A stretch of 64,000 nucleotides of DNA from Umezawaea tangerina (GTDB taxonomy: Bacteria; Actinomycetota; Actinomycetes; Mycobacteriales; Pseudonocardiaceae). The notes beneath the pieces were generated by a model. It saw only the letters and a program-made list of their open reading frames with translations. It ran no database searches and was not told where the DNA came from. Positions within the stretch are counted from its first letter, which is position 1, and every line of letters starts with the position of its first letter. Positions 1-64,000 of the stretch are shown here, piece by piece. The stretch spans positions 620,001-684,000 of the forward strand of contig NZ_PVTF01000004.1 of the NCBI RefSeq assembly GCF_003002815.1, given 5' to 3'. A program made the position numbers and the translations under genes.

Positions 1-1149
1 GATGCCCGCCGCGGCCAGCGACTCGACCAGCAGCGCCCGCCGTTCGGACAGCTCGCGGCGCAGCTTGCGCAGGTGCCTGCCGAGGTCGCCGTGCCGGGCC
101 AGCTCGACGACCACGCGCTGCCCGGCGGGCGCGGGGCCGGTGCCGGTGCGGTCGCGGTGGGCCAGCACGGCGCTGGCGATGGACTCGGGCGCCACCATCC
201 AGCCGGTGCCCAGCGTCGGGGTGAGGATCTTGCTGGTGGTGCCCAGGTGCACGACCACGTCCGGCGCGAGGGCGGCCAGCAGCGGCAGCGGGGCCACGTC
301 GTAGCGCAGCTCGCCGTCGTAGTCGTCCTCGATGACCAGCCACCCGTCGCGGCGGGCCCGTTCCACCAGCGCGACCCGGCGGCCCGCGGACATCCGGCCG
401 CCCATCGGGTACTGGTGGGCGGGCGAGCAGTAGACGACCCGCACCCCCTTGGGCACGCCCTCGACGAGCAGGCCCTCCGAGTCGACCGGCGCGGGCACGA
501 CCCGCATCCCGGCCGCGCGGATCGCGCCGACCGCGCGCTGGTAGCCGGGCTCCTCCACGGCGACCGCGTCACCGGGCTTGAGCACGGCCGCGGCCAGCTC
601 GGTCAACGCCGCCGTCGTGCCACCGGTGGCCAGCACCAGCTCGTCGCGCAGCCCGCCGGGCACGGCGAGGCCGCGGTGCCGCAGCAGGTGCTCGGCCACG
701 ACCTCGCGGTACTCCGGCAGTCCCCCGCGCTGCGGCCGCAGCAGCGGCGTCGTGTCCGCCGCGGCCCGCCACGCGCGGCGCCAGGCCGCCTTGTCCAGCC
801 CACCCGCCCAGGGCGCGCCCGGCGCCAGGTCGACCACCTCGCCGGGCACCGGCTCCGGGGCCGGTGGCCTGGTGCGCCCCTTGAGCGCGCCGGGCGGGGT
901 CGTGGTGACGTAGGTGCCGGACCCGTGCCTGCCCGCGATCCAGCCCTCGGCGTGCAGCTGCTCGTAGGCCGCGGCCGTGACGGTGCGGCTGACGCCGAGG
1001 CGCTCGGCCAGCGCCCTGGTCGAGGGCAGCCGGTCACCGCTGCGCAGCCTGCCCTCGGCGGCCGCGGTGCGCATGGCGTCCGCGAGCTGCACGGCGAGCG
1101 GTTCGGACGAGGTGCGGTCGAGCGCGACGGGGAACGCGGTGTCGGACAA
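1..1149 (-). CDS. MocR/PdxR-type regulator (GntR helix-turn-helix plus aminotransferase domain), 3' end outside window
   Basis: The reading frame stays open to the window edge (383 codons visible), so the C-terminus is missing; MocR proteins are usually about 450-480 residues. The N-terminus is a GntR winged helix (about residues 10-75, with RLPSTRALAERLGVSRT). After a linker comes a fold-type I aminotransferase domain with a conserved IEDDYDGELRYD segment and the PLP-lysine motif TTSKILTPTLG. The start is a TTG at 1149, preceded by GGAAG seven bases upstream; a stop codon in the same frame lies just beyond, at 1183-1185. The gene is divergent from a PPOX-family flavoprotein, a common arrangement for MocR regulators of vitamin B6 or related metabolism. 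Three direct repeats in the shared promoter region are likely operators. Family assignment is firm; the regulon is inferred from the neighbour. Confidence 0.88.
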   Translation of the reverse strand, partial: MSDTAFPVALDRTSSEPLAVQLADAMRTAAAEGRLRSGDRLPSTRALAERLGVSRTVTAAAYEQLHAEGWIAGRHGSGTYVTTTPPGALKGRTRPPAPEPVPGEVVDLAPGAPWAGGLDKAAWRRAWRAAADTTPLLRPQRGGLPEYREVVAEHLLRHRGLAVPGGLRDELVLATGGTTAALTELAAAVLKPGDAVAVEEPGYQRAVGAIRAAGMRVVPAPVDSEGLLVEGVPKGVRVVYCSPAHQYPMGGRMSAGRRVALVERARRDGWLVIEDDYDGELRYDVAPLPLLAALAPDVVVHLGTTSKILTPTLGTGWMVAPESIASAVLAHRDRTGTGPAPAGQRVVVELARHGDLGRHLRKLRRELSERRALLVESLAAAGI

Positions 1150-1150
1150 G

Positions 1151-1196
1151 TGGCACTTCCGAATCCTTCGGGATTGGTACTTCTAGAATGCCACTT
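1151..1196. promoter_or_regulatory. Three direct repeats (TGGCACTT-like) in the MocR/PPOX intergenic region
   Basis: TGGCACTT at 1151-1158, TGGTACTT at 1175-1182 and TGCCACTT at 1189-1196 are in the same orientation. They lie between the divergent regulator and the PPOX gene. MocR proteins are known to bind directly repeated sites, so these are candidate operators. The assignment to this regulator is inference. Confidence 0.5.
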
Positions 1197-1215
1197 TTTC
1201 GACCAGGATGGGGCC

Positions 1216-1863
1216 ATGACCTTGTCGCCCACCCCGCGCAGCACCATCAAGCGGGGCAAGAACCGCGCCGTGACCGACCGATCGGCCCTGCACGCTGTGC
1301 TCGACGCGGGCCTGGTGTGCCACCTCGCGGTCGTCGTCGACGGCGCGCCGGTCGTCCTGCCCACCGGGTACGGCCGCGACGGCGACACCCTCTACCTGCA
1401 CGGCTCGACCGGCGCGCGGACGCTGCGCGAGGCCGGGTCGGGTGTGCCGGTCAGCGTCGCGGTGACGCTGCTCGACGGCATCGTCTACGCGCGCTCGGTG
1501 TTCGACCACTCGATGAACTACCGGTGCGCCGTCGTGCACGGGACCGCCGTGCCGGTGACCGGGGACGAGGCCAAGTCGCACGCGCTGCGCGTGCTGACCG
1601 AGCACCTGTCGCCCGGATCGTGGGAGCACGCCCGGCGGCCGTCGGCCCGCGAGCTGGCCGCCACGTCCGTGCTCGCGCTGGACCTGGCCGAGGCGTCGGT
1701 GAAGATCCGCACCGGCCCCCCGTCCGACGAGGACGAGGACGTCGAGGCCGGTATCGCGTGGGCCGGTGTGCTGCCCATCCGCGAGTCCTTCGGCACGCCC
1801 GAGCCGTGCCCCCTGCTGCCCGAGGGCACGGCCGTGCCGGAGCACGTCAGCGCGCGGCGGTAG
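1216..1863 (+). CDS. Pyridoxamine 5'-phosphate oxidase-family (FMN-binding split barrel) protein
   Basis: This 215-residue protein has the PPOX split-barrel pattern of the Pyridox_ox_2 group. It opens with the KRGKNRAVTDR segment that precedes the barrel and continues with alternating strands such as VCHLAVVVDGAPVVLPTGYG and LYLHGSTGAR. Members bind FMN or a related flavin cofactor; the substrate cannot be told from sequence. It starts at ATG 1216 and is transcribed away from the MocR regulator, which suggests it is that regulator's target. The last 17 bases overlap the convergent cysteine dioxygenase gene. The acidic SDEDEDVEAG stretch near residue 175 looks like a surface loop. Confidence 0.85.
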   Translation: MTLSPTPRSTIKRGKNRAVTDRSALHAVLDAGLVCHLAVVVDGAPVVLPTGYGRDGDTLYLHGSTGARTLREAGSGVPVSVAVTLLDGIVYARSVFDHSMNYRCAVVHGTAVPVTGDEAKSHALRVLTEHLSPGSWEHARRPSARELAATSVLALDLAEASVKIRTGPPSDEDEDVEAGIAWAGVLPIRESFGTPEPCPLLPEGTAVPEHVSARR

Positions 1864-2314
1864 GCCCGTCGACCGGGTCGTAGCGGAAGGGCGTCATGCG
1901 CCTGCCGCCGTCGCGGTAGACGTGCACGGAGACCGCGGGGTCGGGCCCGTCGTTGTGCACGCGGTGCACGTAGCCGGGCCCGAACACCCGCGACTGCCCC
2001 GCCACCAGGGTGTGCAGCACCTGGGCGCGCGGGGTGGCCACGGTCTCCGTCAGCGAGCCGCTGACCAGGGTGAACGCCCCGGTCGACCCGCCGTGGTCGT
2101 GCAGGTCGGTCGACTGGCCGGGCAGCCAGCTCATCAGCCAGACCTCCTGGTCCTCCACGCGCTCGACGAGCGCGGCGAACCGGTGGTCGGGGTCGTAGCG
2201 CAGCAGGTGGCGCCAGCTGTCGCGGTCGGCGGCGAAGCCGAGCGCGATGCGCACGGGGTGCAGCGCGGAACGGGACTCGGGCAGGGCGACGGTGTTGTCC
2301 GGAACGGCGAACAT
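1847..2314 (-). CDS. Cysteine dioxygenase family protein
   Basis: This cupin protein (155 residues from ATG 2314) has the cysteine dioxygenase metal-site signature STDLHDHGGSTGAF, with two His, and a later GYVHRVHN supplying the third. Family members use non-haem iron to oxidise L-cysteine to cysteine sulfinate. ATG 2314 is chosen because AGGA lies about ten bases upstream. A GTG at 2356 in the same frame would extend the protein by 14 residues, but it has no Shine-Dalgarno and would place a hairpin (2346-2363) inside the coding region. A short Cys-containing leader ORF lies directly upstream, pointing to cysteine-dependent control. The adjacent upstream gene on the same strand encodes cystathionine gamma-lyase, which produces cysteine. 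Confidence 0.85.
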   Translation of the reverse strand: MFAVPDNTVALPESRSALHPVRIALGFAADRDSWRHLLRYDPDHRFAALVERVEDQEVWLMSWLPGQSTDLHDHGGSTGAFTLVSGSLTETVATPRAQVLHTLVAGQSRVFGPGYVHRVHNDGPDPAVSVHVYRDGGRRMTPFRYDPVDGPTAAR

Positions 2315-2345
2315 GGTGGTGTGGTCCTTCGGGATCAGAGCGACA

Positions 2346-2363
2346 CCGGTCGTCACCGACCGG
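2346..2363 (-). promoter_or_regulatory. Hairpin between the leader ORF and cysteine dioxygenase
   Basis: A perfect 7-bp stem (CCGGTCG at 2346-2352 with CGACCGG at 2357-2363, loop of 4) lies between the leader stop codon and the cysteine dioxygenase start. It has no T-run, so it is not a classical terminator. It could be one arm of a translational or Rho-linked attenuator; that role is inferred. Confidence 0.4.
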
Positions 2364-2378
2364 CAGGGCGCGAGACGA

Positions 2379-2459
2379 TCACCGACAAGGACAGAGCGCG
2401 CTGGCGACCAGGCCGAGGTCGATGTGACCCCGCCCGTCGATCATGGCGCGAAACAGCAC
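2379..2459 (-). CDS. Short leader peptide ending CPCR, upstream of cysteine dioxygenase
   Basis: This 26-codon ORF starts at GTG 2459, with GAGGAT about six bases upstream, or at ATG 2444 (21 residues). It ends with the peptide GHIDLGLVASALCPCR and a TGA. The segment resembles short actinobacterial leader peptides of the H-[IV]-D-L-x-x-V-x-[SG]-A-[LI]-C type found before sulfur metabolism genes. Two TGT cysteine codons come just before the stop, so ribosome progress there would depend on charged tRNA-Cys. The cysteine dioxygenase start lies 65 bases downstream, across a small hairpin. The motif match is from memory of the family; the regulatory effect is inferred. Confidence 0.65.
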   Translation of the reverse strand: MLFRAMIDGRGHIDLGLVASALCPCR

Positions 2460-2541
2460 CCGCAGATCCTCGCAGCCCCGCACGGCCCCCTCAACCACGT
2501 CCCATCCCGTGGGATACCCCGAACGGGTGGACCCGGAGCGG

Positions 2542-3624
2542 TCAGGTCAGCGCCGCCAGGACGTCGGTGACCAGGTCGGTGGTGTCCTCGCAGCCCGCCG
2601 ACAGCCGGACCAGGCCCTCGGGCACCGGGTCGCCCCACTGGGCGCGCCGGTCGAGGCTGGTGTGCAGCCCGCCGAAGCTGGTGCTGGCCGCGATCAGCCG
2701 CGACTTGCCGAGGAACACGTCCACCGCGGCCGCGTCGGGCAGCTGGAACGTGAGCACGCCGCCGAACCGGCGCATCTGCCGCGACGCCAGCGCGTACGCC
2801 TCGTCCTGCGGCGCGCCGGGCCAGCGCAGCCCGGTCACCGCGGGGTGGACGCGCAGCACGTCGTAGAGGGCGGCGGCGTTCGCGGCCTGCCGGGTGAGCC
2901 GCAGGTCGAGCGTGCCGAGGCCGCGGTGCGCGAGCCACGCCTCGAACGGGCCGGGGATGGCGCCGCCGACCGTGCGGGCGCCGCGCAGCCGTTCGGCCAG
3001 CGCGGAGTCCGTTGTGGACACGTGGCCGAGCAGCACGTCGCTGTGCCCGGCGACGGCCTTGGTGTCGCTGGCCACGACGATGTCCGCGCCCAGCCGCAAC
3101 GGCTGCTGCCCCAACGGGGTCGCGGTCGTGTTGTCCACGGCCACCAGCGCGCCCGCCGCGTGGGCGGCGTGGGACAGGGCGGTGATGTCGCACACGTCCA
3201 TGCCGGGGTTGGACGGGGTTTCCAGCAGCACCAACGAGACGCCGTCGAAGTCCGGCCACGGTCCGGCGGTCGGCACCTCGCGGACCACCACGTCCATGTG
3301 CTCCGCCACGAACTTCCTGGTCAGGAAGTACCCGTCACCGGGCAGCACCACCGTGTCCCCGGTGCGCAGCAGCAGCCGCAGCACCGTGGAGACCGCCGCC
3401 ATGCCGGAGGGGAACAGCACGCACTCGCCGCCGTCGAGCTCCCCCAGCGCCGACTCCAGCGCGCGCCACGTCGGGTTGCCGGACCGGCCGTAGGTGTCCT
3501 CGCCGGTGAGGTGGAACGCCGACGCGAACACCGGGCTGCCCATGAACGGCGAGCCCGGCGCGCGTTCCGGGGCGCCCGCGTGCACGACCCGCGTGCCGTC
3601 CCCGTACTCCCGCTCCGCCGTCAC
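2542..3624 (-). CDS. Cystathionine gamma-lyase-type PLP enzyme (Cys/Met metabolism family)
   Basis: This 360-residue fold-type I PLP enzyme of the Cys/Met metabolism family has the YGRSGNPTW substrate-loop motif near the start, SGMAAVS and [15 protein letters not shown]. The PLP lysine lies in [12 protein letters not shown]. Such enzymes cleave cystathionine to cysteine, 2-oxobutyrate and ammonia; a cystathionine gamma-synthase or other lyase role cannot be excluded. GTG 3624 overlaps the gpsA stop by four bases (GTGA), so the gene is translationally coupled to gpsA. It is the last gene of a plsC-gpsA-lyase operon. The next gene on the strand, cysteine dioxygenase, fits cysteine turnover. Confidence 0.85.
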
Positions 3625-4631
3625 TGGCGTTCGGCTTTGGGCTCGCGGCCGATCAGGGCGGCGCCGAGCGTGCGCGGGTGCATGCCGTCGTGGCACACCA
3701 TGTGGACGCCGTCGGTGAGCGGCATGTCCACGCCGTGGCGCTGCGCCAGCTCGCGGATCGACGAGCAGGACTTCACGCCTTCGGCGACCTGGCCGTGCGC
3801 GGCCTCCTGCGCCTGCGCGAGGCTTTCGCCCAGCCCGAGCCGGTGGCCGAAGGTCCGGTTGCGCGACAACGGGGACGCGCACGTCGCGACCAGGTCACCC
3901 AGGCCGGCGAGGCCCGCGAACGTCAGCGGGTCCGCGCCGAGCGCCGCGCCGAGCCGGGCGGTCTCGGCCAGGCCGCGGGTGATGATGGAGGCCATGGTGT
4001 TGTCGCCGAACCCGAGCCCCGCGGCCATGCCGCAGGCCAGCGCGATGACGTTCTTGCAGGCGCCGCCGAGCTCGCAGCCGATCACGTCGGTGATGGTGTA
4101 GGGCCGGAAGTAGCCGTTGGAGCAGGCCTGCTGGAGCTCGACCGCGCGGTCGTGGTCGGTGCACGCGATGACCGTCGCGGTGGGCTGCTCGGCCGCGATC
4201 TCCTTGGCCAGGTTGGGTCCGGACACGACGGCGACCTGGTCCTCGGGGACGCCCGCGACCTCGCGGATCACCTCGCTCATCCGCTTGAGCGTCCCCAGCT
4301 CCACGCCCTTGGCCAGGCTCACCAGCGTCGCGCCCTCCGGCAGCGAGTCCCGCCACCCCACCAGGTTCGCCCGCAGCGTCTGGCTCGGCACCGCCAGCAC
4401 CACGGCCTGCGCGCCGTCCAGCGCCTTGTCCACGTCCGTGGTGGCGCTCAGGTTCGCGGGCAGCTTCGTGCCCGGCAGGTAGTCCTCGTTGATCCCCGCC
4501 CCGTTCACGGACTCGGCGACCGAGTCGCGCCTGGCCCACAGCACGACCTCCGGCCCGGAGTCGGCGATCACCTTGGCGAACGCGGTGCCCCACGACCCGG
4601 CTCCCAGCACTGCCACCCGCTGCACGCTCAT
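3621..4631 (-). CDS. gpsA: NAD(P)-dependent glycerol-3-phosphate dehydrogenase
   Basis: GpsA reduces dihydroxyacetone phosphate to sn-glycerol 3-phosphate, the backbone for phospholipids. The 336-residue protein has the N-terminal Rossmann motif [16 protein letters not shown], the [11 protein letters not shown] segment, and the catalytic-domain motif [20 protein letters not shown] with its conserved lysine. It ends near the usual family length. ATG 4631 overlaps the stop of the upstream acyltransferase gene as TGATG, and its own stop overlaps the downstream lyase gene. The pairing with an acylglycerol-phosphate acyltransferase makes functional sense. It corresponds in position to Rv2982c of M. 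tuberculosis. Confidence 0.96.
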
Positions 4632-5350
4632 CAGTCCTCGTCCCGCTTGGTGTTCGCGGAGGTGTGGAAGCCCTCCGGGGCCTGCTCCCCGCGGATGTCG
4701 GCGAGGAGGTGCTTCACCTCGCCCATCAACAGGTCCGTCACGTCGCGCAGCAGCGCGATCGTCTCCGGCTGCTCCCGGTAGGCGCTCAGGTCGACCGGCT
4801 CGCCGAGCCTGGTCTCGACCGTCTTGCGCGGGAGCGGCCGGAACTTCTTGTGGTAGCCGTCGTAGATCTCCCTGGTGCCCCACCGCGCCACCGGGATCAC
4901 CGGCCCGTCGTGCTCCAGCGCCAGCCGCGCGACCCCGGTCCGCGACGCCATCGGCCACCCGTCCGGGTCGCGGGTGATCGTCCCCTCCGGGTAGATCACC
5001 ACCACCTGGCCGTTCGCCAACGCCTCGTGCGCCGCCCGCAGGCTCTGCTGCGCGTCGGTGGTGCCCCGGTAGACCGGGATCTGCTTGGCGCCGCGCAGGA
5101 TCGCCCCCATCACCGGCACGTTCCACAGGCTGTGCTTGGCCAGGAAGTGCGGCACCCGCCCGTGGCTGTGCACGAACACCGCGTCGTAGCACGGGTCCAG
5201 GTGCGACACGTGGTTCATCACCAGGAGCGCGCTCCCCGTCGCGGGCACCCGTTCCCCGTGCACCGTCCGCCGCTTCCCGAGCACCCCCGCCATCGGGTAC
5301 ACGATCGCCGCGGCGACCCAGATCCAGAAGCCGCCCTTCTCCCTGACCAC
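4631..5350 (-). CDS. 1-acyl-sn-glycerol-3-phosphate acyltransferase (PlsC family)
   Basis: This 239-residue membrane-associated acyltransferase has one hydrophobic N-terminal segment ([17 protein letters not shown]) and the PlsC motifs: [11 protein letters not shown] (the HX4D catalytic motif), the [10 protein letters not shown] block and [13 protein letters not shown]. It is expected to acylate lysophosphatidic acid in the cytoplasmic membrane. GTG 5350 is preceded by GGGAG about five bases upstream. The gene heads an operon with gpsA and a cystathionine gamma-lyase. Its promoter lies in the short divergent gap before fbiD. Several PlsC paralogues are usual in actinobacteria, so the exact acyl acceptor is uncertain. 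Confidence 0.9.
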
Positions 5351-5437
5351 GTGCTCTCCCTCACTCGCCCACCGCGGACCTGGAGTGTTCCTCGGGTGCC
5401 CCGGCCAGGTCCAGCCGACATCAGGGAGTATGGCGAC

Positions 5438-6067
5438 GTGCGCCGTGAAGTGGACCTCGTAGTCCCGGTCAAGACACTCGACAGGGCCAAGACCAGGCTG
5501 CTCGGAGCAGCCGACCACGGCCTTGGCGACCCCACCGCCCACGCCGCACTGGCACTGGCGCTCGCCCTGGACACCATCACCGCCGCCACGAAGGCCGTCC
5601 GCCAAGTGGTAGCCGTCACATCGGACCCCGCCGTCGTCGCGGAACTGCGCGCCCTCGGCATCGAGTCCCTCCCCGGCCCGGACGGCCTCAACCCCGCCCT
5701 CCACCACGCCGCGGCAGTCCTGAGGACCCGCGACCCCCACTCGGTCATCGGCGCCCTCCAAGCCGACCTCCCCGCCCTCAAACCGGACGACCTGACAGCG
5801 GCACTCGAAGCCGCAGCCGACCAACGCGCCTTCTGCCCAGACCGCCAGGGCACCGGCACAACCCTCCTCCTCTCCGCCCCCGGCCACCCCCTGTCCCCCC
5901 ACTTCGGCCTCGGCTCAGCCGAAGCCCACCAGGCCTCCGGCGCCATCCCCCTACTCGGCCCCTGGCACTCACTCCGCACAGACGTGGACACCCCAGAAGA
6001 CCTGACCCTCGCCACAACCCTCGGCCTGGGCCCCAGAACATCAGCCCTGCTACCGGTCTGCCACTAA
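5438..6067 (+). CDS. cofC: 2-phospho-L-lactate/phosphoenolpyruvate guanylyltransferase of F420 biosynthesis
   Basis: CofC (FbiD in mycobacteria) activates phosphoenolpyruvate or phospholactate with GTP for coenzyme F420 assembly. The 209-residue protein has the nucleotidyltransferase start LVVPVKTLDRAKTRL, the ALALALDTI helix, the metal-site region IGALQADLPAL, and FCPDRQGTGTTLL followed by FGLGSAEAH. GTG 5438 follows GGGAG nine bases upstream. The gene diverges from the plsC operon and ends just before a repeat array, with no separate terminator visible apart from hairpin 6295-6359. Position and length match Rv2983. Confidence 0.92.
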   Translation: MRREVDLVVPVKTLDRAKTRLLGAADHGLGDPTAHAALALALALDTITAATKAVRQVVAVTSDPAVVAELRALGIESLPGPDGLNPALHHAAAVLRTRDPHSVIGALQADLPALKPDDLTAALEAAADQRAFCPDRQGTGTTLLLSAPGHPLSPHFGLGSAEAHQASGAIPLLGPWHSLRTDVDTPEDLTLATTLGLGPRTSALLPVCH

Positions 6068-6106
6068 GCAGCACCAAGCCCCCACAACCGGCGAAGCCGC
6101 CACCTC

Positions 6107-6267
6107 GCATCCGGCGCGGAGCGCCCGCCCGCTTCGTCCGACGCGCAGCGAGGATGCCCTGTCCGACGCGCAGCGAGGATGCCTTGTCCAACGGCGAAGC
6201 CGAGGATGCCTTGTCGGGCGCAGCCCGATGCCCGGTCAGGCGAAGCCTGATGCTGGCGTAGCCAGAT
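6107..6267. repeat. Array of short palindromic units, copy A
   Basis: The stretch is built of short self-complementary units, for example CGGCGAAGCCG, GGGCGCAGCCC, CAGGCGAAGCCTG and CTGGCGTAGCCAG. They are separated by GATGC- and TTGTC-like linkers; GTCCGACGCGCAGCGAGGAT occurs twice in a row. The same kinds of unit flank the other four long hairpins in this window. No gene is seen here. Confidence 0.75.
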
Positions 6268-6294
6268 CCACCCGGCAACCCGATCCGAAGCCAT

Positions 6295-6359
6295 CTCTAT
6301 GCCCACCACACCTTGTCAAGACAGCCCTATCGTCTTGACAAGGTGTGGTGGGCATAGAG
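6295..6359. repeat. Long perfect hairpin, copy A of a five-member family
   Basis: Bases 6295-6322 pair perfectly with 6332-6359 (28 bp), leaving a 9-base loop. The apex pairs GTCAAGAC with GTCTTGAC, as in all five copies; the lower stem (GCCCACCACACC side) is specific to this copy. It lies between cofC and the small gene at 6485. It could terminate transcription, but the conserved apex argues for more than that. Confidence 0.9.
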
Positions 6360-6484
6360 CACTCGGCGAGCGGGTTGGAGGCATGTCCCCCACGACGGCG
6401 AGCAAGTCACATCCCCCACGACGGCGAACAACTCACGCCCCCACAACGGCGAGCAAGAACAGACAACCCACTACCGTCACCCAC

Positions 6485-6679
6485 ATGACCGAACAGGCCA
6501 CCGTCAGCACCTACAACGACGACGGTTCCGCCACCCTCCTCACCGACCAAGGCCTCCTCCTCGACGCCTCCCCCGCCTCCGTCTCAACAGGCCACTGGCG
6601 CCATCTCCGCCCCGGCCAACGGGTCACTCTCCGTCGCGACCCCCGCGGCGTCGTAACCGCCGTACTCCGTCCGGCCTGA
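6485..6679 (+). CDS. Small conserved-looking hypothetical protein (64 residues)
   Basis: The 64-residue product begins MTEQATVSTYNDDGSATLL and contains the basic segment RPGQRVTLRRDPRGVVTAV. The alternating strands and the closing basic strand recall a small beta-barrel nucleic-acid-binding fold, but no family is recognised. There is no Shine-Dalgarno before ATG 6485. A TACCGT hexamer ends seven bases upstream, which would suit a leaderless transcript. It sits between cofC and ppk on the same strand. Function unknown. Confidence 0.7.
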   Translation: MTEQATVSTYNDDGSATLLTDQGLLLDASPASVSTGHWRHLRPGQRVTLRRDPRGVVTAVLRPA

Positions 6680-6781
6680 CGCCGGCCCGTTCCGCCCCGA
6701 TTCCAAGCCGGGTGTGACCGGGAGTTCACCTCGTAGTCGCCGCCAGTCGGGGCGATAACGCGGTTTGCACGGCACAATGCA

Positions 6782-9052
6782 GTGGTGACCACGGACGACA
6801 GCGACGACAAGGTGACGCCGAAGCGACGGACCCGGACGGCCGCGTCCGCGGGGACCCCGCGGCGCAAACCCCGCCCCGCGACCCGTCGTGCGAAGACCCC
6901 CGACCCGGTTGTCGAGTCGCCACCCGCTGTGACGACCGGTTCGAGGTCGGTGCCGTCGTCACCGCCCGCCGTGACCGCCGGGGAGGAGCTGACCCCGGAT
7001 CTGCCGGACGACCGCTACTTCAACCGGGAACTGTCCTGGTTGGACTTCAACGCGCGGGTGCTGGCGCTGGCCGAGGACGCGTCGCAGCCGCTGCTCGAAC
7101 GGGCGAAGTTCCTGGCGATCTTCGCGTCGAACCTCGACGAGTTCTACATGGTCAGGGTCGCGGGGTTGAAGCGCCGCGACGAGACCGGGTTGTCGGTGCG
7201 CAGCGCGGACGGCCTGACGCCGCGCGAGCAGCTGGCGAACATCTCCAAGCGGACGCAGGAGCTCGTGGAGCAGCACGCGCGGGCGTTCCTCGACCACGTC
7301 GGTCCTGGTCTGGACAGCAGCGGGATCAGCCTGGTCACCTGGGCGGAGCTCACGGACTTCGACCGGTTGCGGTTGTCGAACTACTTCAGCGACCAGGTGT
7401 TCCCGGTGCTGACGCCGCTCGCGGTCGACCCGGCGCACCCGTTCCCCTACATCTCGGGGCTGTCGTTGAACCTCGCGGTGACGGTGCGGGACCCGGAGGG
7501 CGGCACCGAGCGGTTCGCGCGGGTGAAGGTGCCGGACAACGTGCCGCGGCTGGTGCGCGTGGAGGCGGACCGGTCCAGCAGCTCGGCGACGTTCCTGCCG
7601 CTGGAGCAGCTCATCGCCGCGCACCTGGGCGAGCTGTTCGCGGGCATGGAGGTCATCGAGTGCCACGCGTTCCGGGTCACCCGCAACGCCGACCTCGACG
7701 TCGAGGAGGACCGCGACGAGGACCTGCTGCAGGCGTTGGAGCGCGAGCTGGCGCGCCGCCGGTTCGGGCCGCCGGTGCGGCTCGAGGTCGCCGACGACAT
7801 GACCGAGCACATGCTGGAGCTGCTGCTGCGGGAGATGGAGGTCGACCCGCACGACGTGGTGCAGGTGCCGGGTCTGCTGGACCTGTCGTGCCTGTTCCAG
7901 CTGTACAGCCTGGACCGCAAGCAGCTGAAGGACCCGGCGTTCGTGCCCGCCACGCACCCGGCGTTCGGTGAGCGCGAGACGCCGAAGAGCGTGTTCGCGA
8001 CGCTGCGCGAGGGCGACGTGATGGTGCACCACCCGTACGACTCGTTCTCCACGAGCGTGCAGCGGTTCATCGAGCAGGCCGCGGCGGACCCGCACGTGCT
8101 GGCGATCAAGCAGACGCTGTACCGGACGTCGGGCGACTCGCCGATCGTCGACGCGCTGGTCGACGCGGCCGAGGCGGGCAAGCAGGTCGTGGCGCTGGTG
8201 GAGATCAAGGCGCGGTTCGACGAGCAGGCGAACATCAAGTGGGCGCGGCAGCTGGAGAAGGCGGGCGTGCACGTCGTGTACGGGCTCGTCGGGCTCAAGA
8301 CGCACTGCAAGACGTCGCTGGTGGTGCGCCAGGAGGGGTCCACGATCCGGCGGTACTGCCACATCGGCACCGGCAACTACAACCCGAAGACCGCGCGGCT
8401 GTACGAGGACGTCGGCATCCTGACCGCCGAGCCGTCGGTGGGCGCGGACCTGACGGACCTGTTCAACGTGCTGACCGGGTACGCGCGGCAGGACAACTAC
8501 CGCAGCATCCTGGTCGCCCCGTACGGGGTGCGGCGCGGCATCGTGGAGCGCATCCAGGACGAGATCGACCTGGCCCGCGCCGGTCACCCCGCCGGGGTGC
8601 GGATCAAGGTGAACTCGCTGGTCGACGAAGAGGTGATCGACGCGCTGTACCGCGCGTCGCAGGCCGGTGTGCGGGTGGACGTGGTGGTGCGCGGGGTGTG
8701 CGCGCTCAAGCCGGGCATCCGCGGGCTGAGCGAGAACATCCACGTGCGGTCGATCCTCGGCCGGTTCCTGGAGCACTCGCGGGTGTTCCACTTCGTCGGG
8801 GCGGACGAGCACTGGATCGGCAGCGCTGACATGATGCACCGCAACCTGGACCGCAGGGTCGAGGTGCAGTTGCGGGTCACCGGCCCGAAGCTGACCGCCC
8901 AGCTCGACGACATGTTCGATTCGGCGCTGGAACCGGCCACCCGCTGCTGGGTGTTGCGGTCGGACGGCGAGTGGGACGCGTCCCCCTCCGACGGAACGGT
9001 GGTGCGCGACCACCAAGTGGAGATGCTGCGCAAACACCGCGCGCTGGCCTGA
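6782..9052 (+). CDS. ppk: Polyphosphate kinase
   Basis: PPK1 reversibly makes polyphosphate from ATP. The 756-residue protein has the N-domain start [14 protein letters not shown] and [18 protein letters not shown]. The phospholipase D-like catalytic half follows, with the KTHCKTSLV motif (His about 508, equivalent to the autophosphorylated His), [19 protein letters not shown], and the second His motif [10 protein letters not shown] basic extension of about 70 residues ([18 protein letters not shown] region) precedes the fold and is probably disordered. The GTG at 6782 is used; a GTG at 6785 is equally possible. mutT1 follows after 15 bases on the same strand, as in Rv2984-Rv2985. Confidence 0.97.
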
Positions 9053-9067
9053 CCTCGGAGGAGACGC

Positions 9068-10006
9068 GTGTTGTCGACCGACACCATTCGGGCGGCCGGT
9101 GCGGTGCTGTGGAGGGGCGAGGGGGTCGTCGAGGTCGCCGTGGTGCACCGGCCGCGCTACGACGACTGGTCGCTCCCCAAGGGCAAGCTCGACGCCGGTG
9201 AGACCGTGCCCGCCGCCGCGGTGCGCGAGGTCCTCGAGGAGACCGGGTTCCACTCGGTGCTGGGCAGGCACGTCGCGCAGGTGCGGTACTCGGCGTTCGG
9301 CAGGCCGAAGGTCGTCGACTACTTCGGCGCCCGCGCGGTGCGCGGCGCGTTCACGCCGAACAGCGAGTGCGACGAGCTGCGCTGGCTCCCGGTCGCCGAC
9401 GCGGCCGCGCTGGTGACCCGGCGGGAGGACCGCGACGTGCTGGCCGCGTTCGCGCTCGTACCGGCCGATCTGCGGACCGTCCTGCTGGTCCGCCACGCGA
9501 AGGCCGGGAAGCGCGAGAACTGGCCGGGGGACGACGACCTGCGCCCGCTCAGTTCGGCGGGCTGGCGGCAGGCTGAGGCCCTGCGCGCCCTGCTCCCGCT
9601 GTTCGGGCCCGCCCGCGTGCACGCCGCGCCCAGGGTGCGGTGCGTGCAGACCGTGCAGGGCACGGCCGACGACCTGGAGGTCTTCGTGCCGCGCGAGCCC
9701 CGGCTGTCGGAGGAGGGGTACTGGCCGGACCGCGACGCGGGCCTGGTGCGGTTCCTCGACATCGTGGCCGGGGACGGCGTGCCGGTCGTGTCCAGCCAGG
9801 GCGGTGTCATCCCCGACCTGGTGCAGAAGCTCGCCGACCTCAGCGGCCTGCGCCTGGCCGACGTCCCGTGCAAGAAGGGCAGCCTCTGGCTGCTCGCCTT
9901 CACCCACCCGGCACCGGGCTGGTCCACATCGGACTCCCCCGCCGCCTGGCCGCGCCTGGTCTCGGCGCACTACCTCCCCAGCGCCCTGCCCGCTCCGCGT
10001 CCCTGA
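9068..10006 (+). CDS. mutT1: Two-domain Nudix hydrolase / histidine phosphatase, MutT1 type
   Basis: The 312-residue protein joins an N-terminal Nudix domain to a histidine-phosphatase domain, as in mycobacterial MutT1, which removes 8-oxo-dGTP and related nucleotides. The Nudix box runs from GKLDAGET to REVLEETGF and matches GX5EX7REUXEEXGU. The second domain starts at about residue 138 with LLVRHAKAGKRENW, the phospho-accepting His motif. The second His of typical phosphoglycerate-mutase folds is replaced by SSQGGVIPDL. GTG 9068 has a strong GGAGGAG just upstream. It is likely co-transcribed with ppk; the next gene, hupB, is convergent and 660 bases away. Confidence 0.93.
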   Translation: MLSTDTIRAAGAVLWRGEGVVEVAVVHRPRYDDWSLPKGKLDAGETVPAAAVREVLEETGFHSVLGRHVAQVRYSAFGRPKVVDYFGARAVRGAFTPNSECDELRWLPVADAAALVTRREDRDVLAAFALVPADLRTVLLVRHAKAGKRENWPGDDDLRPLSSAGWRQAEALRALLPLFGPARVHAAPRVRCVQTVQGTADDLEVFVPREPRLSEEGYWPDRDAGLVRFLDIVAGDGVPVVSSQGGVIPDLVQKLADLSGLRLADVPCKKGSLWLLAFTHPAPGWSTSDSPAAWPRLVSAHYLPSALPAPRP

Positions 10007-10596
10007 CGCCTCTGCCCAGGCCAGGACCCCGGCGGTACCCCCGACGGGCTCCCAGGAACCCCTCAGCCCCGCGGAACGCCGCACCTCCGCCTAGGCGTGC
10101 GCACCGGGCGGTCCGGCACGGTCGCGGGTCCCGTCGACCGCGCGGCGCGGACCGGTTCCGCCGCTGCGAACGCGCCGACGCGAACCGCCGGGCAACGCAC
10201 CGACCGGTCTGGACACCGGGCGCCGAAAAGGGCTCACCCGGTGCCTCGTGGCCATTGCCGAACGGCTTCGACCAATACCACCGCGTACGCGGGACGGGCC
10301 CGGTCGGTTCACCGCCTTGGCCCTTCGGGAGATCCGCACCGGACTCCACTGCGGTGGTCCGGGGAATGCCCGACCCACCTCCGGAGTGCGGTCTCCGCGC
10401 TCCGATTGGAGTGCACGTGCATAGCGGATCCGCGATGACGCGGAGAGCCCGCGCCTTGTCGGCTCGACGGCGGCGGATCTGGTTCCGGCGTTCGGGTGGA
10501 ATGCCCGCGGTCGTCCTATCCGGTTCGCGGTAAGCCATACGCGACCCGTATCGCGAGCGGGTGCGGCGCATTCCCGGCGGCACCGGTGCCCAGGCA
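10007..10596. other. 590-base gap without a convincing gene
   Basis: Open frames here have compositions unlike their neighbours and no ribosome-binding sites. Inverted repeats are present: CGGAGTGCGG at 10382-10391 pairs with CCGCGCTCCG at 10395-10404 (10 bp, one G.T), and a CCGGAC...TCCGG hairpin lies near 10343-10366. A structured non-coding transcript is possible but not shown. Confidence 0.5.
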
Positions 10597-10639
10597 AACG
10601 CCAGGGCCCGATGCGCGTCCGCATCGGGCCCTGGGCGTT
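10597..10639 (-). terminator. Intrinsic-type hairpin downstream of hupB
   Basis: A perfect 15-bp stem (10601-10615 with 10620-10634, 4-base loop) is extended by four more pairs past a bulged G. It lies 30 bases beyond the hupB stop and acts as its likely terminator. There is no long T-run, which is usual in this group. Confidence 0.8.
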
Positions 10640-10668
10640 GGTGCTGCTCCCGTTTCCGGGAGGTGGTG

Positions 10669-11385
10669 CTACTTCTTCTTGGCCGCCGGAGCCTTCTTGG
10701 CGGCGGCGGGCTTCGCCGCTGCCGTCTTGGCCGGAGCCTTGGCCGCTGCCGTGGTCTTGGCGGCGGCCGGGGCCTTCTTGGCCGCTGCGGCGGGCTTCGC
10801 CGCTGCGGTCTTGGCGGGTGCCTTGGCGGCCGCAGCCGTCTTGGCGGGGGCCTTGGCGGCCGCAGGAGCCTTCGCGGCGGCGGGCTTGGCCGCTGCCGTG
10901 GTGGTGGTCTTGCGGGTGGCCGGGGCCTTGGTCGCCGCGGCGGCCGTGCGGGCCGTGGTGGCGCGCGCGGTGCGGGTCGTCGTGGTCCGCGCCGTGGTGC
11001 TGCGGGTCGCCGGCGCCTTGGTGGCGGCGGCGGGCTTCGCGGCGGCAGCGGCCCGCGTGGTGGTCGCGGCGGCGGCCGGAGCCTTGGCCGCGACGACGCG
11101 GGGCAGCTTCTTCGCGCCGCTCACGACGTCCTTGAACGTCGAACCCGCGCGGAACGCGGGCACGTTGGTCTTCTTGACCTTGACGGTCTCACCCGTGCGC
11201 GGGTTGCGAGCGGTGCGCGCCGCGCGGGCGCGCTTCTCGAACACGCCGAAGCCGGTGATGTTCACCTTCTCGCCCTTGTGGACGCTGCGAACGATCACGT
11301 CGACGAGCCCGTCCACTGCAGCAGCGGCGTTCTTCTTGTCGCCAAGACGCTCGGACAGCGCCTCGATGAGCTGGGCCTTGTTCAC
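10669..11385 (-). CDS. hupB: HU-family nucleoid protein with long Lys/Ala-rich tail
   Basis: Residues 1-95 form the HU fold: [18 protein letters not shown], the [18 protein letters not shown] arm region and [13 protein letters not shown]. The rest of the 238-residue protein is a low-complexity tail of [12 protein letters not shown]-like repeats. A Thr/Arg-rich stretch ([20 protein letters not shown]) lies in the middle and the protein ends in KKK. This H1-like tail is typical of actinobacterial HupB, which compacts DNA and can be acetylated or methylated. GTG 11385 follows a GGGAGG Shine-Dalgarno. The gene is monocistronic, with its own terminator. Tail length varies between species because the repeats are unstable. 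Confidence 0.96.
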
Positions 11386-11559
11386 CGTCAGTCCCTCCCA
11401 GGACGCTTACGGCCCATTCGTCGGGCCGACTGATGGCCACGGTAAGCCCATATGAAGGGAAATACCAATCGCCACGCCATATTTTTCGTTGTGGCGTGGG
11501 CAATTGCGCTCTGTCGAGGGACAGAAACCCCCTCCTGGGGCACTTTGGGAGGGGCTCGC

Positions 11560-11599
11560 GGGCCCCGGATTCCCCTCGTGGGAGGCGAATCCGGGGCCC
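11560..11599 (-). terminator. Hairpin downstream of leuD
   Basis: GGGCCCCGGATTC at 11560-11572 pairs perfectly with 11587-11599 (13 bp, 14-base loop), five bases beyond the leuD stop. It is a likely terminator for leuCD and separates it from hupB. Confidence 0.75.
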
Positions 11600-11603
11600 G
11601 TTC

Positions 11604-12206
11604 TCAGCTGGTCGGGAGCGGATCCGTGGTGGGCAGCCAAGGTTGGCGCCGGGCCTCGAACTCGTCGATCCGATCGGCGTGGCGCAAGGTCAGGGCGATG
11701 TCGTCCAATCCCTCGAGCAGCCGCCAGCGGGTGTAGTCGTCGATCCGGAAGGCCGCGGTGAAGTCCTTGGCGCGGACGGTCTTCGCCTCGAGGTCGACCG
11801 ACACCTCCGTGCCGGGCTCGTTCTCGAGCAGCTTCCAGAGCAGCTCGACGTCCGACTGCTCGACCTCGGCGGCCACCAGGCCCTGCTTGCCGGAGTTGCC
11901 GCGGAAGATGTCGGCGAAGCGGGAGGAGATCACCACCCGGAAGCCGTAGTCCATCAGCGCCCAGACGGCGTGCTCGCGGGAGGACCCGGTACCGAAGTCG
12001 GGTCCGGCCACCAGGACGGACCCGGCCTGGAAGGGCCCCTGGTTGAGGATGAAGTTCTCGTCGTTGCGCCAGGCGGCGAACAGGCCGTCCTCGAACCCGG
12101 TGCGGGTGACCCGCTTCAGGTAGACCGCCGGGATGATCTGGTCGGTGTCCACGTTGGACCTGCGCAGCGGCACGCCGACGCCGGTGTGGGTGGTGAACGC
12201 GTCCAT
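11604..12206 (-). CDS. leuD: 3-isopropylmalate dehydratase small subunit
   Basis: LeuD is the swivelling small subunit that, with LeuC, isomerises 2-isopropylmalate to 3-isopropylmalate in leucine synthesis. The 200-residue protein has the conserved [20 protein letters not shown] start, [17 protein letters not shown] and [20 protein letters not shown] 12206 lies 18 bases after the leuC stop, so the two genes are in one operon. A terminator-like hairpin follows. Equivalent to Rv2987c. Confidence 0.97.
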
Positions 12207-12224
12207 GGTCTCGGTGTTCCCTTC

Positions 12225-13628
12225 TCAGGCCAGGTCGTCAGGCGAGGAGAGCGTGCCGCGCACGGCCGTGGCGGCCGCCACGAGCGGCGAGACCAGGTGC
12301 GTCCGGCCGCCCTTGCCCTGCCTGCCCTCGAAGTTCCGGTTGGAGGTGGACGCGCTGCGCTCACCGGGCTTGAGCTGGTCCGGGTTCATGCCGAGGCACA
12401 TGGAACAGCCCGCCTGGCGCCACTCCGCGCCCGCTGCCAGGAAGATCTCGTGCAGCCCTTCGGATTCCGCCTGGGCCCGCACCCGCATCGAGCCGGGCAC
12501 CACGAGCATCCGCACGCCGTCGGCCACCCGGTGCCCGCGCAGCACGGCCGCGGCCGCCCGCAGGTCCTCGATGCGGCCGTTCGTGCACGAGCCGAGGAAC
12601 ACCGTGTCCACGCTGATGTCGCGCAGCGGCGTGCCCGGTGCGAGGCCCATGTAGGTCAGCGCCTTCTCGGCCGCGACCCGCTCGTTGTCGTCCCCGATCG
12701 CCTCCGGGTCCGGCACCGACGCGCTCAACGGCAGGCCCTGTCCAGGATTCGTCCCCCACGTCACGAAGGGGGTCAGCGCGCTCGCGTCGATGCGGACCTC
12801 GGCGTCGAACACCGCGTCGTCGTCGGTGCGCAGGGTCTTCCAGTACTCGACCGCGGCATCCCATTCGGCCCCAACGGAAGCGTGCGGACGCCCCTTCAGG
12901 TACTCGAACGTCACGTCGTCCGGCGCGATCATCCCGGCCCGCGCACCAGCCTCGATGGACATGTTGCACACGGTCATGCGGGCTTCCATCGACAGCGCCT
13001 CGATGGCCGCGCCGCGGTACTCCAGGACGTAGCCCTGGCCGCCGCCGGTGCCGATCTGGGCGATGACGGCCAGGATGACGTCCTTCGCCGTCACGCCCTC
13101 CCGCAGCTCGCCGTCGACCGTGACGGCCATGGTCTTGAACGGCCGCAGCGGCAACGTCTGCGTCGCCATCACGTGCTCGACCTCGGACGTGCCGATGCCG
13201 AAGGCGAGCGCGCCGAACGCGCCGTGCGTGGACGTGTGGCTGTCGCCGCACACCACCGTCATGCCCGGTTGCGTGAGCCCGAGCTGCGGCCCCACGACGT
13301 GCACGATGCCCTGCTCGGCATCGCCCATCGGGTGCAGCCGGACCCCGAACTCCTTGCAGTTCGCCCGGAGCGTGTCCACCTGCGTGCGCGACACCAGGTC
13401 CGCGATCGGCTGGTCGATGTCGACGGTCGGGACGTTGTGGTCCTCGGTGGCGATCGTCAGATCCACCCGGCGCAGCCCGCGCCCGGCGAGCCGCAGCCCG
13501 TCGAAGGCCTGCGGACTGGTGACCTCGTGCAGCAGGTGGAGGTCGATGTAGAGCAGGTCCGGCTCGGCGCCGTCTCCGTGGCGCACGACGTGCGCCTCCC
13601 ACACCTTCTCCGCGAGTGTGCGGCCCAT
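12225..13628 (-). CDS. leuC: 3-isopropylmalate dehydratase large subunit
   Basis: LeuC carries the [4Fe-4S] cluster of isopropylmalate isomerase. The 467-residue protein shows [20 protein letters not shown] and the three cysteine ligands in [10 protein letters not shown] and [11 protein letters not shown], followed by [22 protein letters not shown] 13628 is the first codon of the leuCD operon. The 99-base gap to the divergent IclR-family regulator contains a perfect inverted repeat suited to that regulator. Equivalent to Rv2988c. Confidence 0.97.
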
Positions 13629-13694
13629 CGCTTCATCCCCATCGGTTCGTGGCTGGGAGCTCTCTCACGAGCGGGGGCTCCCGATAACATCTGG

Positions 13695-13715
13695 ACTTCC
13701 CAGATACCGGGAAGT
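13695..13715. promoter_or_regulatory. Inverted repeat operator candidate between leuC and the IclR regulator
   Basis: ACTTCCC at 13695-13701 and GGGAAGT at 13709-13715 form a perfect 7-bp inverted repeat with a 7-base spacer. It ends 12 bases before the regulator's GTG. IclR-type NdgR proteins are known to control leuCD in actinobacteria from this intergenic position. A similar TCCC-N7-GGGA repeat occurs before leuB (29295-29313). Confidence 0.6.
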
Positions 13716-13727
13716 TAGTATCGAGCT

Positions 13728-14429
13728 GTGGGACAGCATAGCGGGATCGGCGTGCTGGACAAGGCTGTGGCCGTGTTGAACGCCGTCGCGAAGGATCCGT
13801 GTGGACTGGCAGAGCTCTGCAACCGGACGGGGTTGCCCAGGGCGACTGCGCACCGTCTCGCGGTGGGCCTCGAGGTCCACCGCCTCCTCCGACGCGGCTC
13901 CGACGGCCGCTGGCGCCCCGGCGCCGCTCTGGCCGAGCTGGCGGGTGGCGCGACCGACCCCCTGCTCGACGCGGCGGCTTCCGTCCTGCCCCGCTTGCGC
14001 GACATCACCGGCGAGAGCGTCCAGCTCTACCGCCGCGACGGCATGCAGCGCATCTGCGTCTCCGCCGCCGAGCCTCCCAGCGGCTTGCGCGACACCGTCC
14101 CCGTGGGCGCCCGCCTCCCCATGACCGCCGGCTCGGGCGCCAAGGTCCTCGCCGCCTGGTCCGACCCCGGCACCCAGCGCTCGGTCCTCGCCGACGCCGT
14201 CTACGGCGAACGCACTCTCCTCGAAGTCCGCCGCCGCGGCTGGGCCCAAAGCGTCGCAGAACGCGAACCAGGCGTCGCCAGCGTCAGCGCCCCCGTCCGC
14301 GACAGCGCCGGCACCGTCGTAGCCGCCATCTCCGTCTCCGGCCCAATAGACCGCATGGGCAGAAGACCAGGCGCCAGATGGGCCGCCGACCTACTAGCCG
14401 CCGCCGAAGCCCTCCAATCCCGCCTCTAA
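13728..14429 (+). CDS. ndgR: IclR-family transcriptional regulator (NdgR type)
   Basis: The 233-residue protein has an N-terminal winged helix (GIGVLDKAVAVLNAVA, then AELCNRTGLPRATAHRLAVG). An IclR effector domain follows from about residue 75, with VSAPVRDSAGTVVAAISVSG near the end. Divergence from leuCD is conserved across actinobacteria, where NdgR/LtbR regulates leucine genes and amino-acid-dependent growth. GTG 13728 is the first start after the operator-like repeat. The gene ends with a strong T-run terminator. Assignment to NdgR rests on position and fold. Confidence 0.9.
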   Translation: MGQHSGIGVLDKAVAVLNAVAKDPCGLAELCNRTGLPRATAHRLAVGLEVHRLLRRGSDGRWRPGAALAELAGGATDPLLDAAASVLPRLRDITGESVQLYRRDGMQRICVSAAEPPSGLRDTVPVGARLPMTAGSGAKVLAAWSDPGTQRSVLADAVYGERTLLEVRRRGWAQSVAEREPGVASVSAPVRDSAGTVVAAISVSGPIDRMGRRPGARWAADLLAAAEALQSRL

Positions 14430-14483
14430 CCCCAAACCACCCAACAACCACTAAGAAACCTGGGCATCAGTTCGCCCATAAGC

Positions 14484-14517
14484 AAAGGTCGTGAGCACCA
14501 AGCGCTCACGACCTTTT
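14484..14517 (+). terminator. Rho-independent terminator after the IclR-family gene
   Basis: A perfect 13-bp stem (14484-14496 with 14504-14516) with a 7-base loop ends in TTTT. It lies 55 bases after the regulator's stop codon. Confidence 0.85.
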
Positions 14518-14698
14518 GCCATCTCCCCCGCAATGCCGCAGGCAAGCCCCCGCTCCCCACCCCACCCCTCCCCCCACCCCCTCGATGCCGAAGGCGAGCC
14601 CCCAACCCACTACTCACCTGCGCAAACCGGGGGGTGCAGGGGGGCGAAGCCCGCCCTGCCTCGGGGTCTGGGGCGGGAGCCCCAGCGTGAAACGCGAA

Positions 14699-14731
14699 AG
14701 ATCCCGTGCGCGTATTCCGCGCACGGGATCT
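14699..14731 (-). terminator. Terminator downstream of the tRNA pair
   Basis: A perfect 14-bp stem (14699-14712 with 14718-14731, loop of 5) begins 11 bases past the 3' end of tRNA-Glu on the minus strand. Confidence 0.75.
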
Positions 14732-14741
14732 CCCCAATCTG

Positions 14742-14814
14742 TAGCCCCGATGGGATTCGAACCCACGCTACCGCCTTGAGAGGGCGGCGTCCTAGGCCGC
14801 TAGACGACGGGGCC
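14742..14814 (-). tRNA. tRNA-Glu (anticodon CTC)
   Basis: The 73-base gene folds as a tRNA. Its acceptor stem is GGCCCCG/CGGGGCT with a G.U first pair, and the anticodon loop CTCTCAA is closed by CCGCC/GGCGG, giving anticodon CTC. The T-loop is GGTTCGAATCC and the discriminator base is A. CCA is not encoded. It is downstream of tRNA-Gln on the same strand and near gltX. Confidence 0.96.
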
Positions 14815-14890
14815 CTAGGGTAATTCTTTTGTCTTGCCGGTCTTGCTTGTTGCGGGAGTAGCGTATCAGACTCTGATTTCTACTCTGCAG

Positions 14891-14962
14891 CTGGGGTACC
14901 AGGACTCGAACCTAGACTGACTGAACCAGAATCAGCCGTGCTGCCAATTACACCATACCCCA
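14891..14962 (-). tRNA. tRNA-Gln (anticodon CTG)
   Basis: This 72-base tRNA has acceptor stem TGGGGTA/TACCCCA, a weak first pair typical of tRNA-Gln. The anticodon region GATTCTGGTTCA gives CTG, and the T-arm is GGTTCGAGTCC. The discriminator is G. It probably forms one transcript with tRNA-Glu 76 bases downstream. In this group Gln-tRNA is made by GltX misacylation followed by GatCAB, all encoded in this window. Confidence 0.96.
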
Positions 14963-15055
14963 ATGTTTTCCTGATCGGCTCTCCCGCTCTAGGCGCTGTG
15001 GGCCGCTCGTTCCAACGAGATGAATACTAGACCACGGCACCCGCAGAAGTGAAAT

Positions 15056-15093
15056 CGGCCCCCGCCTCGCCGCATCGAGCGAGGTGGGGGCCG
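15056..15093 (-). terminator. Terminator downstream of the HAD hydrolase gene
   Basis: A 15-bp stem (15056-15070 with 15079-15093, one wobble, 8-base loop) lies 13 bases after the HAD-hydrolase stop codon. Confidence 0.75.
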
Positions 15094-15105
15094 GTGCGCC
15101 GGTGT

Positions 15106-15843
15106 TCAGGCGTGCGCGGTGGAGAGTTCGCAGACGAGCAGTTCGGGGAGTTCCGCGAGGCTGCTGATCGTGCTGATGCCCGCGGGCATCGCTCCTTCGC
15201 GCGGGCCTTGCCGGTTGAGCCAGACGCCGCGCATGCCCGCGTCGCGGGCGCCGATGGCGTCGGCGTGCAGCCGGTCGCCGACGTGCACCGTCTCGGTGAG
15301 GGGTACGCCGAGGTCGGAGCAGGCCGTGTCGAAGATCATGCGGTCCGGTTTGGCGGCGCCGACCTCGCCCGCGATGAGGACCGTGTCGAAGTACTCGGCG
15401 AGGCCGAGGGCGGCGATCTTGACGCGCTGGTGGCGCCCTGAGGCGTTGCTCACGGCGGCGATGGGCAGTCCGGTGGCGCGCAGCCACTCCAGGCAGGGGA
15501 CGACGTCCGGGAAGAGGCTCCAGCCGTCGGCGAGGACCTCTTGCCGCCGCATCTCGCGGCGGGTGGCCTCGGCCTGGTCGAGGTCCTCGCCGAGTGCGGC
15601 GAAGAAGGCGCGCGTGCGGATGTTCCGCATCGTCTCGTACTGCAGTTCCCCGGCTAAGAGCCTGGTGCAGTGGTCGTCGGTGATCCGCTGCCACAACGTC
15701 CACGCGTCGGCGTTCCCCACCATCGAGGCCAACGCGGCTCGTGACGAGGTGCTGTAGTCGACGAGCGTGTCGTCGACGTCAAGCGAGATAGCGCGGATTT
15801 CGCCGGTTCTCTTGAGCGTGAAAGTCGGGGAAGCAGTTGTCAC
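15106..15843 (-). CDS. HAD-family hydrolase, subfamily IA
   Basis: The 245-residue protein has HAD motif I LDVDDTLVD, motif II AAVSNAS, the motif III lysine in GAAKPDRMIF, and motif IV HVGDRLHADAIGARDAGMRG. A helical cap sits between motifs I and II. It is a soluble phosphatase of unknown substrate. GTG 15843 is the likely start. It lies between gltX and the tRNA pair, where mycobacteria carry unrelated small genes, so it is a lineage-specific insertion into the conserved block. Confidence 0.88.
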   Translation of the reverse strand: MTTASPTFTLKRTGEIRAISLDVDDTLVDYSTSSRAALASMVGNADAWTLWQRITDDHCTRLLAGELQYETMRNIRTRAFFAALGEDLDQAEATRREMRRQEVLADGWSLFPDVVPCLEWLRATGLPIAAVSNASGRHQRVKIAALGLAEYFDTVLIAGEVGAAKPDRMIFDTACSDLGVPLTETVHVGDRLHADAIGARDAGMRGVWLNRQGPREGAMPAGISTISSLAELPELLVCELSTAHA

Positions 15844-15947
15844 CCCGTGAGGCTAGGTGCGATCACCCCTCGGCCGATTCGGCTAAGGAGGTGATATCTC
15901 CGGGTTCTTGCACGGTCAAGCACCACTTGACCCGCCGAACGCAGCAG

Positions 15948-17438
15948 TCAGGCTGACCCGAGCGCCCGAAGCAATCGGCCGATCGAGCGATCCTTGCCGA
16001 GCAGTTCCATGGACTCGTAGAGCGGCGGTGAGACCGTCCGGCCGGTCACGGCGACCCGCACGGGGGCGAACGCCTTCTTCGGCTTGAGGCCGAGTCCGTC
16101 CACAAGGGACGCCTTGAGGGCGTCCTGGATCGCCTCGGTCGTCCACTTGTCGAGCGCCTGGAGCGCGTCGATCGCCGCGCGCAGCACGGGTTCCGCGTCG
16201 GGGCCGAGCGCCTTGGCCGCGGACGCGGGCTCGGGCGTGAACGATTCCTCTGTTACGAAAAGGAAACGAACCATCTCGGACGCCTCGGACAGCAGCGCCA
16301 GTCGTTCTTGGACGAGCGGGGCGATGGCGGCCAGCTGGGCCACCTGCTCCTCGCTCGGCTCGGCGGGCAGCACGCCGTCGGCCGCCAGGTACGGGAGTGT
16401 GCGGCTGACGAACTCCTCGACGCTGAGCGCACGCAGGTGCGTGCCGTTGATGGCCTCGGCCTTCTTGAGGTCGAAGCGCGCCGGGTTGGAGCTGACCTTG
16501 GCGATGTCGAACGCGTCGTACATCTCGGCGACGCTGAAGATGTCGTGGTCCTCGGCGATGGACCAGCCCAGCAGCGCGAGGTAGTTCAGCAGGCCCTCGG
16601 GCAGGAAACCCAGGTCCCGGTACAGGAACAGGTTCGACTGCGGGTCCCGCTTGGACAGCTTCTTGTTGCCGTCGCCGGTCACCGTGGGCAGGTGGCCGAA
16701 CTCGGGCGTGAACTCCGTCACGCCGATGCGCCGCAGCGCCTGGTACAGCCCGATCTGGCGGGGCGTGGACGGCAGCAGGTCCTCGCCGCGCAGCACGTGC
16801 GTGATGCCCATCAGGGCGTCGTCGACCGGGTTCACGAACGGGTAGAGCGGAACCCCGTTGGCGCGCACCATCACCGGGTCCGGCGTGCTGCCCGCCTTGA
16901 ACGTGATCTCGCCGCGGACGAGGTCGGTCCAGCTGATGTCCTCGTCGGGCATCCGCAGGCGCAGCACGGGTTCGCGGCCCTCGGCGCGGAACGCGGCCTT
17001 CTGCTCGTCGGTGAGGTCGCGGTCGAAGTTGTCGTAGCCGAGCTTCGGGTCCTGCCCGAGCGCCTTGCGGCGGGCCTCGACCTCGTCGTTGGTCGAGAAC
17101 GACTCGTAGAGCTCGTCGGCCGCGAACAGGCGCTTGGCGATGTCCTCGTGGACCGAGCGGCGCAGGCTCTGCCGGTACGGCTCGTGCGGACCGCCGACCT
17201 CGGGGCCCTCGTCCCAGTCGAGCCCGAGCCAGCGCAGCGCCTCCAGGAGGGAGTCGTAGGACTCCTCCGTGTCGCGCGCGGCGTCGGTGTCCTCGACGCG
17301 GAAGACGACCTTGCCGCCGCTGTGCCGGGCGAACGCCCAGTTGAACAGGGCGGTGCGGATGAGTCCGACGTGCGGCGTGCCGGTCGGCGACGGGCAGAAG
17401 CGGACGCGGACAGCTGGGGATGCGGATGCGTTGCTCAT
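15948..17438 (-). CDS. gltX: Glutamate--tRNA ligase (non-discriminating type expected)
   Basis: The 496-residue class I synthetase has the HIGH-type motif [19 protein letters not shown] and the KMSKS-type motif NKKLSKRDP. It also has [17 protein letters not shown] and [14 protein letters not shown]. It charges tRNA-Glu. Because gatCAB is present and no glutaminyl-tRNA synthetase is seen in the window, it is expected to charge tRNA-Gln with Glu as well. ATG 17438 is the start. Equivalent to Rv2992c; both cognate tRNAs lie just downstream. Confidence 0.97.
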
Positions 17439-17506
17439 GGCCCGATCAGCGTATCCGGCCGCGAAACCCTTGACCGCACGAGGACTCCAGGAGGACGCTA
17501 TGGTTA

Positions 17507-17522
17507 TTCAACTACCGTTGAA
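17507..17522. promoter_or_regulatory. Perfect inverted repeat before the FAD monooxygenase gene
   Basis: TTCAAC (17507-17512) and GTTGAA (17517-17522) form a perfect 6-bp inverted repeat with spacer TACC. It lies 11 bases before ATG 17533. It looks like a TetR-type operator, but no TetR gene is present nearby. Confidence 0.55.
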
Positions 17523-17532
17523 AAGAGGGGTC

Positions 17533-18780
17533 ATGGAACGGAGCACGTGCGTCGTCGTCGGCGGCGGACCGACGGGGATGGTCATGGGACTGCTGCTCGC
17601 GAGGGCGGGCGTCCAGGTCACCGTGCTGGAGAAGCACAAGGACTTCCTGCGCGACTTCCGCGGCGACACGGTCCACGCCTCCACGTTGACGCTGCTGGAC
17701 GAGCTGGGGCTCGGACCGGCGTTCGCACAGGTGCCGCACCAGCTGCTGGACCGCATGCAGGTGCTGCTCGACAGCGGGCCCGCGACCGTGGCCGACCTGA
17801 GCAGGCTGCCCGGCAAGCACAAGCACATCGCGTTCGTGCCGCAGTGGGACTTCCTGGACCTGCTCGCCGACGCCGGGAAGCTGGAACCGACGTTCTCGCT
17901 GCGGATGAACACGGGGTTCACCGGGCTGGTGAAGACCGGCGGGCGGGTCACCGGCGTCCGCTACCGGACCTCCGACGGCGTCGACGGCGAGATCGCCGCG
18001 GACCTGGTCGTGGCCGCGGACGGACGCGGGTCGCTGGTGCGGGACGAGACCCTGCTGCCCGTGCGGTCGTTCGGGACGCCGATGGACGTGTGGTGGTTCC
18101 GGGTCCCGCGCAAGGCCGACGACCCGACGGGCGGACTGGCCCGGTTCGGGCGGAGCAGCGGACTGGTGATGCTGGACCGCGGCGACTACTTCCAGATCGC
18201 CTTCCTGATCCGGAAGGGCACGGACACGATGCTGCGGGAAGCGGGCGTCCAGGCCTTCCGGGACCGGATGGTGGCACTGGTGCCCATGCTGGCCGACCGG
18301 ATGGACGCGGTGGAGTCGCTGGACGACGTGAAGCTGCTGGACGTGAAGCTCGACCGGCTGTCGCGGTGGCACGCGGACGGCGTGCTGTGCATCGGGGACG
18401 CGGCGCACGCAATGTCACCGATCGGCGGTGTGGGGATCAACCTGGCGGTGCAGGACGCGGTGGCCGCGGCCTCGCTGCTGGCGGGGCCGTTGCGGAAGGG
18501 GCGGGTCGCGGTGGACGTCCTGGCAAAGGTGCGGCGGAGGAGGTGGCTGCCGACCGTGGTGACGCAGGGGGTGCAGAGGGTGATCCAGAACGCGCTGCTG
18601 AGGCGGGCGCTGGACGGGAAGGTGGACGTGGGGGCGGCGGGAGTGCCGTTGCCGATCCGGGTGCTGCAGAAGGTGCCGGTGTTGCAGGGGGTACCGGCGT
18701 ACATGGTGGCGATCGGGTTGAGGCCGGAGCATGCGCCGGGATTTGCGCGGAGGGAGCCGGGGGTGAGGGGGAGGGGGTGA
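17533..18780 (+). CDS. FAD-dependent monooxygenase (PHBH fold)
   Basis: The 415-residue flavoprotein begins with the Rossmann motif VVVGGGPTGMVMGLLLARAG. It has the DG-type segment VVAADGRGSLVRDETLL and the second FAD motif CIGDAAHAMSPIGGVGINLA. Such enzymes hydroxylate or epoxidise aromatic or polycyclic substrates with NAD(P)H and oxygen; the substrate is unknown. ATG 17533 follows GAGGGG. An in-frame ATG at 17500 has an even better AGGAGG five bases upstream and would add 11 residues, but would put the operator-like repeat inside the gene. The C-terminal codons become very G-rich. The gene is isolated, with a repeat element downstream. Confidence 0.88.
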   Translation: MERSTCVVVGGGPTGMVMGLLLARAGVQVTVLEKHKDFLRDFRGDTVHASTLTLLDELGLGPAFAQVPHQLLDRMQVLLDSGPATVADLSRLPGKHKHIAFVPQWDFLDLLADAGKLEPTFSLRMNTGFTGLVKTGGRVTGVRYRTSDGVDGEIAADLVVAADGRGSLVRDETLLPVRSFGTPMDVWWFRVPRKADDPTGGLARFGRSSGLVMLDRGDYFQIAFLIRKGTDTMLREAGVQAFRDRMVALVPMLADRMDAVESLDDVKLLDVKLDRLSRWHADGVLCIGDAAHAMSPIGGVGINLAVQDAVAAASLLAGPLRKGRVAVDVLAKVRRRRWLPTVVTQGVQRVIQNALLRRALDGKVDVGAAGVPLPIRVLQKVPVLQGVPAYMVAIGLRPEHAPGFARREPGVRGRG

Positions 18781-18959
18781 GGGTTGGTGGTTCACGGTTC
18801 GCGGGAGGCTCGGCTTCCGGCGATCTCGGCGTGTGAAGCATGGGTTCCGGCCGTCCTGCCCCTGAGCTCGACTTCTGGCCCCCTCTGGGGAAGCCCAGCC
18901 CTCGCTTACGCCGTGCCCACCCCGTGCGAAGCCCAGCCCCCGGCGCGCGATTGTCTCAA

Positions 18960-19014
18960 TGCCTGATCTTGCTTGTCAAGACGATAGAGCTGTCTTGACA
19001 AGCAAGATCAGGCA
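18960..19014. repeat. Long perfect hairpin, copy B
   Basis: A 23-bp perfect stem (18960-18982 with 18992-19014) encloses the loop GATAGAGCT. The flanks GCGCGCGATTGTCTCAA on the left and GGAGGGCGCTGTGGATCGGG on the right are shared with copies D and E. It sits between two convergent genes. Confidence 0.9.
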
Positions 19015-19048
19015 GGAGGGCGCTGTGGATCGGGGGCAGAGGGGAAGT

Positions 19049-19178
19049 CTGGCTTCGCCAGCATCAGGCTCCGCCTGACTCAGGCATCCTCGCTGCGCGT
19101 CGGACAGGACATCCTTGCTGCGCTGCGGACAAGGCCCCAGGCACTACGCGCCGGATGCGCGCTGGCGGGCTGCGCCCA
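19049..19178. repeat. Array of short palindromic units, copy B
   Basis: Units include CTGGCTTCGCCAG, CAGGCTCCGCCTG, CGCTGCGCGTCGGACAGG and GGCGGGCTGCGCCC. They closely match the array of copy D in order and spacing, with small substitutions. Confidence 0.75.
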
Positions 19179-19227
19179 ACATTTGTGGCGGCGTGGGTGG
19201 GTGGGTGGGTGGTGGGGTTTGGGTGTT

Positions 19228-19905
19228 TTAAGGGTTTGTGGTTGGTAGGCCGCTTGGTTCTACGGCGCCTGATTCGTTGAGGACCATGGCTACCGCGTGG
19301 GCGCGGTCGCGGGCGCCTAGTTTGCGGAGGATGGCGCGGACGTGGGATTTGACGGTGTCGGTGCTGATGAAGAGGCGTTGGGCGATGCGGTGGTTGTCGA
19401 GGCCCTTGGCCACTTCTGCCAGTACGTCGAATTCTCTGGCGCTGAGTCTGTTGAGGGCTGCCGGCGGGGGGAGTCTGGAGGGGAGTCGGGCCAGTTCGCC
19501 GAGGTGGGCGTCGACGGTGGCGGTGGCGCCGTGGGCGACGGCGAGCATGACGGGGAGGAGTTCGACGAGGGGGGTGGTTTTGAGGAGGTAGGCGGCGGCG
19601 CCCGCGTCGAGGGCGGCTTGGGCCCAGTGCTTGCTGTCGCGGTTGGACAGGACGATGACCTTGGCGCGGGGCCTGCGGGTGGTGGCGTCGTGGACGGTGC
19701 GGAGCGGGCCGGCGCCGGGGATGTCGACGTCGGTGATGACGATGTCGACGGGGGTGGTGCGGAGGTGGTGCTGGGCCTGGGCGGCGGTGTGGGCTATGGC
19801 CACGACGCGGAAGGTGCGCGTGCGGTTGAGCGAGGTCCGCAAACCCTCGGTGATGAGCTGCGCGGCATCGACCAGCAGCACACGGGGGCACTCGTCATCG
19901 AGCAC
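19228..19905 (-). CDS. LuxR-type (NarL/FixJ-like) response regulator, orphan, degenerate acidic pocket
   Basis: The protein is 225 residues from GTG 19905, which follows GGAGGT by six bases; a GTG at 19929 would add eight Gly-rich residues. Residues 1-125 form a receiver-like domain with VLLVDAAQLITEGL, the phospho-acceptor region IVITDVDIPG and LLKTTP. The usual acidic pair at the first strand is reduced to one Asp (VDAA). Residues 150-215 form a LuxR helix-turn-helix: LSAREFDVLAEVAKGLDNHRIAQRLFISTDTVKSHVRAILRKL. No sensor kinase is adjacent. It may be phosphorylation-independent or act with a distant kinase. Confidence 0.85.
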   Translation of the reverse strand: MLDDECPRVLLVDAAQLITEGLRTSLNRTRTFRVVAIAHTAAQAQHHLRTTPVDIVITDVDIPGAGPLRTVHDATTRRPRAKVIVLSNRDSKHWAQAALDAGAAAYLLKTTPLVELLPVMLAVAHGATATVDAHLGELARLPSRLPPPAALNRLSAREFDVLAEVAKGLDNHRIAQRLFISTDTVKSHVRAILRKLGARDRAHAVAMVLNESGAVEPSGLPTTNP

Positions 19906-20071
19906 TTCGCCACCTCCACCAGGCCCCACGGCCTGATGAACACGGGAAGTTACCCGTCAGTAAGCCAGTGCGGTACCTGCGACCGGGAGGTTGGGCCAGG
20001 CGGCCCAGCGCGGGGGTGTCCGCGCTGGTCGCCGCAAACCTTTGCGCGCCGGTTTTCCCAGATGGAGCGGT

Positions 20072-20845
20072 CTACCGGTTGGCGACCGGGTTGGTCAGCG
20101 TGCCGAGACCCTCGACGGTGACCGAGACGCTCTGGCCGGACTTCATCGGGCCGACGCCCGCGGGGGTGCCGGTGAGGATGACGTCGAGCGGGCGGAGGGT
20201 CATGACGGCGCTGATGTACTCGATGAGCTCGCCGATGTCGAAGATCAGCTGCGACGTCCGGCCCTCCTGGACGACCTCGCCGTCCAGCTCGGTGCGGATG
20301 GCGACGTCGCTCGGGTCGAACTCGGTCTCCACCCAGGGGCCGAGGGGGCAGAAGGTGTCGAAGCCCTTGGCGCGGGTGAACTGCACGTCGGCCTTCTGCA
20401 GGTCGCGGGCGGTGACGTCGTTGGCGATCGTGTAGCCGAGGATCGACTGGCGGGCGCGGGCGGCGGGGATGTCGCGGCCGCCGATGCCGATGACGACGGC
20501 CAGCTCGCCCTCGTAGTCGACCCGCTCGGACACCGCGGGCAGCTTGATCTCGGCGTTCGGGCCGATGACCGCGGTGTTCGGCTTGAAGAAGATGAGCGGG
20601 TTCTCGGGGACCTCGTTGCCCAGCTCGGCGGCGTGCGCGGCGTAGTTCCGGCCGACACCGATGATCTTGGGCGGCAGGAACGGGGCGAGCAGGCGGACGT
20701 CCGCCAGCGGCCAGCGCCGACCGGTGAAGGTCGGCGTGCCGCCGAAGGGCTCGTCCGCGATCTCGACGGCCGTCAGGTCGTCACCCTCGCCCTCGATCTT
20801 GGCGAAGGCGAGTCCGTCTGGCTGGGCGATTCGGGCGATGCGCAC
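20072..20845 (-). CDS. Fumarylacetoacetate hydrolase-family protein
   Basis: The 257-residue protein has the FAH catalytic-domain motifs KIIGVGRNYAAHAAELG, PLIFFKPNTAVIGP, the metal-binding VDYEGELAVVIG, and ILTGTPAGVGPM. Relatives hydrolyse or decarboxylate beta-dicarbonyl acids with a divalent metal; the substrate here is unknown. GTG 20845 (MRIARIAQPDG) is preferred, with AGGG upstream; GTG 20854 would add three residues and begin two bases from the cimA stop. It is co-transcribed behind cimA. Equivalent to Rv2993c. Confidence 0.9.
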   Translation of the reverse strand: MRIARIAQPDGLAFAKIEGEGDDLTAVEIADEPFGGTPTFTGRRWPLADVRLLAPFLPPKIIGVGRNYAAHAAELGNEVPENPLIFFKPNTAVIGPNAEIKLPAVSERVDYEGELAVVIGIGGRDIPAARARQSILGYTIANDVTARDLQKADVQFTRAKGFDTFCPLGPWVETEFDPSDVAIRTELDGEVVQEGRTSQLIFDIGELIEYISAVMTLRPLDVILTGTPAGVGPMKSGQSVSVTVEGLGTLTNPVANR

Positions 20846-20855
20846 GACCTCCACC

Positions 20856-22454
20856 CTAAACCAGGGCGCGAACCCGCATCGCCTTGTGGACCAGGGCGTC
20901 GCAGAGGGCGAGCCAGCTGGCCTCCACGATGTTGCCGTGCACGCCCACGGTGGTCCACTCCCCCTCCCCGTCGGTCGACTCGACCAGCACCCTGGTGACC
21001 GCGTCGGTACCGGGGTCCTCGGTGAGGATGCGCACCTTGTAGTCGGACAGGTCGACGCTGTCCAACCAGGACAGGTGCGGGCGCAACGCCTTGCGCAGCG
21101 CGGCGTCCAGCGCGTGCACCGGGCCGTTGCCCTCGGCGGTCTCGATGACCCGCTCCCCCGCCACGTGCACCTTGACCGTGGCCTCGGACACGATCCCGCC
21201 GCCCTGCCGGTGGTCCAGCACGACCCGGTAGGACTCCAGCGTGAACGGCGGTTCGTCCAGTTCGGACAGCTCGGCGCGCAGCAGCAGCTCCAACGAGGCG
21301 TCGGCGGCCTCGAACGACCACCCCTTCGCCTCCAGCTCCTTCACCTTGCGCACCGCGTTCGTGACCGCTTCGGGCCGACGGGCCAGGTCCATTCCGAACT
21401 CACGTCCCTTGAGCTCGATACTCGCCCGGCCCGCCATCTCGGTGACCAGCACCCGCATGCCGTTGCCGACGGTGTCCGGATCGATGTGGTTGTACAGCTC
21501 CGGATCCACCTTGATCGCGCTCGCGTGCAGTCCCGCCTTGTGGGCGAAAGCCGACGCCCCTACGTATGCCTGGTGGGCGTAGGGGGCGAGGTTCGCGATC
21601 TCCGCCAGGGCATGGGAGACGCGGGTGAGCTCGGCCAGCGACTCGGTGGGTAGCACCGGAAGGCCGAGCTTGGTCACGAGGTTCCCGACGACGGCGAACA
21701 GGTCCGCGTTGCCCGCCCGTTCGCCGTACCCGTTCGCGGTGCACTGGACGTGGGTCGCCCCCGCCTGCACCGCCGCTACCGTGTTCGCCACCGCGCAGGA
21801 CGTGTCGTCCTGGCAGTGGATCCCGACGCGGAAGCCGGTGCGGGCGATCACGTCCCGCACCGTGTCGGCCAGCCCCAGCGGGAGCTGGCCGCCGTTCGTG
21901 TCGCAGAGGACGACGACGTCGGCGCCACCGTCCACTGCGGACTCCAGGACGCGCAGCGCGCAGTCCGGGTCGTAGGCGTAGCCGTCGAAGAAGTGCTCGG
22001 CGTCCACGAACACCCGCCTGCCGTGCTCGACGAGGTGGCGCACGGTGTCGCGGACCATCGCGCAGTTCTCCTCGACGTCGGTCCGCAGCGCCAGTTCGAC
22101 GTGCCTGCGGTCCGACTTCGCCACCAGCGTCACCACCTCGGTGTTCGCGTCGAGCAGCGCCCTGACCTGCTGGTCCTCGTGCACCTTCACGGCGGCCTTG
22201 CGGGTCGCCCCGAACGCCACCAGCTTGGCCCGCTTGAGCTCCAGCTCGCCCGCCGCGGCCCGTGCGAAGAACTCCGTGTCCTTCGGCATCGCGCCCGGCC
22301 ACCCGCCCTCGATGAACCCGACGCCCAGCGAGTCCAGCAACCGCGCCACGGCCAGCTTGTCCGAGGCGGAGTAGGCGATCCCCTCCCGCTGCGCACCGTC
22401 CCGCAACGTGGTGTCGAAGACGTGGAAGGTGTCACCGAGCGGGAGGCTGCTCAC
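20856..22454 (-). CDS. cimA: Citramalate synthase
   Basis: CimA condenses pyruvate and acetyl-CoA to (R)-citramalate, opening a threonine-independent route to isoleucine. The 532-residue protein has the HMGL-like barrel with FDTTLRDGAQREGIAYS, FIEGGWPGAMPKD, FRVGIHCQDDTSCAVAN and QCTANGYGERAGNADL. A LeuA-type allosteric domain occupies about residues 380-530. Family and length match CimA/2-isopropylmalate synthase-like proteins; CimA is preferred over LeuA because of the TTLRDGAQREGI start and the FIEGGWPG signature. An attenuator with a Val/Ile leader peptide lies immediately upstream, which fits end-product control by isoleucine. The FAH-family gene follows directly. Confidence 0.93.
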   Translation of the reverse strand: MSSLPLGDTFHVFDTTLRDGAQREGIAYSASDKLAVARLLDSLGVGFIEGGWPGAMPKDTEFFARAAAGELELKRAKLVAFGATRKAAVKVHEDQQVRALLDANTEVVTLVAKSDRRHVELALRTDVEENCAMVRDTVRHLVEHGRRVFVDAEHFFDGYAYDPDCALRVLESAVDGGADVVVLCDTNGGQLPLGLADTVRDVIARTGFRVGIHCQDDTSCAVANTVAAVQAGATHVQCTANGYGERAGNADLFAVVGNLVTKLGLPVLPTESLAELTRVSHALAEIANLAPYAHQAYVGASAFAHKAGLHASAIKVDPELYNHIDPDTVGNGMRVLVTEMAGRASIELKGREFGMDLARRPEAVTNAVRKVKELEAKGWSFEAADASLELLLRAELSELDEPPFTLESYRVVLDHRQGGGIVSEATVKVHVAGERVIETAEGNGPVHALDAALRKALRPHLSWLDSVDLSDYKVRILTEDPGTDAVTRVLVESTDGEGEWTTVGVHGNIVEASWLALCDALVHKAMRVRALV

Positions 22455-22495
22455 GGTCTGCTCCTGGCTGAAGTGGTGGGAGGTGGCGAAGTCCG

Positions 22496-22568
22496 GAAAA
22501 CAAAAAGACCCCCCGCAGGATGCGAGAGGTCAGCGCGCCGGTGCTCGGAGAAGCACTACCCGGCGCGC
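22496..22568 (-). promoter_or_regulatory. Transcription attenuator of cimA (two hairpins and a T-run)
   Basis: On the minus strand a 9-bp hairpin (22560-22568 with 22533-22541) is followed by a terminator hairpin of 11 pairs (22521-22531 with 22507-22517, three-base loop). A T-rich run of TTTTTGTTTT (22497-22506) comes next. The first hairpin overlaps the end of the leader peptide ORF. This is the standard layout of amino-acid attenuation. It ends 42 bases before the cimA start. Confidence 0.82.
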
Positions 22569-22600
22569 TCGTCAATAATGATCACGGTGTTGGAAGCCAC
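22556..22600 (-). CDS. Leader peptide of cimA with Val-Ile-Ile-Ile run
   Basis: The ORF encodes MASNTVIIIDERAG (GTG start at 22600, TAG stop). One Val and three consecutive Ile codons (GTG ATC ATT ATT) lie where ribosome stalling would change the folding of the downstream hairpins. There is no Shine-Dalgarno, but a promoter-like pair upstream places the start at or next to the first transcribed base, so leaderless translation is likely. Confidence 0.75.
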   Translation of the reverse strand: MASNTVIIIDERAG

Positions 22601-22606
22601 GGAGGG

Positions 22607-22636
22607 ATCGTGCCACAGCCCCCGCTCCGGTACCAA
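22607..22636 (-). promoter_or_regulatory. Candidate promoter of the cimA leader transcript
   Basis: TTGGTA (22636-22631) and CACGAT (22612-22607) are 18 bases apart, and the leader GTG starts seven bases after the second hexamer. The -10 match is weak; it is proposed mainly from the position of the leader peptide. Confidence 0.4.
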
Positions 22637-22710
22637 GCGTCGAGCCCGAATTCCCACATCCTGGGTAACGGGTGGGAAAACTCCCGGACCCGGTGTCCGG
22701 GGCGCAAACG

Positions 22711-23367
22711 TCACCTGGCGCGGGCGGGCGAGTCGTGCAGGACGCACTCGGCGCAGTAGCCGCCACCGGCCCGCCACCACTGGCAGCAGGTGCGGCGGCG
22801 GGCGCGCCAGTCGTCCGCGGTGCCGGCGAGGGTGAGCAGCCCCGGCCTCCCGGTCGCGTCCCGCAACGCCGACGCGGTGGCCAGCAGGTCCCCCGGCAGA
22901 CCTCCATCCGCCATTCGCCTCGCGACCGCGCCGATCAGGCCCACCGGGTTGCCCCACAGCTCGGCGTCGCGGGCGCCCATCGCCGTGAGGGACCGGGCGA
23001 GCGGCGCGAAGAACGCCTCGACGCCGTGCCACCACCCGCGCGCGTCCAGCGGATGGCTCCGCCGCGTCGACAGGCCCGCGAGCCCGCCGTCCGGGCCGAG
23101 CACCGCCGACGCCGTGGCCAGGTCGGGCACCGGCAGTCCGAAGTGGACCTCCGGGATCGTGGCGCAGCAGGCGAGCCAGCCCGCGCGGAACGCGACGAGC
23201 ACCACGGCCGCGCGGTGGTGGGTGAACCCGCCGCGCGCCTGCCACTCGTCGACGCAGCCGGTCAGCCACGGTCCGTCCGGGGAGCAGAAGTCGCTCCACG
23301 GCACGGAGCGCCCGGACGCCGACCGCGGCAGGAGCCGGTCGCAGCGGGCGAGGTGCGCGGCCGTCAT
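22711..23367 (-). CDS. FhuF-like ferric-siderophore reductase with C-terminal iron-sulfur motif
   Basis: The 218-residue protein ends in the cysteine cluster TCCQWWRAGGGYCAEC (CC-x9-C-x2-C), the form that binds a [2Fe-2S] cluster in FhuF-type ferric reductases. The N-terminal part is helical without other motifs. Its ATG at 23367 overlaps the stop of the substrate-binding protein gene by four bases (ATGA), so it is the last gene of the siderophore uptake operon. It would release iron from imported ferric siderophore in the cytoplasm. The downstream stretch holds the cimA promoter. Confidence 0.82.
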   Translation of the reverse strand: MTAAHLARCDRLLPRSASGRSVPWSDFCSPDGPWLTGCVDEWQARGGFTHHRAAVVLVAFRAGWLACCATIPEVHFGLPVPDLATASAVLGPDGGLAGLSTRRSHPLDARGWWHGVEAFFAPLARSLTAMGARDAELWGNPVGLIGAVARRMADGGLPGDLLATASALRDATGRPGLLTLAGTADDWRARRRTCCQWWRAGGGYCAECVLHDSPARAR

Positions 23368-24338
23368 CCGGCGAGGAACTTCGCGAACGCCTCGATGGCG
23401 GCGGGGTTGCGCGGGCTCTCCACCAGCGCGGCGTACGGCAGCACGAAGAACCGCTTGTCCCGGACCGCGGGCACCGCCGCCAGTGGCGCGTAGGACTCCA
23501 GGAACGCCCGCTTCTGCTCCGGGGTGTTCGCGTCGCCGTCGGCGTAGTCGTTGATCAGGATCACGTCCGGGTTCCGCTGCACCACGGTCTCCCAGCCGAC
23601 GGTGGTCCAGCTGTCGTCCAGGTCGCCGAAGACGTTGACGCCACCCGCCTTGCCGATGACGTCCTGCGGCGCCGCGTTGCGGCCGGCGGTGAACGGCTGG
23701 TCGAGACCGCTGTCGTAGAGGAACACCTTCGGCTTGGGCCTGCCCGCCCCGAGCTGCTCCGCGGCGGCGACCTGCGCCTGGTACCCGGTGATCAGCCGCT
23801 CGGCCCGGTCCGACACCCGGAAGACCTTCCCGAGGTTGCGCAGGTCCTCGTACAGCGCCTCCAGCGGCGGCATGATCCCGCGCTGCTTGCCCACGCCGTT
23901 GCGGCACGCCTCGGTGAGCTGGTAGGTCGGGATCCCGAGCTCCTCCAACGAGTCCGGCGTGAACCCGGTGCTCTCCGAGAACCCGTAGTTCCAGCCCGCG
24001 AACACGAGGTCGGCGCCCGCGCCCTGCACGACCTCCTTGGTGATCTTCTCGCCGAGCTTCGGCACCCGCTCCCAGTCGGCCTTGAACGGCGACGTCGCCA
24101 GGTCCGCGGTCTGCCCGCCGCCGATCACGTAGCCCGCCATCCGGTCGGCGAGGCCCAGCGCGAACATCAGCTCGGCGATGCCGGTGTCGTTCGTGACGAC
24201 CTTCCCCGGCACCCGGTCGTAGGTGACGTCCTGCCCGCAGTTCCGCACGGTCACCGGGTCGGTGGCCGACGTGTCCTGGGCGACCGTCGCGCCGCACGCG
24301 GTGGTGGCGAGGACCAGGAAGAGGGCGAGCAGCCTCAC
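23364..24338 (-). CDS. Ferric-siderophore ABC transporter substrate-binding lipoprotein
   Basis: The 324-residue protein has a lipoprotein signal peptide with lipobox LATTAC (Cys about 15), then a periplasmic-binding-protein type III fold typical of FepB/FecB-like proteins (VVTNDTGIAELMFALGLADRMAGY; PDVILINDYADGD). It captures a ferric chelate outside the membrane. GTG 24338 overlaps the stop of the ATPase gene (GTGA). The siderophore type cannot be read from the sequence. Confidence 0.9.
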   Translation of the reverse strand: MRLLALFLVLATTACGATVAQDTSATDPVTVRNCGQDVTYDRVPGKVVTNDTGIAELMFALGLADRMAGYVIGGGQTADLATSPFKADWERVPKLGEKITKEVVQGAGADLVFAGWNYGFSESTGFTPDSLEELGIPTYQLTEACRNGVGKQRGIMPPLEALYEDLRNLGKVFRVSDRAERLITGYQAQVAAAEQLGAGRPKPKVFLYDSGLDQPFTAGRNAAPQDVIGKAGGVNVFGDLDDSWTTVGWETVVQRNPDVILINDYADGDANTPEQKRAFLESYAPLAAVPAVRDKRFFVLPYAALVESPRNPAAIEAFAKFLAG

Positions 24339-25099
24339 GGGGAAACCTCCGGGTGTCCGAACAGGAGCTGGGGCGCTCCGCTGGTGGGGTGGACGACCAG
24401 GTGCGCGCGCACGCCGAACACGGCCAGCACGAGGTCGGGGGTGAGCACGTCGGCGGGAGCGCCGCCCGCGACGACGCGGCCGCCGTCGAGGACGTGGACG
24501 CGGTCGCAGTACGCGGCGGCCAGGTTCAGGTCGTGCAGCACCGTCAGCACGGTCGGCCCGACGCGGCGGACGAGCGCGAGCACGTCCAGCTGGTGGCGGA
24601 TGTCGAGGTGGTTGGTGGGCTCGTCCAGCACGAGCACGTCCGGTTCCTGCACGAGGGCGCGGGCGATCAGCACCCGCTGCCGCTCGCCGCCGGACAGCGT
24701 GAGGAACGTGCGCCCGGCCAGGTGTTCCGCGTCGACCTGCCGCAACGACCGCGCCACCAGGTCGTGGTCGCGGTCGGTGTCGCGGTCGAACGCGCCCTTG
24801 TGCGGCAGGCGTCCCATCGCGACGACCTCGGCGACGGTGAAGTCGAACTCGACGTGGCTGTCCTGGGTCAGCGCGGCCAGCCTGCGGGCGCTTTCCTTGA
24901 GAGGCATGGCGAGCAGGTCCTGCCCGTCCAGGAGCACCGCTCCCCCGCTCGGCCGCAGCGCCCGGTAGACGCAGCGCAGCGTGGTCGACTTGCCGCTCCC
25001 GTTGGGACCGACGATCCCGACGACCTGGCCGGAGGCCGCCGACAGCGTGACGTCGTGGACGATCCCGTCGACCGAGACCCCGTCGAGCCCGAGCTCCAT
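24335..25099 (-). CDS. Ferric-siderophore ABC transporter ATP-binding protein
   Basis: The 254-residue ATPase has Walker A GIVGPNGSGKSTTL, the Q-loop in LAALTQDSHVEFDFTVAEVV, signature LSGGERQRVLIARAL, Walker B DVLVLDEPTNHLD and the H-loop VLHDLNLAAAYCD. It matches FecE/FepC-type proteins. ATG 25099 overlaps the permease stop codon as TGATG, showing tight coupling. Confidence 0.95.
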   Translation of the reverse strand: MELGLDGVSVDGIVHDVTLSAASGQVVGIVGPNGSGKSTTLRCVYRALRPSGGAVLLDGQDLLAMPLKESARRLAALTQDSHVEFDFTVAEVVAMGRLPHKGAFDRDTDRDHDLVARSLRQVDAEHLAGRTFLTLSGGERQRVLIARALVQEPDVLVLDEPTNHLDIRHQLDVLALVRRVGPTVLTVLHDLNLAAAYCDRVHVLDGGRVVAGGAPADVLTPDLVLAVFGVRAHLVVHPTSGAPQLLFGHPEVSP

Positions 25100-26151
25100 C
25101 ACTTCCCCCCGAACACGTAGCCGCGGCGGCGCATGAGGAACACGAAGCAGGGCACGCCGAGCGCCGCGGTGATGACGCCGAGCGGCAGCTCCTCGGGCGC
25201 GGCCAGCAGCCGGGCCGCGACGTCCACCCAGATCAGGAAGCTCGCCCCCGCCAACGGGGCCACGACGAGCACGCGCCGGTGGTCGGCGCCGACCACCATG
25301 CGGACCAGGTGCGGCAGCATCAGCCCGACGAACCCGACCGCGCCGCTGACCGCGACCAGCACACCGGTCATGGCGGCGGTCACGACGAACAGGTGCCTGC
25401 GCGTCCTGGTCACGTCGATGCCCAGCGTCGTCGCGGTCTCGTCGCCCATCGACAGGCCGTTGAGGCGGCGGGCGTTGGCCAGCAGGTAGCCGGTGCCCGC
25501 GACCGTCACCGCGGCGGCGACCGGCAGCGACCCCCAGGTGACACCGCCGAGGCTGCCGAGGAGCCAGAACATGGCGGCGCGGGCGGCTTCGCCGTGCGGG
25601 GCCTGGAAGACCAGGAGCATCGCCAACGCCGAGAAGCCGTACGCCATGGCCGTTCCGGTGAGGACGAGGCGGAGGGGCGTGAGCCCGCCGCGGGTCCTGG
25701 CGGCGAGGTAGACGAGGGCGGTGGCCGCCAGCGCGGACAGGAACGCGGCGACGGAAAGGGCGTAGACGCCCAGGGAGGCGAAGAGCCCGAGCGTGGCCAC
25801 GGCGGTGGCGCCGACCGAGGCACCGGAGGAGATGCCCAGGACGTACGGGTCGGCGAGGGCGTTGCGGACCATGGCCTGGATGGCGACGCCCACCACGCTG
25901 AGGCCCGCGCCGACGACGGCCGCGAGGAGGACTCGGGGGAGGCGGATGTCCCAGACGATGTGGTACTGGCCCGCGTCGGTGGCCGGGATGGTGCCGCCGG
26001 TGGTGGCGGCCTGCAGGAAGGTGAGGACCCTGGGGAAGGGGATGGGGACCGGGCCGAGGGCCACGCCGCAGACGATGGAGGCGGCCAGCGCCACGAGCAG
26101 TCCGGTCACCAGGGGGTGGAGGGCGCGCCGTCGGGTGTGGACCGTGGTCAC
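25099..26151 (-). CDS. Ferric-siderophore ABC transporter permease (FecCD family)
   Basis: The 350-residue integral membrane protein is of the FecCD/BtuC type, with about nine to ten hydrophobic segments and the motifs RLPRVLLAAVVGAGLSVVG, DPYVLGISSGASVGA and GFVGLMLPHLVRM. Only one permease gene is present, so it probably forms a homodimer. It is the first gene of the four-gene operon permease-ATPase-binding protein-reductase. GTG 26151 is the start. The upstream region has a weak IdeR/DmdR1-like box. Confidence 0.93.
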   Translation of the reverse strand: MTTVHTRRRALHPLVTGLLVALAASIVCGVALGPVPIPFPRVLTFLQAATTGGTIPATDAGQYHIVWDIRLPRVLLAAVVGAGLSVVGVAIQAMVRNALADPYVLGISSGASVGATAVATLGLFASLGVYALSVAAFLSALAATALVYLAARTRGGLTPLRLVLTGTAMAYGFSALAMLLVFQAPHGEAARAAMFWLLGSLGGVTWGSLPVAAAVTVAGTGYLLANARRLNGLSMGDETATTLGIDVTRTRRHLFVVTAAMTGVLVAVSGAVGFVGLMLPHLVRMVVGADHRRVLVVAPLAGASFLIWVDVAARLLAAPEELPLGVITAALGVPCFVFLMRRRGYVFGGK

Positions 26152-26160
26152 CTGGAGCCT

Positions 26161-26179
26161 TTCGGGCTAGGTGGCCTGA
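26161..26179. promoter_or_regulatory. Weak IdeR/DmdR1-like iron box candidate
   Basis: On the minus strand the sequence keeps the outer half-sites of the 19-bp iron box (T-AGG and CC-AA spaced correctly) but differs in the centre. It begins ten bases upstream of the permease start. Iron control of the operon is expected from its function, but this site alone is weak evidence. Confidence 0.3.
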
Positions 26180-26384
26180 GCGCGAGCGACCCACGGAGGT
26201 CCCCGTCCCGCGGACCACGGCAGGAAGTGGAGTGGTTCGCCGCCGATGGGTGATCGGGCTCGTCCTCCCGGAAGAGGACCTACCGTTGCGGGTCAGCGCC
26301 GGATTTCGACCGGACTTCCCCCAGGGGCAGCGCTGTGATGCTGTGCGTTGGGACGACGGGGTGTCAACCTCGGGTGGTCGAGGT

Positions 26385-26418
26385 CACGCCGGTGCGACCG
26401 CTGGGCCGCACCGGCGTG
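26385..26418 (-). terminator. Terminator after the GH71/99-like gene
   Basis: A perfect 12-bp stem (26385-26396 with 26407-26418, loop of 10) starts ten bases beyond the stop codon of the glycoside hydrolase gene. Confidence 0.75.
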
Positions 26419-26427
26419 CTCTTCCCG

Positions 26428-28080
26428 TCAGGCGAAGACCTGCAAGCCGGACAGCTGGCCCGCGGGCCAGCCCGTGTTGGCGGTGAAGGTGACGCGCAGG
26501 TAGCGGGTCGTGGTGCCTGGCAGGGTGATGCTCACCGTGTTGCTACCCGCGGTGAACGTGTACGCGGCCGAGGAGACCAGGGTGGTGAACGCGCCGCCGT
26601 CCGTGCTCCCGCTGACCGACAGGGTCTGCGTCCTGGTGCCCCAGGACGACGGCAGGGTCAGGACGGCACGGCGCGCGTTGGCGGCGCTCCCGAGGTCCAC
26701 CTGGACCCATTGCGGGAAGGCGTTGTTCGCGCTTTCCCAGTAGGTGTCCTGGTTGCCGTCCACGGTGTTGCCGCTGCCGTAGCCCTGGGTCTGGCTGCTC
26801 TGCGCGGTTCCCCTGCCCCTCGCCAGGTCCGACGGCGGCGGCGGGGTACCGCCGACGACGGGCTGGGTGGGACGGACCGGGGTGAGCGCGATCTGCCCCT
26901 TGAGCATCCGCCCGCCGTCCCCGGTGAGGCGGAGGTAGTAGTCGGCGGAGCACGCGGTGCCGTCCTCGTCGAGGGCCAGCATCCCCGAACCGACCGGCAC
27001 GAACGCCTGGGTCTCGGCGGTCTTCGCGATCTGGTTGCCCTCGTTGTACTCGTCGAACATGGAGATGTAGATGCCCTGCGCCCCCAGGCGGACCATGTTG
27101 TAGAACTGCCGCCACATGAAGTCGCCGTGCGCGCGGTGCCTCGCCGGGAGGTCCCCCGGCAGCACACAGGGCTGGTAGTCGATCCCGCGGGCGTTGCACT
27201 CGGCCTGGTCGGGCTGGTTCACGTTGGTGTAGAAGCGATCCGTGTCCGCGACGTTCCCGATCCGACCGACCATCCACGGCGACAGCATGTCGAAGGAGCG
27301 GTAGACGCCCGCGAACCCGGTCCGGGAGTCCTCGGTCTCGGTGCGCCAGTGCGTCGGCACACCGCCGATGACGTAGCAGCCCTGCGCCTTGAACCAGGTG
27401 ATCACGTCCTGGCACGGGCCGGGCGCGAACGGGCGGCCGGGGTCGTTGAACCCGAACCCCCAGATGCAGACGACCGGCTTCCCGTTCTGCCGGGCGTAGG
27501 CGGGGGACGAGACGAGGGCCGACATCTTGGCGGTCCAGTCGGTCTTGATCTCCGACTGCATGTTCGACCAGTTGGTGACGTCGTACATGATGTAGAACTT
27601 GCGGCCGTTGGCCTCGGCGGCGGAGCGGACCTTGACCGCCATCCCGTCGCGGGTCGGGCCCTCGCCGCCGAACGGGTTGAAGCGCTGCAACGCCGCGGTG
27701 TCGCAGTTGTTCTCGCGCATCCAGCGGAAGTGCGTGTCCACGGTCTGCTGGTCGTAGCTGGAGAACAGCGTGGCGGGCTGGCCGTTGCCGAGGTTCTGGT
27801 AGGCCGTGGGGAAACCGCGGGAGTAGTCGCGCATGTCGGGCCACGCGGTGATCGCGGTGTTGGCCGGGGACGGTGCCTGGCCCCAGTTGTCGGCCCAGTG
27901 CCACCAGGCGTTGATCGGCGAACCGTCGCCGGGGGCGGCGAACCAGCCCTGGTAGCCGACGGTGATCTTGCCGACGACGTCGCCGGGCGGACTGGCGGCC
28001 CGCGCGGGTGCGGGGACCACCCCCGCCAGAGCCGACGCCGCCAGGGCCGAACCGAGGAAAGTCCTCCGGGACACAACCAC
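26428..28080 (-). CDS. Secreted glycoside hydrolase family 71/99-like protein with C-terminal F5/8 type C domain
   Basis: The 550-residue protein starts with a twin-arginine signal (SRRTFLGSALAASALAG) and an ARA cleavage region. Residues about 40-400 form a barrel with the GH99/71-like motifs VGYQGWFAAPGDGSPINAWW, ALQRFNPFGGEG, VCIWGFGFNDPGRP and GIYISMFDEYNEG. A Pro-rich linker (PPPPSDLARG) leads to a discoidin/F5-8 type C carbohydrate-binding domain (DGNQDTYWESANNAFPQWVQ) to the end. It probably cleaves mannan-like or fungal-wall glycans outside the cell. GTG 28080 follows GGAG by six bases. It is a single gene flanked by terminators, inserted in the conserved block. Confidence 0.85.
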   Translation of the reverse strand: MVVSRRTFLGSALAASALAGVVPAPARAASPPGDVVGKITVGYQGWFAAPGDGSPINAWWHWADNWGQAPSPANTAITAWPDMRDYSRGFPTAYQNLGNGQPATLFSSYDQQTVDTHFRWMRENNCDTAALQRFNPFGGEGPTRDGMAVKVRSAAEANGRKFYIMYDVTNWSNMQSEIKTDWTAKMSALVSSPAYARQNGKPVVCIWGFGFNDPGRPFAPGPCQDVITWFKAQGCYVIGGVPTHWRTETEDSRTGFAGVYRSFDMLSPWMVGRIGNVADTDRFYTNVNQPDQAECNARGIDYQPCVLPGDLPARHRAHGDFMWRQFYNMVRLGAQGIYISMFDEYNEGNQIAKTAETQAFVPVGSGMLALDEDGTACSADYYLRLTGDGGRMLKGQIALTPVRPTQPVVGGTPPPPSDLARGRGTAQSSQTQGYGSGNTVDGNQDTYWESANNAFPQWVQVDLGSAANARRAVLTLPSSWGTRTQTLSVSGSTDGGAFTTLVSSAAYTFTAGSNTVSITLPGTTTRYLRVTFTANTGWPAGQLSGLQVFA

Positions 28081-28239
28081 CGCGATCTCCTTCGTTGGAG
28101 GTGCTCGCGGACCAGTGTTGCGCAAGAAGTGGGCAGAATCACGCAAAGTATCGACAATGACCGGTGTTCCGGTCGTCGACCTGAAGATGCCCGCCGGACC
28201 GGTGCGGTCGGGCGGGCATCGTCCAGGAGTTCCAGCAGG

Positions 28240-29274
28240 TCAGGTGCGGACGTTCGACGAGACGAGCGCCGCGAGGCGGTCGCCGATCGCGTAGGTCGCA
28301 CCCGGCGACTGGTGGTCGCGCGTCGCCAGGTCGAAGGCCACGGAGGCCTCGATGCGGCGGGCGGACTCGTGCTCGCCGAGGTGGTCGAGCATCAGGGCGA
28401 CCGACAGCACGGCGGCCGTCGGGTCCGCGACGCCCTGGCCCGCGATGTCCGGCGCGCTGCCGTGCACGGGCTCGAACATGCTCGGGTTGCGCCGGGTCAC
28501 GTCGAGGTTGCCGCTGGCCGCGAGGCCGATGCCGCCGGTCACCGCGGCCGCCAGGTCCGTGAGGATGTCGCCGAACAGGTTGTCGGTGACGATCACGTCG
28601 TAGCGGCCGGGGTCGGTGACGAGGTGGATCGTGGCCGCGTCCACGTGCTGGTAGGACACGGTGACCTCCGGGTGCTGGAGGGACACCTCCTCCACCACGC
28701 GCGACCACAGCGACCCCGCGTGGGTCAGCACGTTCGTCTTGTGCACCAGCGTCACGTGCCTGCGCGGCCGGTTCGACGCGCGGGCGAAGGCGTCGCGGAC
28801 CACGCGCTCGACGCCGAACGAGGTGTTGATGCTGACCTCGGTGGCGATCTCGTGCGGGGTGTCCTTGCGCAGCAGGCCGCCGTTGCCCGCGTACAGGCCC
28901 TCGGTGCCCTCGCGCACGACGACCAGGTCGATCTCCGGCGCGTCGGCGAGCGGGCTGCGCACGCCGGGGTAGAGCCGGGCAGGCCGCAGGTTGACGTGGT
29001 GGTCCAGTTCGAAGCGGAGCCGCAGCAGCAGCCCCCGCTCCAGGATCCCGCTGGGCACCGACGGGTCGCCGACCGCGCCGAGCAGGATTCCGTCGTGCTG
29101 GCGCAACTCGCCGAGCACGGACTCGGGCAACAACTCCCCAGTGGAGTGCCAGCGAGCCGCGCCGAGGTCGTAACGCGTGATCTCGGCCGCCGGAACGACC
29201 TCACCGAGCACCTTGAGCGCTTCGGCGATGACCTCGGGCCCGATCCCGTCTCCTGGGATCACTGCGAGCCGCAT
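28240..29274 (-). CDS. leuB: 3-isopropylmalate dehydrogenase
   Basis: LeuB oxidises and decarboxylates 3-isopropylmalate in leucine synthesis. The 344-residue protein has [43 protein letters not shown] and [19 protein letters not shown] 29274 follows GGGAGG by seven bases; an upstream GTG would add two residues. An inverted repeat resembling the leuC operator lies just upstream. Equivalent to Rv2995c. Confidence 0.97.
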
Positions 29275-29294
29275 CCACACACCTCCCAGGTATC

Positions 29295-29313
29295 AGTCCC
29301 AATTGTCGGGACT
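29295..29313. promoter_or_regulatory. Inverted repeat upstream of leuB, similar to the leuC operator
   Basis: AGTCCC (29295-29300) and GGGACT (29308-29313) form a 6-bp inverted repeat with a 7-base spacer, 20 bases before leuB. The TCCC-N7-GGGA core matches the repeat before leuC, suggesting a shared regulator, perhaps the IclR protein at 13728. Confidence 0.45.
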
Positions 29314-29453
29314 TACTTTCCTTTGCGAAAGGCTACCGGCAATCGGGAGCGCAAACGGTTCTCGGCCACACTTTCGTGGTCACTTCTCCCGTACTGCGGG
29401 ACACCTAGACGGTCCATACCACCCGTTCGGGTGTCACCCGCAGTGTCTAACGA

Positions 29454-29489
29454 GACCGGCCGGCCGGGGAAGTCCCCGACCGGCCGGTC
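29454..29489 (-). terminator. Terminator after the S8 peptidase gene
   Basis: A 16-bp stem with one mismatch (29454-29469 with 29474-29489, loop AAGT) lies 20 bases after the peptidase stop codon. Confidence 0.8.
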
Positions 29490-29509
29490 CTCGAATGGAG
29501 CACTACCGA

Positions 29510-32500
29510 CTAGTAACCCGAGCCACCCGAGCCGCGCACCTTCACGACGGAGACCTTCTCGCCGGTCGCGTTGTGGTGGTTGAGCACGAGCAGGCTGTCC
29601 GCCTTGTCCTTGGCCAGGGCCGCGGTGTCGCGGTTGACCACGAGCGCGGTGCCGGGCTTGGCCACGTACGACAGCGCGGCGTCACCGCCACCCTGCACGG
29701 ACAGACCCGGCTTGAGCGGGTCGAACGAGAACGAGCCGGGGATCGAGTCGATCAGGCCGTTCGTCGTGCCCGGCGCGACGTACAGACCCGCGACGCCGAC
29801 CTGGTAGGACACCCGCGAGGTGTCCTTGGTCGGGTCGAGGCCCAGCGCCGTGAGCAGCACCGGCAGGACGACGACGTTGGTGTCGAACAGGTTCGTGTCC
29901 ACGTCGCCGAACTGGCCGTTGAGGCCCTGGATGTCGACGGTCGCGCCGCTGGCGAGGTCCACCGTGGTGGCGACCATCAGGTCCGTGTCGGTCAGCTTGG
30001 TCGCGAACGTCTCGAAGTCCGGCACCCCGTCACCGGTGGTGTCGATGTCGACGAACGGGGTCGTGTTGCTGCCGATGTTGTACCAGTTGCTCCAGGTCGC
30101 CACGCCGAACGCGAGCAGCGACTCCTCGGGCACGCCCTGCGCCTTGGCCAGCGGCGCGGTGGACGCGGCGCCGACGTAGCGGAGGTCACCGCCCTTGGCC
30201 GTGCCGTTCACGGTGCAGTTCTCGGTGACCTTCTTGCCGCACTCCTTGAGCTTGGGCGAGGTGCCCTGCAGCTCCAGGACGCTGATCAGCGAGCGGTAGG
30301 CCTGCGAACCGGTGCCCTGGTTGACGCCCTTGCCCTTGAGGTTCAGGACGGCCTGCTTGTCCTTGCCCTTGAACTGGACGCTCTCCGCGGTCGTGATCTT
30401 CGCGACCGGCTTCGGGGCCGAGTAGACCGGCACCCGCAGCGGGACCGTCGCGCCGGACTTCGGCGTGAAGACCACGCGACCGGACGCGTCGGCCAGGAAC
30501 TGGCGCGGCACGTCGAGCTGCAGCGGGTCGACGGTGGAGTCCATCGTCTTGCGCAGCGCGGCCGGGTTGTCGATCTTCAGGGTCACCTTGACCTTGGCGA
30601 CGCCGCGGGGGCTGATCTTCACCGAGCCCGAGGAGAGCTGGTAGCTCACACCGGGGATGGAGGTGATGGCCTCGTAGCCCGCCGAGTACTCGACCCACTT
30701 GGCGCTCTTGTTGACCAGCTTGACGGTCTTGCTGAGCGACACCGGACCGCCGACCTCGACGGTGCCGAAGGAGACGCTCACGTTGCCCGGGTCGTCCTGG
30801 ACCATCGCGAGGACCTGGTTGTCCAGGGCCGCCTTGCCGTCGATCCGGCCGGAACCGACGCGGTTGGGCGCGTAGGTCTTGCCGTTCTCCTTCACGTCGG
30901 CGCTGGCGCTGTTCATGATGTCGGCCTTGACCTCTTCGGTCGTCCAGTCCGGGTGCGCCTCGCGGACCAGGGCGGAGATGCCCGAGGTGTGCGGGGCGGC
31001 CATCGAGGTGCCGGAGATGACCAGGGTGCCGTTGCCGGAGCCGACCAGCGCCGAGGCGATGGTGTCACCGGGGGCGGCGATGTCCGGCTTCACGACCGGG
31101 CCGCGCACACCACGGGAGGTGAACGAGCTCGGGGTGTCGCTGATGGACTGGTCGTAGGTCGGGGTCGAGGTGCGCAGGCTGCCCGCCAGGCGGACCTCCA
31201 GCGTGCCCGCGTTCAGCGCCGGGCGGACCGCCGCGGTGGCCGTGCCGGTGAACTGGAAGACCGGGATGGTCGCGTTGCCCGCGATGCCAGCGTTGAAGTT
31301 CTCCAGGCTGGACGAGAACAGCGCGCCGACCGCGCCGGCGGCCTGGGCGTTGTTCGTGCGCGCCGCGGAACCGCAGCGGCGGGTGGCGTCGACGTCGTCC
31401 CACTCCAGCCAGGCGAACTTGCCCGCGACGGCGGCCTTGTCGGCGGCCGAGAACGGCAGGCAGCCGTCGAGGTTCGCCGGGTCGGTCAGCTTCACGGCGG
31501 GCTTGGTGAGGTCGAGCGTCGGGTAGCCGGTGTAGTTCTGGCTGTACTGGCCGGGCTTGACGCCCGCCGCGGCCGCGGGGGCCTTGACCTCGGCGCCGTC
31601 GCGCAGCACGTAGGAGTCGCGGACCGAGGCGACGGTCAGGGCCTCGGGCGAGGAGCCCGGCGAGCCGCCGATGTCGTACAGGTCGCCGCCGTTGCCCGCG
31701 GAGAACACGGTCAGCACGTTCTTCTTGTTGAGCTTCTTCACGAAGAGGCTGTCGGGGTCGTCCGGTGCGCCGTAGTCCTGGCCCAGCGACAGGTTGACCA
31801 CGTCGAGGTGGTCGGAGAAGTCGCCGTCGCCGTCGGGGTCGAGCGCCCAGTCGAGCGCCACCGACGTCACGTTGGTCGAACCCTCGCAGCCGAACACCTT
31901 CAGCGCGTACAGGAGCGCCTTCGGGGCCGTGCCGGGGCCGATCTTCATGGCGTTGAGCGCCTCGGGCGTGAGCTTGGTGTAGTCGCCCTTGAACGTCGTG
32001 CCGTCGGCGTTGACGCCGAAGCCCGCCGTCGTGCCCGCGACGTGCGAGCCGTGGCTGTTGCAGTCGATCGGGTTCGGGTCCGGCTTCGGCGTGTTGATCG
32101 CCGGGTCGTCGCTGGCGCCGTCGTAGCCGTTGCCGACGAAGTCCGTGCCGCCGACGACCTTGGCCGTCGGGAAGTACGACGGGTCGACCTTGGTCTCGTC
32201 GATCGCCTCGAACGCCGCGGGCGTGCCGGGGCCGCCGAAGTCGGCGTGGGTGTAGTCGATGCCGGTGTCGATGATGCCGACCCGGACGTTCTCACCCAGC
32301 TTGCCGTACTGCTGCCACGCCTTGATGGTGTTGGTCAGCTGCACCGCGTTCGAGTTGGTGCGGGTCTTCGGGACGACCGCGCGGACGGACTTCACGTCCG
32401 GGCGGTCCGCCAGCTCGCGGACCTTCGCGGCGTCGGCGGTGACGATCACACCGGGGACGCCGTTCGTGGTCCGGGAGACCTCCTTGGTGGAGGAGTCGGT

Positions 32501-32851
32501 GCTCTTGAGCTGGCCGACGACCTGGTCGGTGACCTTGGTCGTGTCGCTCTTGGTCACCTTGGCGGCCTGCTTGGCCTGCTCCTTGGTGGCGCCCTGGCTG
32601 GTCTTCTCGTCATAGGTGTCGACGGCGGGCTTCGCCTCGAGCTCGACGAACGCGGTGACCTTGCCGGAGGTCGCCTTCAGCCGAGGCGAGACCTTCAGCT
32701 GCAGGGAAGCGGCCGGTAGACCCTTCGCGGCGGCGACGGAGTCCGCCTTCGGGTCGTCTGCGGCGACCGCGGAGCCCGCGGTGGCGCCGACTACCAGGAT
32801 CGCGGCGAGCACGGGGCCCGCTGACCTGGCGAGAATGCGAGTTCGACTCAC
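29510..32851 (-). CDS. Secreted S8 family serine peptidase (subtilisin-like), large
   Basis: The 1113-residue exported protease has a signal peptide (ILARSAGPVLAAILVVGATAGSAVA region) and an inhibitor-I9-like propeptide to about residue 170. The split subtilase domain carries Asp in GIIDTGIDYTHADF, His in NSHGSHVAGTTAGF and Ser in SGTSMAAPHTSG. A protease-associated insert lies between His and Ser (about 410-570), and a long C-terminal Ig-like region of about 450 residues follows. It is predicted to act on extracellular protein. GTG 32851 is chosen because GGGG lies six bases upstream; a TTG at 32863 would add four residues. It stands alone between leuB and serA and is absent from the mycobacterial block. 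Confidence 0.93.
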   Translation of the reverse strand: MSRTRILARSAGPVLAAILVVGATAGSAVAADDPKADSVAAAKGLPAASLQLKVSPRLKATSGKVTAFVELEAKPAVDTYDEKTSQGATKEQAKQAAKVTKSDTTKVTDQVVGQLKSTDSSTKEVSRTTNGVPGVIVTADAAKVRELADRPDVKSVRAVVPKTRTNSNAVQLTNTIKAWQQYGKLGENVRVGIIDTGIDYTHADFGGPGTPAAFEAIDETKVDPSYFPTAKVVGGTDFVGNGYDGASDDPAINTPKPDPNPIDCNSHGSHVAGTTAGFGVNADGTTFKGDYTKLTPEALNAMKIGPGTAPKALLYALKVFGCEGSTNVTSVALDWALDPDGDGDFSDHLDVVNLSLGQDYGAPDDPDSLFVKKLNKKNVLTVFSAGNGGDLYDIGGSPGSSPEALTVASVRDSYVLRDGAEVKAPAAAAGVKPGQYSQNYTGYPTLDLTKPAVKLTDPANLDGCLPFSAADKAAVAGKFAWLEWDDVDATRRCGSAARTNNAQAAGAVGALFSSSLENFNAGIAGNATIPVFQFTGTATAAVRPALNAGTLEVRLAGSLRTSTPTYDQSISDTPSSFTSRGVRGPVVKPDIAAPGDTIASALVGSGNGTLVISGTSMAAPHTSGISALVREAHPDWTTEEVKADIMNSASADVKENGKTYAPNRVGSGRIDGKAALDNQVLAMVQDDPGNVSVSFGTVEVGGPVSLSKTVKLVNKSAKWVEYSAGYEAITSIPGVSYQLSSGSVKISPRGVAKVKVTLKIDNPAALRKTMDSTVDPLQLDVPRQFLADASGRVVFTPKSGATVPLRVPVYSAPKPVAKITTAESVQFKGKDKQAVLNLKGKGVNQGTGSQAYRSLISVLELQGTSPKLKECGKKVTENCTVNGTAKGGDLRYVGAASTAPLAKAQGVPEESLLAFGVATWSNWYNIGSNTTPFVDIDTTGDGVPDFETFATKLTDTDLMVATTVDLASGATVDIQGLNGQFGDVDTNLFDTNVVVLPVLLTALGLDPTKDTSRVSYQVGVAGLYVAPGTTNGLIDSIPGSFSFDPLKPGLSVQGGGDAALSYVAKPGTALVVNRDTAALAKDKADSLLVLNHHNATGEKVSVVKVRGSGGSGY

Positions 32852-33094
32852 AACATGCCCCAACCGAGGCCGGATACGACCGCGCGGGCAGAGGGGGAGA
32901 AACCGGTAGGGACTGCTCGCGGGGGTGCCGTGCCCTCTACGGCACCTCGGTCAACCTCGTTGGGGGGAATTTAATCGGTCAACATCGCCGGGATATTACT
33001 CCGAACGAGTGACGGCACCCACAGAATTGCTTACCAGATGTCAACTGTCACACGTCCGGGCGCAAGCGCGATATACCTGGTCAAGCGAACTGGC

Positions 33095-33130
33095 TCCAGG
33101 GGGCGTTCCGGGGCCGGAACGCCCCCTGGA
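33095..33130 (-). terminator. Terminator after serA
   Basis: A perfect 15-bp stem (33095-33109 with 33116-33130, 6-base loop) ends seven bases from the serA stop codon. Confidence 0.85.
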
Positions 33131-33136
33131 CCGTCA

Positions 33137-34732
33137 CTACTCGAAGCTGACCGAGCCGACCTTGTGCGCGCCCACCGAGGCGCCGATCGGGTCCAGCACC
33201 TGGGTGTCGACCTGGCGGTCCACCCGCAGCAGCATGAACGCGTCCGAGCCGTCCGTGGTCTGGCTGATCTGCGCGGCCTCCACGTTCACGCCCGCCTCGC
33301 CCAGCAGCGTGCCGACGGTGCCCATGACGCCGGGGCGGTCCGGGTACTCCAGCAGCAGCACGGTGCCCTCGGCGCGCAGGTCGAAGCTGCGGCCGTTGAT
33401 GCCCACGATCTTCTCGACCTGGTCGAGACCGGTGAGCGTGCCGGACACCGAGAGCACGGTGCCGTCGACCTGCACCGCGCGCACCGTGACGAGGCTGCGG
33501 TGGTTCGCGCTCTCCGGCTCCTTCACCAGCTCGACCGCGACGCCCAGCGACGACGCCAGGTTCGGGGCGTTGACGAAGGTGACCTGCTCCTCGACGACGC
33601 TGGAGAACACACCGCGCAGCGCGGCCAGCGGCAGCACGGCGACGTCCTCGTTGGACAGCTCGCCGCGCACCTCGACGGCGACCGAGCGGGGCGCCTTGGT
33701 CGACAGCGCGGCCAGCACGGTGCCGAGCTTCTGCACCAGCGGCAGGTACGGGCGGACCTCCTCGCCCACGACGCCACCGCCCTGGACGTTCACGGCGTCC
33801 GGCACGAAGTCGCCCTGCAGCGCCAGCAGCACCGAGCGCGCGACGTCCGTGCCCGCGCGGTCCTGCGCCTCGGTCGTGGACGCGCCCAGGTGCGGGGTCA
33901 CGACGATGTTCGGCACGCCGAACAGCGGGCTCTCGGTGGTCGGCTCGGTGGAGAACACGTCGATGCCCGCACCGCCGACCTGGCCCTCGCGCACCGCGTC
34001 GGCCAGCGCCTGCTCGTCCACCAGACCACCGCGGGCGGCGTTCACGACGATCACACCGCGCTTCGCCTTCGCCAGCTGGTCGGCACCGATGAGCCCCTTG
34101 GTCTCAGGCGTCTTCGGCAGGTGGATGGAGATCGCGTCCGAACGCTCCAGCAGCTCCTCCAGCGTGACGAGCTCGATGCCGAGCTGCGCCGCGCGCGCCG
34201 CGGAGACGTACGGGTCGTAGGCGATCAGGTTCACGCCGAACGCCGCGACACGGGCCGCGAACAGCTGCCCGATCTTGCCGAGGCCGACGACGCCCACCGT
34301 CTTGCCGTTGAGCTCGATGCCGTTGAAGGAACTGCGCTTCCACGTCCCCGCCTGCAACGTGGCGTGGGCCGCGGGCACCTGGCGGGCGACCGACAGCAGG
34401 AGGGCCACGGCGTGCTCGGCGGCCGACACGATGTTCGACGTGGGCGCGTTGACCACCATGACACCGCGGGCGGTGGAGGCGGGCACGTCGACGTTGTCGA
34501 GACCGACACCGGCGCGCGCGACGACCTTCAACCTCGTGCTCGCGGCGAGCACCTCCGCGTCCACCTTCGTGGCGGAGCGCACCAGCAGCGCGTCGGCGTC
34601 GGCAACGGCTTCGAGCAGCGCGGGACGGTCGGTGCCATCGACATGGCGCACCTCGATCCCGTCACCGAAAACGTCGAGCACCGAGGGGGCCAGCTTCTCG
34701 GCGATCAGGACAACAGGTCGGCTCGTGCTCAC
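33137..34732 (-). CDS. serA: D-3-phosphoglycerate dehydrogenase
   Basis: SerA makes 3-phosphohydroxypyruvate, the first step to serine. The 531-residue long form has the substrate domain (VVARAGVGLDNVDVPAS) and the NAD domain (VGVVGLGKIGQLFAARVAAFG). The catalytic Arg-Glu-His set appears in NAARGGLVDEQAL, DVFSTEPTTE and TPHLGASTTEAQDRAG. An ASB intervening domain and a C-terminal ACT domain (VLLLEYPDRPGVMGTVGTLL) follow, as in the M. tuberculosis enzyme feedback-inhibited by serine. GTG 34732 has GGAG about nine bases upstream. Equivalent to Rv2996c. Confidence 0.96.
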   Translation of the reverse strand: MSTSRPVVLIAEKLAPSVLDVFGDGIEVRHVDGTDRPALLEAVADADALLVRSATKVDAEVLAASTRLKVVARAGVGLDNVDVPASTARGVMVVNAPTSNIVSAAEHAVALLLSVARQVPAAHATLQAGTWKRSSFNGIELNGKTVGVVGLGKIGQLFAARVAAFGVNLIAYDPYVSAARAAQLGIELVTLEELLERSDAISIHLPKTPETKGLIGADQLAKAKRGVIVVNAARGGLVDEQALADAVREGQVGGAGIDVFSTEPTTESPLFGVPNIVVTPHLGASTTEAQDRAGTDVARSVLLALQGDFVPDAVNVQGGGVVGEEVRPYLPLVQKLGTVLAALSTKAPRSVAVEVRGELSNEDVAVLPLAALRGVFSSVVEEQVTFVNAPNLASSLGVAVELVKEPESANHRSLVTVRAVQVDGTVLSVSGTLTGLDQVEKIVGINGRSFDLRAEGTVLLLEYPDRPGVMGTVGTLLGEAGVNVEAAQISQTTDGSDAFMLLRVDRQVDTQVLDPIGASVGAHKVGSVSFE

Positions 34733-34940
34733 GGACGTTGCTCCCAGGGCATCGGGGATCAGATGGGGAGCGCGGGCCACGGCCGGATGGGCGCCGTCGG
34801 CAGCCGCGCCGACCGGCCACGGCAATGTGTCCGGACTGTTAACGAGTCTAGTCAGCGAGGTCTCGGGAGCCGACGTCGGGTGTCCCACCTCACCAGGGGA
34901 TTCACCAGTACGGGTGTCCCGGTGACCTGCGGTCTCATGG

Positions 34941-35048
34941 TGTGGGAGGGGTGGGGTGGAGGGTTCGGGGGTGGGGGGTTGGAGGTTCGGGGTGGGGGTG
35001 GATTTGGGGGGTGGGTTGGGGATTTTTGGGGGGATTTTTTTGGGGGGC
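34941..35048 (+). repeat. G-run tract with quadruplex-forming potential
   Basis: About thirteen runs of three to six G on the plus strand (such as GGGGGTGGGGGGTTGG) are interspersed with T-rich spacers (GGGATTTTTGGGGGGATTTT). The tract ends 18 bases before hairpin copy C. Such tracts can fold as G-quadruplexes; nothing shows a role here. Confidence 0.6.
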
Positions 35049-35066
35049 ACCCCGGTCGCCGAGTGT

Positions 35067-35129
35067 TCTATGCCCACTCCTGTTTGTCAAGACGATAGGG
35101 CTGTCTTGACAAACAGGAGTGGGCATAGA
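35067..35129. repeat. Long perfect hairpin, copy C
   Basis: A 27-bp perfect stem (35067-35093 with 35103-35129) with loop GATAGGGCT. The foot of the stem (CTATGCCCAC) is shared with copy A, but the middle (TCCTGTTTG side) is different and is matched by compensating bases on the other arm. Confidence 0.9.
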
Positions 35130-35173
35130 GGTGGCTTCTCGGCGGGGTGCGTGGGGGGAGTGTGGGTGGGGAG

Positions 35174-35370
35174 GGCATCCGACGCTCCGCGACGGACACT
35201 GCATCCTCGGCTGCGCCGTCGGACAGGGCTCTAGGCGCTCCGCGCCGGATGCGGGGTGGCGGGCTGCGCCCGGTGGGGGATCCTCGCTGCGCGTCGGACT
35301 GGGCATCCTTGCTGCGCGGCGGACAAGGCTCTAGGCGCTCCGCGCCGGATGGGGGTGGCGGGCTGCGCCC
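35174..35370. repeat. Array of short palindromic units, copy C
   Basis: Units such as GGCTCTAGGCGCTCCGCGCC and GGCGGGCTGCGCCC occur twice, with GCATCCT-GCTGCGC-GGAC units between. It is the longest array in the window and includes an internal duplication of about 100 bases. Confidence 0.75.
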
Positions 35371-35472
35371 TACGTTGGGTTGGTGTGTTTGGTTTCGCTG
35401 TTGGGTGGGGGCGTTCGTGCTGCGTGTTGGCAAAGCGTCCTGGGCTTTGCCCTCTGACGAAGCGGTTGGTGG

Positions 35473-35739
35473 TTACCAGGGTTCGTCGAATTCGCCGTCT
35501 TTGGCGCCGAGGATGAAGGCGTCCCATTCGGCGGGGGTGAAGACGAGGACTGGGCCTTCTGGGTGGGCGGAGTTGCGCATGGCTACGTAGGTGATGCCGT
35601 CGGTGTGTTCGACGAAGGCGATCTCGACGTGTTCGCCGTCGGGGTCGCCCTCGTCGCCGCGCTGCCACTGGGCGGCGGTCAGGTCGAGGTTGCCGCGCAC
35701 GTGCGCCTTGTCGTCGTAGATCGGCGCGCTTTCCGTCAT
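35473..35739 (-). CDS. DUF397 protein
   Basis: The 88-residue product contains the DUF397 core VEIAFVEHTDGITYVAMRNS followed by PEGPVLVFTPAEWDAFILGA and DGEFD. DUF397 proteins are small acidic actinobacterial proteins, usually next to an XRE-family helix-turn-helix gene and sometimes acting as its antagonist. No such partner is adjacent here. ATG 35739 has GGGG too close to be a good ribosome site, but TATACC ends seven bases upstream, so the mRNA may be leaderless. Confidence 0.85.
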   Translation of the reverse strand: MTESAPIYDDKAHVRGNLDLTAAQWQRGDEGDPDGEHVEIAFVEHTDGITYVAMRNSAHPEGPVLVFTPAEWDAFILGAKDGEFDEPW

Positions 35740-35751
35740 ACCCCTAGGTAT

Positions 35752-35790
35752 ACCGGAGCCCGCGGTGCTCGTGGCATCGCGGGCTCCGGT
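35752..35790 (-). terminator. Terminator after ilvC
   Basis: A perfect 13-bp stem (35752-35764 with 35778-35790, loop of 13) lies 14 bases after the ilvC stop and would end the ilvBNC transcript. Confidence 0.8.
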
Positions 35791-35804
35791 GGTCGCGGTG
35801 CAGC

Positions 35805-36857
<1,053 letters not shown>

Positions 36858-37364
36858 TTAGCGCACCGCGGTCGCGGTGATGGAACGAGCGCCGCGGCCG
36901 ATCGCGACCATGCCGGACTGCACGATCTCGCGAAGCCCGTACGGTTCCAGCATCCGGAGCAGCGCGTCGAGCTTGTCAGACGTGCCCGTGGCCTCGACGG
37001 TGACCGCCTCCGGCGAGACGTCGACGACCTTCGCGCGGAACAGCTGCACGGTCTCCAGGACCTGGCTGCGGACCGTGGCGTCGGCCCTGACCTTCACGAG
37101 CAGGAGCTGCCGCTGAACCGAAGCGGTCGGCTCCAGCTCCACGATCTTGATCACGTTGATCAGCTTGTTGAGCTGCTTGGTGACCTGTTCCAGGGGCAGC
37201 TCGTCCACCGAGACGACGATGGTCATCCGGGAGATGTCGGGGTACTCCGTGCGGCCGACGGCCAGGGACTCGATGTTGAAGCCCCGGCGGGAGAACAGCC
37301 CCGCGACGCGGGCGAGCACGCCGGGCTTGTCCTCGACCAGGACGCTCAGGGTGTGGCGGGTCAT
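36858..37364 (-). CDS. ilvN: Acetolactate synthase small (regulatory) subunit
   Basis: The 168-residue subunit has an N-terminal ACT domain (HTLSVLVEDKPGVLARVAGL) and a C-terminal ALS-small domain. It binds valine and controls IlvB. ATG 37364 overlaps the ilvB stop as TGATG and follows GAGG by seven bases. Equivalent to Rv3002c. Confidence 0.97.
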   Translation of the reverse strand: MTRHTLSVLVEDKPGVLARVAGLFSRRGFNIESLAVGRTEYPDISRMTIVVSVDELPLEQVTKQLNKLINVIKIVELEPTASVQRQLLLVKVRADATVRSQVLETVQLFRAKVVDVSPEAVTVEATGTSDKLDALLRMLEPYGLREIVQSGMVAIGRGARSITATAVR

Positions 37365-39196
37365 CACAGGTCCTCATCGAACAGTGGGCGGATGCCGCGA
37401 GCGGCCATGATCTCGGAGTTGCCGGTGCCCGCGGCGACCATGGGCCACACCTGGGCGTCCTTGCCGACCACGAAGTCGATGACGACCGGCCGGTCGTTGA
37501 TCTCCATGGCCTGCTTGATGACGGCGTCGACCTCTTCGCGGGACTCCGCGCGCAGACCGGCGCAGCCCATGGCCTCGCCGAGCAGCTTGAAGTCCGGGAT
37601 GCGGTGCTTGTGCGTGCCGAGGTCGGTCTGCGAGTAGCGGCCCTCGTAGAACAGGTTCTGCCACTGGCGGACCATGCCCAGGTTGCCGTTGTTGATGACG
37701 GCGACCTTGATCGGCAGGCCCTCGATGGCGCAGGTGGCCAGCTCCTGGTTGGTCATCTGGAAGCAGCCGTCGCCGTCGATCGCCCAGACCGCCTTGTCCG
37801 GCGCCCCCGCCTTGGCCCCCATGGCCGCGGGGACCGCGAAGCCCATCGTGCCGAGCCCGCCGGAGTTGATCCACGTCCGCGGGTTCTCGTACTTGATGAA
37901 CTGCGCCGCCCACATCTGGTGCTGGCCGACCCCCGCCGTGTAGTGCGCGTCCGGGCCGACCAGCGAACCGATCCGCTCGATCACGTACTGCGGCGACAGC
38001 GTGCCGTCCGACGGCCAGTCGTAGCCCAGCGGGTAGGTCTCCTTGAGACCGTTCAGGTACGCCCACCACGGTGCCAGGTCGACCCGCTTGTCCGAGTGCT
38101 CGACCTCGACCCGGATCGCGTCGACCAGCTCGGTGATGATCTCCTTGCAGTCGCCCACGATCGGCACGTCCGCGCGCCGGTTCTTGGAGATCTCGGCCGG
38201 GTCGATGTCCGCGTGCACGACCTGCGCGTGCGGCGCGAACGACGACAGCTGGCCGGTCACCCGGTCGTCGAAGCGCGCGCCGAGCGCGACCAGGAGGTCG
38301 GACTCCTGCATCGCGGCGACCGCGCCGACCGAGCCGTGCATGCCGGGCATGCCCATGTGCTGCGGGTGCGAGTCGGGGAACGCGCCCTTGGCCATCAGGG
38401 TCGTGACGACCGGGATGCCCGTCGACTCGGCCAGCCGCAGCAGCTCCGCGTGGGCGTTCGCCTTGATCACGCCGCCGCCGACGTAGAGCACCGGCTTGCG
38501 GGCCGCCGCGATCAGCTTCGCGGCCTCGCGCACCTGCTTCCCGTGGGGCCGCGTGGTCGGGCGGTAGCCCGGCAGGCGCAGCTCCGGCGGCCAGGAGAAC
38601 GTGGTCGTCTCCTGCAGCACGTCCTTGGGGATGTCCACCAGCACCGGGCCGGGTCGGCCCGTCGACGCCAGGTGGAACGCCTCCGCGATCGCCCGCGGGA
38701 TCTCCGCCGGGTCGGTCACGAGGACGTTGTGCTTGGTGATCGGCATCGTGATGCCGCAGATGTCGGCTTCCTGGAACGCGTCCGTGCCGATCAGCGCCCG
38801 GCTCTGCTGACCGGTGATCGCGACCACCGGGACCGAGTCCATGTTCGCGTCGGCCAGCGGCGTCACCAGGTTCGTCGCACCCGGCCCCGACGTCGCCATG
38901 CACACGCCGACCTTGCCCGTGGCCTGCGCGTACCCGGTCGCGGCGTGACCCGCGCCCTGCTCGTGGCGCACCAGGACGTGCCGGACCTTCGTCGAGTCCA
39001 GCAGCGGGTCGTAGGCGGGGAGGATCGTGCCACCGGGGATGCCGAAGACGATTTCGCAGCCGACGGCTTCGAGTGAACGGACGAGCGACTGGGCACCGGT
39101 TACGCGGATCGGGGCTCCGCTCGGCGGGGCCGGTTTGGGCCGCGGGCCGGGGCGGGGCGACTCGCCAGGGGCCTGTCGCGAGGTTGCGCTAGTCAT
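37364..39196 (-). CDS. ilvB: Acetolactate synthase large (catalytic) subunit
   Basis: The 610-residue thiamine-diphosphate enzyme makes acetolactate or 2-aceto-2-hydroxybutyrate. It has the catalytic Glu region [19 protein letters not shown], the FAD-binding middle domain, and the ThDP motif [18 protein letters not shown] ending in NNGNLGMV. A Pro-rich N-terminal extension of about 30 residues precedes the fold. The gene heads ilvBNC and is preceded by an attenuator with a Leu/Val leader peptide. Equivalent to Rv3003c. Confidence 0.98.
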
Positions 39197-39253
39197 CTGT
39201 CTGCCTCGTGGTGTCGGATGCGGTGGTTGGGCCCACCTGGGGGTCCGGGCACG

Positions 39254-39332
39254 AAAAAACCCTCGACAACCCGAACGGGTCGTACGAGGGTCGCGCGTCG
39301 ACGCAGCTGCTACTGCCTAGGCGTCGACGCGC
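39254..39332 (-). promoter_or_regulatory. Transcription attenuator of ilvBNC
   Basis: On the minus strand a perfect 12-bp hairpin (39321-39332 with 39293-39304) overlaps the end of the leader ORF. It is followed by a terminator hairpin (39277-39291 with 39259-39272, one bulge and one G.U) and a run of six T. The distance to ilvB is about 58 bases. The layout matches known ilvB attenuators. Confidence 0.85.
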
Positions 39333-39364
39333 CTGGGAAGTACGAGAACGAGCGTGCGCTGCAT
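39317..39364 (-). CDS. Leader peptide of ilvBNC with alternating Leu/Val codons
   Basis: The ORF encodes MQRTLVLVLPRRVDA (ATG 39364, TAG stop) and includes the run Leu-Val-Leu-Val-Leu. It has no Shine-Dalgarno; a promoter-like pair upstream puts transcription at or just before the ATG, so the peptide is probably translated from a leaderless mRNA. The control codons match the end products of the operon. Confidence 0.8.
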   Translation of the reverse strand: MQRTLVLVLPRRVDA

Positions 39365-39372
39365 GGCGGTGA

Positions 39373-39401
39373 CGTTAACCGTGAATCACGGGAACCGTCA
39401 A
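39373..39401 (-). promoter_or_regulatory. Candidate promoter of the ilvBNC leader transcript
   Basis: TTGACG (39401-39396) and TTAACG (39378-39373) are 17 bases apart and lie eight bases upstream of the leader ATG. The -35 hexamer is good and the -10 is weak, as is usual in this group. Confidence 0.5.
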
Positions 39402-39467
39402 CTGGGCGGGATCGGATTCCCGGATCGTGGACGTGATGTGCTGCACGAACACGGGGCGGAGTCACCC

Positions 39468-40082
39468 GTGCGGCTGACCGGTGCGACCATGTCCGACGTG
39501 GACAAGCTGGTCTTCCGAATCCCCGCCGTCGCCCTGCTCGCCTCCGGCGTCGGCATCATCTGCGTCACGCCGGTGGCGTTCGCCGTACCGGGGTTGCAGG
39601 TGCTCTACGTGCTGCCGGTGGCGTTCGCGGTGTGGGTGCTGCGGAACCGGACGACGGTCGACTCCGAGACGATCGTGGCACGCGGGGTGTTCGGCAAGCG
39701 CGTGGTGCCGTGGACCGGGGTGAAGGCCATCAAGCTCGCCGAGCGGTCCTGGCTCAGCGCCGTGCTGACCGACGACAAGCTGGTGCGGCTGCCCGCCGTG
39801 CGGATGATGCACCTGCCCGCGCTGGCGGCGGTCAGCGGCGGCCGGATCGCGGATCCCACAGTGCGCGAGGAGCCCGCGGCCGAGGAACCAGCCGTGGAGG
39901 AACCCTCGGTGGAGGAACCGGCCGTCGAGGTGCCTGCCGTCGACGAGGATGCCGCGATGGAGTCCGGCACCGTGGAGCCGACGTCCGCCGAGCACGGGGA
40001 CGACCTGCCCACGGCGGACCCGGCGGGCTCCCCCGCGGGCAAGCCGTCGGCCGTCGACCGCGAGGACGCCGAGCGCTCGTAG
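39468..40082 (+). CDS. Cfp6-like PH-domain membrane protein with Glu/Pro/Val-rich tail
   Basis: The 204-residue product has two hydrophobic segments (about residues 20-60), then a bacterial PH-like domain: TIVARGVFGKRVVPWTGVKAI, RSWLSAVLTDDKLVRLPAVR and the SGGRIADP end. This resembles Rv3004 (Cfp6) at the same locus. A low-complexity acidic tail follows, with repeats of EEPAVEEPSVEEPAVEVP. GTG 39468 is chosen because GGAG lies six bases upstream; ATG 39489 would be seven codons shorter. It diverges from ilvB. Function unknown. Confidence 0.78.
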   Translation: MRLTGATMSDVDKLVFRIPAVALLASGVGIICVTPVAFAVPGLQVLYVLPVAFAVWVLRNRTTVDSETIVARGVFGKRVVPWTGVKAIKLAERSWLSAVLTDDKLVRLPAVRMMHLPALAAVSGGRIADPTVREEPAAEEPAVEEPSVEEPAVEVPAVDEDAAMESGTVEPTSAEHGDDLPTADPAGSPAGKPSAVDREDAERS

Positions 40083-40207
40083 TACCCGGTCCCCGGACAG
40101 CGGGTCCACGAGAGGGGACCGGTCGGTTCGGCGGACGTCACCCGGAAGCAGGACGCGGTCGCCCGGTTCACGCAGGCCCAACCCCGTGCCTCCGTAGAGT
40201 CGGACGC

Positions 40208-40648
40208 GTGCTCAAGACCTCCCGCGTCCCCCTGATCAGCCTCGTCCTGGCGCTCGCGGGACTCGCCGTCTCGGTGTACCTGACGATCGCCCACTACGGC
40301 GCCCCCGAGCTCCTCGTCTGCTCCGAGAACAGCGTCGTCGACTGCGCCACCGTCACCAGCAGCGAGCAGTCCGAGCTGCTGGGGATCCCCGTCGCCGTGC
40401 TCGGCGCGCTGTTCTACGCGTTCCTCACGGCCATCTGCCTCCCGTGGGCCTGGCGGAGCGCGAGCCCGTGGGTCGGCTGGGTCCGGCTGGCGTCGGTCGG
40501 GGTCGGGGTGCTGTTCGTCGTCTACCTGGTCGCGGCCGAGTTCCTGCTGATCGGGAAGATCTGCCTGTGGTGCACGGTGGTGCACGTGATCACGCTCGCA
40601 CTGGCCGGTCTCCTGGTCGCCGCGGCGCTGCGCCCGAGTAACGTCTGA
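40208..40648 (+). CDS. Vitamin K epoxide reductase (VKOR) family protein
   Basis: The 146-residue membrane protein has four hydrophobic segments, the loop cysteines [14 protein letters not shown] and the redox motif CLWCTVVH in the last helix. Bacterial VKOR re-oxidises DsbA-like proteins with menaquinone, supporting disulfide formation outside the cytoplasm. GTG 40208 is the start. No DsbA gene is adjacent. ilvD follows after 74 bases. Confidence 0.92.
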
Positions 40649-40722
40649 ACCACCGCTCCACCGCACGTCACGCCCACCAGGCGTCTGAAACCACTGCTGC
40701 GCACTCAGATCTTGGAGGAGCC

Positions 40723-42567
40723 GTGCCCTCGCTACGGTCCCGAATCACCACCCACGGCCGCAACGCCGCGGGAGCCCGTTCGCTGTGGCGGGCCACCGGC
40801 ATGACCGACTCGGACTTCGGCAAGCCGATCATCGCCATCGCGAACTCCTACACCCAGTTCGTGCCCGGTCACGTGCACCTGCGCGACCTCGGCGACATCG
40901 TGGCCGAGGGCATCCGCGAGGCGGGCGGCGTGCCGCGGGAGTTCCACACGATCGCGGTGGACGACGGCATCGCGATGGGGCACAGCGGCATGCTCTACTC
41001 GCTGCCCTCGCGCGAGGTGATCGCGGACGCGGTCGAGTACATGGTGAACGCGCACCAGGCCGACGCGATCGTGTGCATCTCGAACTGCGACAAGATCACG
41101 CCGGGCATGCTGAACGCGGCGCTGCGGCTCAACATCCCGGTGGTGTTCGTGTCGGGCGGGCCCATGGAGGCGGGCAAGGCCGTCGTCGTGGACGGGGTGG
41201 CGATCCCGTCGAGCGACCTGATCACGACGATCTCGGCGTCGGCGAACGCGAACGTGGACCAGAGCGGGCTGGACGAGGTCGAGCGCTCGGCGTGCCCGAC
41301 GTGCGGGTCGTGCTCCGGCATGTTCACCGCGAACTCGATGAACTGCCTGACCGAGGCGCTGGGTCTCGCGCTGCCGGGCAACGGGTCGACGCTGGCCACG
41401 CACGCCGCGCGCCGCGACCTGTTCGTCGAGGCAGGCAGGACCGTCGTGGAGCTGGCCCGCCGCTGGTACGAGCAGGACGACGAGTCCGCGCTGCCCCGGT
41501 CCATCGCGAACCGCAAGGCGTTCGAGAACGCCATGGCGCTGGACATGGCGATGGGCGGCTCGACCAACACCGTGCTGCACATCCTCGCCGCCGCGCAGGA
41601 GGGCGAGATCGACTTCACGCTCCAGGACATCGACGACATCAGCCGCCGGGTCCCCTGCCTGTCGAAGGTGTCGCCGAACTCGGACTTCCACATGGAGGAC
41701 GTGCACCGCGCGGGCGGCATCCCCGCGCTGCTCGGCGAGCTCGACCGCGGCGGCCTGCTCAACCGCGACGTGCACTCGGTGCACAGCCCGTCGCTCTCGG
41801 AATGGCTGGCCGAGTGGGACGTGCGCGGAGCTTCCCCCTCCGAGCGGGCCGTGGAGCTGTTCCACGCGGCGCCCGGCGGGGTGCGGACGACCGAGGCCTT
41901 CTCCACCTCGAACCGCTGGTCCTCTTTGGACACCGACGCGGCGGAGGGGTGCATCCACGACGTGGAGCACGCGTTCACCAAGGACGGCGGGCTGGCGGTG
42001 CTGCGGGGGAACCTGGCGGAGCGCGGGGCGGTGATCAAGGCCGCGGGGATCGACGAGGAGCTGTGGCACTTCGAGGGGCCGGCGCGGGTCGTGGAGAGCC
42101 AGGAAGAGGCCGTGTCGGTGATCCTCAAGAAGGAGATCCAGGCCGGGGATGTGCTGGTCGTGCGGTACGAGGGGCCTGCCGGTGGGCCGGGGATGCAGGA
42201 GATGCTGCACCCGACGGCCTTCTTGAAGGGGTCCGGGCTGGGCAAGAAGTGCGCGTTGATCACGGACGGGCGGTTCTCGGGCGGGTCGTCGGGGTTGTCG
42301 ATCGGGCACGTGTCGCCGGAGGCGGCAGGCGGCGGGGTGATCGGGTTGGTGCAGGACGGGGACCGGATCCTGATCGACGTGCACGAGCGGCGGCTGGAAC
42401 TGCTGGTGGACGAGGACGTGCTGGCGGAGCGGCGGGCGAAGATGGAGGCGAGTGAGCGACCTTGGCAGCCGGTGGATCGGGTTCGGCCGGTCACGGCGGC
42501 TTTGAGGGCTTATGCGCGGTTGACGACGGATGCGTCTACGGGGGCTGTTCGGGATCCGTCGCGGTAG
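40723..42567 (+). CDS. ilvD: Dihydroxy-acid dehydratase
   Basis: IlvD dehydrates dihydroxy acids to the keto acids of valine and isoleucine. The 614-residue protein has the cluster cysteine motifs [12 protein letters not shown] and [18 protein letters not shown]. The active-site Ser motif is [23 protein letters not shown] 40723 follows GGAGGAG. It is on the opposite strand to ilvBNC and has no leader peptide of its own. The downstream gap carries repeat copy D. The 3' codons become richer in G than the rest. Confidence 0.97.
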
Positions 42568-42708
42568 TTCCGGGGTCTTGGGTGGCCGGAATTGTCGGAC
42601 CCTCTGAGTAGGTTGTGCATCGGGGGGTCTTCACGGGCGGGGGACCTTTGGTCTGGTTTGTCCGGGTCAGGAAGGGGAAGCCCGGCCCCCGGCGCGCGAT
42701 TGTCTCAA

Positions 42709-42763
42709 TGCCTGATCTTGCTTGTCAAGACGATAGAGCTGTCTTGACAAGCAAGATCAGGCA
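42709..42763. repeat. Long perfect hairpin, copy D
   Basis: A 23-bp perfect stem (42709-42731 with 42741-42763) with loop GATAGAGCT. Stem, loop and flanks are the same as copy B, 23.7 kb away, over roughly 135 bases with few differences. Confidence 0.9.
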
Positions 42764-42797
42764 GGAGGGCGCTGTGGATCGGGGGCAGAGGGGAAGT

Positions 42798-42944
42798 CTG
42801 GCTTCGCCAGCATCGAGCTCCGCCTGACCAGGCATCGGGCTCCGCCCGACACTGCATCCTCGCTGCGCGTCGGACAAGGCATCGGGCTTCGCCCGACAAG
42901 GCCCCAGGCGCTCCGCGCCGGATGCGTGCTGGCGGGCTGCGCCC
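42798..42944. repeat. Array of short palindromic units, copy D
   Basis: Units are CTGGCTTCGCCAG, GAGCTCCGCCTG, CGGGCTCCGCCCG, CGCTGCGCGTCGGACAAGG, CGGGCTTCGCCCG, GGCGCTCCGCGCC and GGCGGGCTGCGCCC. The two CGGGC...GCCCG units are present here but not in copy B, so arrays gain and lose units. Confidence 0.75.
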
Positions 42945-42986
42945 AACGGGGCGGGGGGTGGCTGGGTGGCTGGGTGGCTTTGGTGG

Positions 42987-43691
42987 TTAGACGGAGCGGA
43001 AGACGTAGAGGGTTGCGGCTACTGCGGCGGCGGAGATGACGAGGAAGATGCTGCCGCTGAGGAGGGGGCGGCGGAACCAGCTGCGGCCGTAGTCGAGGGC
43101 GGCGCGGCCGGGGCCGGTGAAGAGGAGGGTGAAGGCCATGACGGCGAAGGAGGACTCCTGTTCGACGCCGGGTGCGCCGAAGAAGCCGCCGCCCCACTTC
43201 ACCACGATGGCGTTGGCCATGACGCCGAGGATGCCGGCGGCGGCCAGGGGGGTGAACAGGCCGAAGACGAGCAGGATGCCGCCGCCCAGTTCGGTGACGC
43301 CGGTCACCCAGGACAGGATGCGGGCCTCGCGGAAGCCTGCGGACTCGAGGAACTTGGCGAAGCCGTCGATGCCGGGGCCGCCGAACATGCCGAAGACCTT
43401 CTGGAGCCCGTGCACGACGAACGCGGCGCCGAGGGCGACCCGGAGGACGAAGAGGCCCAGGTCGGTGCCGCCGTTCCAGGCGAACACGCGGCGGCGGTCG
43501 TAGTCGTCCTCGAAGTGCGAGGACACCGGGTCGACCGGGGTGTAGCCCGTGTTGTCGAAGGACTTGGTGCTGGAGTCGAAGGACTGCGTGCCGTCGTCGA
43601 AGTGGTGCACGCCCCCGCTCGCGCTGCTCGCCGGGTAGAACCCGTCGTCGGGGTAACCACCTGAGCCGGAACGGTCGTCGTGAGTAGCCAC
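42987..43691 (-). CDS. DoxX family membrane protein
   Basis: The 234-residue protein has a polar N-terminal region of about 80 residues (SSASGGVHHFDDGTQSFDSS). The DoxX domain follows with four membrane helices: LGLFVLRVALGAAFVVHGLQ, ILSWVTGVTELGGGILLVFG and later segments. A fifth hydrophobic segment lies at the C-terminus. The mycobacterial DoxX protein at this locus (Rv3005c) acts with superoxide dismutase and SseA in redox defence. GTG 43691 has no Shine-Dalgarno, but TATCGT lies eight bases upstream, consistent with a leaderless mRNA. Confidence 0.88.
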   Translation of the reverse strand: MATHDDRSGSGGYPDDGFYPASSASGGVHHFDDGTQSFDSSTKSFDNTGYTPVDPVSSHFEDDYDRRRVFAWNGGTDLGLFVLRVALGAAFVVHGLQKVFGMFGGPGIDGFAKFLESAGFREARILSWVTGVTELGGGILLVFGLFTPLAAAGILGVMANAIVVKWGGGFFGAPGVEQESSFAVMAFTLLFTGPGRAALDYGRSWFRRPLLSGSIFLVISAAAVAATLYVFRSV

Positions 43692-43774
43692 GAACCGGCA
43701 CGATAGGAGAATCGGGCGACGTTGGCGAGGGTCCATTCCGCCGGACCCGCTGCTGCGGATGCCGAGGCGGGCCC

Positions 43775-44689
43775 TCAGTAGTCGCCTTTCACCAGGTTGA
43801 GGGGCTGCTCACCGGCCGCGAACCGGGCGATCTCGCGGGTGGCGACCCCGTAGGAACGGCGTTCGGACCCCGTGCAGCTCCCCGCCACGTGCGGCGTGAG
43901 GAACAGGCCGGGGGCGGTCCACAGTGGATGGTCCTCGGGCAGCGGCTCGGGCTCGGTGACGTCCAGGGCGGCCCGGAGGCGGCCGCTGGTGAGCTCGGCG
44001 ACCAGCGCGTCGGTGTCGACGACCGGGCCGCGGGCGGCGTTGACCAGGATCGCGCCGTCGGGCATCGCGGCCAGGAACGCGGCGTCGACCATGCCCGTCG
44101 TCTCGTCGGTCAGCGGCACGACGACCAGCACGGCGTCGTGCTCGCCGAGCAGCACGGGCAGCTCGTCCATGCCGTGCACGCGGTCGCGGGCGGTGCGGCC
44201 GACCAGGGTCGCGGTCGCGTCGAACGGCTCCAGCCTGCGCCGGAACTGCTCGCCGAGGTCACCGGCGCCGACGACCAGCACGCGCTTGTCCTGGAGGGTG
44301 TCGGTGCGGTGGAAGTCCCAGCGGCGCTCGCGGCGGGCGGCGTCGAACGCCGGGAAGTCGCGGTAGATCGAGAGCAGCGCGCCGATCGCCCACTCCGCGG
44401 TGCTGCCGCCGTGCGCGCCGCGGCACGTGGACAGCAGCACGCCCTCGGGGAGGGTGCCGATGAAGCGCTCGGCGCCCGCGCTGAGCAGCTGGACCAGCTC
44501 GAGCTTCGGGAGCTGCGCGTAGACGTCGGACGGGTTCGTCCCCTGGAGGAACTTCGGCACGAGCACGCGGGCGTCGGCGGCTTCCGGTGGCAGCGGTTCG
44601 CCCGCCTCGTAGCGGACGGCGCGGACACCGTCCACCGAGGACAGCGCGGACAGGCCGTAGTCGTCGGGGACGAGCACGATGAGCGTCAC
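43775..44689 (-). CDS. D-2-hydroxyacid dehydrogenase (NAD-binding)
   Basis: The 304-residue protein has the NAD-binding motif VLVVGAGDLGEQFRRRL and the catalytic segments VNAARGPVVDTDAL (Arg), DVTEPEPLPEDHPLW (Glu) and FLTPHVAGSCTGSERR (His). The N-terminal substrate domain is short. The 2-keto acid or 2-hydroxy acid substrate is unknown. GTG 44689 starts 28 bases from the divergent hydrolase gene, so their promoters overlap. Confidence 0.9.
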   Translation of the reverse strand: MTLIVLVPDDYGLSALSSVDGVRAVRYEAGEPLPPEAADARVLVPKFLQGTNPSDVYAQLPKLELVQLLSAGAERFIGTLPEGVLLSTCRGAHGGSTAEWAIGALLSIYRDFPAFDAARRERRWDFHRTDTLQDKRVLVVGAGDLGEQFRRRLEPFDATATLVGRTARDRVHGMDELPVLLGEHDAVLVVVPLTDETTGMVDAAFLAAMPDGAILVNAARGPVVDTDALVAELTSGRLRAALDVTEPEPLPEDHPLWTAPGLFLTPHVAGSCTGSERRSYGVATREIARFAAGEQPLNLVKGDY

Positions 44690-44717
44690 CCCTGCAAGCT
44701 ACGGCACACTGTCGCGC

Positions 44718-45647
44718 ATGCAGGAGCACGACGTCGTCTCGGCGGACGGCACGCGGATCAGGGTGTGGCGGTCGGACGCGGAAGGGCCAGTGGTGCTGCT
44801 CTGCCCCGGCCTCGGCACGACCCCGGAGACCTGGCCCGCGCTGCTGCTGCCGACGTGCGGAGTGCGGGCGCTGAGCTGGTACCACCGCGGCACGATGGGG
44901 TCGGCGCGACCGGAGGACGAGTCGCGGATCGCGCTGGCCGACCACGTGGCGGACGCGCTCGCGGTCCTGGACGACGCGGGCATCGAGCAGTGCGTGGTGC
45001 TCGGCTGGTCGATGGGCGTGACGGTCGCCGCCGAACTGGCGTTGAAGCACCCCGACCGGGTGTCCGGGCTGATGCTGGTCGCGGGCGCCCCCGGCGACTC
45101 GTTCGAGTCCATGCTCGGCGTCTCCGGCCTGCCGTCGGACCTGCGCAGGCTCGTCGGGCTGACCGGCGCGAAGGCGCTGCGCGCCGCCGGTCCCCTGCTG
45201 GACCTGGTGCTGCACCGGCTGCCGATCAACGACGTGACCACGTTCCTGCTCCGGCACAGCGGCCTGATGCTCGCCTCCAGCGCGCCCGAGGCCGTCGCGG
45301 GGTCGATGAGCCGGTTCATGAAGCACGACTGGACCTGGTACTTCACGTTGGCGCTCGCCCTCGGGCAGGTGCCGAGGCAGGACCTGACCGGCGTGACCTG
45401 CCCCACGACCGTGCTCGCCGGCAAGTACGACCTGCTGGCGTCACCCGAAAGCATGGCCGGTCCCGCGGGGACGTTGCCCCAGGCGCGGGTGCGCGTGCTC
45501 CCGACCAGCCACTTCCTGCCGCTGGAGGCTCCGGACGTGCTCGCCGAGGAGCTGTTGCTGCTGGTCGACCGGGTCGACGCCGTGCACCGGGCCCTGTGCG
45601 ACCTCGACCCGCCGCCACTCACCTCGGGTTCACGGCAGCGCGCCTAG
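44718..45647 (+). CDS. Alpha/beta hydrolase
   Basis: The 309-residue protein has the nucleophile elbow VVLGWSMGVTVAAELAL (Ser), the oxyanion-loop region LLCPGLGTTPETW, an acidic residue in VLAGKYDLLASPES and the catalytic His in VLPTSHFLPLEAPD. It may be an esterase or a lactonase; the substrate is unknown. ATG 44718 is used; an in-frame GTG at 44679 would overlap the divergent gene. The 3' end lies close to the lipoprotein gene. Confidence 0.88.
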   Translation: MQEHDVVSADGTRIRVWRSDAEGPVVLLCPGLGTTPETWPALLLPTCGVRALSWYHRGTMGSARPEDESRIALADHVADALAVLDDAGIEQCVVLGWSMGVTVAAELALKHPDRVSGLMLVAGAPGDSFESMLGVSGLPSDLRRLVGLTGAKALRAAGPLLDLVLHRLPINDVTTFLLRHSGLMLASSAPEAVAGSMSRFMKHDWTWYFTLALALGQVPRQDLTGVTCPTTVLAGKYDLLASPESMAGPAGTLPQARVRVLPTSHFLPLEAPDVLAEELLLLVDRVDAVHRALCDLDPPPLTSGSRQRA

Positions 45648-45658
45648 TGTCACCTCTC

Positions 45659-46849
45659 GTGTCACGTCCTCAGCGGTTGCTCCGCGCGGTCCTGGCGAGC
45701 ACGGCCCTCTGCCTGCTCGCCACCGGCTGCGCGAGTTTTCCCGAGCAGCCGTCGCCCGCGGGCTGGAGCGCCCAGCCGCAGCTCACCCCCCAGGCGGGCC
45801 CGACACCCGAACTGCCAGGCGGACTGCCGCAGGCGGGCGGTGAGCAGCAGGGCGGCCAGCCCCCCGCCTCCGTCCCCCCGCCCGAGGGCTGCAAGGACTT
45901 CAGCCCCGCCGTCGTCGCGACCTGCCTCAACCCGATCTCCGGTGTCGCGCTGACCGACGTGAACCAGTCCACCGGTGTCGTCACCGCTCTCGCGACCGAA
46001 CGCACCACCGGCAAGCTCCTCAAGGTCACCAAGGACGTCGACCCCGTCGAGGTCGCCAGCTTCCCCGTCGACGCCACGTCCGACGGCGGCCTCACCGGCC
46101 TCACCCTGTCCCCGTCCTACGGCGAGGACCAGCTCGTCTACGTCTACCTCACCACCGACACCGACAACCGCGTCGTCCGCATCGCCCCCGGCGACACCCC
46201 CAAACCGGTGCTCACCGGCATCCCCAAGGGCCCCACCGGCAACCGCGGCGTCCTCGGCTACGACCGCGAAGGCGCCCTGCTCGTCGCCACCGGCGACGCG
46301 GGCAACCCCGCCCTCGCCACCGACCCGACCTCCCTCGCGGGCAAGGTCCTCCGCATCGACGCCGCGGGCCACCCCGCCAAGGGCAACCCCACCACCGGCT
46401 CCGCCGTCCTCACCAGCGGCCTCCGCTCCCCCGGCGGCATCTGCGTCTCCGCCGACGGCACCAAGACCTGGGTGACCGACGCCACCCCCACCGCCGACGT
46501 CCTCTACCGCGTCGACGCCGGCAAACCCCTCACCACCCCCGCCTGGTCCTGGCCCGACAAACCAGGCGTCACCGGCTGCGCCTCCCTCTCCAACATGATG
46601 TGGGTCGCCACCTCCAACACCCCCGGCACCCAGATGATCGCCATGAACCCAGAAGGCGCCTTCACCGGCAAACCAGAACCCTTCCTCGACAAGGAAAACG
46701 GCTTCGGCCGCATCGGCCCCCTAGTCGCCCTCGACGACAACACCGCCCTCGCGGGCACCGTCAACAAAGCAGGCGGCACCCCCATCTCCAGCGACGACCG
46801 CGTAGTCATCATCGTCCGCGACGCCGCCAGCGGCGGCAGCAAGGACTAG
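45659..46849 (+). CDS. LppZ-like lipoprotein with sugar dehydrogenase-type beta-propeller
   Basis: The 396-residue exported lipoprotein has signal peptide and lipobox LCLLATGCAS (Cys about 22). A Pro/Gln/Gly-rich spacer (about 25-75) is followed by a six-bladed propeller of the glucose/sorbosone dehydrogenase type (GLTGLTLSPSYGEDQLVYVY; LRSPGGICVSADG). The PQQ-binding residues of true dehydrogenases are not evident. At this locus Mycobacterium encodes LppZ (Rv3006), of the same architecture. GTG 45659 is the likely start. A repeat copy follows. Confidence 0.85.
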   Translation: MSRPQRLLRAVLASTALCLLATGCASFPEQPSPAGWSAQPQLTPQAGPTPELPGGLPQAGGEQQGGQPPASVPPPEGCKDFSPAVVATCLNPISGVALTDVNQSTGVVTALATERTTGKLLKVTKDVDPVEVASFPVDATSDGGLTGLTLSPSYGEDQLVYVYLTTDTDNRVVRIAPGDTPKPVLTGIPKGPTGNRGVLGYDREGALLVATGDAGNPALATDPTSLAGKVLRIDAAGHPAKGNPTTGSAVLTSGLRSPGGICVSADGTKTWVTDATPTADVLYRVDAGKPLTTPAWSWPDKPGVTGCASLSNMMWVATSNTPGTQMIAMNPEGAFTGKPEPFLDKENGFGRIGPLVALDDNTALAGTVNKAGGTPISSDDRVVIIVRDAASGGSKD

Positions 46850-46908
46850 CAACAACAAAAACAGACGGCAGCGAGCAAACGAGCAAGCACGCACCAACCC
46901 CACACATT

Positions 46909-47084
46909 GGGCGCAGCCCGCCAGCGCGCATCCGGCGCGAAGCGCCTGGGGCCTTGTCCGCCGCGCAGCAAGGATGCCCTGTCCGACGCGAAGCGCGGAT
47001 GTTTGGTCCGACGGCACAGCCGAGGATGCCTCGTCGGACGGAGTCCGATGCTTGAGTCGGCGGAGCCGATGCTGGCGAAGCCAG
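46909..47084. repeat. Array of short palindromic units, copy E
   Basis: In reverse orientation to copies B and D. Units include GGGCGCAGCCC, GGCGCGAAGCGCC, CGGACGGAGTCCG and CTGGCGAAGCCAG with GATGC-type linkers. Confidence 0.75.
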
Positions 47085-47118
47085 ACTTCCCCTCTGCCCC
47101 CGATCCACAGCGCCCTCC

Positions 47119-47173
47119 TGCCTGATCTTGCTTGTCAAGACAGCTTCACCGTCTTGACAAGCAAGATCAGGCA
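47119..47173. repeat. Long perfect hairpin, copy E
   Basis: A 23-bp perfect stem (47119-47141 with 47151-47173), inverted relative to B and D. The loop is AGCTTCACC, which on the other strand reads GGTGAAGCT and so differs from the GATAGAGCT loop. The flanks match copies B and D. Confidence 0.9.
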
Positions 47174-47206
47174 TTGAGACAATCGCGCGCCGGGGGCTGG
47201 GCTTCC

Positions 47207-47386
47207 CACGAGTGGGAGGGCCGGGACTGGGCTTCGCACGGTGGGAGGGCCCTGGCTGAGCTTCACCACGAGTGGGAGGGCCGGGACTGGGCTTCGCACG
47301 GTGGGAGGGCCCTGGCTGAGCTTCACCACGAGTGGGAGGGCCGGGACTGGGCTTCGCACGGTGGGAGGGCCCTGGCTGAGCTTCAC
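47207..47386. repeat. Exact tandem repeat, three copies of 60 bp
   Basis: Three identical 60-base units run head to tail, followed by a diverged partial unit to about 47431. Each unit is itself two related 30-base halves starting CACGAGTGGGAGGGCC and CACGGTGGGAGGGCC. Exact identity implies recent expansion. Confidence 0.9.
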
Positions 47387-47486
47387 CAGGGGTGGGACGG
47401 CCGGGGCTGGGCTTCACCAGGGGTGAGAGGGCAACAGCCAAACTCCCCCAGCGAGCAGAACACCAGCCCTCACGAACCCAACACCC

Positions 47487-50141
47487 TCACCCAGACCCCA
47501 AACAAACAAACGGCCGCCTCAACGGATCCACCGCCACCGCATCCGCCAACGCCACCGCAGGCGAAAACCCCGAAGCCAACCCCCGGTGGTAATCCCCCAT
47601 GGCCGCCGCAGCAGGCTCATCCCCCACCCGGCTACTGGCCGCGATCACCGTGTGCGCCCCGCTCGCCAGCATCGCCCCCGCGAACCCCAACGCCTCGTCC
47701 CCCGGCCGGATCCGGTTCAACGCCAGTTCGCACGCCGCCAACACCACCTGCCGGGGCGGCCGCCGCACCCGTCCCACCTCGTGCGCGAACAACGCCCCGT
47801 CAGCCAGTTCCAGCCGCGAGAACAGCGCGTTCTCCGGTTCGTGTTCCCCGTGGGCCGCGATGTGCGCCAGCGTCACGCCGTCCAGCGCCGCCAGCACCCG
47901 GACGACCCTCGCCTCGTCCCCTCCGATCGCGGTCGCGTCCACGTGGTAGGTCGCGAGCTTGTCGATCTCGCCTTCCGCCGCTTGCAGCCCTGGTCCGCGG
48001 ACCAGCAGGACCCCGTGCCCGGAGTCGACGTCCGCTCGCGCGGTGGCCAGCCAGGCGGTGGCCGACGGCACGACGGTCGTGGGCCGGGACTTGCAGGAGG
48101 CGAGCACGCCCCAGGGCACCACGTACAGCGCCCCGGTCGGCACGATCACCAGTTCGCGGTCCCCCAGCATCCCGGCCAGCGGCCGCAGCAGCTGCCGGTC
48201 CAGCTGGTCGGCCTGCCGCCGGGCGGACGCCGAGATCACCTCGGCCAGCGGTGCGGGCAGGTAGTCGGGTGCCAGGGCGTTCAGGTCCGCGTGCAGCCGC
48301 AGCGCCGCCTCGGTCGCGGCGGCGGCGGATCCCAGGCGCACCAACCGCACCCGACCACCGGCGACCACCACGGCCACCATCGAGTCCCCCGACGACGCGA
48401 AGCTGATCATGGCCCGTTCGCCGAGCTGCGCCTGCACCTCACGCACGTCCGCCACCGGCCGCGCCTTGCCCCACGGGCTCGCGCTCCACCCGAGCCGCAT
48501 CGCGTCCCGCTGGCTGGTCGCGTACCGCACCTCCAGCGTCGACGTCGGGTGCCCGTCGAGCCGGGCCCGCAGCAGCGCCCGGCTGAGCTGCCTCACCTCG
48601 GCGATCCGCTCGGACAGCTCGGCGTCCACAGTGGACTCGACCGGCTCGTACCGGTACATCTGCGCGCGGGTGCGCTCCAACCAGGTGAACAGCCGCCGCG
48701 CCGACGCCGCCGACCCAGACCCGTCCAGCACCAGCCGCACCGCCAGCTCGCCGAGCTCCCGCCCGTGCAGCGCGGTCCCCGACACCAGCTCCAGGCCACC
48801 CATCTGGTCCCGCATCCGCCCCAGCTCGGCGAGCCCCGCCTTCGCCTGGGCGAGCGCGACACGCCGGTTCCCGGTGGCCAGCGCCAGTTCCGCGCGGCAC
48901 AGCCGCAGCAGCATCCGGTGGTCGATGGGACTGGTCCGCCGGGTGCGCGGCACGTCGCGCAGCAGGTCGGCGGCTCGGTCGGTGTTGCCCCGCCGCACTT
49001 CCACCCGCACCGCGAGCGCGTACGCGACGGCGGCGTGGTCGCGCAGGTTCAGCGAGGTCAGCAGCCCGGCCAGGTCGAGCGCGCGCTCGACCACCCGAGC
49101 GGACGGCCGCTTGCTCCCCAACGCCCGCAGCACGTCCACCCGCAGCACGATCAACCCGGCGACCGCCGCCCACGCCGGGCTGCCGCGGCGGACCAGCCTG
49201 CGCTGCGCCGAGTTCGCCATCCGCTTCGCGGTGACCTCGTCGTCGTCCAGGAGCGCGGCCGCAGCGCGGAACAGCTCGGCTTCCGCGATGTCCTGGCCGA
49301 TCCGCTGCTTGCGCAACTCCGGCAGCACCGCGTCGAGGTGGCGGGCGGCCTCGTCGACCAGCCCCACGCTGATCATGGCCTCGGCCTGGTCGATCCGCAG
49401 TCGCGGCAGCAGACCGGGCAGGCCGTGGTCCTGGTAGGCCTTGTTGGCGTCCTCGTAGCGGCGCAGCGCGGCGGGCAGGTCGCCCTCCTGCTTGAGGACG
49501 TTGCCGAGCGCGTGCTGCGCGATCGCCGCACGCACCGGGACGTCGTGGACGGTCGCGAGGTCGACCACGCGGTTCAGGTCGCGCTTCGCGAGGTCGGTGC
49601 GGTGGATCTCGCCGTAGGCGTTGCCGCGGTTGGACAGGGTGACGACCAGCGACTCCACCAGCGGGACCGGGTCACCGGTGGCGTCGGCGAGGCGCTGCTC
49701 CTTGCGGGCCACGCTGAGGTCGAGGTGTCCGATGCCCTCTTCGACACGACCCACCCGGCACAGCAGCCCGCCGTGGTTGCCGTCCACGAGGCTGTAGAGC
49801 TCATCACGCAGGTCCGGGTCCGGCATGGCCGAGAGTTGTTGCCTGGCAACGGCCAACTGGGTCAGACCGTCGTCGAGACTTCCGGTTTCGGCGAGCCCGA
49901 AGGACAAGGTGACGAGCAGGCGGGTGCGGATCTCCAAGCGCTCGACCTCGTCGATGCCGGGCGTCTCCAGGAGGGCCGAACCGCGCTCCAGCAAGCGGAT
50001 CGCGTGGAGGTAGCGGCCCGCGAGGGTGGCGGCACGACCGCGGTGGAGGAGTTCACGGGCGCGGTCGACGGCTCGGCGCGCCGCCTCAACGCGAGGAGTG
50101 CCGCGCGGAGGTTCGGCGGGCGCAGGTGACGGCACAGTCAT
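47487..50141 (-). CDS. TPR-CHAT protein (caspase-like protease)
   Basis: The 884-residue protein has a helical N-terminal part of TPR-like repeats (about residues 20-520, for example HALGNVLKQEGDLPAALRRY). A C-terminal CHAT domain (about 590-884) follows, which is a caspase-related cysteine protease fold. The catalytic pair is intact: His about 764 in LAHIAAHGEHE and Cys about 804 in VVLAACELALNR. There is no signal peptide or membrane segment. TPR-CHAT proteins act as regulated proteases in bacterial conflict and cell-death systems; the substrate here is unknown. ATG 50141 is the start, with no clear Shine-Dalgarno. A 55-residue peptide gene lies just upstream on the same strand, separated by a strong hairpin. 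Confidence 0.87.
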   Translation of the reverse strand: MTVPSPAPAEPPRGTPRVEAARRAVDRARELLHRGRAATLAGRYLHAIRLLERGSALLETPGIDEVERLEIRTRLLVTLSFGLAETGSLDDGLTQLAVARQQLSAMPDPDLRDELYSLVDGNHGGLLCRVGRVEEGIGHLDLSVARKEQRLADATGDPVPLVESLVVTLSNRGNAYGEIHRTDLAKRDLNRVVDLATVHDVPVRAAIAQHALGNVLKQEGDLPAALRRYEDANKAYQDHGLPGLLPRLRIDQAEAMISVGLVDEAARHLDAVLPELRKQRIGQDIAEAELFRAAAALLDDDEVTAKRMANSAQRRLVRRGSPAWAAVAGLIVLRVDVLRALGSKRPSARVVERALDLAGLLTSLNLRDHAAVAYALAVRVEVRRGNTDRAADLLRDVPRTRRTSPIDHRMLLRLCRAELALATGNRRVALAQAKAGLAELGRMRDQMGGLELVSGTALHGRELGELAVRLVLDGSGSAASARRLFTWLERTRAQMYRYEPVESTVDAELSERIAEVRQLSRALLRARLDGHPTSTLEVRYATSQRDAMRLGWSASPWGKARPVADVREVQAQLGERAMISFASSGDSMVAVVVAGGRVRLVRLGSAAAATEAALRLHADLNALAPDYLPAPLAEVISASARRQADQLDRQLLRPLAGMLGDRELVIVPTGALYVVPWGVLASCKSRPTTVVPSATAWLATARADVDSGHGVLLVRGPGLQAAEGEIDKLATYHVDATAIGGDEARVVRVLAALDGVTLAHIAAHGEHEPENALFSRLELADGALFAHEVGRVRRPPRQVVLAACELALNRIRPGDEALGFAGAMLASGAHTVIAASSRVGDEPAAAAMGDYHRGLASGFSPAVALADAVAVDPLRRPFVCLGSG

Positions 50142-50150
50142 ATGAGAGCA

Positions 50151-50221
50151 CAAACGCCTGCCGGGCACTGCCGTCCGGTCGGGCACCAACCCGATCACCG
50201 ACAGCACCCGACAGGCGTTTG
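50151..50221 (-). promoter_or_regulatory. Strong hairpin between the 55-residue peptide gene and the TPR-CHAT gene
   Basis: A 20-bp stem (50151-50170 with 50202-50221) pairs fully on the minus-strand RNA when three G.U wobbles are counted; on the plus strand these become mismatches, so the structure favours minus-strand transcripts. It begins nine bases after the peptide stop and ends ten bases before the CHAT start. It could limit read-through, giving more peptide than protease. Confidence 0.7.
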
Positions 50222-50229
50222 CGGGAGTG

Positions 50230-50397
50230 CTAGTTGGCCCCGACGGGGTTCGACTCGGAGTGGTACGGACCGCCGTTCGGCTCGGCGGGGGTCTCCGGCT
50301 TGGGCGGCACCGGCAACGGGGTCTCGTCGCCCTCGGTGCCCGCCGGGACGATCGCGTCGATCTCTTCGATGAGCTTGGGGTCGGTTTCAGCAGCCAT
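50230..50397 (-). CDS. 55-residue peptide, partner candidate of the TPR-CHAT protease
   Basis: ATG 50397 follows GGGAG by seven bases, giving a 55-residue product. It has a charged N-terminal helix (MAAETDPKLIEEIDAIVPAG), a Pro/Glu/Thr-rich middle (PLPVPPKPETPAEP) and the tail NGGPYHSESNPVGAN. It contains no Cys, Lys is rare and net charge is strongly negative. It has no signal peptide and matches no family I know. Same strand, adjacency and the intervening hairpin suggest it belongs with the TPR-CHAT gene, perhaps as substrate, inhibitor or precursor peptide. That role is inferred from context only. Confidence 0.7.
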   Translation of the reverse strand: MAAETDPKLIEEIDAIVPAGTEGDETPLPVPPKPETPAEPNGGPYHSESNPVGAN

Positions 50398-50636
50398 GGT
50401 TGTTCTCCCCTAACAAACAGGCGACCCGAACGGGCCGGCGACCTGAACCACATTTCATGATCATTTCGAGCCCCCCGGCTCGATTGAACGGCCTAAGCCT
50501 TACACAGATGGACGCTTCTTCGATGAGTATTTTCACCCATTGCGACGAAAAATATGGCTCAGCTCACCTCTGACCAGCGTTTACGTATCACTTGACGCCG
50601 CAAGCACCACCCGTTCGGAGCAAGCCCCTAACGCAG

Positions 50637-50682
50637 CGGAGGCGTTGTCCGATCCGCATAAAGCGGCCGAACAACGCCTCCG
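50637..50682 (-). terminator. Terminator after gatB
   Basis: A perfect 12-bp stem (50637-50648 with 50671-50682) encloses a 22-base loop that can pair further. It lies 12 bases after the gatB stop. Confidence 0.75.
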
Positions 50683-50694
50683 ACGTGGAATAGC

Positions 50695-52197
50695 CTAAGA
50701 ACAGCGGGCGATCACGAGTTCGCGCACCCGTTTGGCGTCGGCCTGGCCCTTGGTGGCCTTCATGACCGCGCCGACGATGGCGCCCGCGGCGGCAACCTTG
50801 CCGTCGCGGATCTTGTCGGCGACGTCGGGCTGGGCCGCCAGGGCCTCGTCGACGGCCTTCTCCAGCGCGCCGTCGTCGGAGACGACCTTGAGGCCGCGCG
50901 CCTCGACGACCTGCTCCGGCTCGCCCTCGCCGTCGAGGACGCCGATGACGACCTCGCGGGCGAGCTTGTTGGTCAGCGCGCCCTCGTTGACGAGCGCGAC
51001 GACCTTCGCCACCTGCGCCGGGGTGATCGGCAGCGCGCCGAGCTCCACGCCGCGGGTGTTGGCCTGCTGCATCAGGTACGACACCCACCACGACCGCGCC
51101 TCGACGGACGTGGCGCCCGCCTCGACGGTGGCCGCGACGAGGTCGATGGCGTCGGCGTTGACCAGGTCGCGCAGCTCCGCGTCGGTCAGGCTCCACTCGG
51201 CCTTGATGCGCTTGCGGCGCTCCGCGGGCATCTCGGGCAGCGTGAGCCGCAGCTCCTCCACCCATTCGCGCGACGGCGCGATGGGCACGAGGTCGGGCTC
51301 CGGGAAGTACCGGTAGTCCTCGGCGGTCTCCTTGCGACGACCCGCGCGGGTCGTGCCGGAGGCCTCCTCGAAGTGCCGCGTCTCCTGCACGATCTCGCCG
51401 CCCTCGGCGAGGATCGCGGCCTGGCGGGTCATCTCGAACCGCACGGCCCGCTCGACGCTGCGCAGCGAGTTGACGTTCTTCGTCTCGGTGCGCGTGCCGA
51501 GCACGCCGGAGTCCTTGGGGCTCAACGAGACGTTGGCGTCGCAGCGCAGCGAGCCCTGGTCCATCCGCACGTCGGACACGTCGAGCGCCTTGAGCAGGTC
51601 GCGCAGCGCGCTGACGTAGGCGCGGGCCACCTCGGGCGCGCGCTCGGCCGTGCCGGGGATCATCTTCGTGACGATCTCGATCAGCGGTACACCGGCGCGG
51701 TTGTAGTCGAGCAGCGAGTGGTCAGCGCCATGAATTCGCCCAGTTGCGCCGCCCACATGCAGCGACTTGCCGGTGTCCTCCTCCATGTGCGCGCGCTCGA
51801 TCTCCACGCGGAAGATCTCGCCGTCGTCCAGCGTCACGTCGAGGTAGCCGTTGAACGCGATCGGCTCGTCGTACTGGGACGTCTGGAAGTTCTTCGGCAT
51901 GTCCGGGTAGAAGTAGTTCTTCCGCGCGAAGCGGCACCACTCCGCGATCTCGCAGTTCAGCGCGAGACCGATCCGGATCGCCGACTCGACCGCGACGCCG
52001 TTCACGACGGGCAGCGCGCCGGGCGCGGCCAGGCAGACCGGGCACACGTGCGTGTTCGGCTCGCCGCCGAACTCGTTGGCGCAGCCGCAGAACATCTTGG
52101 TCTTCGTGTGCAGCTCGACGTGCACCTCAAGACCCAGCATGGGGTCGAACCGCGCGACGACCTCGTCGTAGTCCATCAGGTCAGCAACGCTCGTCAC
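50695..52197 (-). CDS. gatB: Aspartyl/glutamyl-tRNA(Asn/Gln) amidotransferase subunit B
   Basis: GatB binds misacylated tRNA and activates the amide transfer that makes Gln-tRNA-Gln. The 500-residue protein has [20 protein letters not shown], the zinc-site cysteines CGC and [23 protein letters not shown], and the C-terminal GatB/YqeY tail domain. GTG 52197 overlaps the stop of the small membrane-protein gene (GTGA). Equivalent to Rv3009c; no pfkA lies between gatA and gatB here. Confidence 0.97.
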
Positions 52198-52385
52198 GCT
52201 TTCCCGTCCTTCCGCAGACCTCGCACGGCCAGCGCCGCGCCGGTGATCGCGACGGCGATGCTGGCGGCCGCGTTCGCGAGCGCCAGCTTGTCCTTGTCAC
52301 CCCTGGCGGTGCGCAGGGTGGAGAAGGCGCTCGCGGCGGCGGCGACCGCGCCGAGCAGGCCCATGATCCCTCGGGCTTTCCTCAT
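52194..52385 (-). CDS. Small membrane protein between gatA and gatB
   Basis: The 63-residue protein has two hydrophobic segments ([19 protein letters not shown] and [20 protein letters not shown]) joined by a charged turn (RGDKDK) and a basic tail. ATG 52385 follows gatA by two bases, and its stop overlaps the gatB start, so it is inside the gat operon. No family is recognised. It might anchor something at the membrane, but nothing in the sequence shows this. Confidence 0.78.
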
Positions 52386-52387
52386 CG

Positions 52388-53899
52388 TCAGATCCCTTCC
52401 AACTGCGGGACGCGCTGGATGAGCGGACCGCCCTGGGCCGCGTCGCGCGCGACCTCGTAGGCGGCGGCGACCCGGTACATGCGGTGGTCCTGGAGCGCGG
52501 GAGCCATGATCTGCAGGCCGACGGGCAGACCGTCGTCCGCGGACAGTCCACTCGGGACGCTCATGGCCGCGTTGCCCGCCAGGTTCGACGGGATGGTGCA
52601 GAGGTCGGCCTTGTACATGGCCATCGGGTCGTCGACCCGCTCGCCGATCTTGAACGCGGTGGTCGGCGTGGTCGGCGAGACCAGCACGTCGACGGTCGCG
52701 AACGCGGCGTCGAAGTCGCGCGCGATGAGCGTGCGGACCTTCTGCGCCGAGCCGTAGTAGGCGTCGTAGTAGCCGGACGACAGCGCGTACGTGCCGATCA
52801 TGATGCGGCGCTTGACCTCGGCGCCGAACCCGGCGTCCCTGGTCAGCGCCATGACCTCCTCGGCACCGTGGGTGCCGTCGTCGCCGACGCGCAGGCCGTA
52901 GCGCATCGCGTCGAAGCGGGCCAGGTTGGACGAGGCCTCGCTGGGCGCGATCAGGTAGTAGGCGGGCATCGCGTAGTCGAAGCTCGGGCAGGAGACCTGC
53001 ACGACCTCGGCGCCGAGCTGCCGCAGCTGCTCGACGGCGGCCTCGAACGACGCCAGCACACCGGGCTGGTAGCCCTCGCCGCTGAACTGCGACACGACGC
53101 CGACGCGGACGCCGCTCAGGTCGCCGGAGGCGCCTTCGCGGGCCGCGGCCACGACCGGCGGGACCGGCGCGTCGATGGACGTGGAGTCCATGTTGTCGTA
53201 GCCCGCGATGACCTCGTGCAGCAGCGCCGCGTCGAGGACCGTGCGGGCGCACGGCCCGGCCTGGTCCAACGAGGACGAGAACGCCACGAGACCGTAACGC
53301 GACACGGAGCCGTAGGTCGGCTTGACGCCGACCGTCCCGGTGACCGAGCCGGGCTGGCGGATGGACCCGCCGGTGTCGGTGCCGATGGCCAGCGGCGCCT
53401 CGAACGCGGCCAGCGCCGCGGAGGAGCCACCGCCCGAGCCGCCGGGGATGCGGTCCAGGTCCCACGGGTTGTGGGTGGGGCCGTAGGCGGAGTTCTCGGT
53501 CGACGAGCCCATGGCGAACTCGTCCATGTTCGTCTTGCCGAGGATGACGACGCCCGCCTCGCGCAGCCTGCGCGTCACGGTCGAGTCGTACGGCGAGTGC
53601 CAGCCCTCGAGGATCTTCGACCCGCACGTGGTCGGCATGCCCTCGGCGACGAGGACGTCCTTGAGCGCCAGCGGGACGCCCGCCAGCGGCGAGGCCACCG
53701 GGCGACCGGCGGCGACGTCGTCGTCCACCTTCTTGGCCGCGGCGAGCGCGCCGTCGGTGTCGACGTGCAGGAACGCGTTGACACCCTTGTCGACCGAGGA
53801 GATGCGGTCGAGGTGCGCCTGGGCGACCTCGACCGCCGACACCTCGCCGCCGTGGATCTTGGCGGCCAGCTCGGCGGCCGTGCTGCGGATCAGGCTCAT
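52388..53899 (-). CDS. gatA: Aspartyl/glutamyl-tRNA(Asn/Gln) amidotransferase subunit A
   Basis: GatA releases ammonia from glutamine for the amidotransferase. The 503-residue amidase-signature enzyme has the catalytic triad Lys80 (PLALKDVL), Ser155 ([12 protein letters not shown]) and Ser179 (GTDTGGSI). ATG 53899 overlaps the gatC stop by four bases (ATGA). Equivalent to Rv3011c. Confidence 0.98.
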
Positions 53900-54195
53900 G
53901 CTTCCTCACCCAGGATTCGGGGCACGCGGAAGCGGCCGTCCTCGGCGGCGGGGGCGCCCGCGAGCGTCTTGGCCTGGCCGAGGCTCGGGCGCACCACGTC
54001 CTCGCGGAACACGTTGGTCAGCGGAACGGCGTGCGAGGTCGGTGGGATGTCGGCGGTGGCGATGTCGCCCACCGCGGACACCGACTGCAGGATGACGTCG
54101 AGCTGACCGGCGAACAGGTCGAGCTCGTCGTCGGTGACGGCCAGCCTGGCCAGCCTGGCCAGGTGCGCGACCTCGTCGCGGGAGATGCTGGGCAC
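53896..54195 (-). CDS. gatC: Aspartyl/glutamyl-tRNA(Asn/Gln) amidotransferase subunit C
   Basis: The 99-residue linker subunit has the family pattern [36 protein letters not shown] and the C-terminal [10 protein letters not shown]. It tethers GatA to GatB. GTG 54195 is the start of the gatC-gatA-small protein-gatB operon. Equivalent to Rv3012c. Confidence 0.96.
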
Positions 54196-54457
54196 CTCGT
54201 CAACCCCCGTGGGTCGGTAGTCGGATTCGTGGACTTCCCGAGTCTATGGCGAGGTCAGCACCGGCTTCGACCGGGTTGCCGGGCGCCTGCTCACGGGCGG
54301 TGCGCGATTTTACCGGGGCGCAACTGTCGGAGGAGAGTCGGAAAGCGATAGTTCGTCTGCGAGAATCACCGGTCGGCGATGCGGTCACGTGGCACGTACC
54401 GCTTACCGATACCGCTCGGGTGATCATCTCCCGCGCATGAGCATGGAGGCGTTCACC

Positions 54458-55111
54458 GTGTCCTTCCTGATCCGGGTCCAACTCCCGGACCGTCCCGGCA
54501 CCCTCGGCGCGGTCGCTTCGGCGCTCGGCGAGATCGGGGCAGACATCCTCAGCGTGGACGTGGTGGAACGCGGCGGCGGCGTGGCGATCGACGACCTCGT
54601 GGTCGAGCTCCCCTCCGGGCGGCTCCCCGACGTGCTCATCACCGCCGCCGAGTCGATCGACGGTGTCGAGGTGGACGCGGTGCGCCCGTACGCGGGCGTG
54701 CTCGACACGCACCGCGAGCTGGAGCTCGTCGAGGAGGTCGCGGAGGAGCCGTCCAAGGGTCTCGCGGTCTTCACCGAGGGCGTTCCGAAGATCATCCGCG
54801 CGGGCTGGGCCGTCGTGCTCGGCCACGACGCGAAGGGCGTGCACCGGATCACCGCCAGCTCGGCGGCCCCGGAGACCCGCATGACCAACCCGCCGTGGTT
54901 CCCGCTCCAGCGCGCCACCGTCCTGGACGGCGAGGAGGACTGGGTGCCGGAGACGTGGCAGGAGCTGGGCACGGAGCTGGCCGCCACGCCGCTGGGCAAG
55001 CCGGACCGCGTGCTGCTCGTCGGCAGGCCCGGTGGGCCGATGTTCCGCGCCGCCGAGGTCGCCAGGCTCGCGCACCTGGCCGGGATCGTGTCGGTCGTGC
55101 TGCCGGATTGA
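54458..55111 (+). CDS. ACT-domain amino-acid-binding protein
   Basis: The 217-residue protein starts with an ACT domain (FLIRVQLPDRPGTLGAVASALGEIGADILSVDVVERG). A second alpha/beta part resembles a degenerate GNAT-like or unknown domain, ending GRPGGPMFRAAEVARLAHLAGIVSVVLPD. ACT domains sense amino acids. GTG 54458 is preferred over ATG 54437 because GGAGG lies eight bases upstream and the resulting start aligns with Rv3013, the protein at the same position next to gatC. Specific ligand unknown. Confidence 0.85.
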   Translation: MSFLIRVQLPDRPGTLGAVASALGEIGADILSVDVVERGGGVAIDDLVVELPSGRLPDVLITAAESIDGVEVDAVRPYAGVLDTHRELELVEEVAEEPSKGLAVFTEGVPKIIRAGWAVVLGHDAKGVHRITASSAAPETRMTNPPWFPLQRATVLDGEEDWVPETWQELGTELAATPLGKPDRVLLVGRPGGPMFRAAEVARLAHLAGIVSVVLPD

Positions 55112-55148
55112 CCCTGACACCGTGTGAGGCCGTTGACTCGGGGGCGTC

Positions 55149-55958
55149 ATGTTCAGCATCGGGGACTTCGCCAAGCACGGTCGCGTGTCGGTGCGCATGC
55201 TGCGCCACTACGACGAGATCGGGCTGCTCAGACCCGCCCACGTCGACCCGTTCACCGGCTACCGCTCCTACGAGGGCGCGCAGCTGGCCCGGCTCAACCG
55301 GGTCATCGCGCTCAAGGACCTCGGGCTCACCCTCGCGCAGGTCGGGGAGATCATCGACGAGAAGGTGGGCGTCGAGGCGCTGCGCGGGATGCTGCGGCTG
55401 CGGCGGGCCGAGCTGGAGGCCTCGATCGAGGCCGACCGCACGCGGCTGACCAGGGTCGAGGCGAGGCTCCGGACCATCGAGAGCGAGGGGCTCATGCCCA
55501 CCGAAGACGTCGTGGTGAAGAGCGTTCCGGCCGTGCGGGTGGCCGAGCTCAGCGGGATGGCGGGCGGTTTCGACCCGGAGCACATCAGCCCGGTGATCGG
55601 ACCGCTGTACGAGGAGCTGCTCCGCAGGCTGGAGGCCGTGGGCGCGGCGCCGACCGGGTGGGGGATCGCCTACTACGACCAGACCGACGACGGTGTCCTC
55701 GTGCACGCCGGACTCCCCGTCGGCGCCTCCGTGACGGGCGACTTCGACGTCGTCGACCTGCCCGCCGTGGCGGAGATGGCGACCATCGTCCACCGCGGCC
55801 CGATGGACTCCGTCATGCCGTCCGTGCAGGCCCTCGCCCGGTGGATCGACGCCAACGGCCACCGGTCGACCGGCCCGTCCCGCGAGCTGTACCTCGACTG
55901 CCCGGCCGACCGGGCCCAGTGGGTGACCGAACTGCAGGAACCGATCGGTCCGGCGTGA
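55149..55958 (+). CDS. MerR-family regulator with GyrI-like effector domain
   Basis: The 269-residue protein has an N-terminal MerR winged helix (FSIGDFAKHGRVSVRMLRHYDEIGLLRPAHVDPFTGYRSY, residues 1-70) and a coiled-coil linker (about 80-115). A GyrI-like small-molecule domain follows (about 120-265), as in BmrR, which senses hydrophobic cations. ATG 55149 follows a GGGGG run. No target gene is obvious in the sequence downstream. Confidence 0.92.
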   Translation: MFSIGDFAKHGRVSVRMLRHYDEIGLLRPAHVDPFTGYRSYEGAQLARLNRVIALKDLGLTLAQVGEIIDEKVGVEALRGMLRLRRAELEASIEADRTRLTRVEARLRTIESEGLMPTEDVVVKSVPAVRVAELSGMAGGFDPEHISPVIGPLYEELLRRLEAVGAAPTGWGIAYYDQTDDGVLVHAGLPVGASVTGDFDVVDLPAVAEMATIVHRGPMDSVMPSVQALARWIDANGHRSTGPSRELYLDCPADRAQWVTELQEPIGPA

Positions 55959-55963
55959 CGGGT

Positions 55964-56129
55964 GGTCAACGCGAACCCGATGAGCGCCGGACCCGGACGA
56001 CGTGACCCACTGGGGTCGCGCTGGTCACCGGGGTGGCCGGCGCGGGTGGATGGCGTGGATGGCGTGGCCGACCGGGCTCGCGGGGCAGGTGGGCGCGTGA
56101 CCGGCGGGGCAGGGGGCCGCGTGACCAGC
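55964..56129. repeat. Decayed duplicate of the BKACE 3' end
   Basis: Bases 55964-56006 match 56130-56172, the last codons of the BKACE gene, at about 74 percent. A second block (GGATGGCGTGGCCGACC near 56054) matches 56161-56178. The stretch looks like a worn tandem duplication of that gene's end. Confidence 0.5.
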
Positions 56130-56131
56130 GG

Positions 56132-56860
56132 TCAACGCGGGCCGAGTGAGCGCAGGACGCGGATGGCGTAGCCGACCAGGTCGGCGTTGTCGGTGGCCGG
56201 GGTGCCGTCCGGGCGGAGCAGGGTGTCCTCCAGGCCGATCCGCGCGTCCAGCTCCAACCGGGCCGCGTAGGCGAGGACCGGCCAGGTCGTCGTGTCCTCG
56301 CCGTGCAGCAGCACCGGCGGGCCCAGCGGTTCCAGGAGCCGCAGCAGCGCCTCCGCCTCGGGCACCGGGTCGGCTCCCGGCCGCACCTCGGCCAGGACCC
56401 GCCTGGTGCCCGGCGGCACGCCGTGCGCGACCAGCGCACGCGCGGCCGTCGCGTGGAACACACCCAGCTCGATCCCGATGCCCGCCCCGTCCAGCGCCGC
56501 GCACACCTCCACCCACCCGGCCTCGTGCACGTTCACCGACGCCACGTCCGGCCGCCCCGCCGCCAACCCCGCCCAACCAGCGACCAGCTCCGCCCGCCGC
56601 CCCGGATCCCCCTGGATCCACGCCCCCGTCGTCACCCCGATCTCCACCCCCGGCACCGCCGCCCGCACCACCGCCACCGCCGTCGCGACCTCCGGCCCCG
56701 CCAACACCTCCAACCCCACCAGGTCCCTCGGATGCAGGTGCAGGCTCGTCACACCCAGCCCCACCACGGCCACGGCGTCCTCGGCGAGCTGGGCGGGGGA
56801 GACCGGCAACGCCGGGTGACCGCCGACGGGTCGGCCACCGTTCAGGCAGGCTTGCAGCAC
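56132..56860 (-). CDS. Beta-keto acid cleavage enzyme (BKACE, DUF849 family), short form
   Basis: The 242-residue TIM-barrel protein has the BKACE start LQACLNGGRP and HPALPVSPAQLAEDAVA, the zinc-binding HLHPRD motif, VASVNVHEAGW, and the late GLEDTLLRPDG. The family condenses a beta-keto acid with acetyl-CoA to give acetoacetate and a CoA ester. Some members are near 300 residues, so this is a short form. GTG 56860 is preferred; an ATG at 56896 would overlap the upstream gene. It lies 23 bases behind the GmrSD-like gene on the same strand, so the two may be co-transcribed by chance of position. Confidence 0.8.
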   Translation of the reverse strand: MLQACLNGGRPVGGHPALPVSPAQLAEDAVAVVGLGVTSLHLHPRDLVGLEVLAGPEVATAVAVVRAAVPGVEIGVTTGAWIQGDPGRRAELVAGWAGLAAGRPDVASVNVHEAGWVEVCAALDGAGIGIELGVFHATAARALVAHGVPPGTRRVLAEVRPGADPVPEAEALLRLLEPLGPPVLLHGEDTTTWPVLAYAARLELDARIGLEDTLLRPDGTPATDNADLVGYAIRVLRSLGPR

Positions 56861-56883
56861 CCACCCACGTAACCACAGGCCGG

Positions 56884-58545
56884 TCAGAGGTTCCATTCGC
56901 AGGCGAGCGACTTCAGCAGCTCCCGCTGGCGGACCTGCAGCACCTCGGGAGTCCACGCGGAGTGGTTGAGGACCTCCACCGTGACCGTGAAGTTCGCGAC
57001 CCCCAGGCCACCCCGGAAGTACTTCTCCTTCTTGTCGACGAAGTCGTAGTTCGACGCCTGGGAGTTCTTGGCGCGGTTGAGCAGCACCAGGTTGGCGATG
57101 CGGTGCGTCCAGTCCAGCCGGTCGGCGTTGGTGAAGTCCTCGAGCCACCGCGACCCCGGCTTGGGGCTCTGCGGCAGCACGTGCTCGACGGTGACCAGCG
57201 GGACGTCGTAAGTCGCCCCGGACCCGTTCGCGGACACCTCGTCCAGCCTGAGCAGGACGTACTTGCGGATCTTGGTGACCAGGTAGAGGTTGCCGTCGAG
57301 CTGGGCGAGGGTGTCGGCCCGCTCGTCCGGGCCGAGCTCGAACGACGGCGACTCCAGGCCCTTCCCGTTCGCCAGGTCGTGCAGCAGCGCCGCGTACCTG
57401 CTCACCCTGGGTGTCGTGTAGATCCGCCGGATGAACATGCTCGCGGCCAGCCGTTCGAGCGCCCGGAAGAACCCGTCCAGCCACAGCGGGTCGTCGCCGT
57501 GGTGGCGCAGGGCCCACAGGGCTGGTGGCACCCAGTCGTTGTTGTCGATCTGGGCCAGCCGCCTGAACCACGCGTTCACCTTGTCTGCTCCGGAGATCGC
57601 GCTGTAGCGGAAGTCCCGGATCCGGGCGTAGGCGTCCGCGTAGGGCACGACCACGTCGTCGACGAACTCGGCGGCCCGGTGCGGCAGGTACTTCGAGAGG
57701 ACCTGCTCCGGGAACTCCTTGAGCAGGACGACCTTCGCCCGTTCCTTCACGAAGACCATGCGCAGGTGGAGGAAGAGGTCGGCGAAGCTGTCCCGGCCGA
57801 GCGCGACCTCCGCGTCCTCCCACTTGGCCGCGTAGTCGGCGTTCAGACCACCGATGACGTCGGCCTTGAAGATGTCGGCGGGCGACAGGTCGAGTCCCCT
57901 GGCGTTCATCACGCTGAAGATCCGGTGCGCGCTGTCCAGCGTCGGCGTGCAGACCACGACGAGGAAGGTGCGGCTGCCGATCATGGTCATCAGCGCTTGG
58001 CGGCGCTCGGCGCTCCACTTGGCCAGGGTCGCGTGCAGCGACCTGGTGTTCGCCACGATCGACTTCTGGGCGTCGGTCCCGCACGAGTCGGGCTTGAGCC
58101 CTAGCAGGCCCGTGATCGCGCCCGAGTTCTGCACGTGCTTCCGGAAGAACTCCGCGTCCTTCACCCGCAACGCGAGCCGCGGCTTCGCGGGCCGCCCCAG
58201 GATCGGGTTGCCCTTCTCGACGACCATGTCCTCCAGCGCACCCCGCAGCACCGCGTCCTCCGTCAGGTCGCGCAGCACGGCGAGCAGGATCGTCAGGGTG
58301 GTGAGGCGCTGCTGGCCGTCGATCACCATGGCGTCGACGGAGCCCTTGGCCTTGACGAGCACCACCGAGCCGAGGAAGTAGGGCTCGTCGCTGTTGCGGT
58401 CCAGCGCCTCAGAGAGGTCCTGCAGCAGCTGGTCGGCCTGCTCCGGCTCCCACGCGTAGGGCCGCTGGTAGTCGGGGATGCGGAAGTCGAACTCCCCGCC
58501 GAACACCTGGTGCAAGGCCATCTCGTGGGCTTCGAGTTGCTGCAT
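56884..58545 (-). CDS. DUF262-DUF1524 (GmrSD-like) type IV restriction protein, single chain
   Basis: The 553-residue protein fuses an N-terminal DUF262 (GmrS/ParB-like NTPase) domain, with IPDYQRPYAWEPEQ and MVIDGQQRLTTLTIL. The C-terminal DUF1524 HNH nuclease domain is seen in VTVEHVLPQSPKPGSRW and RIANLVLLNRAKNSQASN. Single-chain GmrSD proteins cut glucosylated or otherwise modified phage DNA. Length fits this group. ATG 58545 is the start. There is no neighbouring methylase or transposase; it is a lone defence-type gene. Confidence 0.87.
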   Translation of the reverse strand: MQQLEAHEMALHQVFGGEFDFRIPDYQRPYAWEPEQADQLLQDLSEALDRNSDEPYFLGSVVLVKAKGSVDAMVIDGQQRLTTLTILLAVLRDLTEDAVLRGALEDMVVEKGNPILGRPAKPRLALRVKDAEFFRKHVQNSGAITGLLGLKPDSCGTDAQKSIVANTRSLHATLAKWSAERRQALMTMIGSRTFLVVVCTPTLDSAHRIFSVMNARGLDLSPADIFKADVIGGLNADYAAKWEDAEVALGRDSFADLFLHLRMVFVKERAKVVLLKEFPEQVLSKYLPHRAAEFVDDVVVPYADAYARIRDFRYSAISGADKVNAWFRRLAQIDNNDWVPPALWALRHHGDDPLWLDGFFRALERLAASMFIRRIYTTPRVSRYAALLHDLANGKGLESPSFELGPDERADTLAQLDGNLYLVTKIRKYVLLRLDEVSANGSGATYDVPLVTVEHVLPQSPKPGSRWLEDFTNADRLDWTHRIANLVLLNRAKNSQASNYDFVDKKEKYFRGGLGVANFTVTVEVLNHSAWTPEVLQVRQRELLKSLACEWNL

Positions 58546-58652
58546 ACCGGGGCATCGGTGATCTTGTGACCGTCGTTACGCGCTGCGGTTCTCGCGCGCA
58601 GCGGTGAGAATCGGCGCGATCAACCGCTCGCCGACCTTGGAGGACGTGGACG

Positions 58653-58877
58653 ATGGCCGTTTCCGTGAACCTGGACTCGCTGCTGGACAAGGCGTACGAG
58701 AACAAGGCGTTGACCGAGATCCTGGACGCGCCGGTGGCGGCGTTGTCCGGGGTGAGCGAGGGTGACGCCGAGAAGCTGAAGGCGGCGTTCAACATCAAGA
58801 CGGTGCGGGACCTGGGTACGAACAAGTACTTCCGGGCGGCCGTGACGCTGCTGGACCTGGAGAAGAACTCGGGCTGA
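58653..58877 (+). CDS. Small helix-hairpin-helix-like protein
   Basis: The 74-residue protein ends with a segment recalling a helix-hairpin-helix/SAM-like fold: VAALSGVSEGDAEKLKAAFN followed by IKTVRDLGTNKYFRAA. The middle contains LLDKAYENKALTEILDAP. A GGAGG lies about ten bases upstream of ATG 58653. Proteins of this kind are widespread in actinobacteria but not characterised. It is divergent from the GmrSD-like gene. Confidence 0.75.
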   Translation: MAVSVNLDSLLDKAYENKALTEILDAPVAALSGVSEGDAEKLKAAFNIKTVRDLGTNKYFRAAVTLLDLEKNSG

Positions 58878-59051
58878 CGAAGGCCGACGAAGGCCGACAG
58901 GGGCTCGCACGGGGTGGCCGGCGGCGGAAGTCCTGCGAGGGGTTCCGGTGCTGGTCAGCTCGTGGGCCCGTCGGTGTGCGGCGAGGGGTGGGGATCGTGT
59001 ACCCGAACCACGCTTGTGGGTGAACCGGGCGGTCGTAGTTGAATAACGATC

Positions 59052-59507
59052 ATGCCGACGCTCACCACCGAGATGCTTCAGCACAAAGCGGGCGCCAAGT
59101 CGTTCTGGCGCGGGCTGGGCTACCGCGACTCGGTGGTCGAGCTGCGGGTGCTGCGGCGGCACGTGTCGGCGAAGGTCCTGGGCGCGGACGAGTACGCGGT
59201 GGAGCTGGCGTGGCGGGAGAGCCAGCTGGCGGGTGAGTGCTCGTGCCCGTACGGCGAGCAGGGGTTCTTCTGCAAGCACCTGGTCGCGGTCGGCCTGGTG
59301 CTGCTGGACCGGGGGCACGCGGTGCCGCCCGCCGACGCGGAGGACGTGGAGCTGCGCCTGCACCTGCGGACGCTGCCGCACGAGCAGCTCGTGGACCTGC
59401 TCTACCAGCAGGCGGGCCGCGACCGGACGCTCTACGAACGCATCTACGGGTCAGCGGAGGCCGGAGAGGCCGGCCATGGCGTCGAGGAACGCGGGCATGT
59501 CCGCTAG
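59052..59507 (+). CDS. SWIM zinc-finger protein, shortened
   Basis: The 151-residue product has a SWIM zinc finger, CSCPYGEQGFFCKHL (CxCx8CxH), after a YAVELAWRESQLAG strand pair, and then an LPHEQLVDLLYQQAGRDRTLYERIY helix. Most actinobacterial proteins with this start are several hundred residues long and continue past this helix. Here the frame ends within 20 residues, and the last 57 bases overlap the convergent gene. This suggests 3' truncation with the tail read through the neighbour. It may be functional as a short protein or be a remnant. Confidence 0.72.
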   Translation: MPTLTTEMLQHKAGAKSFWRGLGYRDSVVELRVLRRHVSAKVLGADEYAVELAWRESQLAGECSCPYGEQGFFCKHLVAVGLVLLDRGHAVPPADAEDVELRLHLRTLPHEQLVDLLYQQAGRDRTLYERIYGSAEAGEAGHGVEERGHVR

Positions 59508-60248
59508 CTCCTCCGGGTCGTAGCCCTCGATCCGCCGCTCGGCGTCCTCGGTCAGCTCGGCCAGCCGCTCGCCCAGGTCGTCGTGGGACACGACGATGAC
59601 CGAGTCGCTGTAGTGCTCGTCGACGCCGATCGACAGGTCGACGAACACGTCACCCGGCGCCAGCACCGACGACAGCTCCGGCCGGGTCTGCGTGCGCAGC
59701 GCGTGGACCAGCCGTTCCCGGTCCTCGACGGCGAACACGGTCACCTCCGCGGTGGCGTCGCCGAGCGTGGCGCGGAGCATGGCGACGAGGTCGGACGGCT
59801 CGCGCAGGTCGAACAGCCCGGCCTGCGCGGCGTGCTCCTGCTGCCACGGCGTCGGCTCCGGCCGGAACGGCACGCAGGCCCGCCCCGGCACGAAACCCCT
59901 GTCCCGCCCCTCCAGGTCCGGCGCGGCGGCGTCCACGTCGTACTCCCACTCCACGAACGTCGGCTCCTGCCCGACCAGCGCCGCCGCCTCGTCGCGGTAG
60001 TAGGCGGGCAGCGCGACCCGGTGCCGCCCCTCGGTCAGCCGCCACACCAGTCCGAGGTAGACGGCGACCTCCTCGCAGTTGCAGTTGTTGACCGCGTACT
60101 CGGTCATCGGCGTGCGGGCCATCAGCACGCCGTTGTCCGCCCACTCCTCGAACAGCCCGGCCCACGGGTCGTCGATCGGCAGGTCTTCGCCGGGGAGGTA
60201 GGCGTAGCGGTGGAGACCGCCCAGTCGATCGCTCTCGAACCGGATCAC
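59451..60248 (-). CDS. Hypothetical protein (265 residues)
   Basis: No family is recognised. The 265-residue soluble, acidic protein starts MIRFESDRLGGLHRYAYLPG and has an unusual NNCNCEEVAVYLG segment and the strand FVDLSIGVDEHYSDSVIVVS. GTG 60248 is the start; ribosome signal GGTGGGG precedes it. Its 3' end overlaps the SWIM gene by 57 bases. Confidence 0.7.
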   Translation of the reverse strand: MIRFESDRLGGLHRYAYLPGEDLPIDDPWAGLFEEWADNGVLMARTPMTEYAVNNCNCEEVAVYLGLVWRLTEGRHRVALPAYYRDEAAALVGQEPTFVEWEYDVDAAAPDLEGRDRGFVPGRACVPFRPEPTPWQQEHAAQAGLFDLREPSDLVAMLRATLGDATAEVTVFAVEDRERLVHALRTQTRPELSSVLAPGDVFVDLSIGVDEHYSDSVIVVSHDDLGERLAELTEDAERRIEGYDPEELADMPAFLDAMAGLSGLR

Positions 60249-60416
60249 CCCACCGATCCTAGAGGTCGCTCACCTGTTGGAGATCAACACGACCGCCTCC
60301 CGCGGGCCCCGGACCAGGCGGTCCACACGCTGACCTCGCGGGTCACCACGAGCGTGGGCCCGAGCACGCCGTGGCGCGGATACCCGCCGCCACGGCGCAC
60401 CGATCGGTCCCGCCGG

Positions 60417-63132
<2,716 letters not shown>

Positions 63133-63160
63133 CTAACGACGACCACCGACATTTCCAGAG

Positions 63161-63841
63161 CTACTCCCCCGGTGGAGGGGGTTCGTCGGCCCCTGCCAGG
63201 GTCCGGACCAGGTGTCGCAGTTCCAGCAGGTCGATCGTGTCCGACGGCTCGTTCTCCGCCGTCTCCACCCGTCCGAGCCGTTCCCCCGCCAGCCGCTCAC
63301 CCAGGGTCACGTCGAGCGGGAGGAACGTCATCGCCCGCCGCGCCTCCTCCCCCAGCTCGCCCAGCTCCGGGTGGTAGACGGCCACGTCCACCACGCCCTC
63401 GGCCTCGTCGACCTGCGCGACCACCCGGAAGTCGCCCAGCCGCAGCCGGTGGCCCGCCAGGTTCACCGTCACCTCGGTCGGGTCCGGCACCGGCGGCACC
63501 GAGTCGTGGTACTCCCAGATCATGTCCTCCGGCGGCGCCGCCTCGATCCACGCGTCCGTGTACGGCCGCAGCCGCGGGTCCTCCTGGCCGCTCACGACCA
63601 GCGCGTAGATCGCCCGGTGCCCGCGCTCCAACGAGAAGTGCAGGTCCGGGTGCACCGCCGCGACCAGGTCGCACAGCTGGTTCTCGACCCGGTGCGGCTC
63701 CCCGTCGCCCAGCGCCGCGCTCGTCGTCGGCAGCAGGTCCAGCCAGCCGACCCAGAACGCCTCCGCCGCCTCCCGCGGGTTCGGCAGGTGCACGACGGGC
63801 TCGGGTGCGGGGTCGGGGCGTCGGCGGCGGAACCAGCTCAT
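63161..63841 (-). CDS. Hypothetical protein (226 residues)
   Basis: The 226-residue soluble protein is of unknown family. It begins MSWFRRRRPDPAPEPVVHLP, has no signal peptide, and contains a conserved-looking middle (RAIYALVVSGQEDPRLRPYT). It ends in a DEPPPPGE tail. ATG 63841 is used; a TTG at 63853 would add four residues. It is upstream of ligA on the same strand. Confidence 0.68.
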   Translation of the reverse strand: MSWFRRRRPDPAPEPVVHLPNPREAAEAFWVGWLDLLPTTSAALGDGEPHRVENQLCDLVAAVHPDLHFSLERGHRAIYALVVSGQEDPRLRPYTDAWIEAAPPEDMIWEYHDSVPPVPDPTEVTVNLAGHRLRLGDFRVVAQVDEAEGVVDVAVYHPELGELGEEARRAMTFLPLDVTLGERLAGERLGRVETAENEPSDTIDLLELRHLVRTLAGADEPPPPGE

Positions 63842-63866
63842 GCCCCCATTCAACCCCCACCCCGGA

Positions 63867-64000
63867 TCAGCGGAGGTGGGAACGCAGGAGGTCGCGGTTG
63901 AGCTGGGCGATCGTGGTCAGCGGGATGCCCTTGGGGCAGGCCGGGATGCACTCGCCCGCGTTCGTGCAGCCGCCGAACCCGAGGTCGTCGTGGGCCTGGA
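63867..64000 (-). CDS. sdhB: Succinate dehydrogenase/fumarate reductase iron-sulfur subunit, 5' part outside window
   Basis: Only the last 44 residues are visible, ending with TGA at 63867-63869. They contain the cluster motif GGCTNAGECIPACPKGIPLT, typical of the third iron-sulfur site of SdhB/FrdB, and the helix TTIAQLNRDLLRSHLR. The rest of the gene lies beyond the window edge. Confidence 0.85.
   Translation of the reverse strand, partial: QAHDDLGFGGCTNAGECIPACPKGIPLTTIAQLNRDLLRSHLR

What the first reader, a model, noticed from the sequence alone, without database searches (positions are those of the whole stretch)
6295..47173. Five long hairpins with a conserved apex but covarying stems
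Perfect stems of 28, 23, 27, 23 and 23 bp occur at 6295-6359, 18960-19014, 35067-35129, 42709-42763 and 47119-47173. All share GTCAAGAC/GTCTTGAC around a 9-base loop. The lower stem differs between copies (GCCCACCACACC, CCCACTCCTG, CCTGATCTTG), yet both arms change together so pairing stays perfect. That pattern means either selection for the structure or arm-to-arm gene conversion. Simple decay of a copied terminator would not produce it. Two subfamilies are visible: A and C share the CTATGCCCAC foot; B, D and E share about 135 bases including flanks.
Basis: seen in the sequence. Interest (0 to 1): 0.75.

Follow-up and report, generated by a model that had tools for sequence, protein, structure and literature searches.

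The report
Hairpin promoter elements with mutation halos
A soil actinomycete and some of its relatives carry up to about 130 copies of a DNA hairpin that looks like a folded promoter, seems to be overwritten as a unit within each genome, and sits in a halo of mostly one-strand mutations that reaches into the neighbouring genes.

Summary
The five hairpins are real and belong to 131 exact-apex copies in this Umezawaea genome (reversed control 0). A covariance model finds the family in 117 of 386 genomes of its bacterial family, and in one genome outside it in a class-wide sample. Covariation is genuine: 123 of 131 copies have 13 further perfect pairs below the apex, 62 different left arms, almost no G.T.

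(1) Of 23 copies tested in a sister species, 16 sit at the same site and subtype as a copy here (15 same orientation), yet stems are replaced: ortholog identity 0.39, nearest same-genome copy 0.95. (2) The apex arm holds TTGACA, the variable arm is a 17-19 nt spacer, the unpaired left loop a -10-like hexamer, on one side only (129/131 against 2/131): a promoter folded into a hairpin. (3) Nearly every copy is centred in a strand-biased halo; C on its plus strand is substituted at 0.12-0.22 per site nearby, 0.033 far away. (4) Y1 (RAYT/IS200) transposases are absent in 13 of 13 high-copy genomes.

Best reading: a new dispersed palindromic element, probably a promoter or priming site for single-stranded DNA. 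Expression and mobiliser are untested.

The parts
6295..6359 (-). Hairpin of element A (type A), 28-bp stem, loop GATAGGGCT in element orientation; outer stem 6276-6282 / 6371-6377; no element at this site in the two sister genomes; this copy lacks the conserved A of the -10-like box
6128..6265 (-). Mini-hairpin chain downstream (element orientation) of element A; approximate limits, by eye
   Evidence: read; unit grammar
18960..19014 (+). Hairpin of element B (type B), 23-bp stem; outer stem 18936-18942 / 19031-19037; no element at this site in the two sister genomes
18950..18979 (-). Promoter-like site of element B, leftward: -35 TTGACA (18979-18974) in the apex arm, 18-nt spacer in the variable arm, -10 GACAAT (18955-18950) in the internal loop
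   Evidence: sequence; architecture counted
19048..19190 (+). Mini-hairpin chain of element B (approximate limits, by eye)
   Evidence: no excess DNA folding stability over shuffles
35067..35129 (+). Hairpin of element C (type A), 27-bp stem; outer stem 35048-35054 / 35143-35149; G002 has an A-type element with another stem at this site, G001 has two elements there
42709..42763 (+). Hairpin of element D (type B); G002 has a B-type element with another stem here, G001 has about 45 bp with a GC-rich hairpin and no element
42699..42728 (-). Promoter-like site of element D: TTGACA-18-GACAAT, 10 of 12 matches, TG before the second hexamer; shuffles mean 0.1
47119..47173 (-). Hairpin of element E (type B); the G002 ortholog has a one-sided apex change (GTCAAGGC/GTCTTGAC); G001 has other sequence
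47154..47183 (+). Promoter-like site of element E: TTGACA-18-GACAAT
   Evidence: sequence; counted
41736..44236 (+). Mutation/skew halo of element D (about -1.0 to +1.5 kb, element orientation); similar halos around A 4827-7327, B 17987-20487, C 34098-36598, E 45646-48146 (limits taken from the genome-wide skew average, not measured one by one)

Best explanation
A family of dispersed, non-coding DNA elements found almost only in Pseudonocardiaceae. Shown: a copy has an outer stem, unpaired internal loops and a long, mostly perfect hairpin with a conserved apex; in two of the three Umezawaea genomes a chain of mini-hairpins follows the copies read. The hairpin contains one outward promoter-like signal: -35 (TTGACA) in the apex arm, a 17-19 nt spacer made of the freely varying arm, a -10-like box (mostly NACAMT) in the left internal loop. 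Sites persist while stems, loop and apex are replaced and resemble other copies of the same genome. Around the copies the element's plus strand has lost C on both sides. Inferred: the plus strand is recurrently single-stranded there and suffers base damage repaired with errors; in that state it folds, RNA polymerase binds the duplex -35 and spacer with the -10 largely open (as on F-plasmid Frpo/ssi), and the RNA it starts primes resynthesis or signals ssDNA. Recombination between copies would homogenise the hairpins. A perfect, sequence-free spacer would then be what selection keeps.
For: Copies: 131 exact in own genome; general apex 132/118/76 in three Umezawaea and up to 88 elsewhere, reversed control 0-4 per genome. 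Covariation: score 0.489 against 0.129 shuffled, 0/500 (four imperfect copies left out); all copies: 123/131 perfect, 18 mismatch cells of 1703. Overwriting: 16 G002-G000 site pairs (of 23 G002 copies), 16/16 same subtype, 15/16 same orientation; over the 15, flanking genes 91.5% identical, stems 0.39 to ortholog, 0.945 to nearest G000 paralog, 0.47 random; with register shifts 0.44 against 0.50 random, and the true ortholog ranks 12th to 110th of 131 by stem. Promoter: with A2 and T6 and at least 3 of 6, left 129/131, 22/23, 18/19, 121/121, right 2/131, 0/23, 0/19, 1/121; at least 4 of 6, left 98, 11, 13, 90, right 0 throughout, shuffles 0.3-1.8. Halo: skew positive left 130/131, right 128/131; the five strongest skew windows of the 64 kb lie at the five elements with matching sign; C substitution 0.220 against 0.033; at D and E, flanks of G000 and G002 (element) are skewed, G001 (none) much less.
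Against: No expression, ssDNA or binding data. The -10 is weak (GACAAT, CACAAT; type A only AACACT, 3 of 6), window copy A lacks the conserved A, and the shuffle control was run only for the stricter score. The promoter could work on ordinary duplex DNA. The exposed strand is deduced from substitutions around five elements; at -1000 to -600 G is substituted more than C (0.063 against 0.044). G002-only substitutions show no clear C bias at C, D, E although G002 has elements there; shared changes at A and B are C-biased although G002 lacks the element now. Halo strength does not track stem perfection (8 imperfect copies, p 0.35) or mini-hairpin number (rho 0.004), and a few copies have none. In relatives fewer stems are perfect (100/125; G002 18/23). 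No mobiliser found.
Confidence: 0.4

Rival explanations
1. A MITE- or REP-like selfish repeat. The palindrome is nicked or cleaved when it extrudes; repair copies the hairpin from another dispersed copy (concerted evolution), and gap repair leaves the mutation halo. The promoter-like match is incidental or serves only as an outward duplex promoter.
For: Patchy copy numbers 0-132 among relatives, element-free sites in sisters, short terminal inverted repeats, chimeric copies L056, L099, few copies between divergent genes (79 convergent, 31 and 15 tandem, 5 divergent, 1 at a contig edge, of 131). Long inverted repeats raise mutation in yeast genes up to 8 kb away (PMC3681665, passages).
Against: Two-ended break resection exposes opposite strands on the two sides, but the bias here has one sign on both sides. 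The one-sided, distance-fixed -10-like box in 129/131 copies is hard to call incidental. No target-site duplication or transposase was identified; Y1 transposase absent in 13 of 13 high-copy genomes.
Confidence: 0.35
2. Selection for an RNA structure: the elements are transcribed and act as RNA hairpins (3' end stabilisers or a small RNA).
For: Strong covariation; position at gene 3' ends.
Against: Few G.U-type pairs: 2 G.T and 8 A.C cells of 1703 in G000, 15 and 20 of 1625 in the other-genera set, no clear strand preference; no Rfam family matched; it does not explain the halo.
Confidence: 0.08
3. Ordinary bidirectional transcription terminators between convergent genes.
For: 79 of 130 classed copies lie between convergent genes; at site D the sister G001 has a GC-rich hairpin instead.
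Against: No T run follows either arm in the copies printed; terminators would not share apex, loop, promoter-like box and flanks, and would not give halos. The terminator scan at D named another hairpin, but it accepts loops of 3-8 only, so this says little.
Confidence: 0.07
4. Perfect arms are kept only by template switching within each hairpin, with no exchange between copies and no function.
For: Known to create multi-base compensatory changes and perfect stems (PMC8794818, abstract and opening text).
Against: It does not make same-genome copies alike, nor give chimeras with arms of two families; loop inversion, an expected by-product, is not seen: the -10 side is fixed relative to the loop in 129/131.
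Confidence: 0.1

Closest known systems
F-plasmid Frpo / ssi single-strand promoters (PMC11541004, passages read)
   Same: Hairpin that mimics duplex DNA with -35 TTGACA and a -10, so host RNA polymerase could start on single-stranded DNA
   Different: There: leading regions of conjugative elements, activity shown. Here: up to about 130 chromosomal copies at gene 3' ends, perfect variable spacer stem, halo; two element queries found no match in 72,556 plasmids or 50,697 phages; activity untested
REP / REPIN repeats with RAYT (PMC3733652 passages; PMC3116915 and PMC8266576 seen in search listing only)
   Same: Extragenic, high-copy, palindromic, subfamilies with alternative complementary stem bases
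   Different: REPs are 20-40 bp with GTAG or CGTC tags, often with G-T pairs, many with tyrosine-transposase partners; here about 110 bp or more, no such tag, few G-T pairs, no Y1 transposase found
MITEs / ERIC-type elements (recalled)
   Same: Non-coding, short terminal inverted repeats, intergenic dispersal
   Different: No target duplication or autonomous relative shown; hairpins are overwritten in place; mutation halo
Inverted-repeat-induced mutagenesis (yeast; PMC3681665, passages)
   Same: Mutation extends from a palindrome into flanking genes
   Different: Here natural and repeated at many sites of bacterial genomes, and biased to one strand on both sides

Membership tests
REP/RAYT | Y1 (TnpA-REP) transposase in the genome | tested here: not met
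   PF01797: 0 of 13 high-copy genomes incl. G000; 1 of 27 genomes searched, G220, which has no copies by the apex pattern
REP/RAYT | 20-40 bp unit with GTAG or CGTC end tag | tested here: not met
   About 110 bp conserved core without such a tag at its ends
Frpo/ssi single-strand promoter | -35 and -10 boxes at promoter spacing within the hairpin | tested here: met
   TTGACA in 131/131; -10-like box at 17-19 nt, left only, 129/131 at 3 of 6 or better, 98/131 at 4 of 6; scan hit 10 of 12 at D
Frpo/ssi single-strand promoter | -35 and spacer paired, -10 region open in folded ssDNA | tested here: met
   DNA folding of element B plus strand (one copy), z -10.6: -35 and most of the spacer in the stem, 4 of 6 bases of the -10 unpaired
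Frpo/ssi single-strand promoter | Transcription or priming from ssDNA | not testable with these tools
   needs in vitro assay
Frpo/ssi single-strand promoter | Location in leading region of conjugative elements | tested here: not met
   In the window next to ilvC-, ilvD- and serA-type and other genes; no plasmid match for two queries
MITE | Terminal inverted repeats | tested here: met
   Outer stem, 5 pairs scored, 3 with two-sided changes, 91.9% of cells paired
MITE | Target-site duplication at an insertion | tested here: inconclusive
   Element-free sites found but flanks too diverged to place junctions
Intrinsic terminator | Hairpin followed by a T run | tested here: not met
   No T run after either arm in the copies printed; by eye
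Structured RNA family in Rfam | Match above gathering score | tested here: not met
   Only two tRNAs in the window; three chance-level matches below gathering score in five relatives

The most novel reading that the evidence does not exclude
Pseudonocardiaceae chromosomes carry a network of single-strand-DNA promoters. Each element is a folded promoter that fires when its plus strand becomes single-stranded, and each is a centre of strand-coordinated hypermutation that makes neighbouring genes evolve about twice as fast at third codon positions (0.142 against 0.068), while the network renews its own hairpins by copying between sites. This would be a bacterial counterpart of localised, one-strand hypermutation hotspots.
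Probability: 0.25. Interest if true: 0.93.

Novelty: new variant of a known kind. Interest (0 to 1): 0.8.

Why it matters
If right, compensatory stem changes, usually read as proof of a functional RNA, here come from overwriting at DNA level. A natural element that ties a promoter-like fold to a one-strand mutation halo gives a ready-made system to ask where single-stranded DNA arises on bacterial chromosomes and how it shapes neighbouring genes in actinomycetes. The tests are simple: transcription start mapping and strand-resolved mutation counts.

Tried and rejected
RAYT/IS200 mobiliser: Y1 family absent; other transposase families were not searched. Plasmid or phage carrier: no match for two element queries; three viral contigs hold the 16-base apex, and by eye their printed flanks show no family resemblance. 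tRNA gene at the conserved g11 segment: none. Rfam RNA: only chance-level microRNA models. Deaminase-like 5' context of mutated C: none; by the 3' base the rate is lowest before C and highest before A. Mini-hairpins as cause of the right-hand halo: no correlation with unit number within G000, although U. endophytica and the other-genera set, in which I saw no such chain in the loci read by eye, have shorter right halos. Stability of the mini-hairpin chain of element B: not above shuffles on either strand, so its likeness to the stable d(GCGNAGC) mini-hairpins (recalled) is only that. Two-ended break resection as halo cause: sign does not flip. Global alignment at sites A and B was too poor for junctions. 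The gene callers both miscall site A, where a CofC-like gene 4664-6067 (+) and a gene starting at 6485 (+) are the likely neighbours. Papers: all ten text searches used; judged from the listings, none describes this element; the library is open-access only.

Limits of counts. The copy search needs an intact apex, so decayed copies are unseen. G002: 23 of 118 pattern copies studied; U. endophytica 19 of 76; the other-genera set is 125 copies, from several genera and mostly from high-copy genomes (in one search four with loops not of the family were dropped). Alignment A1 has 52 of 56 selected copies; I left out L099, L113, L016 and L135 (chimeric or imperfect). Ortholog test: 7 of 23 G002 copies and 17 of 19 U. 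endophytica copies found no G000 element at their site; of the two U. endophytica pairs, both have the same orientation but one differs in subtype. In genus g11, one site was read in nine genomes: eight have the element in the same orientation (G107 none by pattern); four share one stem (one of them with a mismatch) and four have others. Of six genomes with two sites read, the two stems agree in G158 and G135, nearly so in G132, and differ in G102, G119 and G122, so homogenisation there is partial. Model searches scored at most about ten places per genome, with limits E 0.001 and 1e-5; the class sample also held some genomes of the own family. Unrelated apex hits exist: of the g26 hits I read L157 (operator-like before a start codon; L156 from g25 is alike) and L158 (a member); L144, L147, L154 are other hairpins. 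Codon-position counts use 14 gene intervals that I chose.
Full report
OBSERVATION. The apex pattern is found 5 times in the window and never in shuffles. In the whole 10.68-Mb genome it occurs 131 times; the reversed pattern never. All 131 copies were read: window plus loci L019-L127. The genus is Umezawaea: contig lengths of the sister genome G001 equal those of U. endophytica DSM 103496; G002 is probably Umezawaea sp. Da 62-37, from its size (11,793,583 bases, against 11,793,683 in the abstract of PMC11008115, listing).

ANATOMY. In element orientation: a short outer stem (CACCCCG/CGGGGTG in type A, GCCCCCG/CGGGGGC in type B), a left internal loop with ATTGTC or AGTGTT, a variable stem, TT-GTCAAGAC, a 9-nt loop (consensus GRTRRRGCT), GTCTTGAC-AA, the complementary variable stem, a right internal loop, then the outer stem. 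32 copies are type A and 99 type B. In this genome a chain of mini-hairpins follows: 498 parsed units in the 131 copies, 431 with the core C-TNC-G, median four per copy, many of them recurring exactly.

COVARIATION. On 52 diverse copies, 97% of cells pair, 259 cells have two-sided changes (77 in shuffles) and the covariation score is 0.489 against 0.129; slid structures score at most 0.099. That alignment left out four imperfect or chimeric copies. Over all G000 copies, 123 of 131 are perfect over the 13 pairs below the apex, with 62 different left arms; 18 of 1703 cells mismatch, 2 of them G.T and 8 A.C. In the other sets 18/23 (G002), 19/19 (U. endophytica) and 100/125 (other genera) are perfect. 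An RNA constraint should tolerate G.U on one strand; no clear sign of that is seen.

DISTRIBUTION. The general apex GTCAAGVC..GBCTTGAC occurs 132, 118 and 76 times in the three Umezawaea genomes, up to 88 times in genus g11 (judged Amycolatopsis: contig sizes match A. rubida and A. nivea), 45 in g12, 42 in one g4 genome and 21 in g46; many relatives have none, and the reversed control gives 0-4 per genome, so single hits mean little. The covariance model hits 117 of 386 family genomes in 15 of 46 genera (E 0.001); in a class-wide sample of 394 genomes it hits our own and one outside the family (E 1e-5; sequence). In relatives GTCAAGGC/GCCTTGAC with loop GGGAAAGAT is common; in our genome the exact A.T version makes up 131 of the 132.

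OVERWRITING IN PLACE. Flanking genes of 23 distinct G002 copies were matched to the G000 copies. Sixteen have a G000 element at the same site: 16/16 same subtype, 15/16 same orientation. Over the 15, flanking genes are 91.5% identical, but the 11-nt variable arms only 39%, no more than random same-type pairs (47%), while the nearest copy within G000 is 94.5% identical. Allowing register shifts gives 0.44 over the 16 against 0.50 at random; by stem the true ortholog ranks 12th to 110th of 131, and two of 16 pairs reach 0.8 or more. One pair shares the loop GATGGAGCT but has wholly different stems (L017/L052). Of two U. endophytica pairs one differs in subtype. In genus g11 one site holds the element in eight of nine genomes read; four share one stem, four have others, and two sites of one genome agree fully or nearly in three of six genomes, so homogenisation there is partial. 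Chimeras with arms of two families (L056, L099) point to exchange through the apex.

PRESENCE/ABSENCE. Sites A and B carry the element in G000 only: between flanking blocks G002 has about 14 and 63 bp, G001 about 77 and 82 bp (sequences). At D, G001 has about 45 bp with a GC-rich hairpin; at E it has 1.6 kb of other sequence; at C it has two elements. Whether A and B are gains or G002 losses is open (see halo).

PROMOTER. Both palindrome arms carry TTGACA by symmetry, but a -10-like hexamer with A2 and T6 within the allowed 16-19 nt exists on the left side only. At 3 of 6 matches or better: 129/131 (G000), 22/23 (G002), 18/19 (U. endophytica), 121/121 (other genera, 4 dropped); right side 2/131, 0/23, 0/19, 1/121. 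At 4 of 6: left 98, 11, 13, 90; right 0; shuffles 0.3-1.8. An independent scan at D found TTGACA-18-GACAAT, 10 of 12, shuffle mean 0.1. In the folded plus strand of element B the -35 and most of the spacer lie in the stem and four of six -10 bases are unpaired. This would explain why the apex and left loop are fixed, why arm length is held and why arm sequence is free. Frpo/ssi promoters are described as structures that mimic duplex DNA for RNA polymerase, with -35 TTGACA and -10 boxes (PMC11541004, passages). Window copy A lacks the conserved A of the -10. Activity is inferred.

HALO. Averaged over 131 copies, GC skew in element orientation is positive on both sides, up to +0.37, fading over about 1 kb left and 1.5 kb right; it is positive in 130/131 left (-600 to -80) and 128/131 right flanks (350 to 900). 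With wider windows a few copies show none, and the mean does not depend on contig orientation. The five strongest 1-kb skews of the window lie within 0.8 kb of the five elements with matching sign. With G001 = G002 as ancestral state, C on the plus strand is substituted in G000 at 0.122 (-600 to -100) and 0.220 (+100 to +700) per site, against 0.033 beyond 2.5 kb; G stays at 0.04-0.05 against 0.031; C>G and C>T lead. Farther right C remains raised (0.065, 0.049); farther left it does not (at -1000 to -600 G exceeds C, 0.063 against 0.044). At E, 120 of 339 C differ between G001 (no element) and the shared G000/G002 state, against 6 of 356 G. Orthologous flanks: E left +0.25, +0.34, -0.03 in G000, G002, G001; A right +0.29, +0.03, -0.02; at C the coding flanks show little skew. 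Third codon positions near elements change about twice as fast (0.142 against 0.068), first positions 0.034 against 0.013. Against a simple story: G002-only changes show no clear C bias at C, D or E, and shared changes at A and B are C-biased although G002 now lacks those elements, which may mean past presence. No 5' context motif. Halo strength does not depend on stem perfection or unit number.

INTERPRETATION. One sign on both sides means that one strand, the plus strand, is the damaged one; two-ended break resection would flip the sign. That same strand would be the template of the folded promoter. I therefore favour an ssDNA-linked hairpin promoter or priming element (0.4), with a selfish palindrome that provokes repair as main rival (0.35). 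Gene context (79 convergent, 31 and 15 tandem, 5 divergent, 1 edge, of 131, with at least one miscall) shows preference for gene 3' ends but does not decide function. The Y1 family is excluded as mobiliser by the Pfam test.

NOVELTY. Not a REP by two tests (no tag, no Y1 partner), no Rfam hit, no plasmid or phage match for two queries, and no description seen in the listings of the ten open-access searches. As a dispersed palindromic repeat it is a known kind; the promoter fold, in-place overwriting and one-strand halo make it a new variant, possibly more.

Noticed in passing
window 42590-42650; L194 near the site C element: A stretch like GGAATTGTCGGACCC...GGGGGTCTTCACG lies beside element D in G000 and beside the site C element in G002; it may be another small repeat and contains a terminator-like hairpin.
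   Followed up: no
L139-L155 (G handles, genus g11): Several hundred bp (about 450-640) around a GTCAAGAC-type copy is conserved at roughly 82-92% across many genomes and ends near one point (about 1854 in the locus), beyond which neighbours differ; possible insertion hotspot. No tRNA there.
   Followed up: partly
L156, L157: Similar GTCAAGAC...GTCTTGAC palindromes just upstream of start codons in genera g25/g26, often one per genome in g26; the two read look like operators of a regulator and not like the family.
   Followed up: no
window 14741-14962: tRNA-Glu(ctc) and tRNA-Gln(ctg) genes side by side on the minus strand.
   Followed up: no
window 47487-49994: CHAT-domain protein with TPR motifs next to element E.
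   Followed up: no
L113, L016, L131: The same imperfect chimeric stem subtype is present in G000 and G002, so some mismatched arms seem to be inherited and not corrected.
   Followed up: no
L192 about 19600-19900 (G001 site C): Two elements in opposite orientation about 200 bp apart in one intergenic region, like a REP pair.
   Followed up: no
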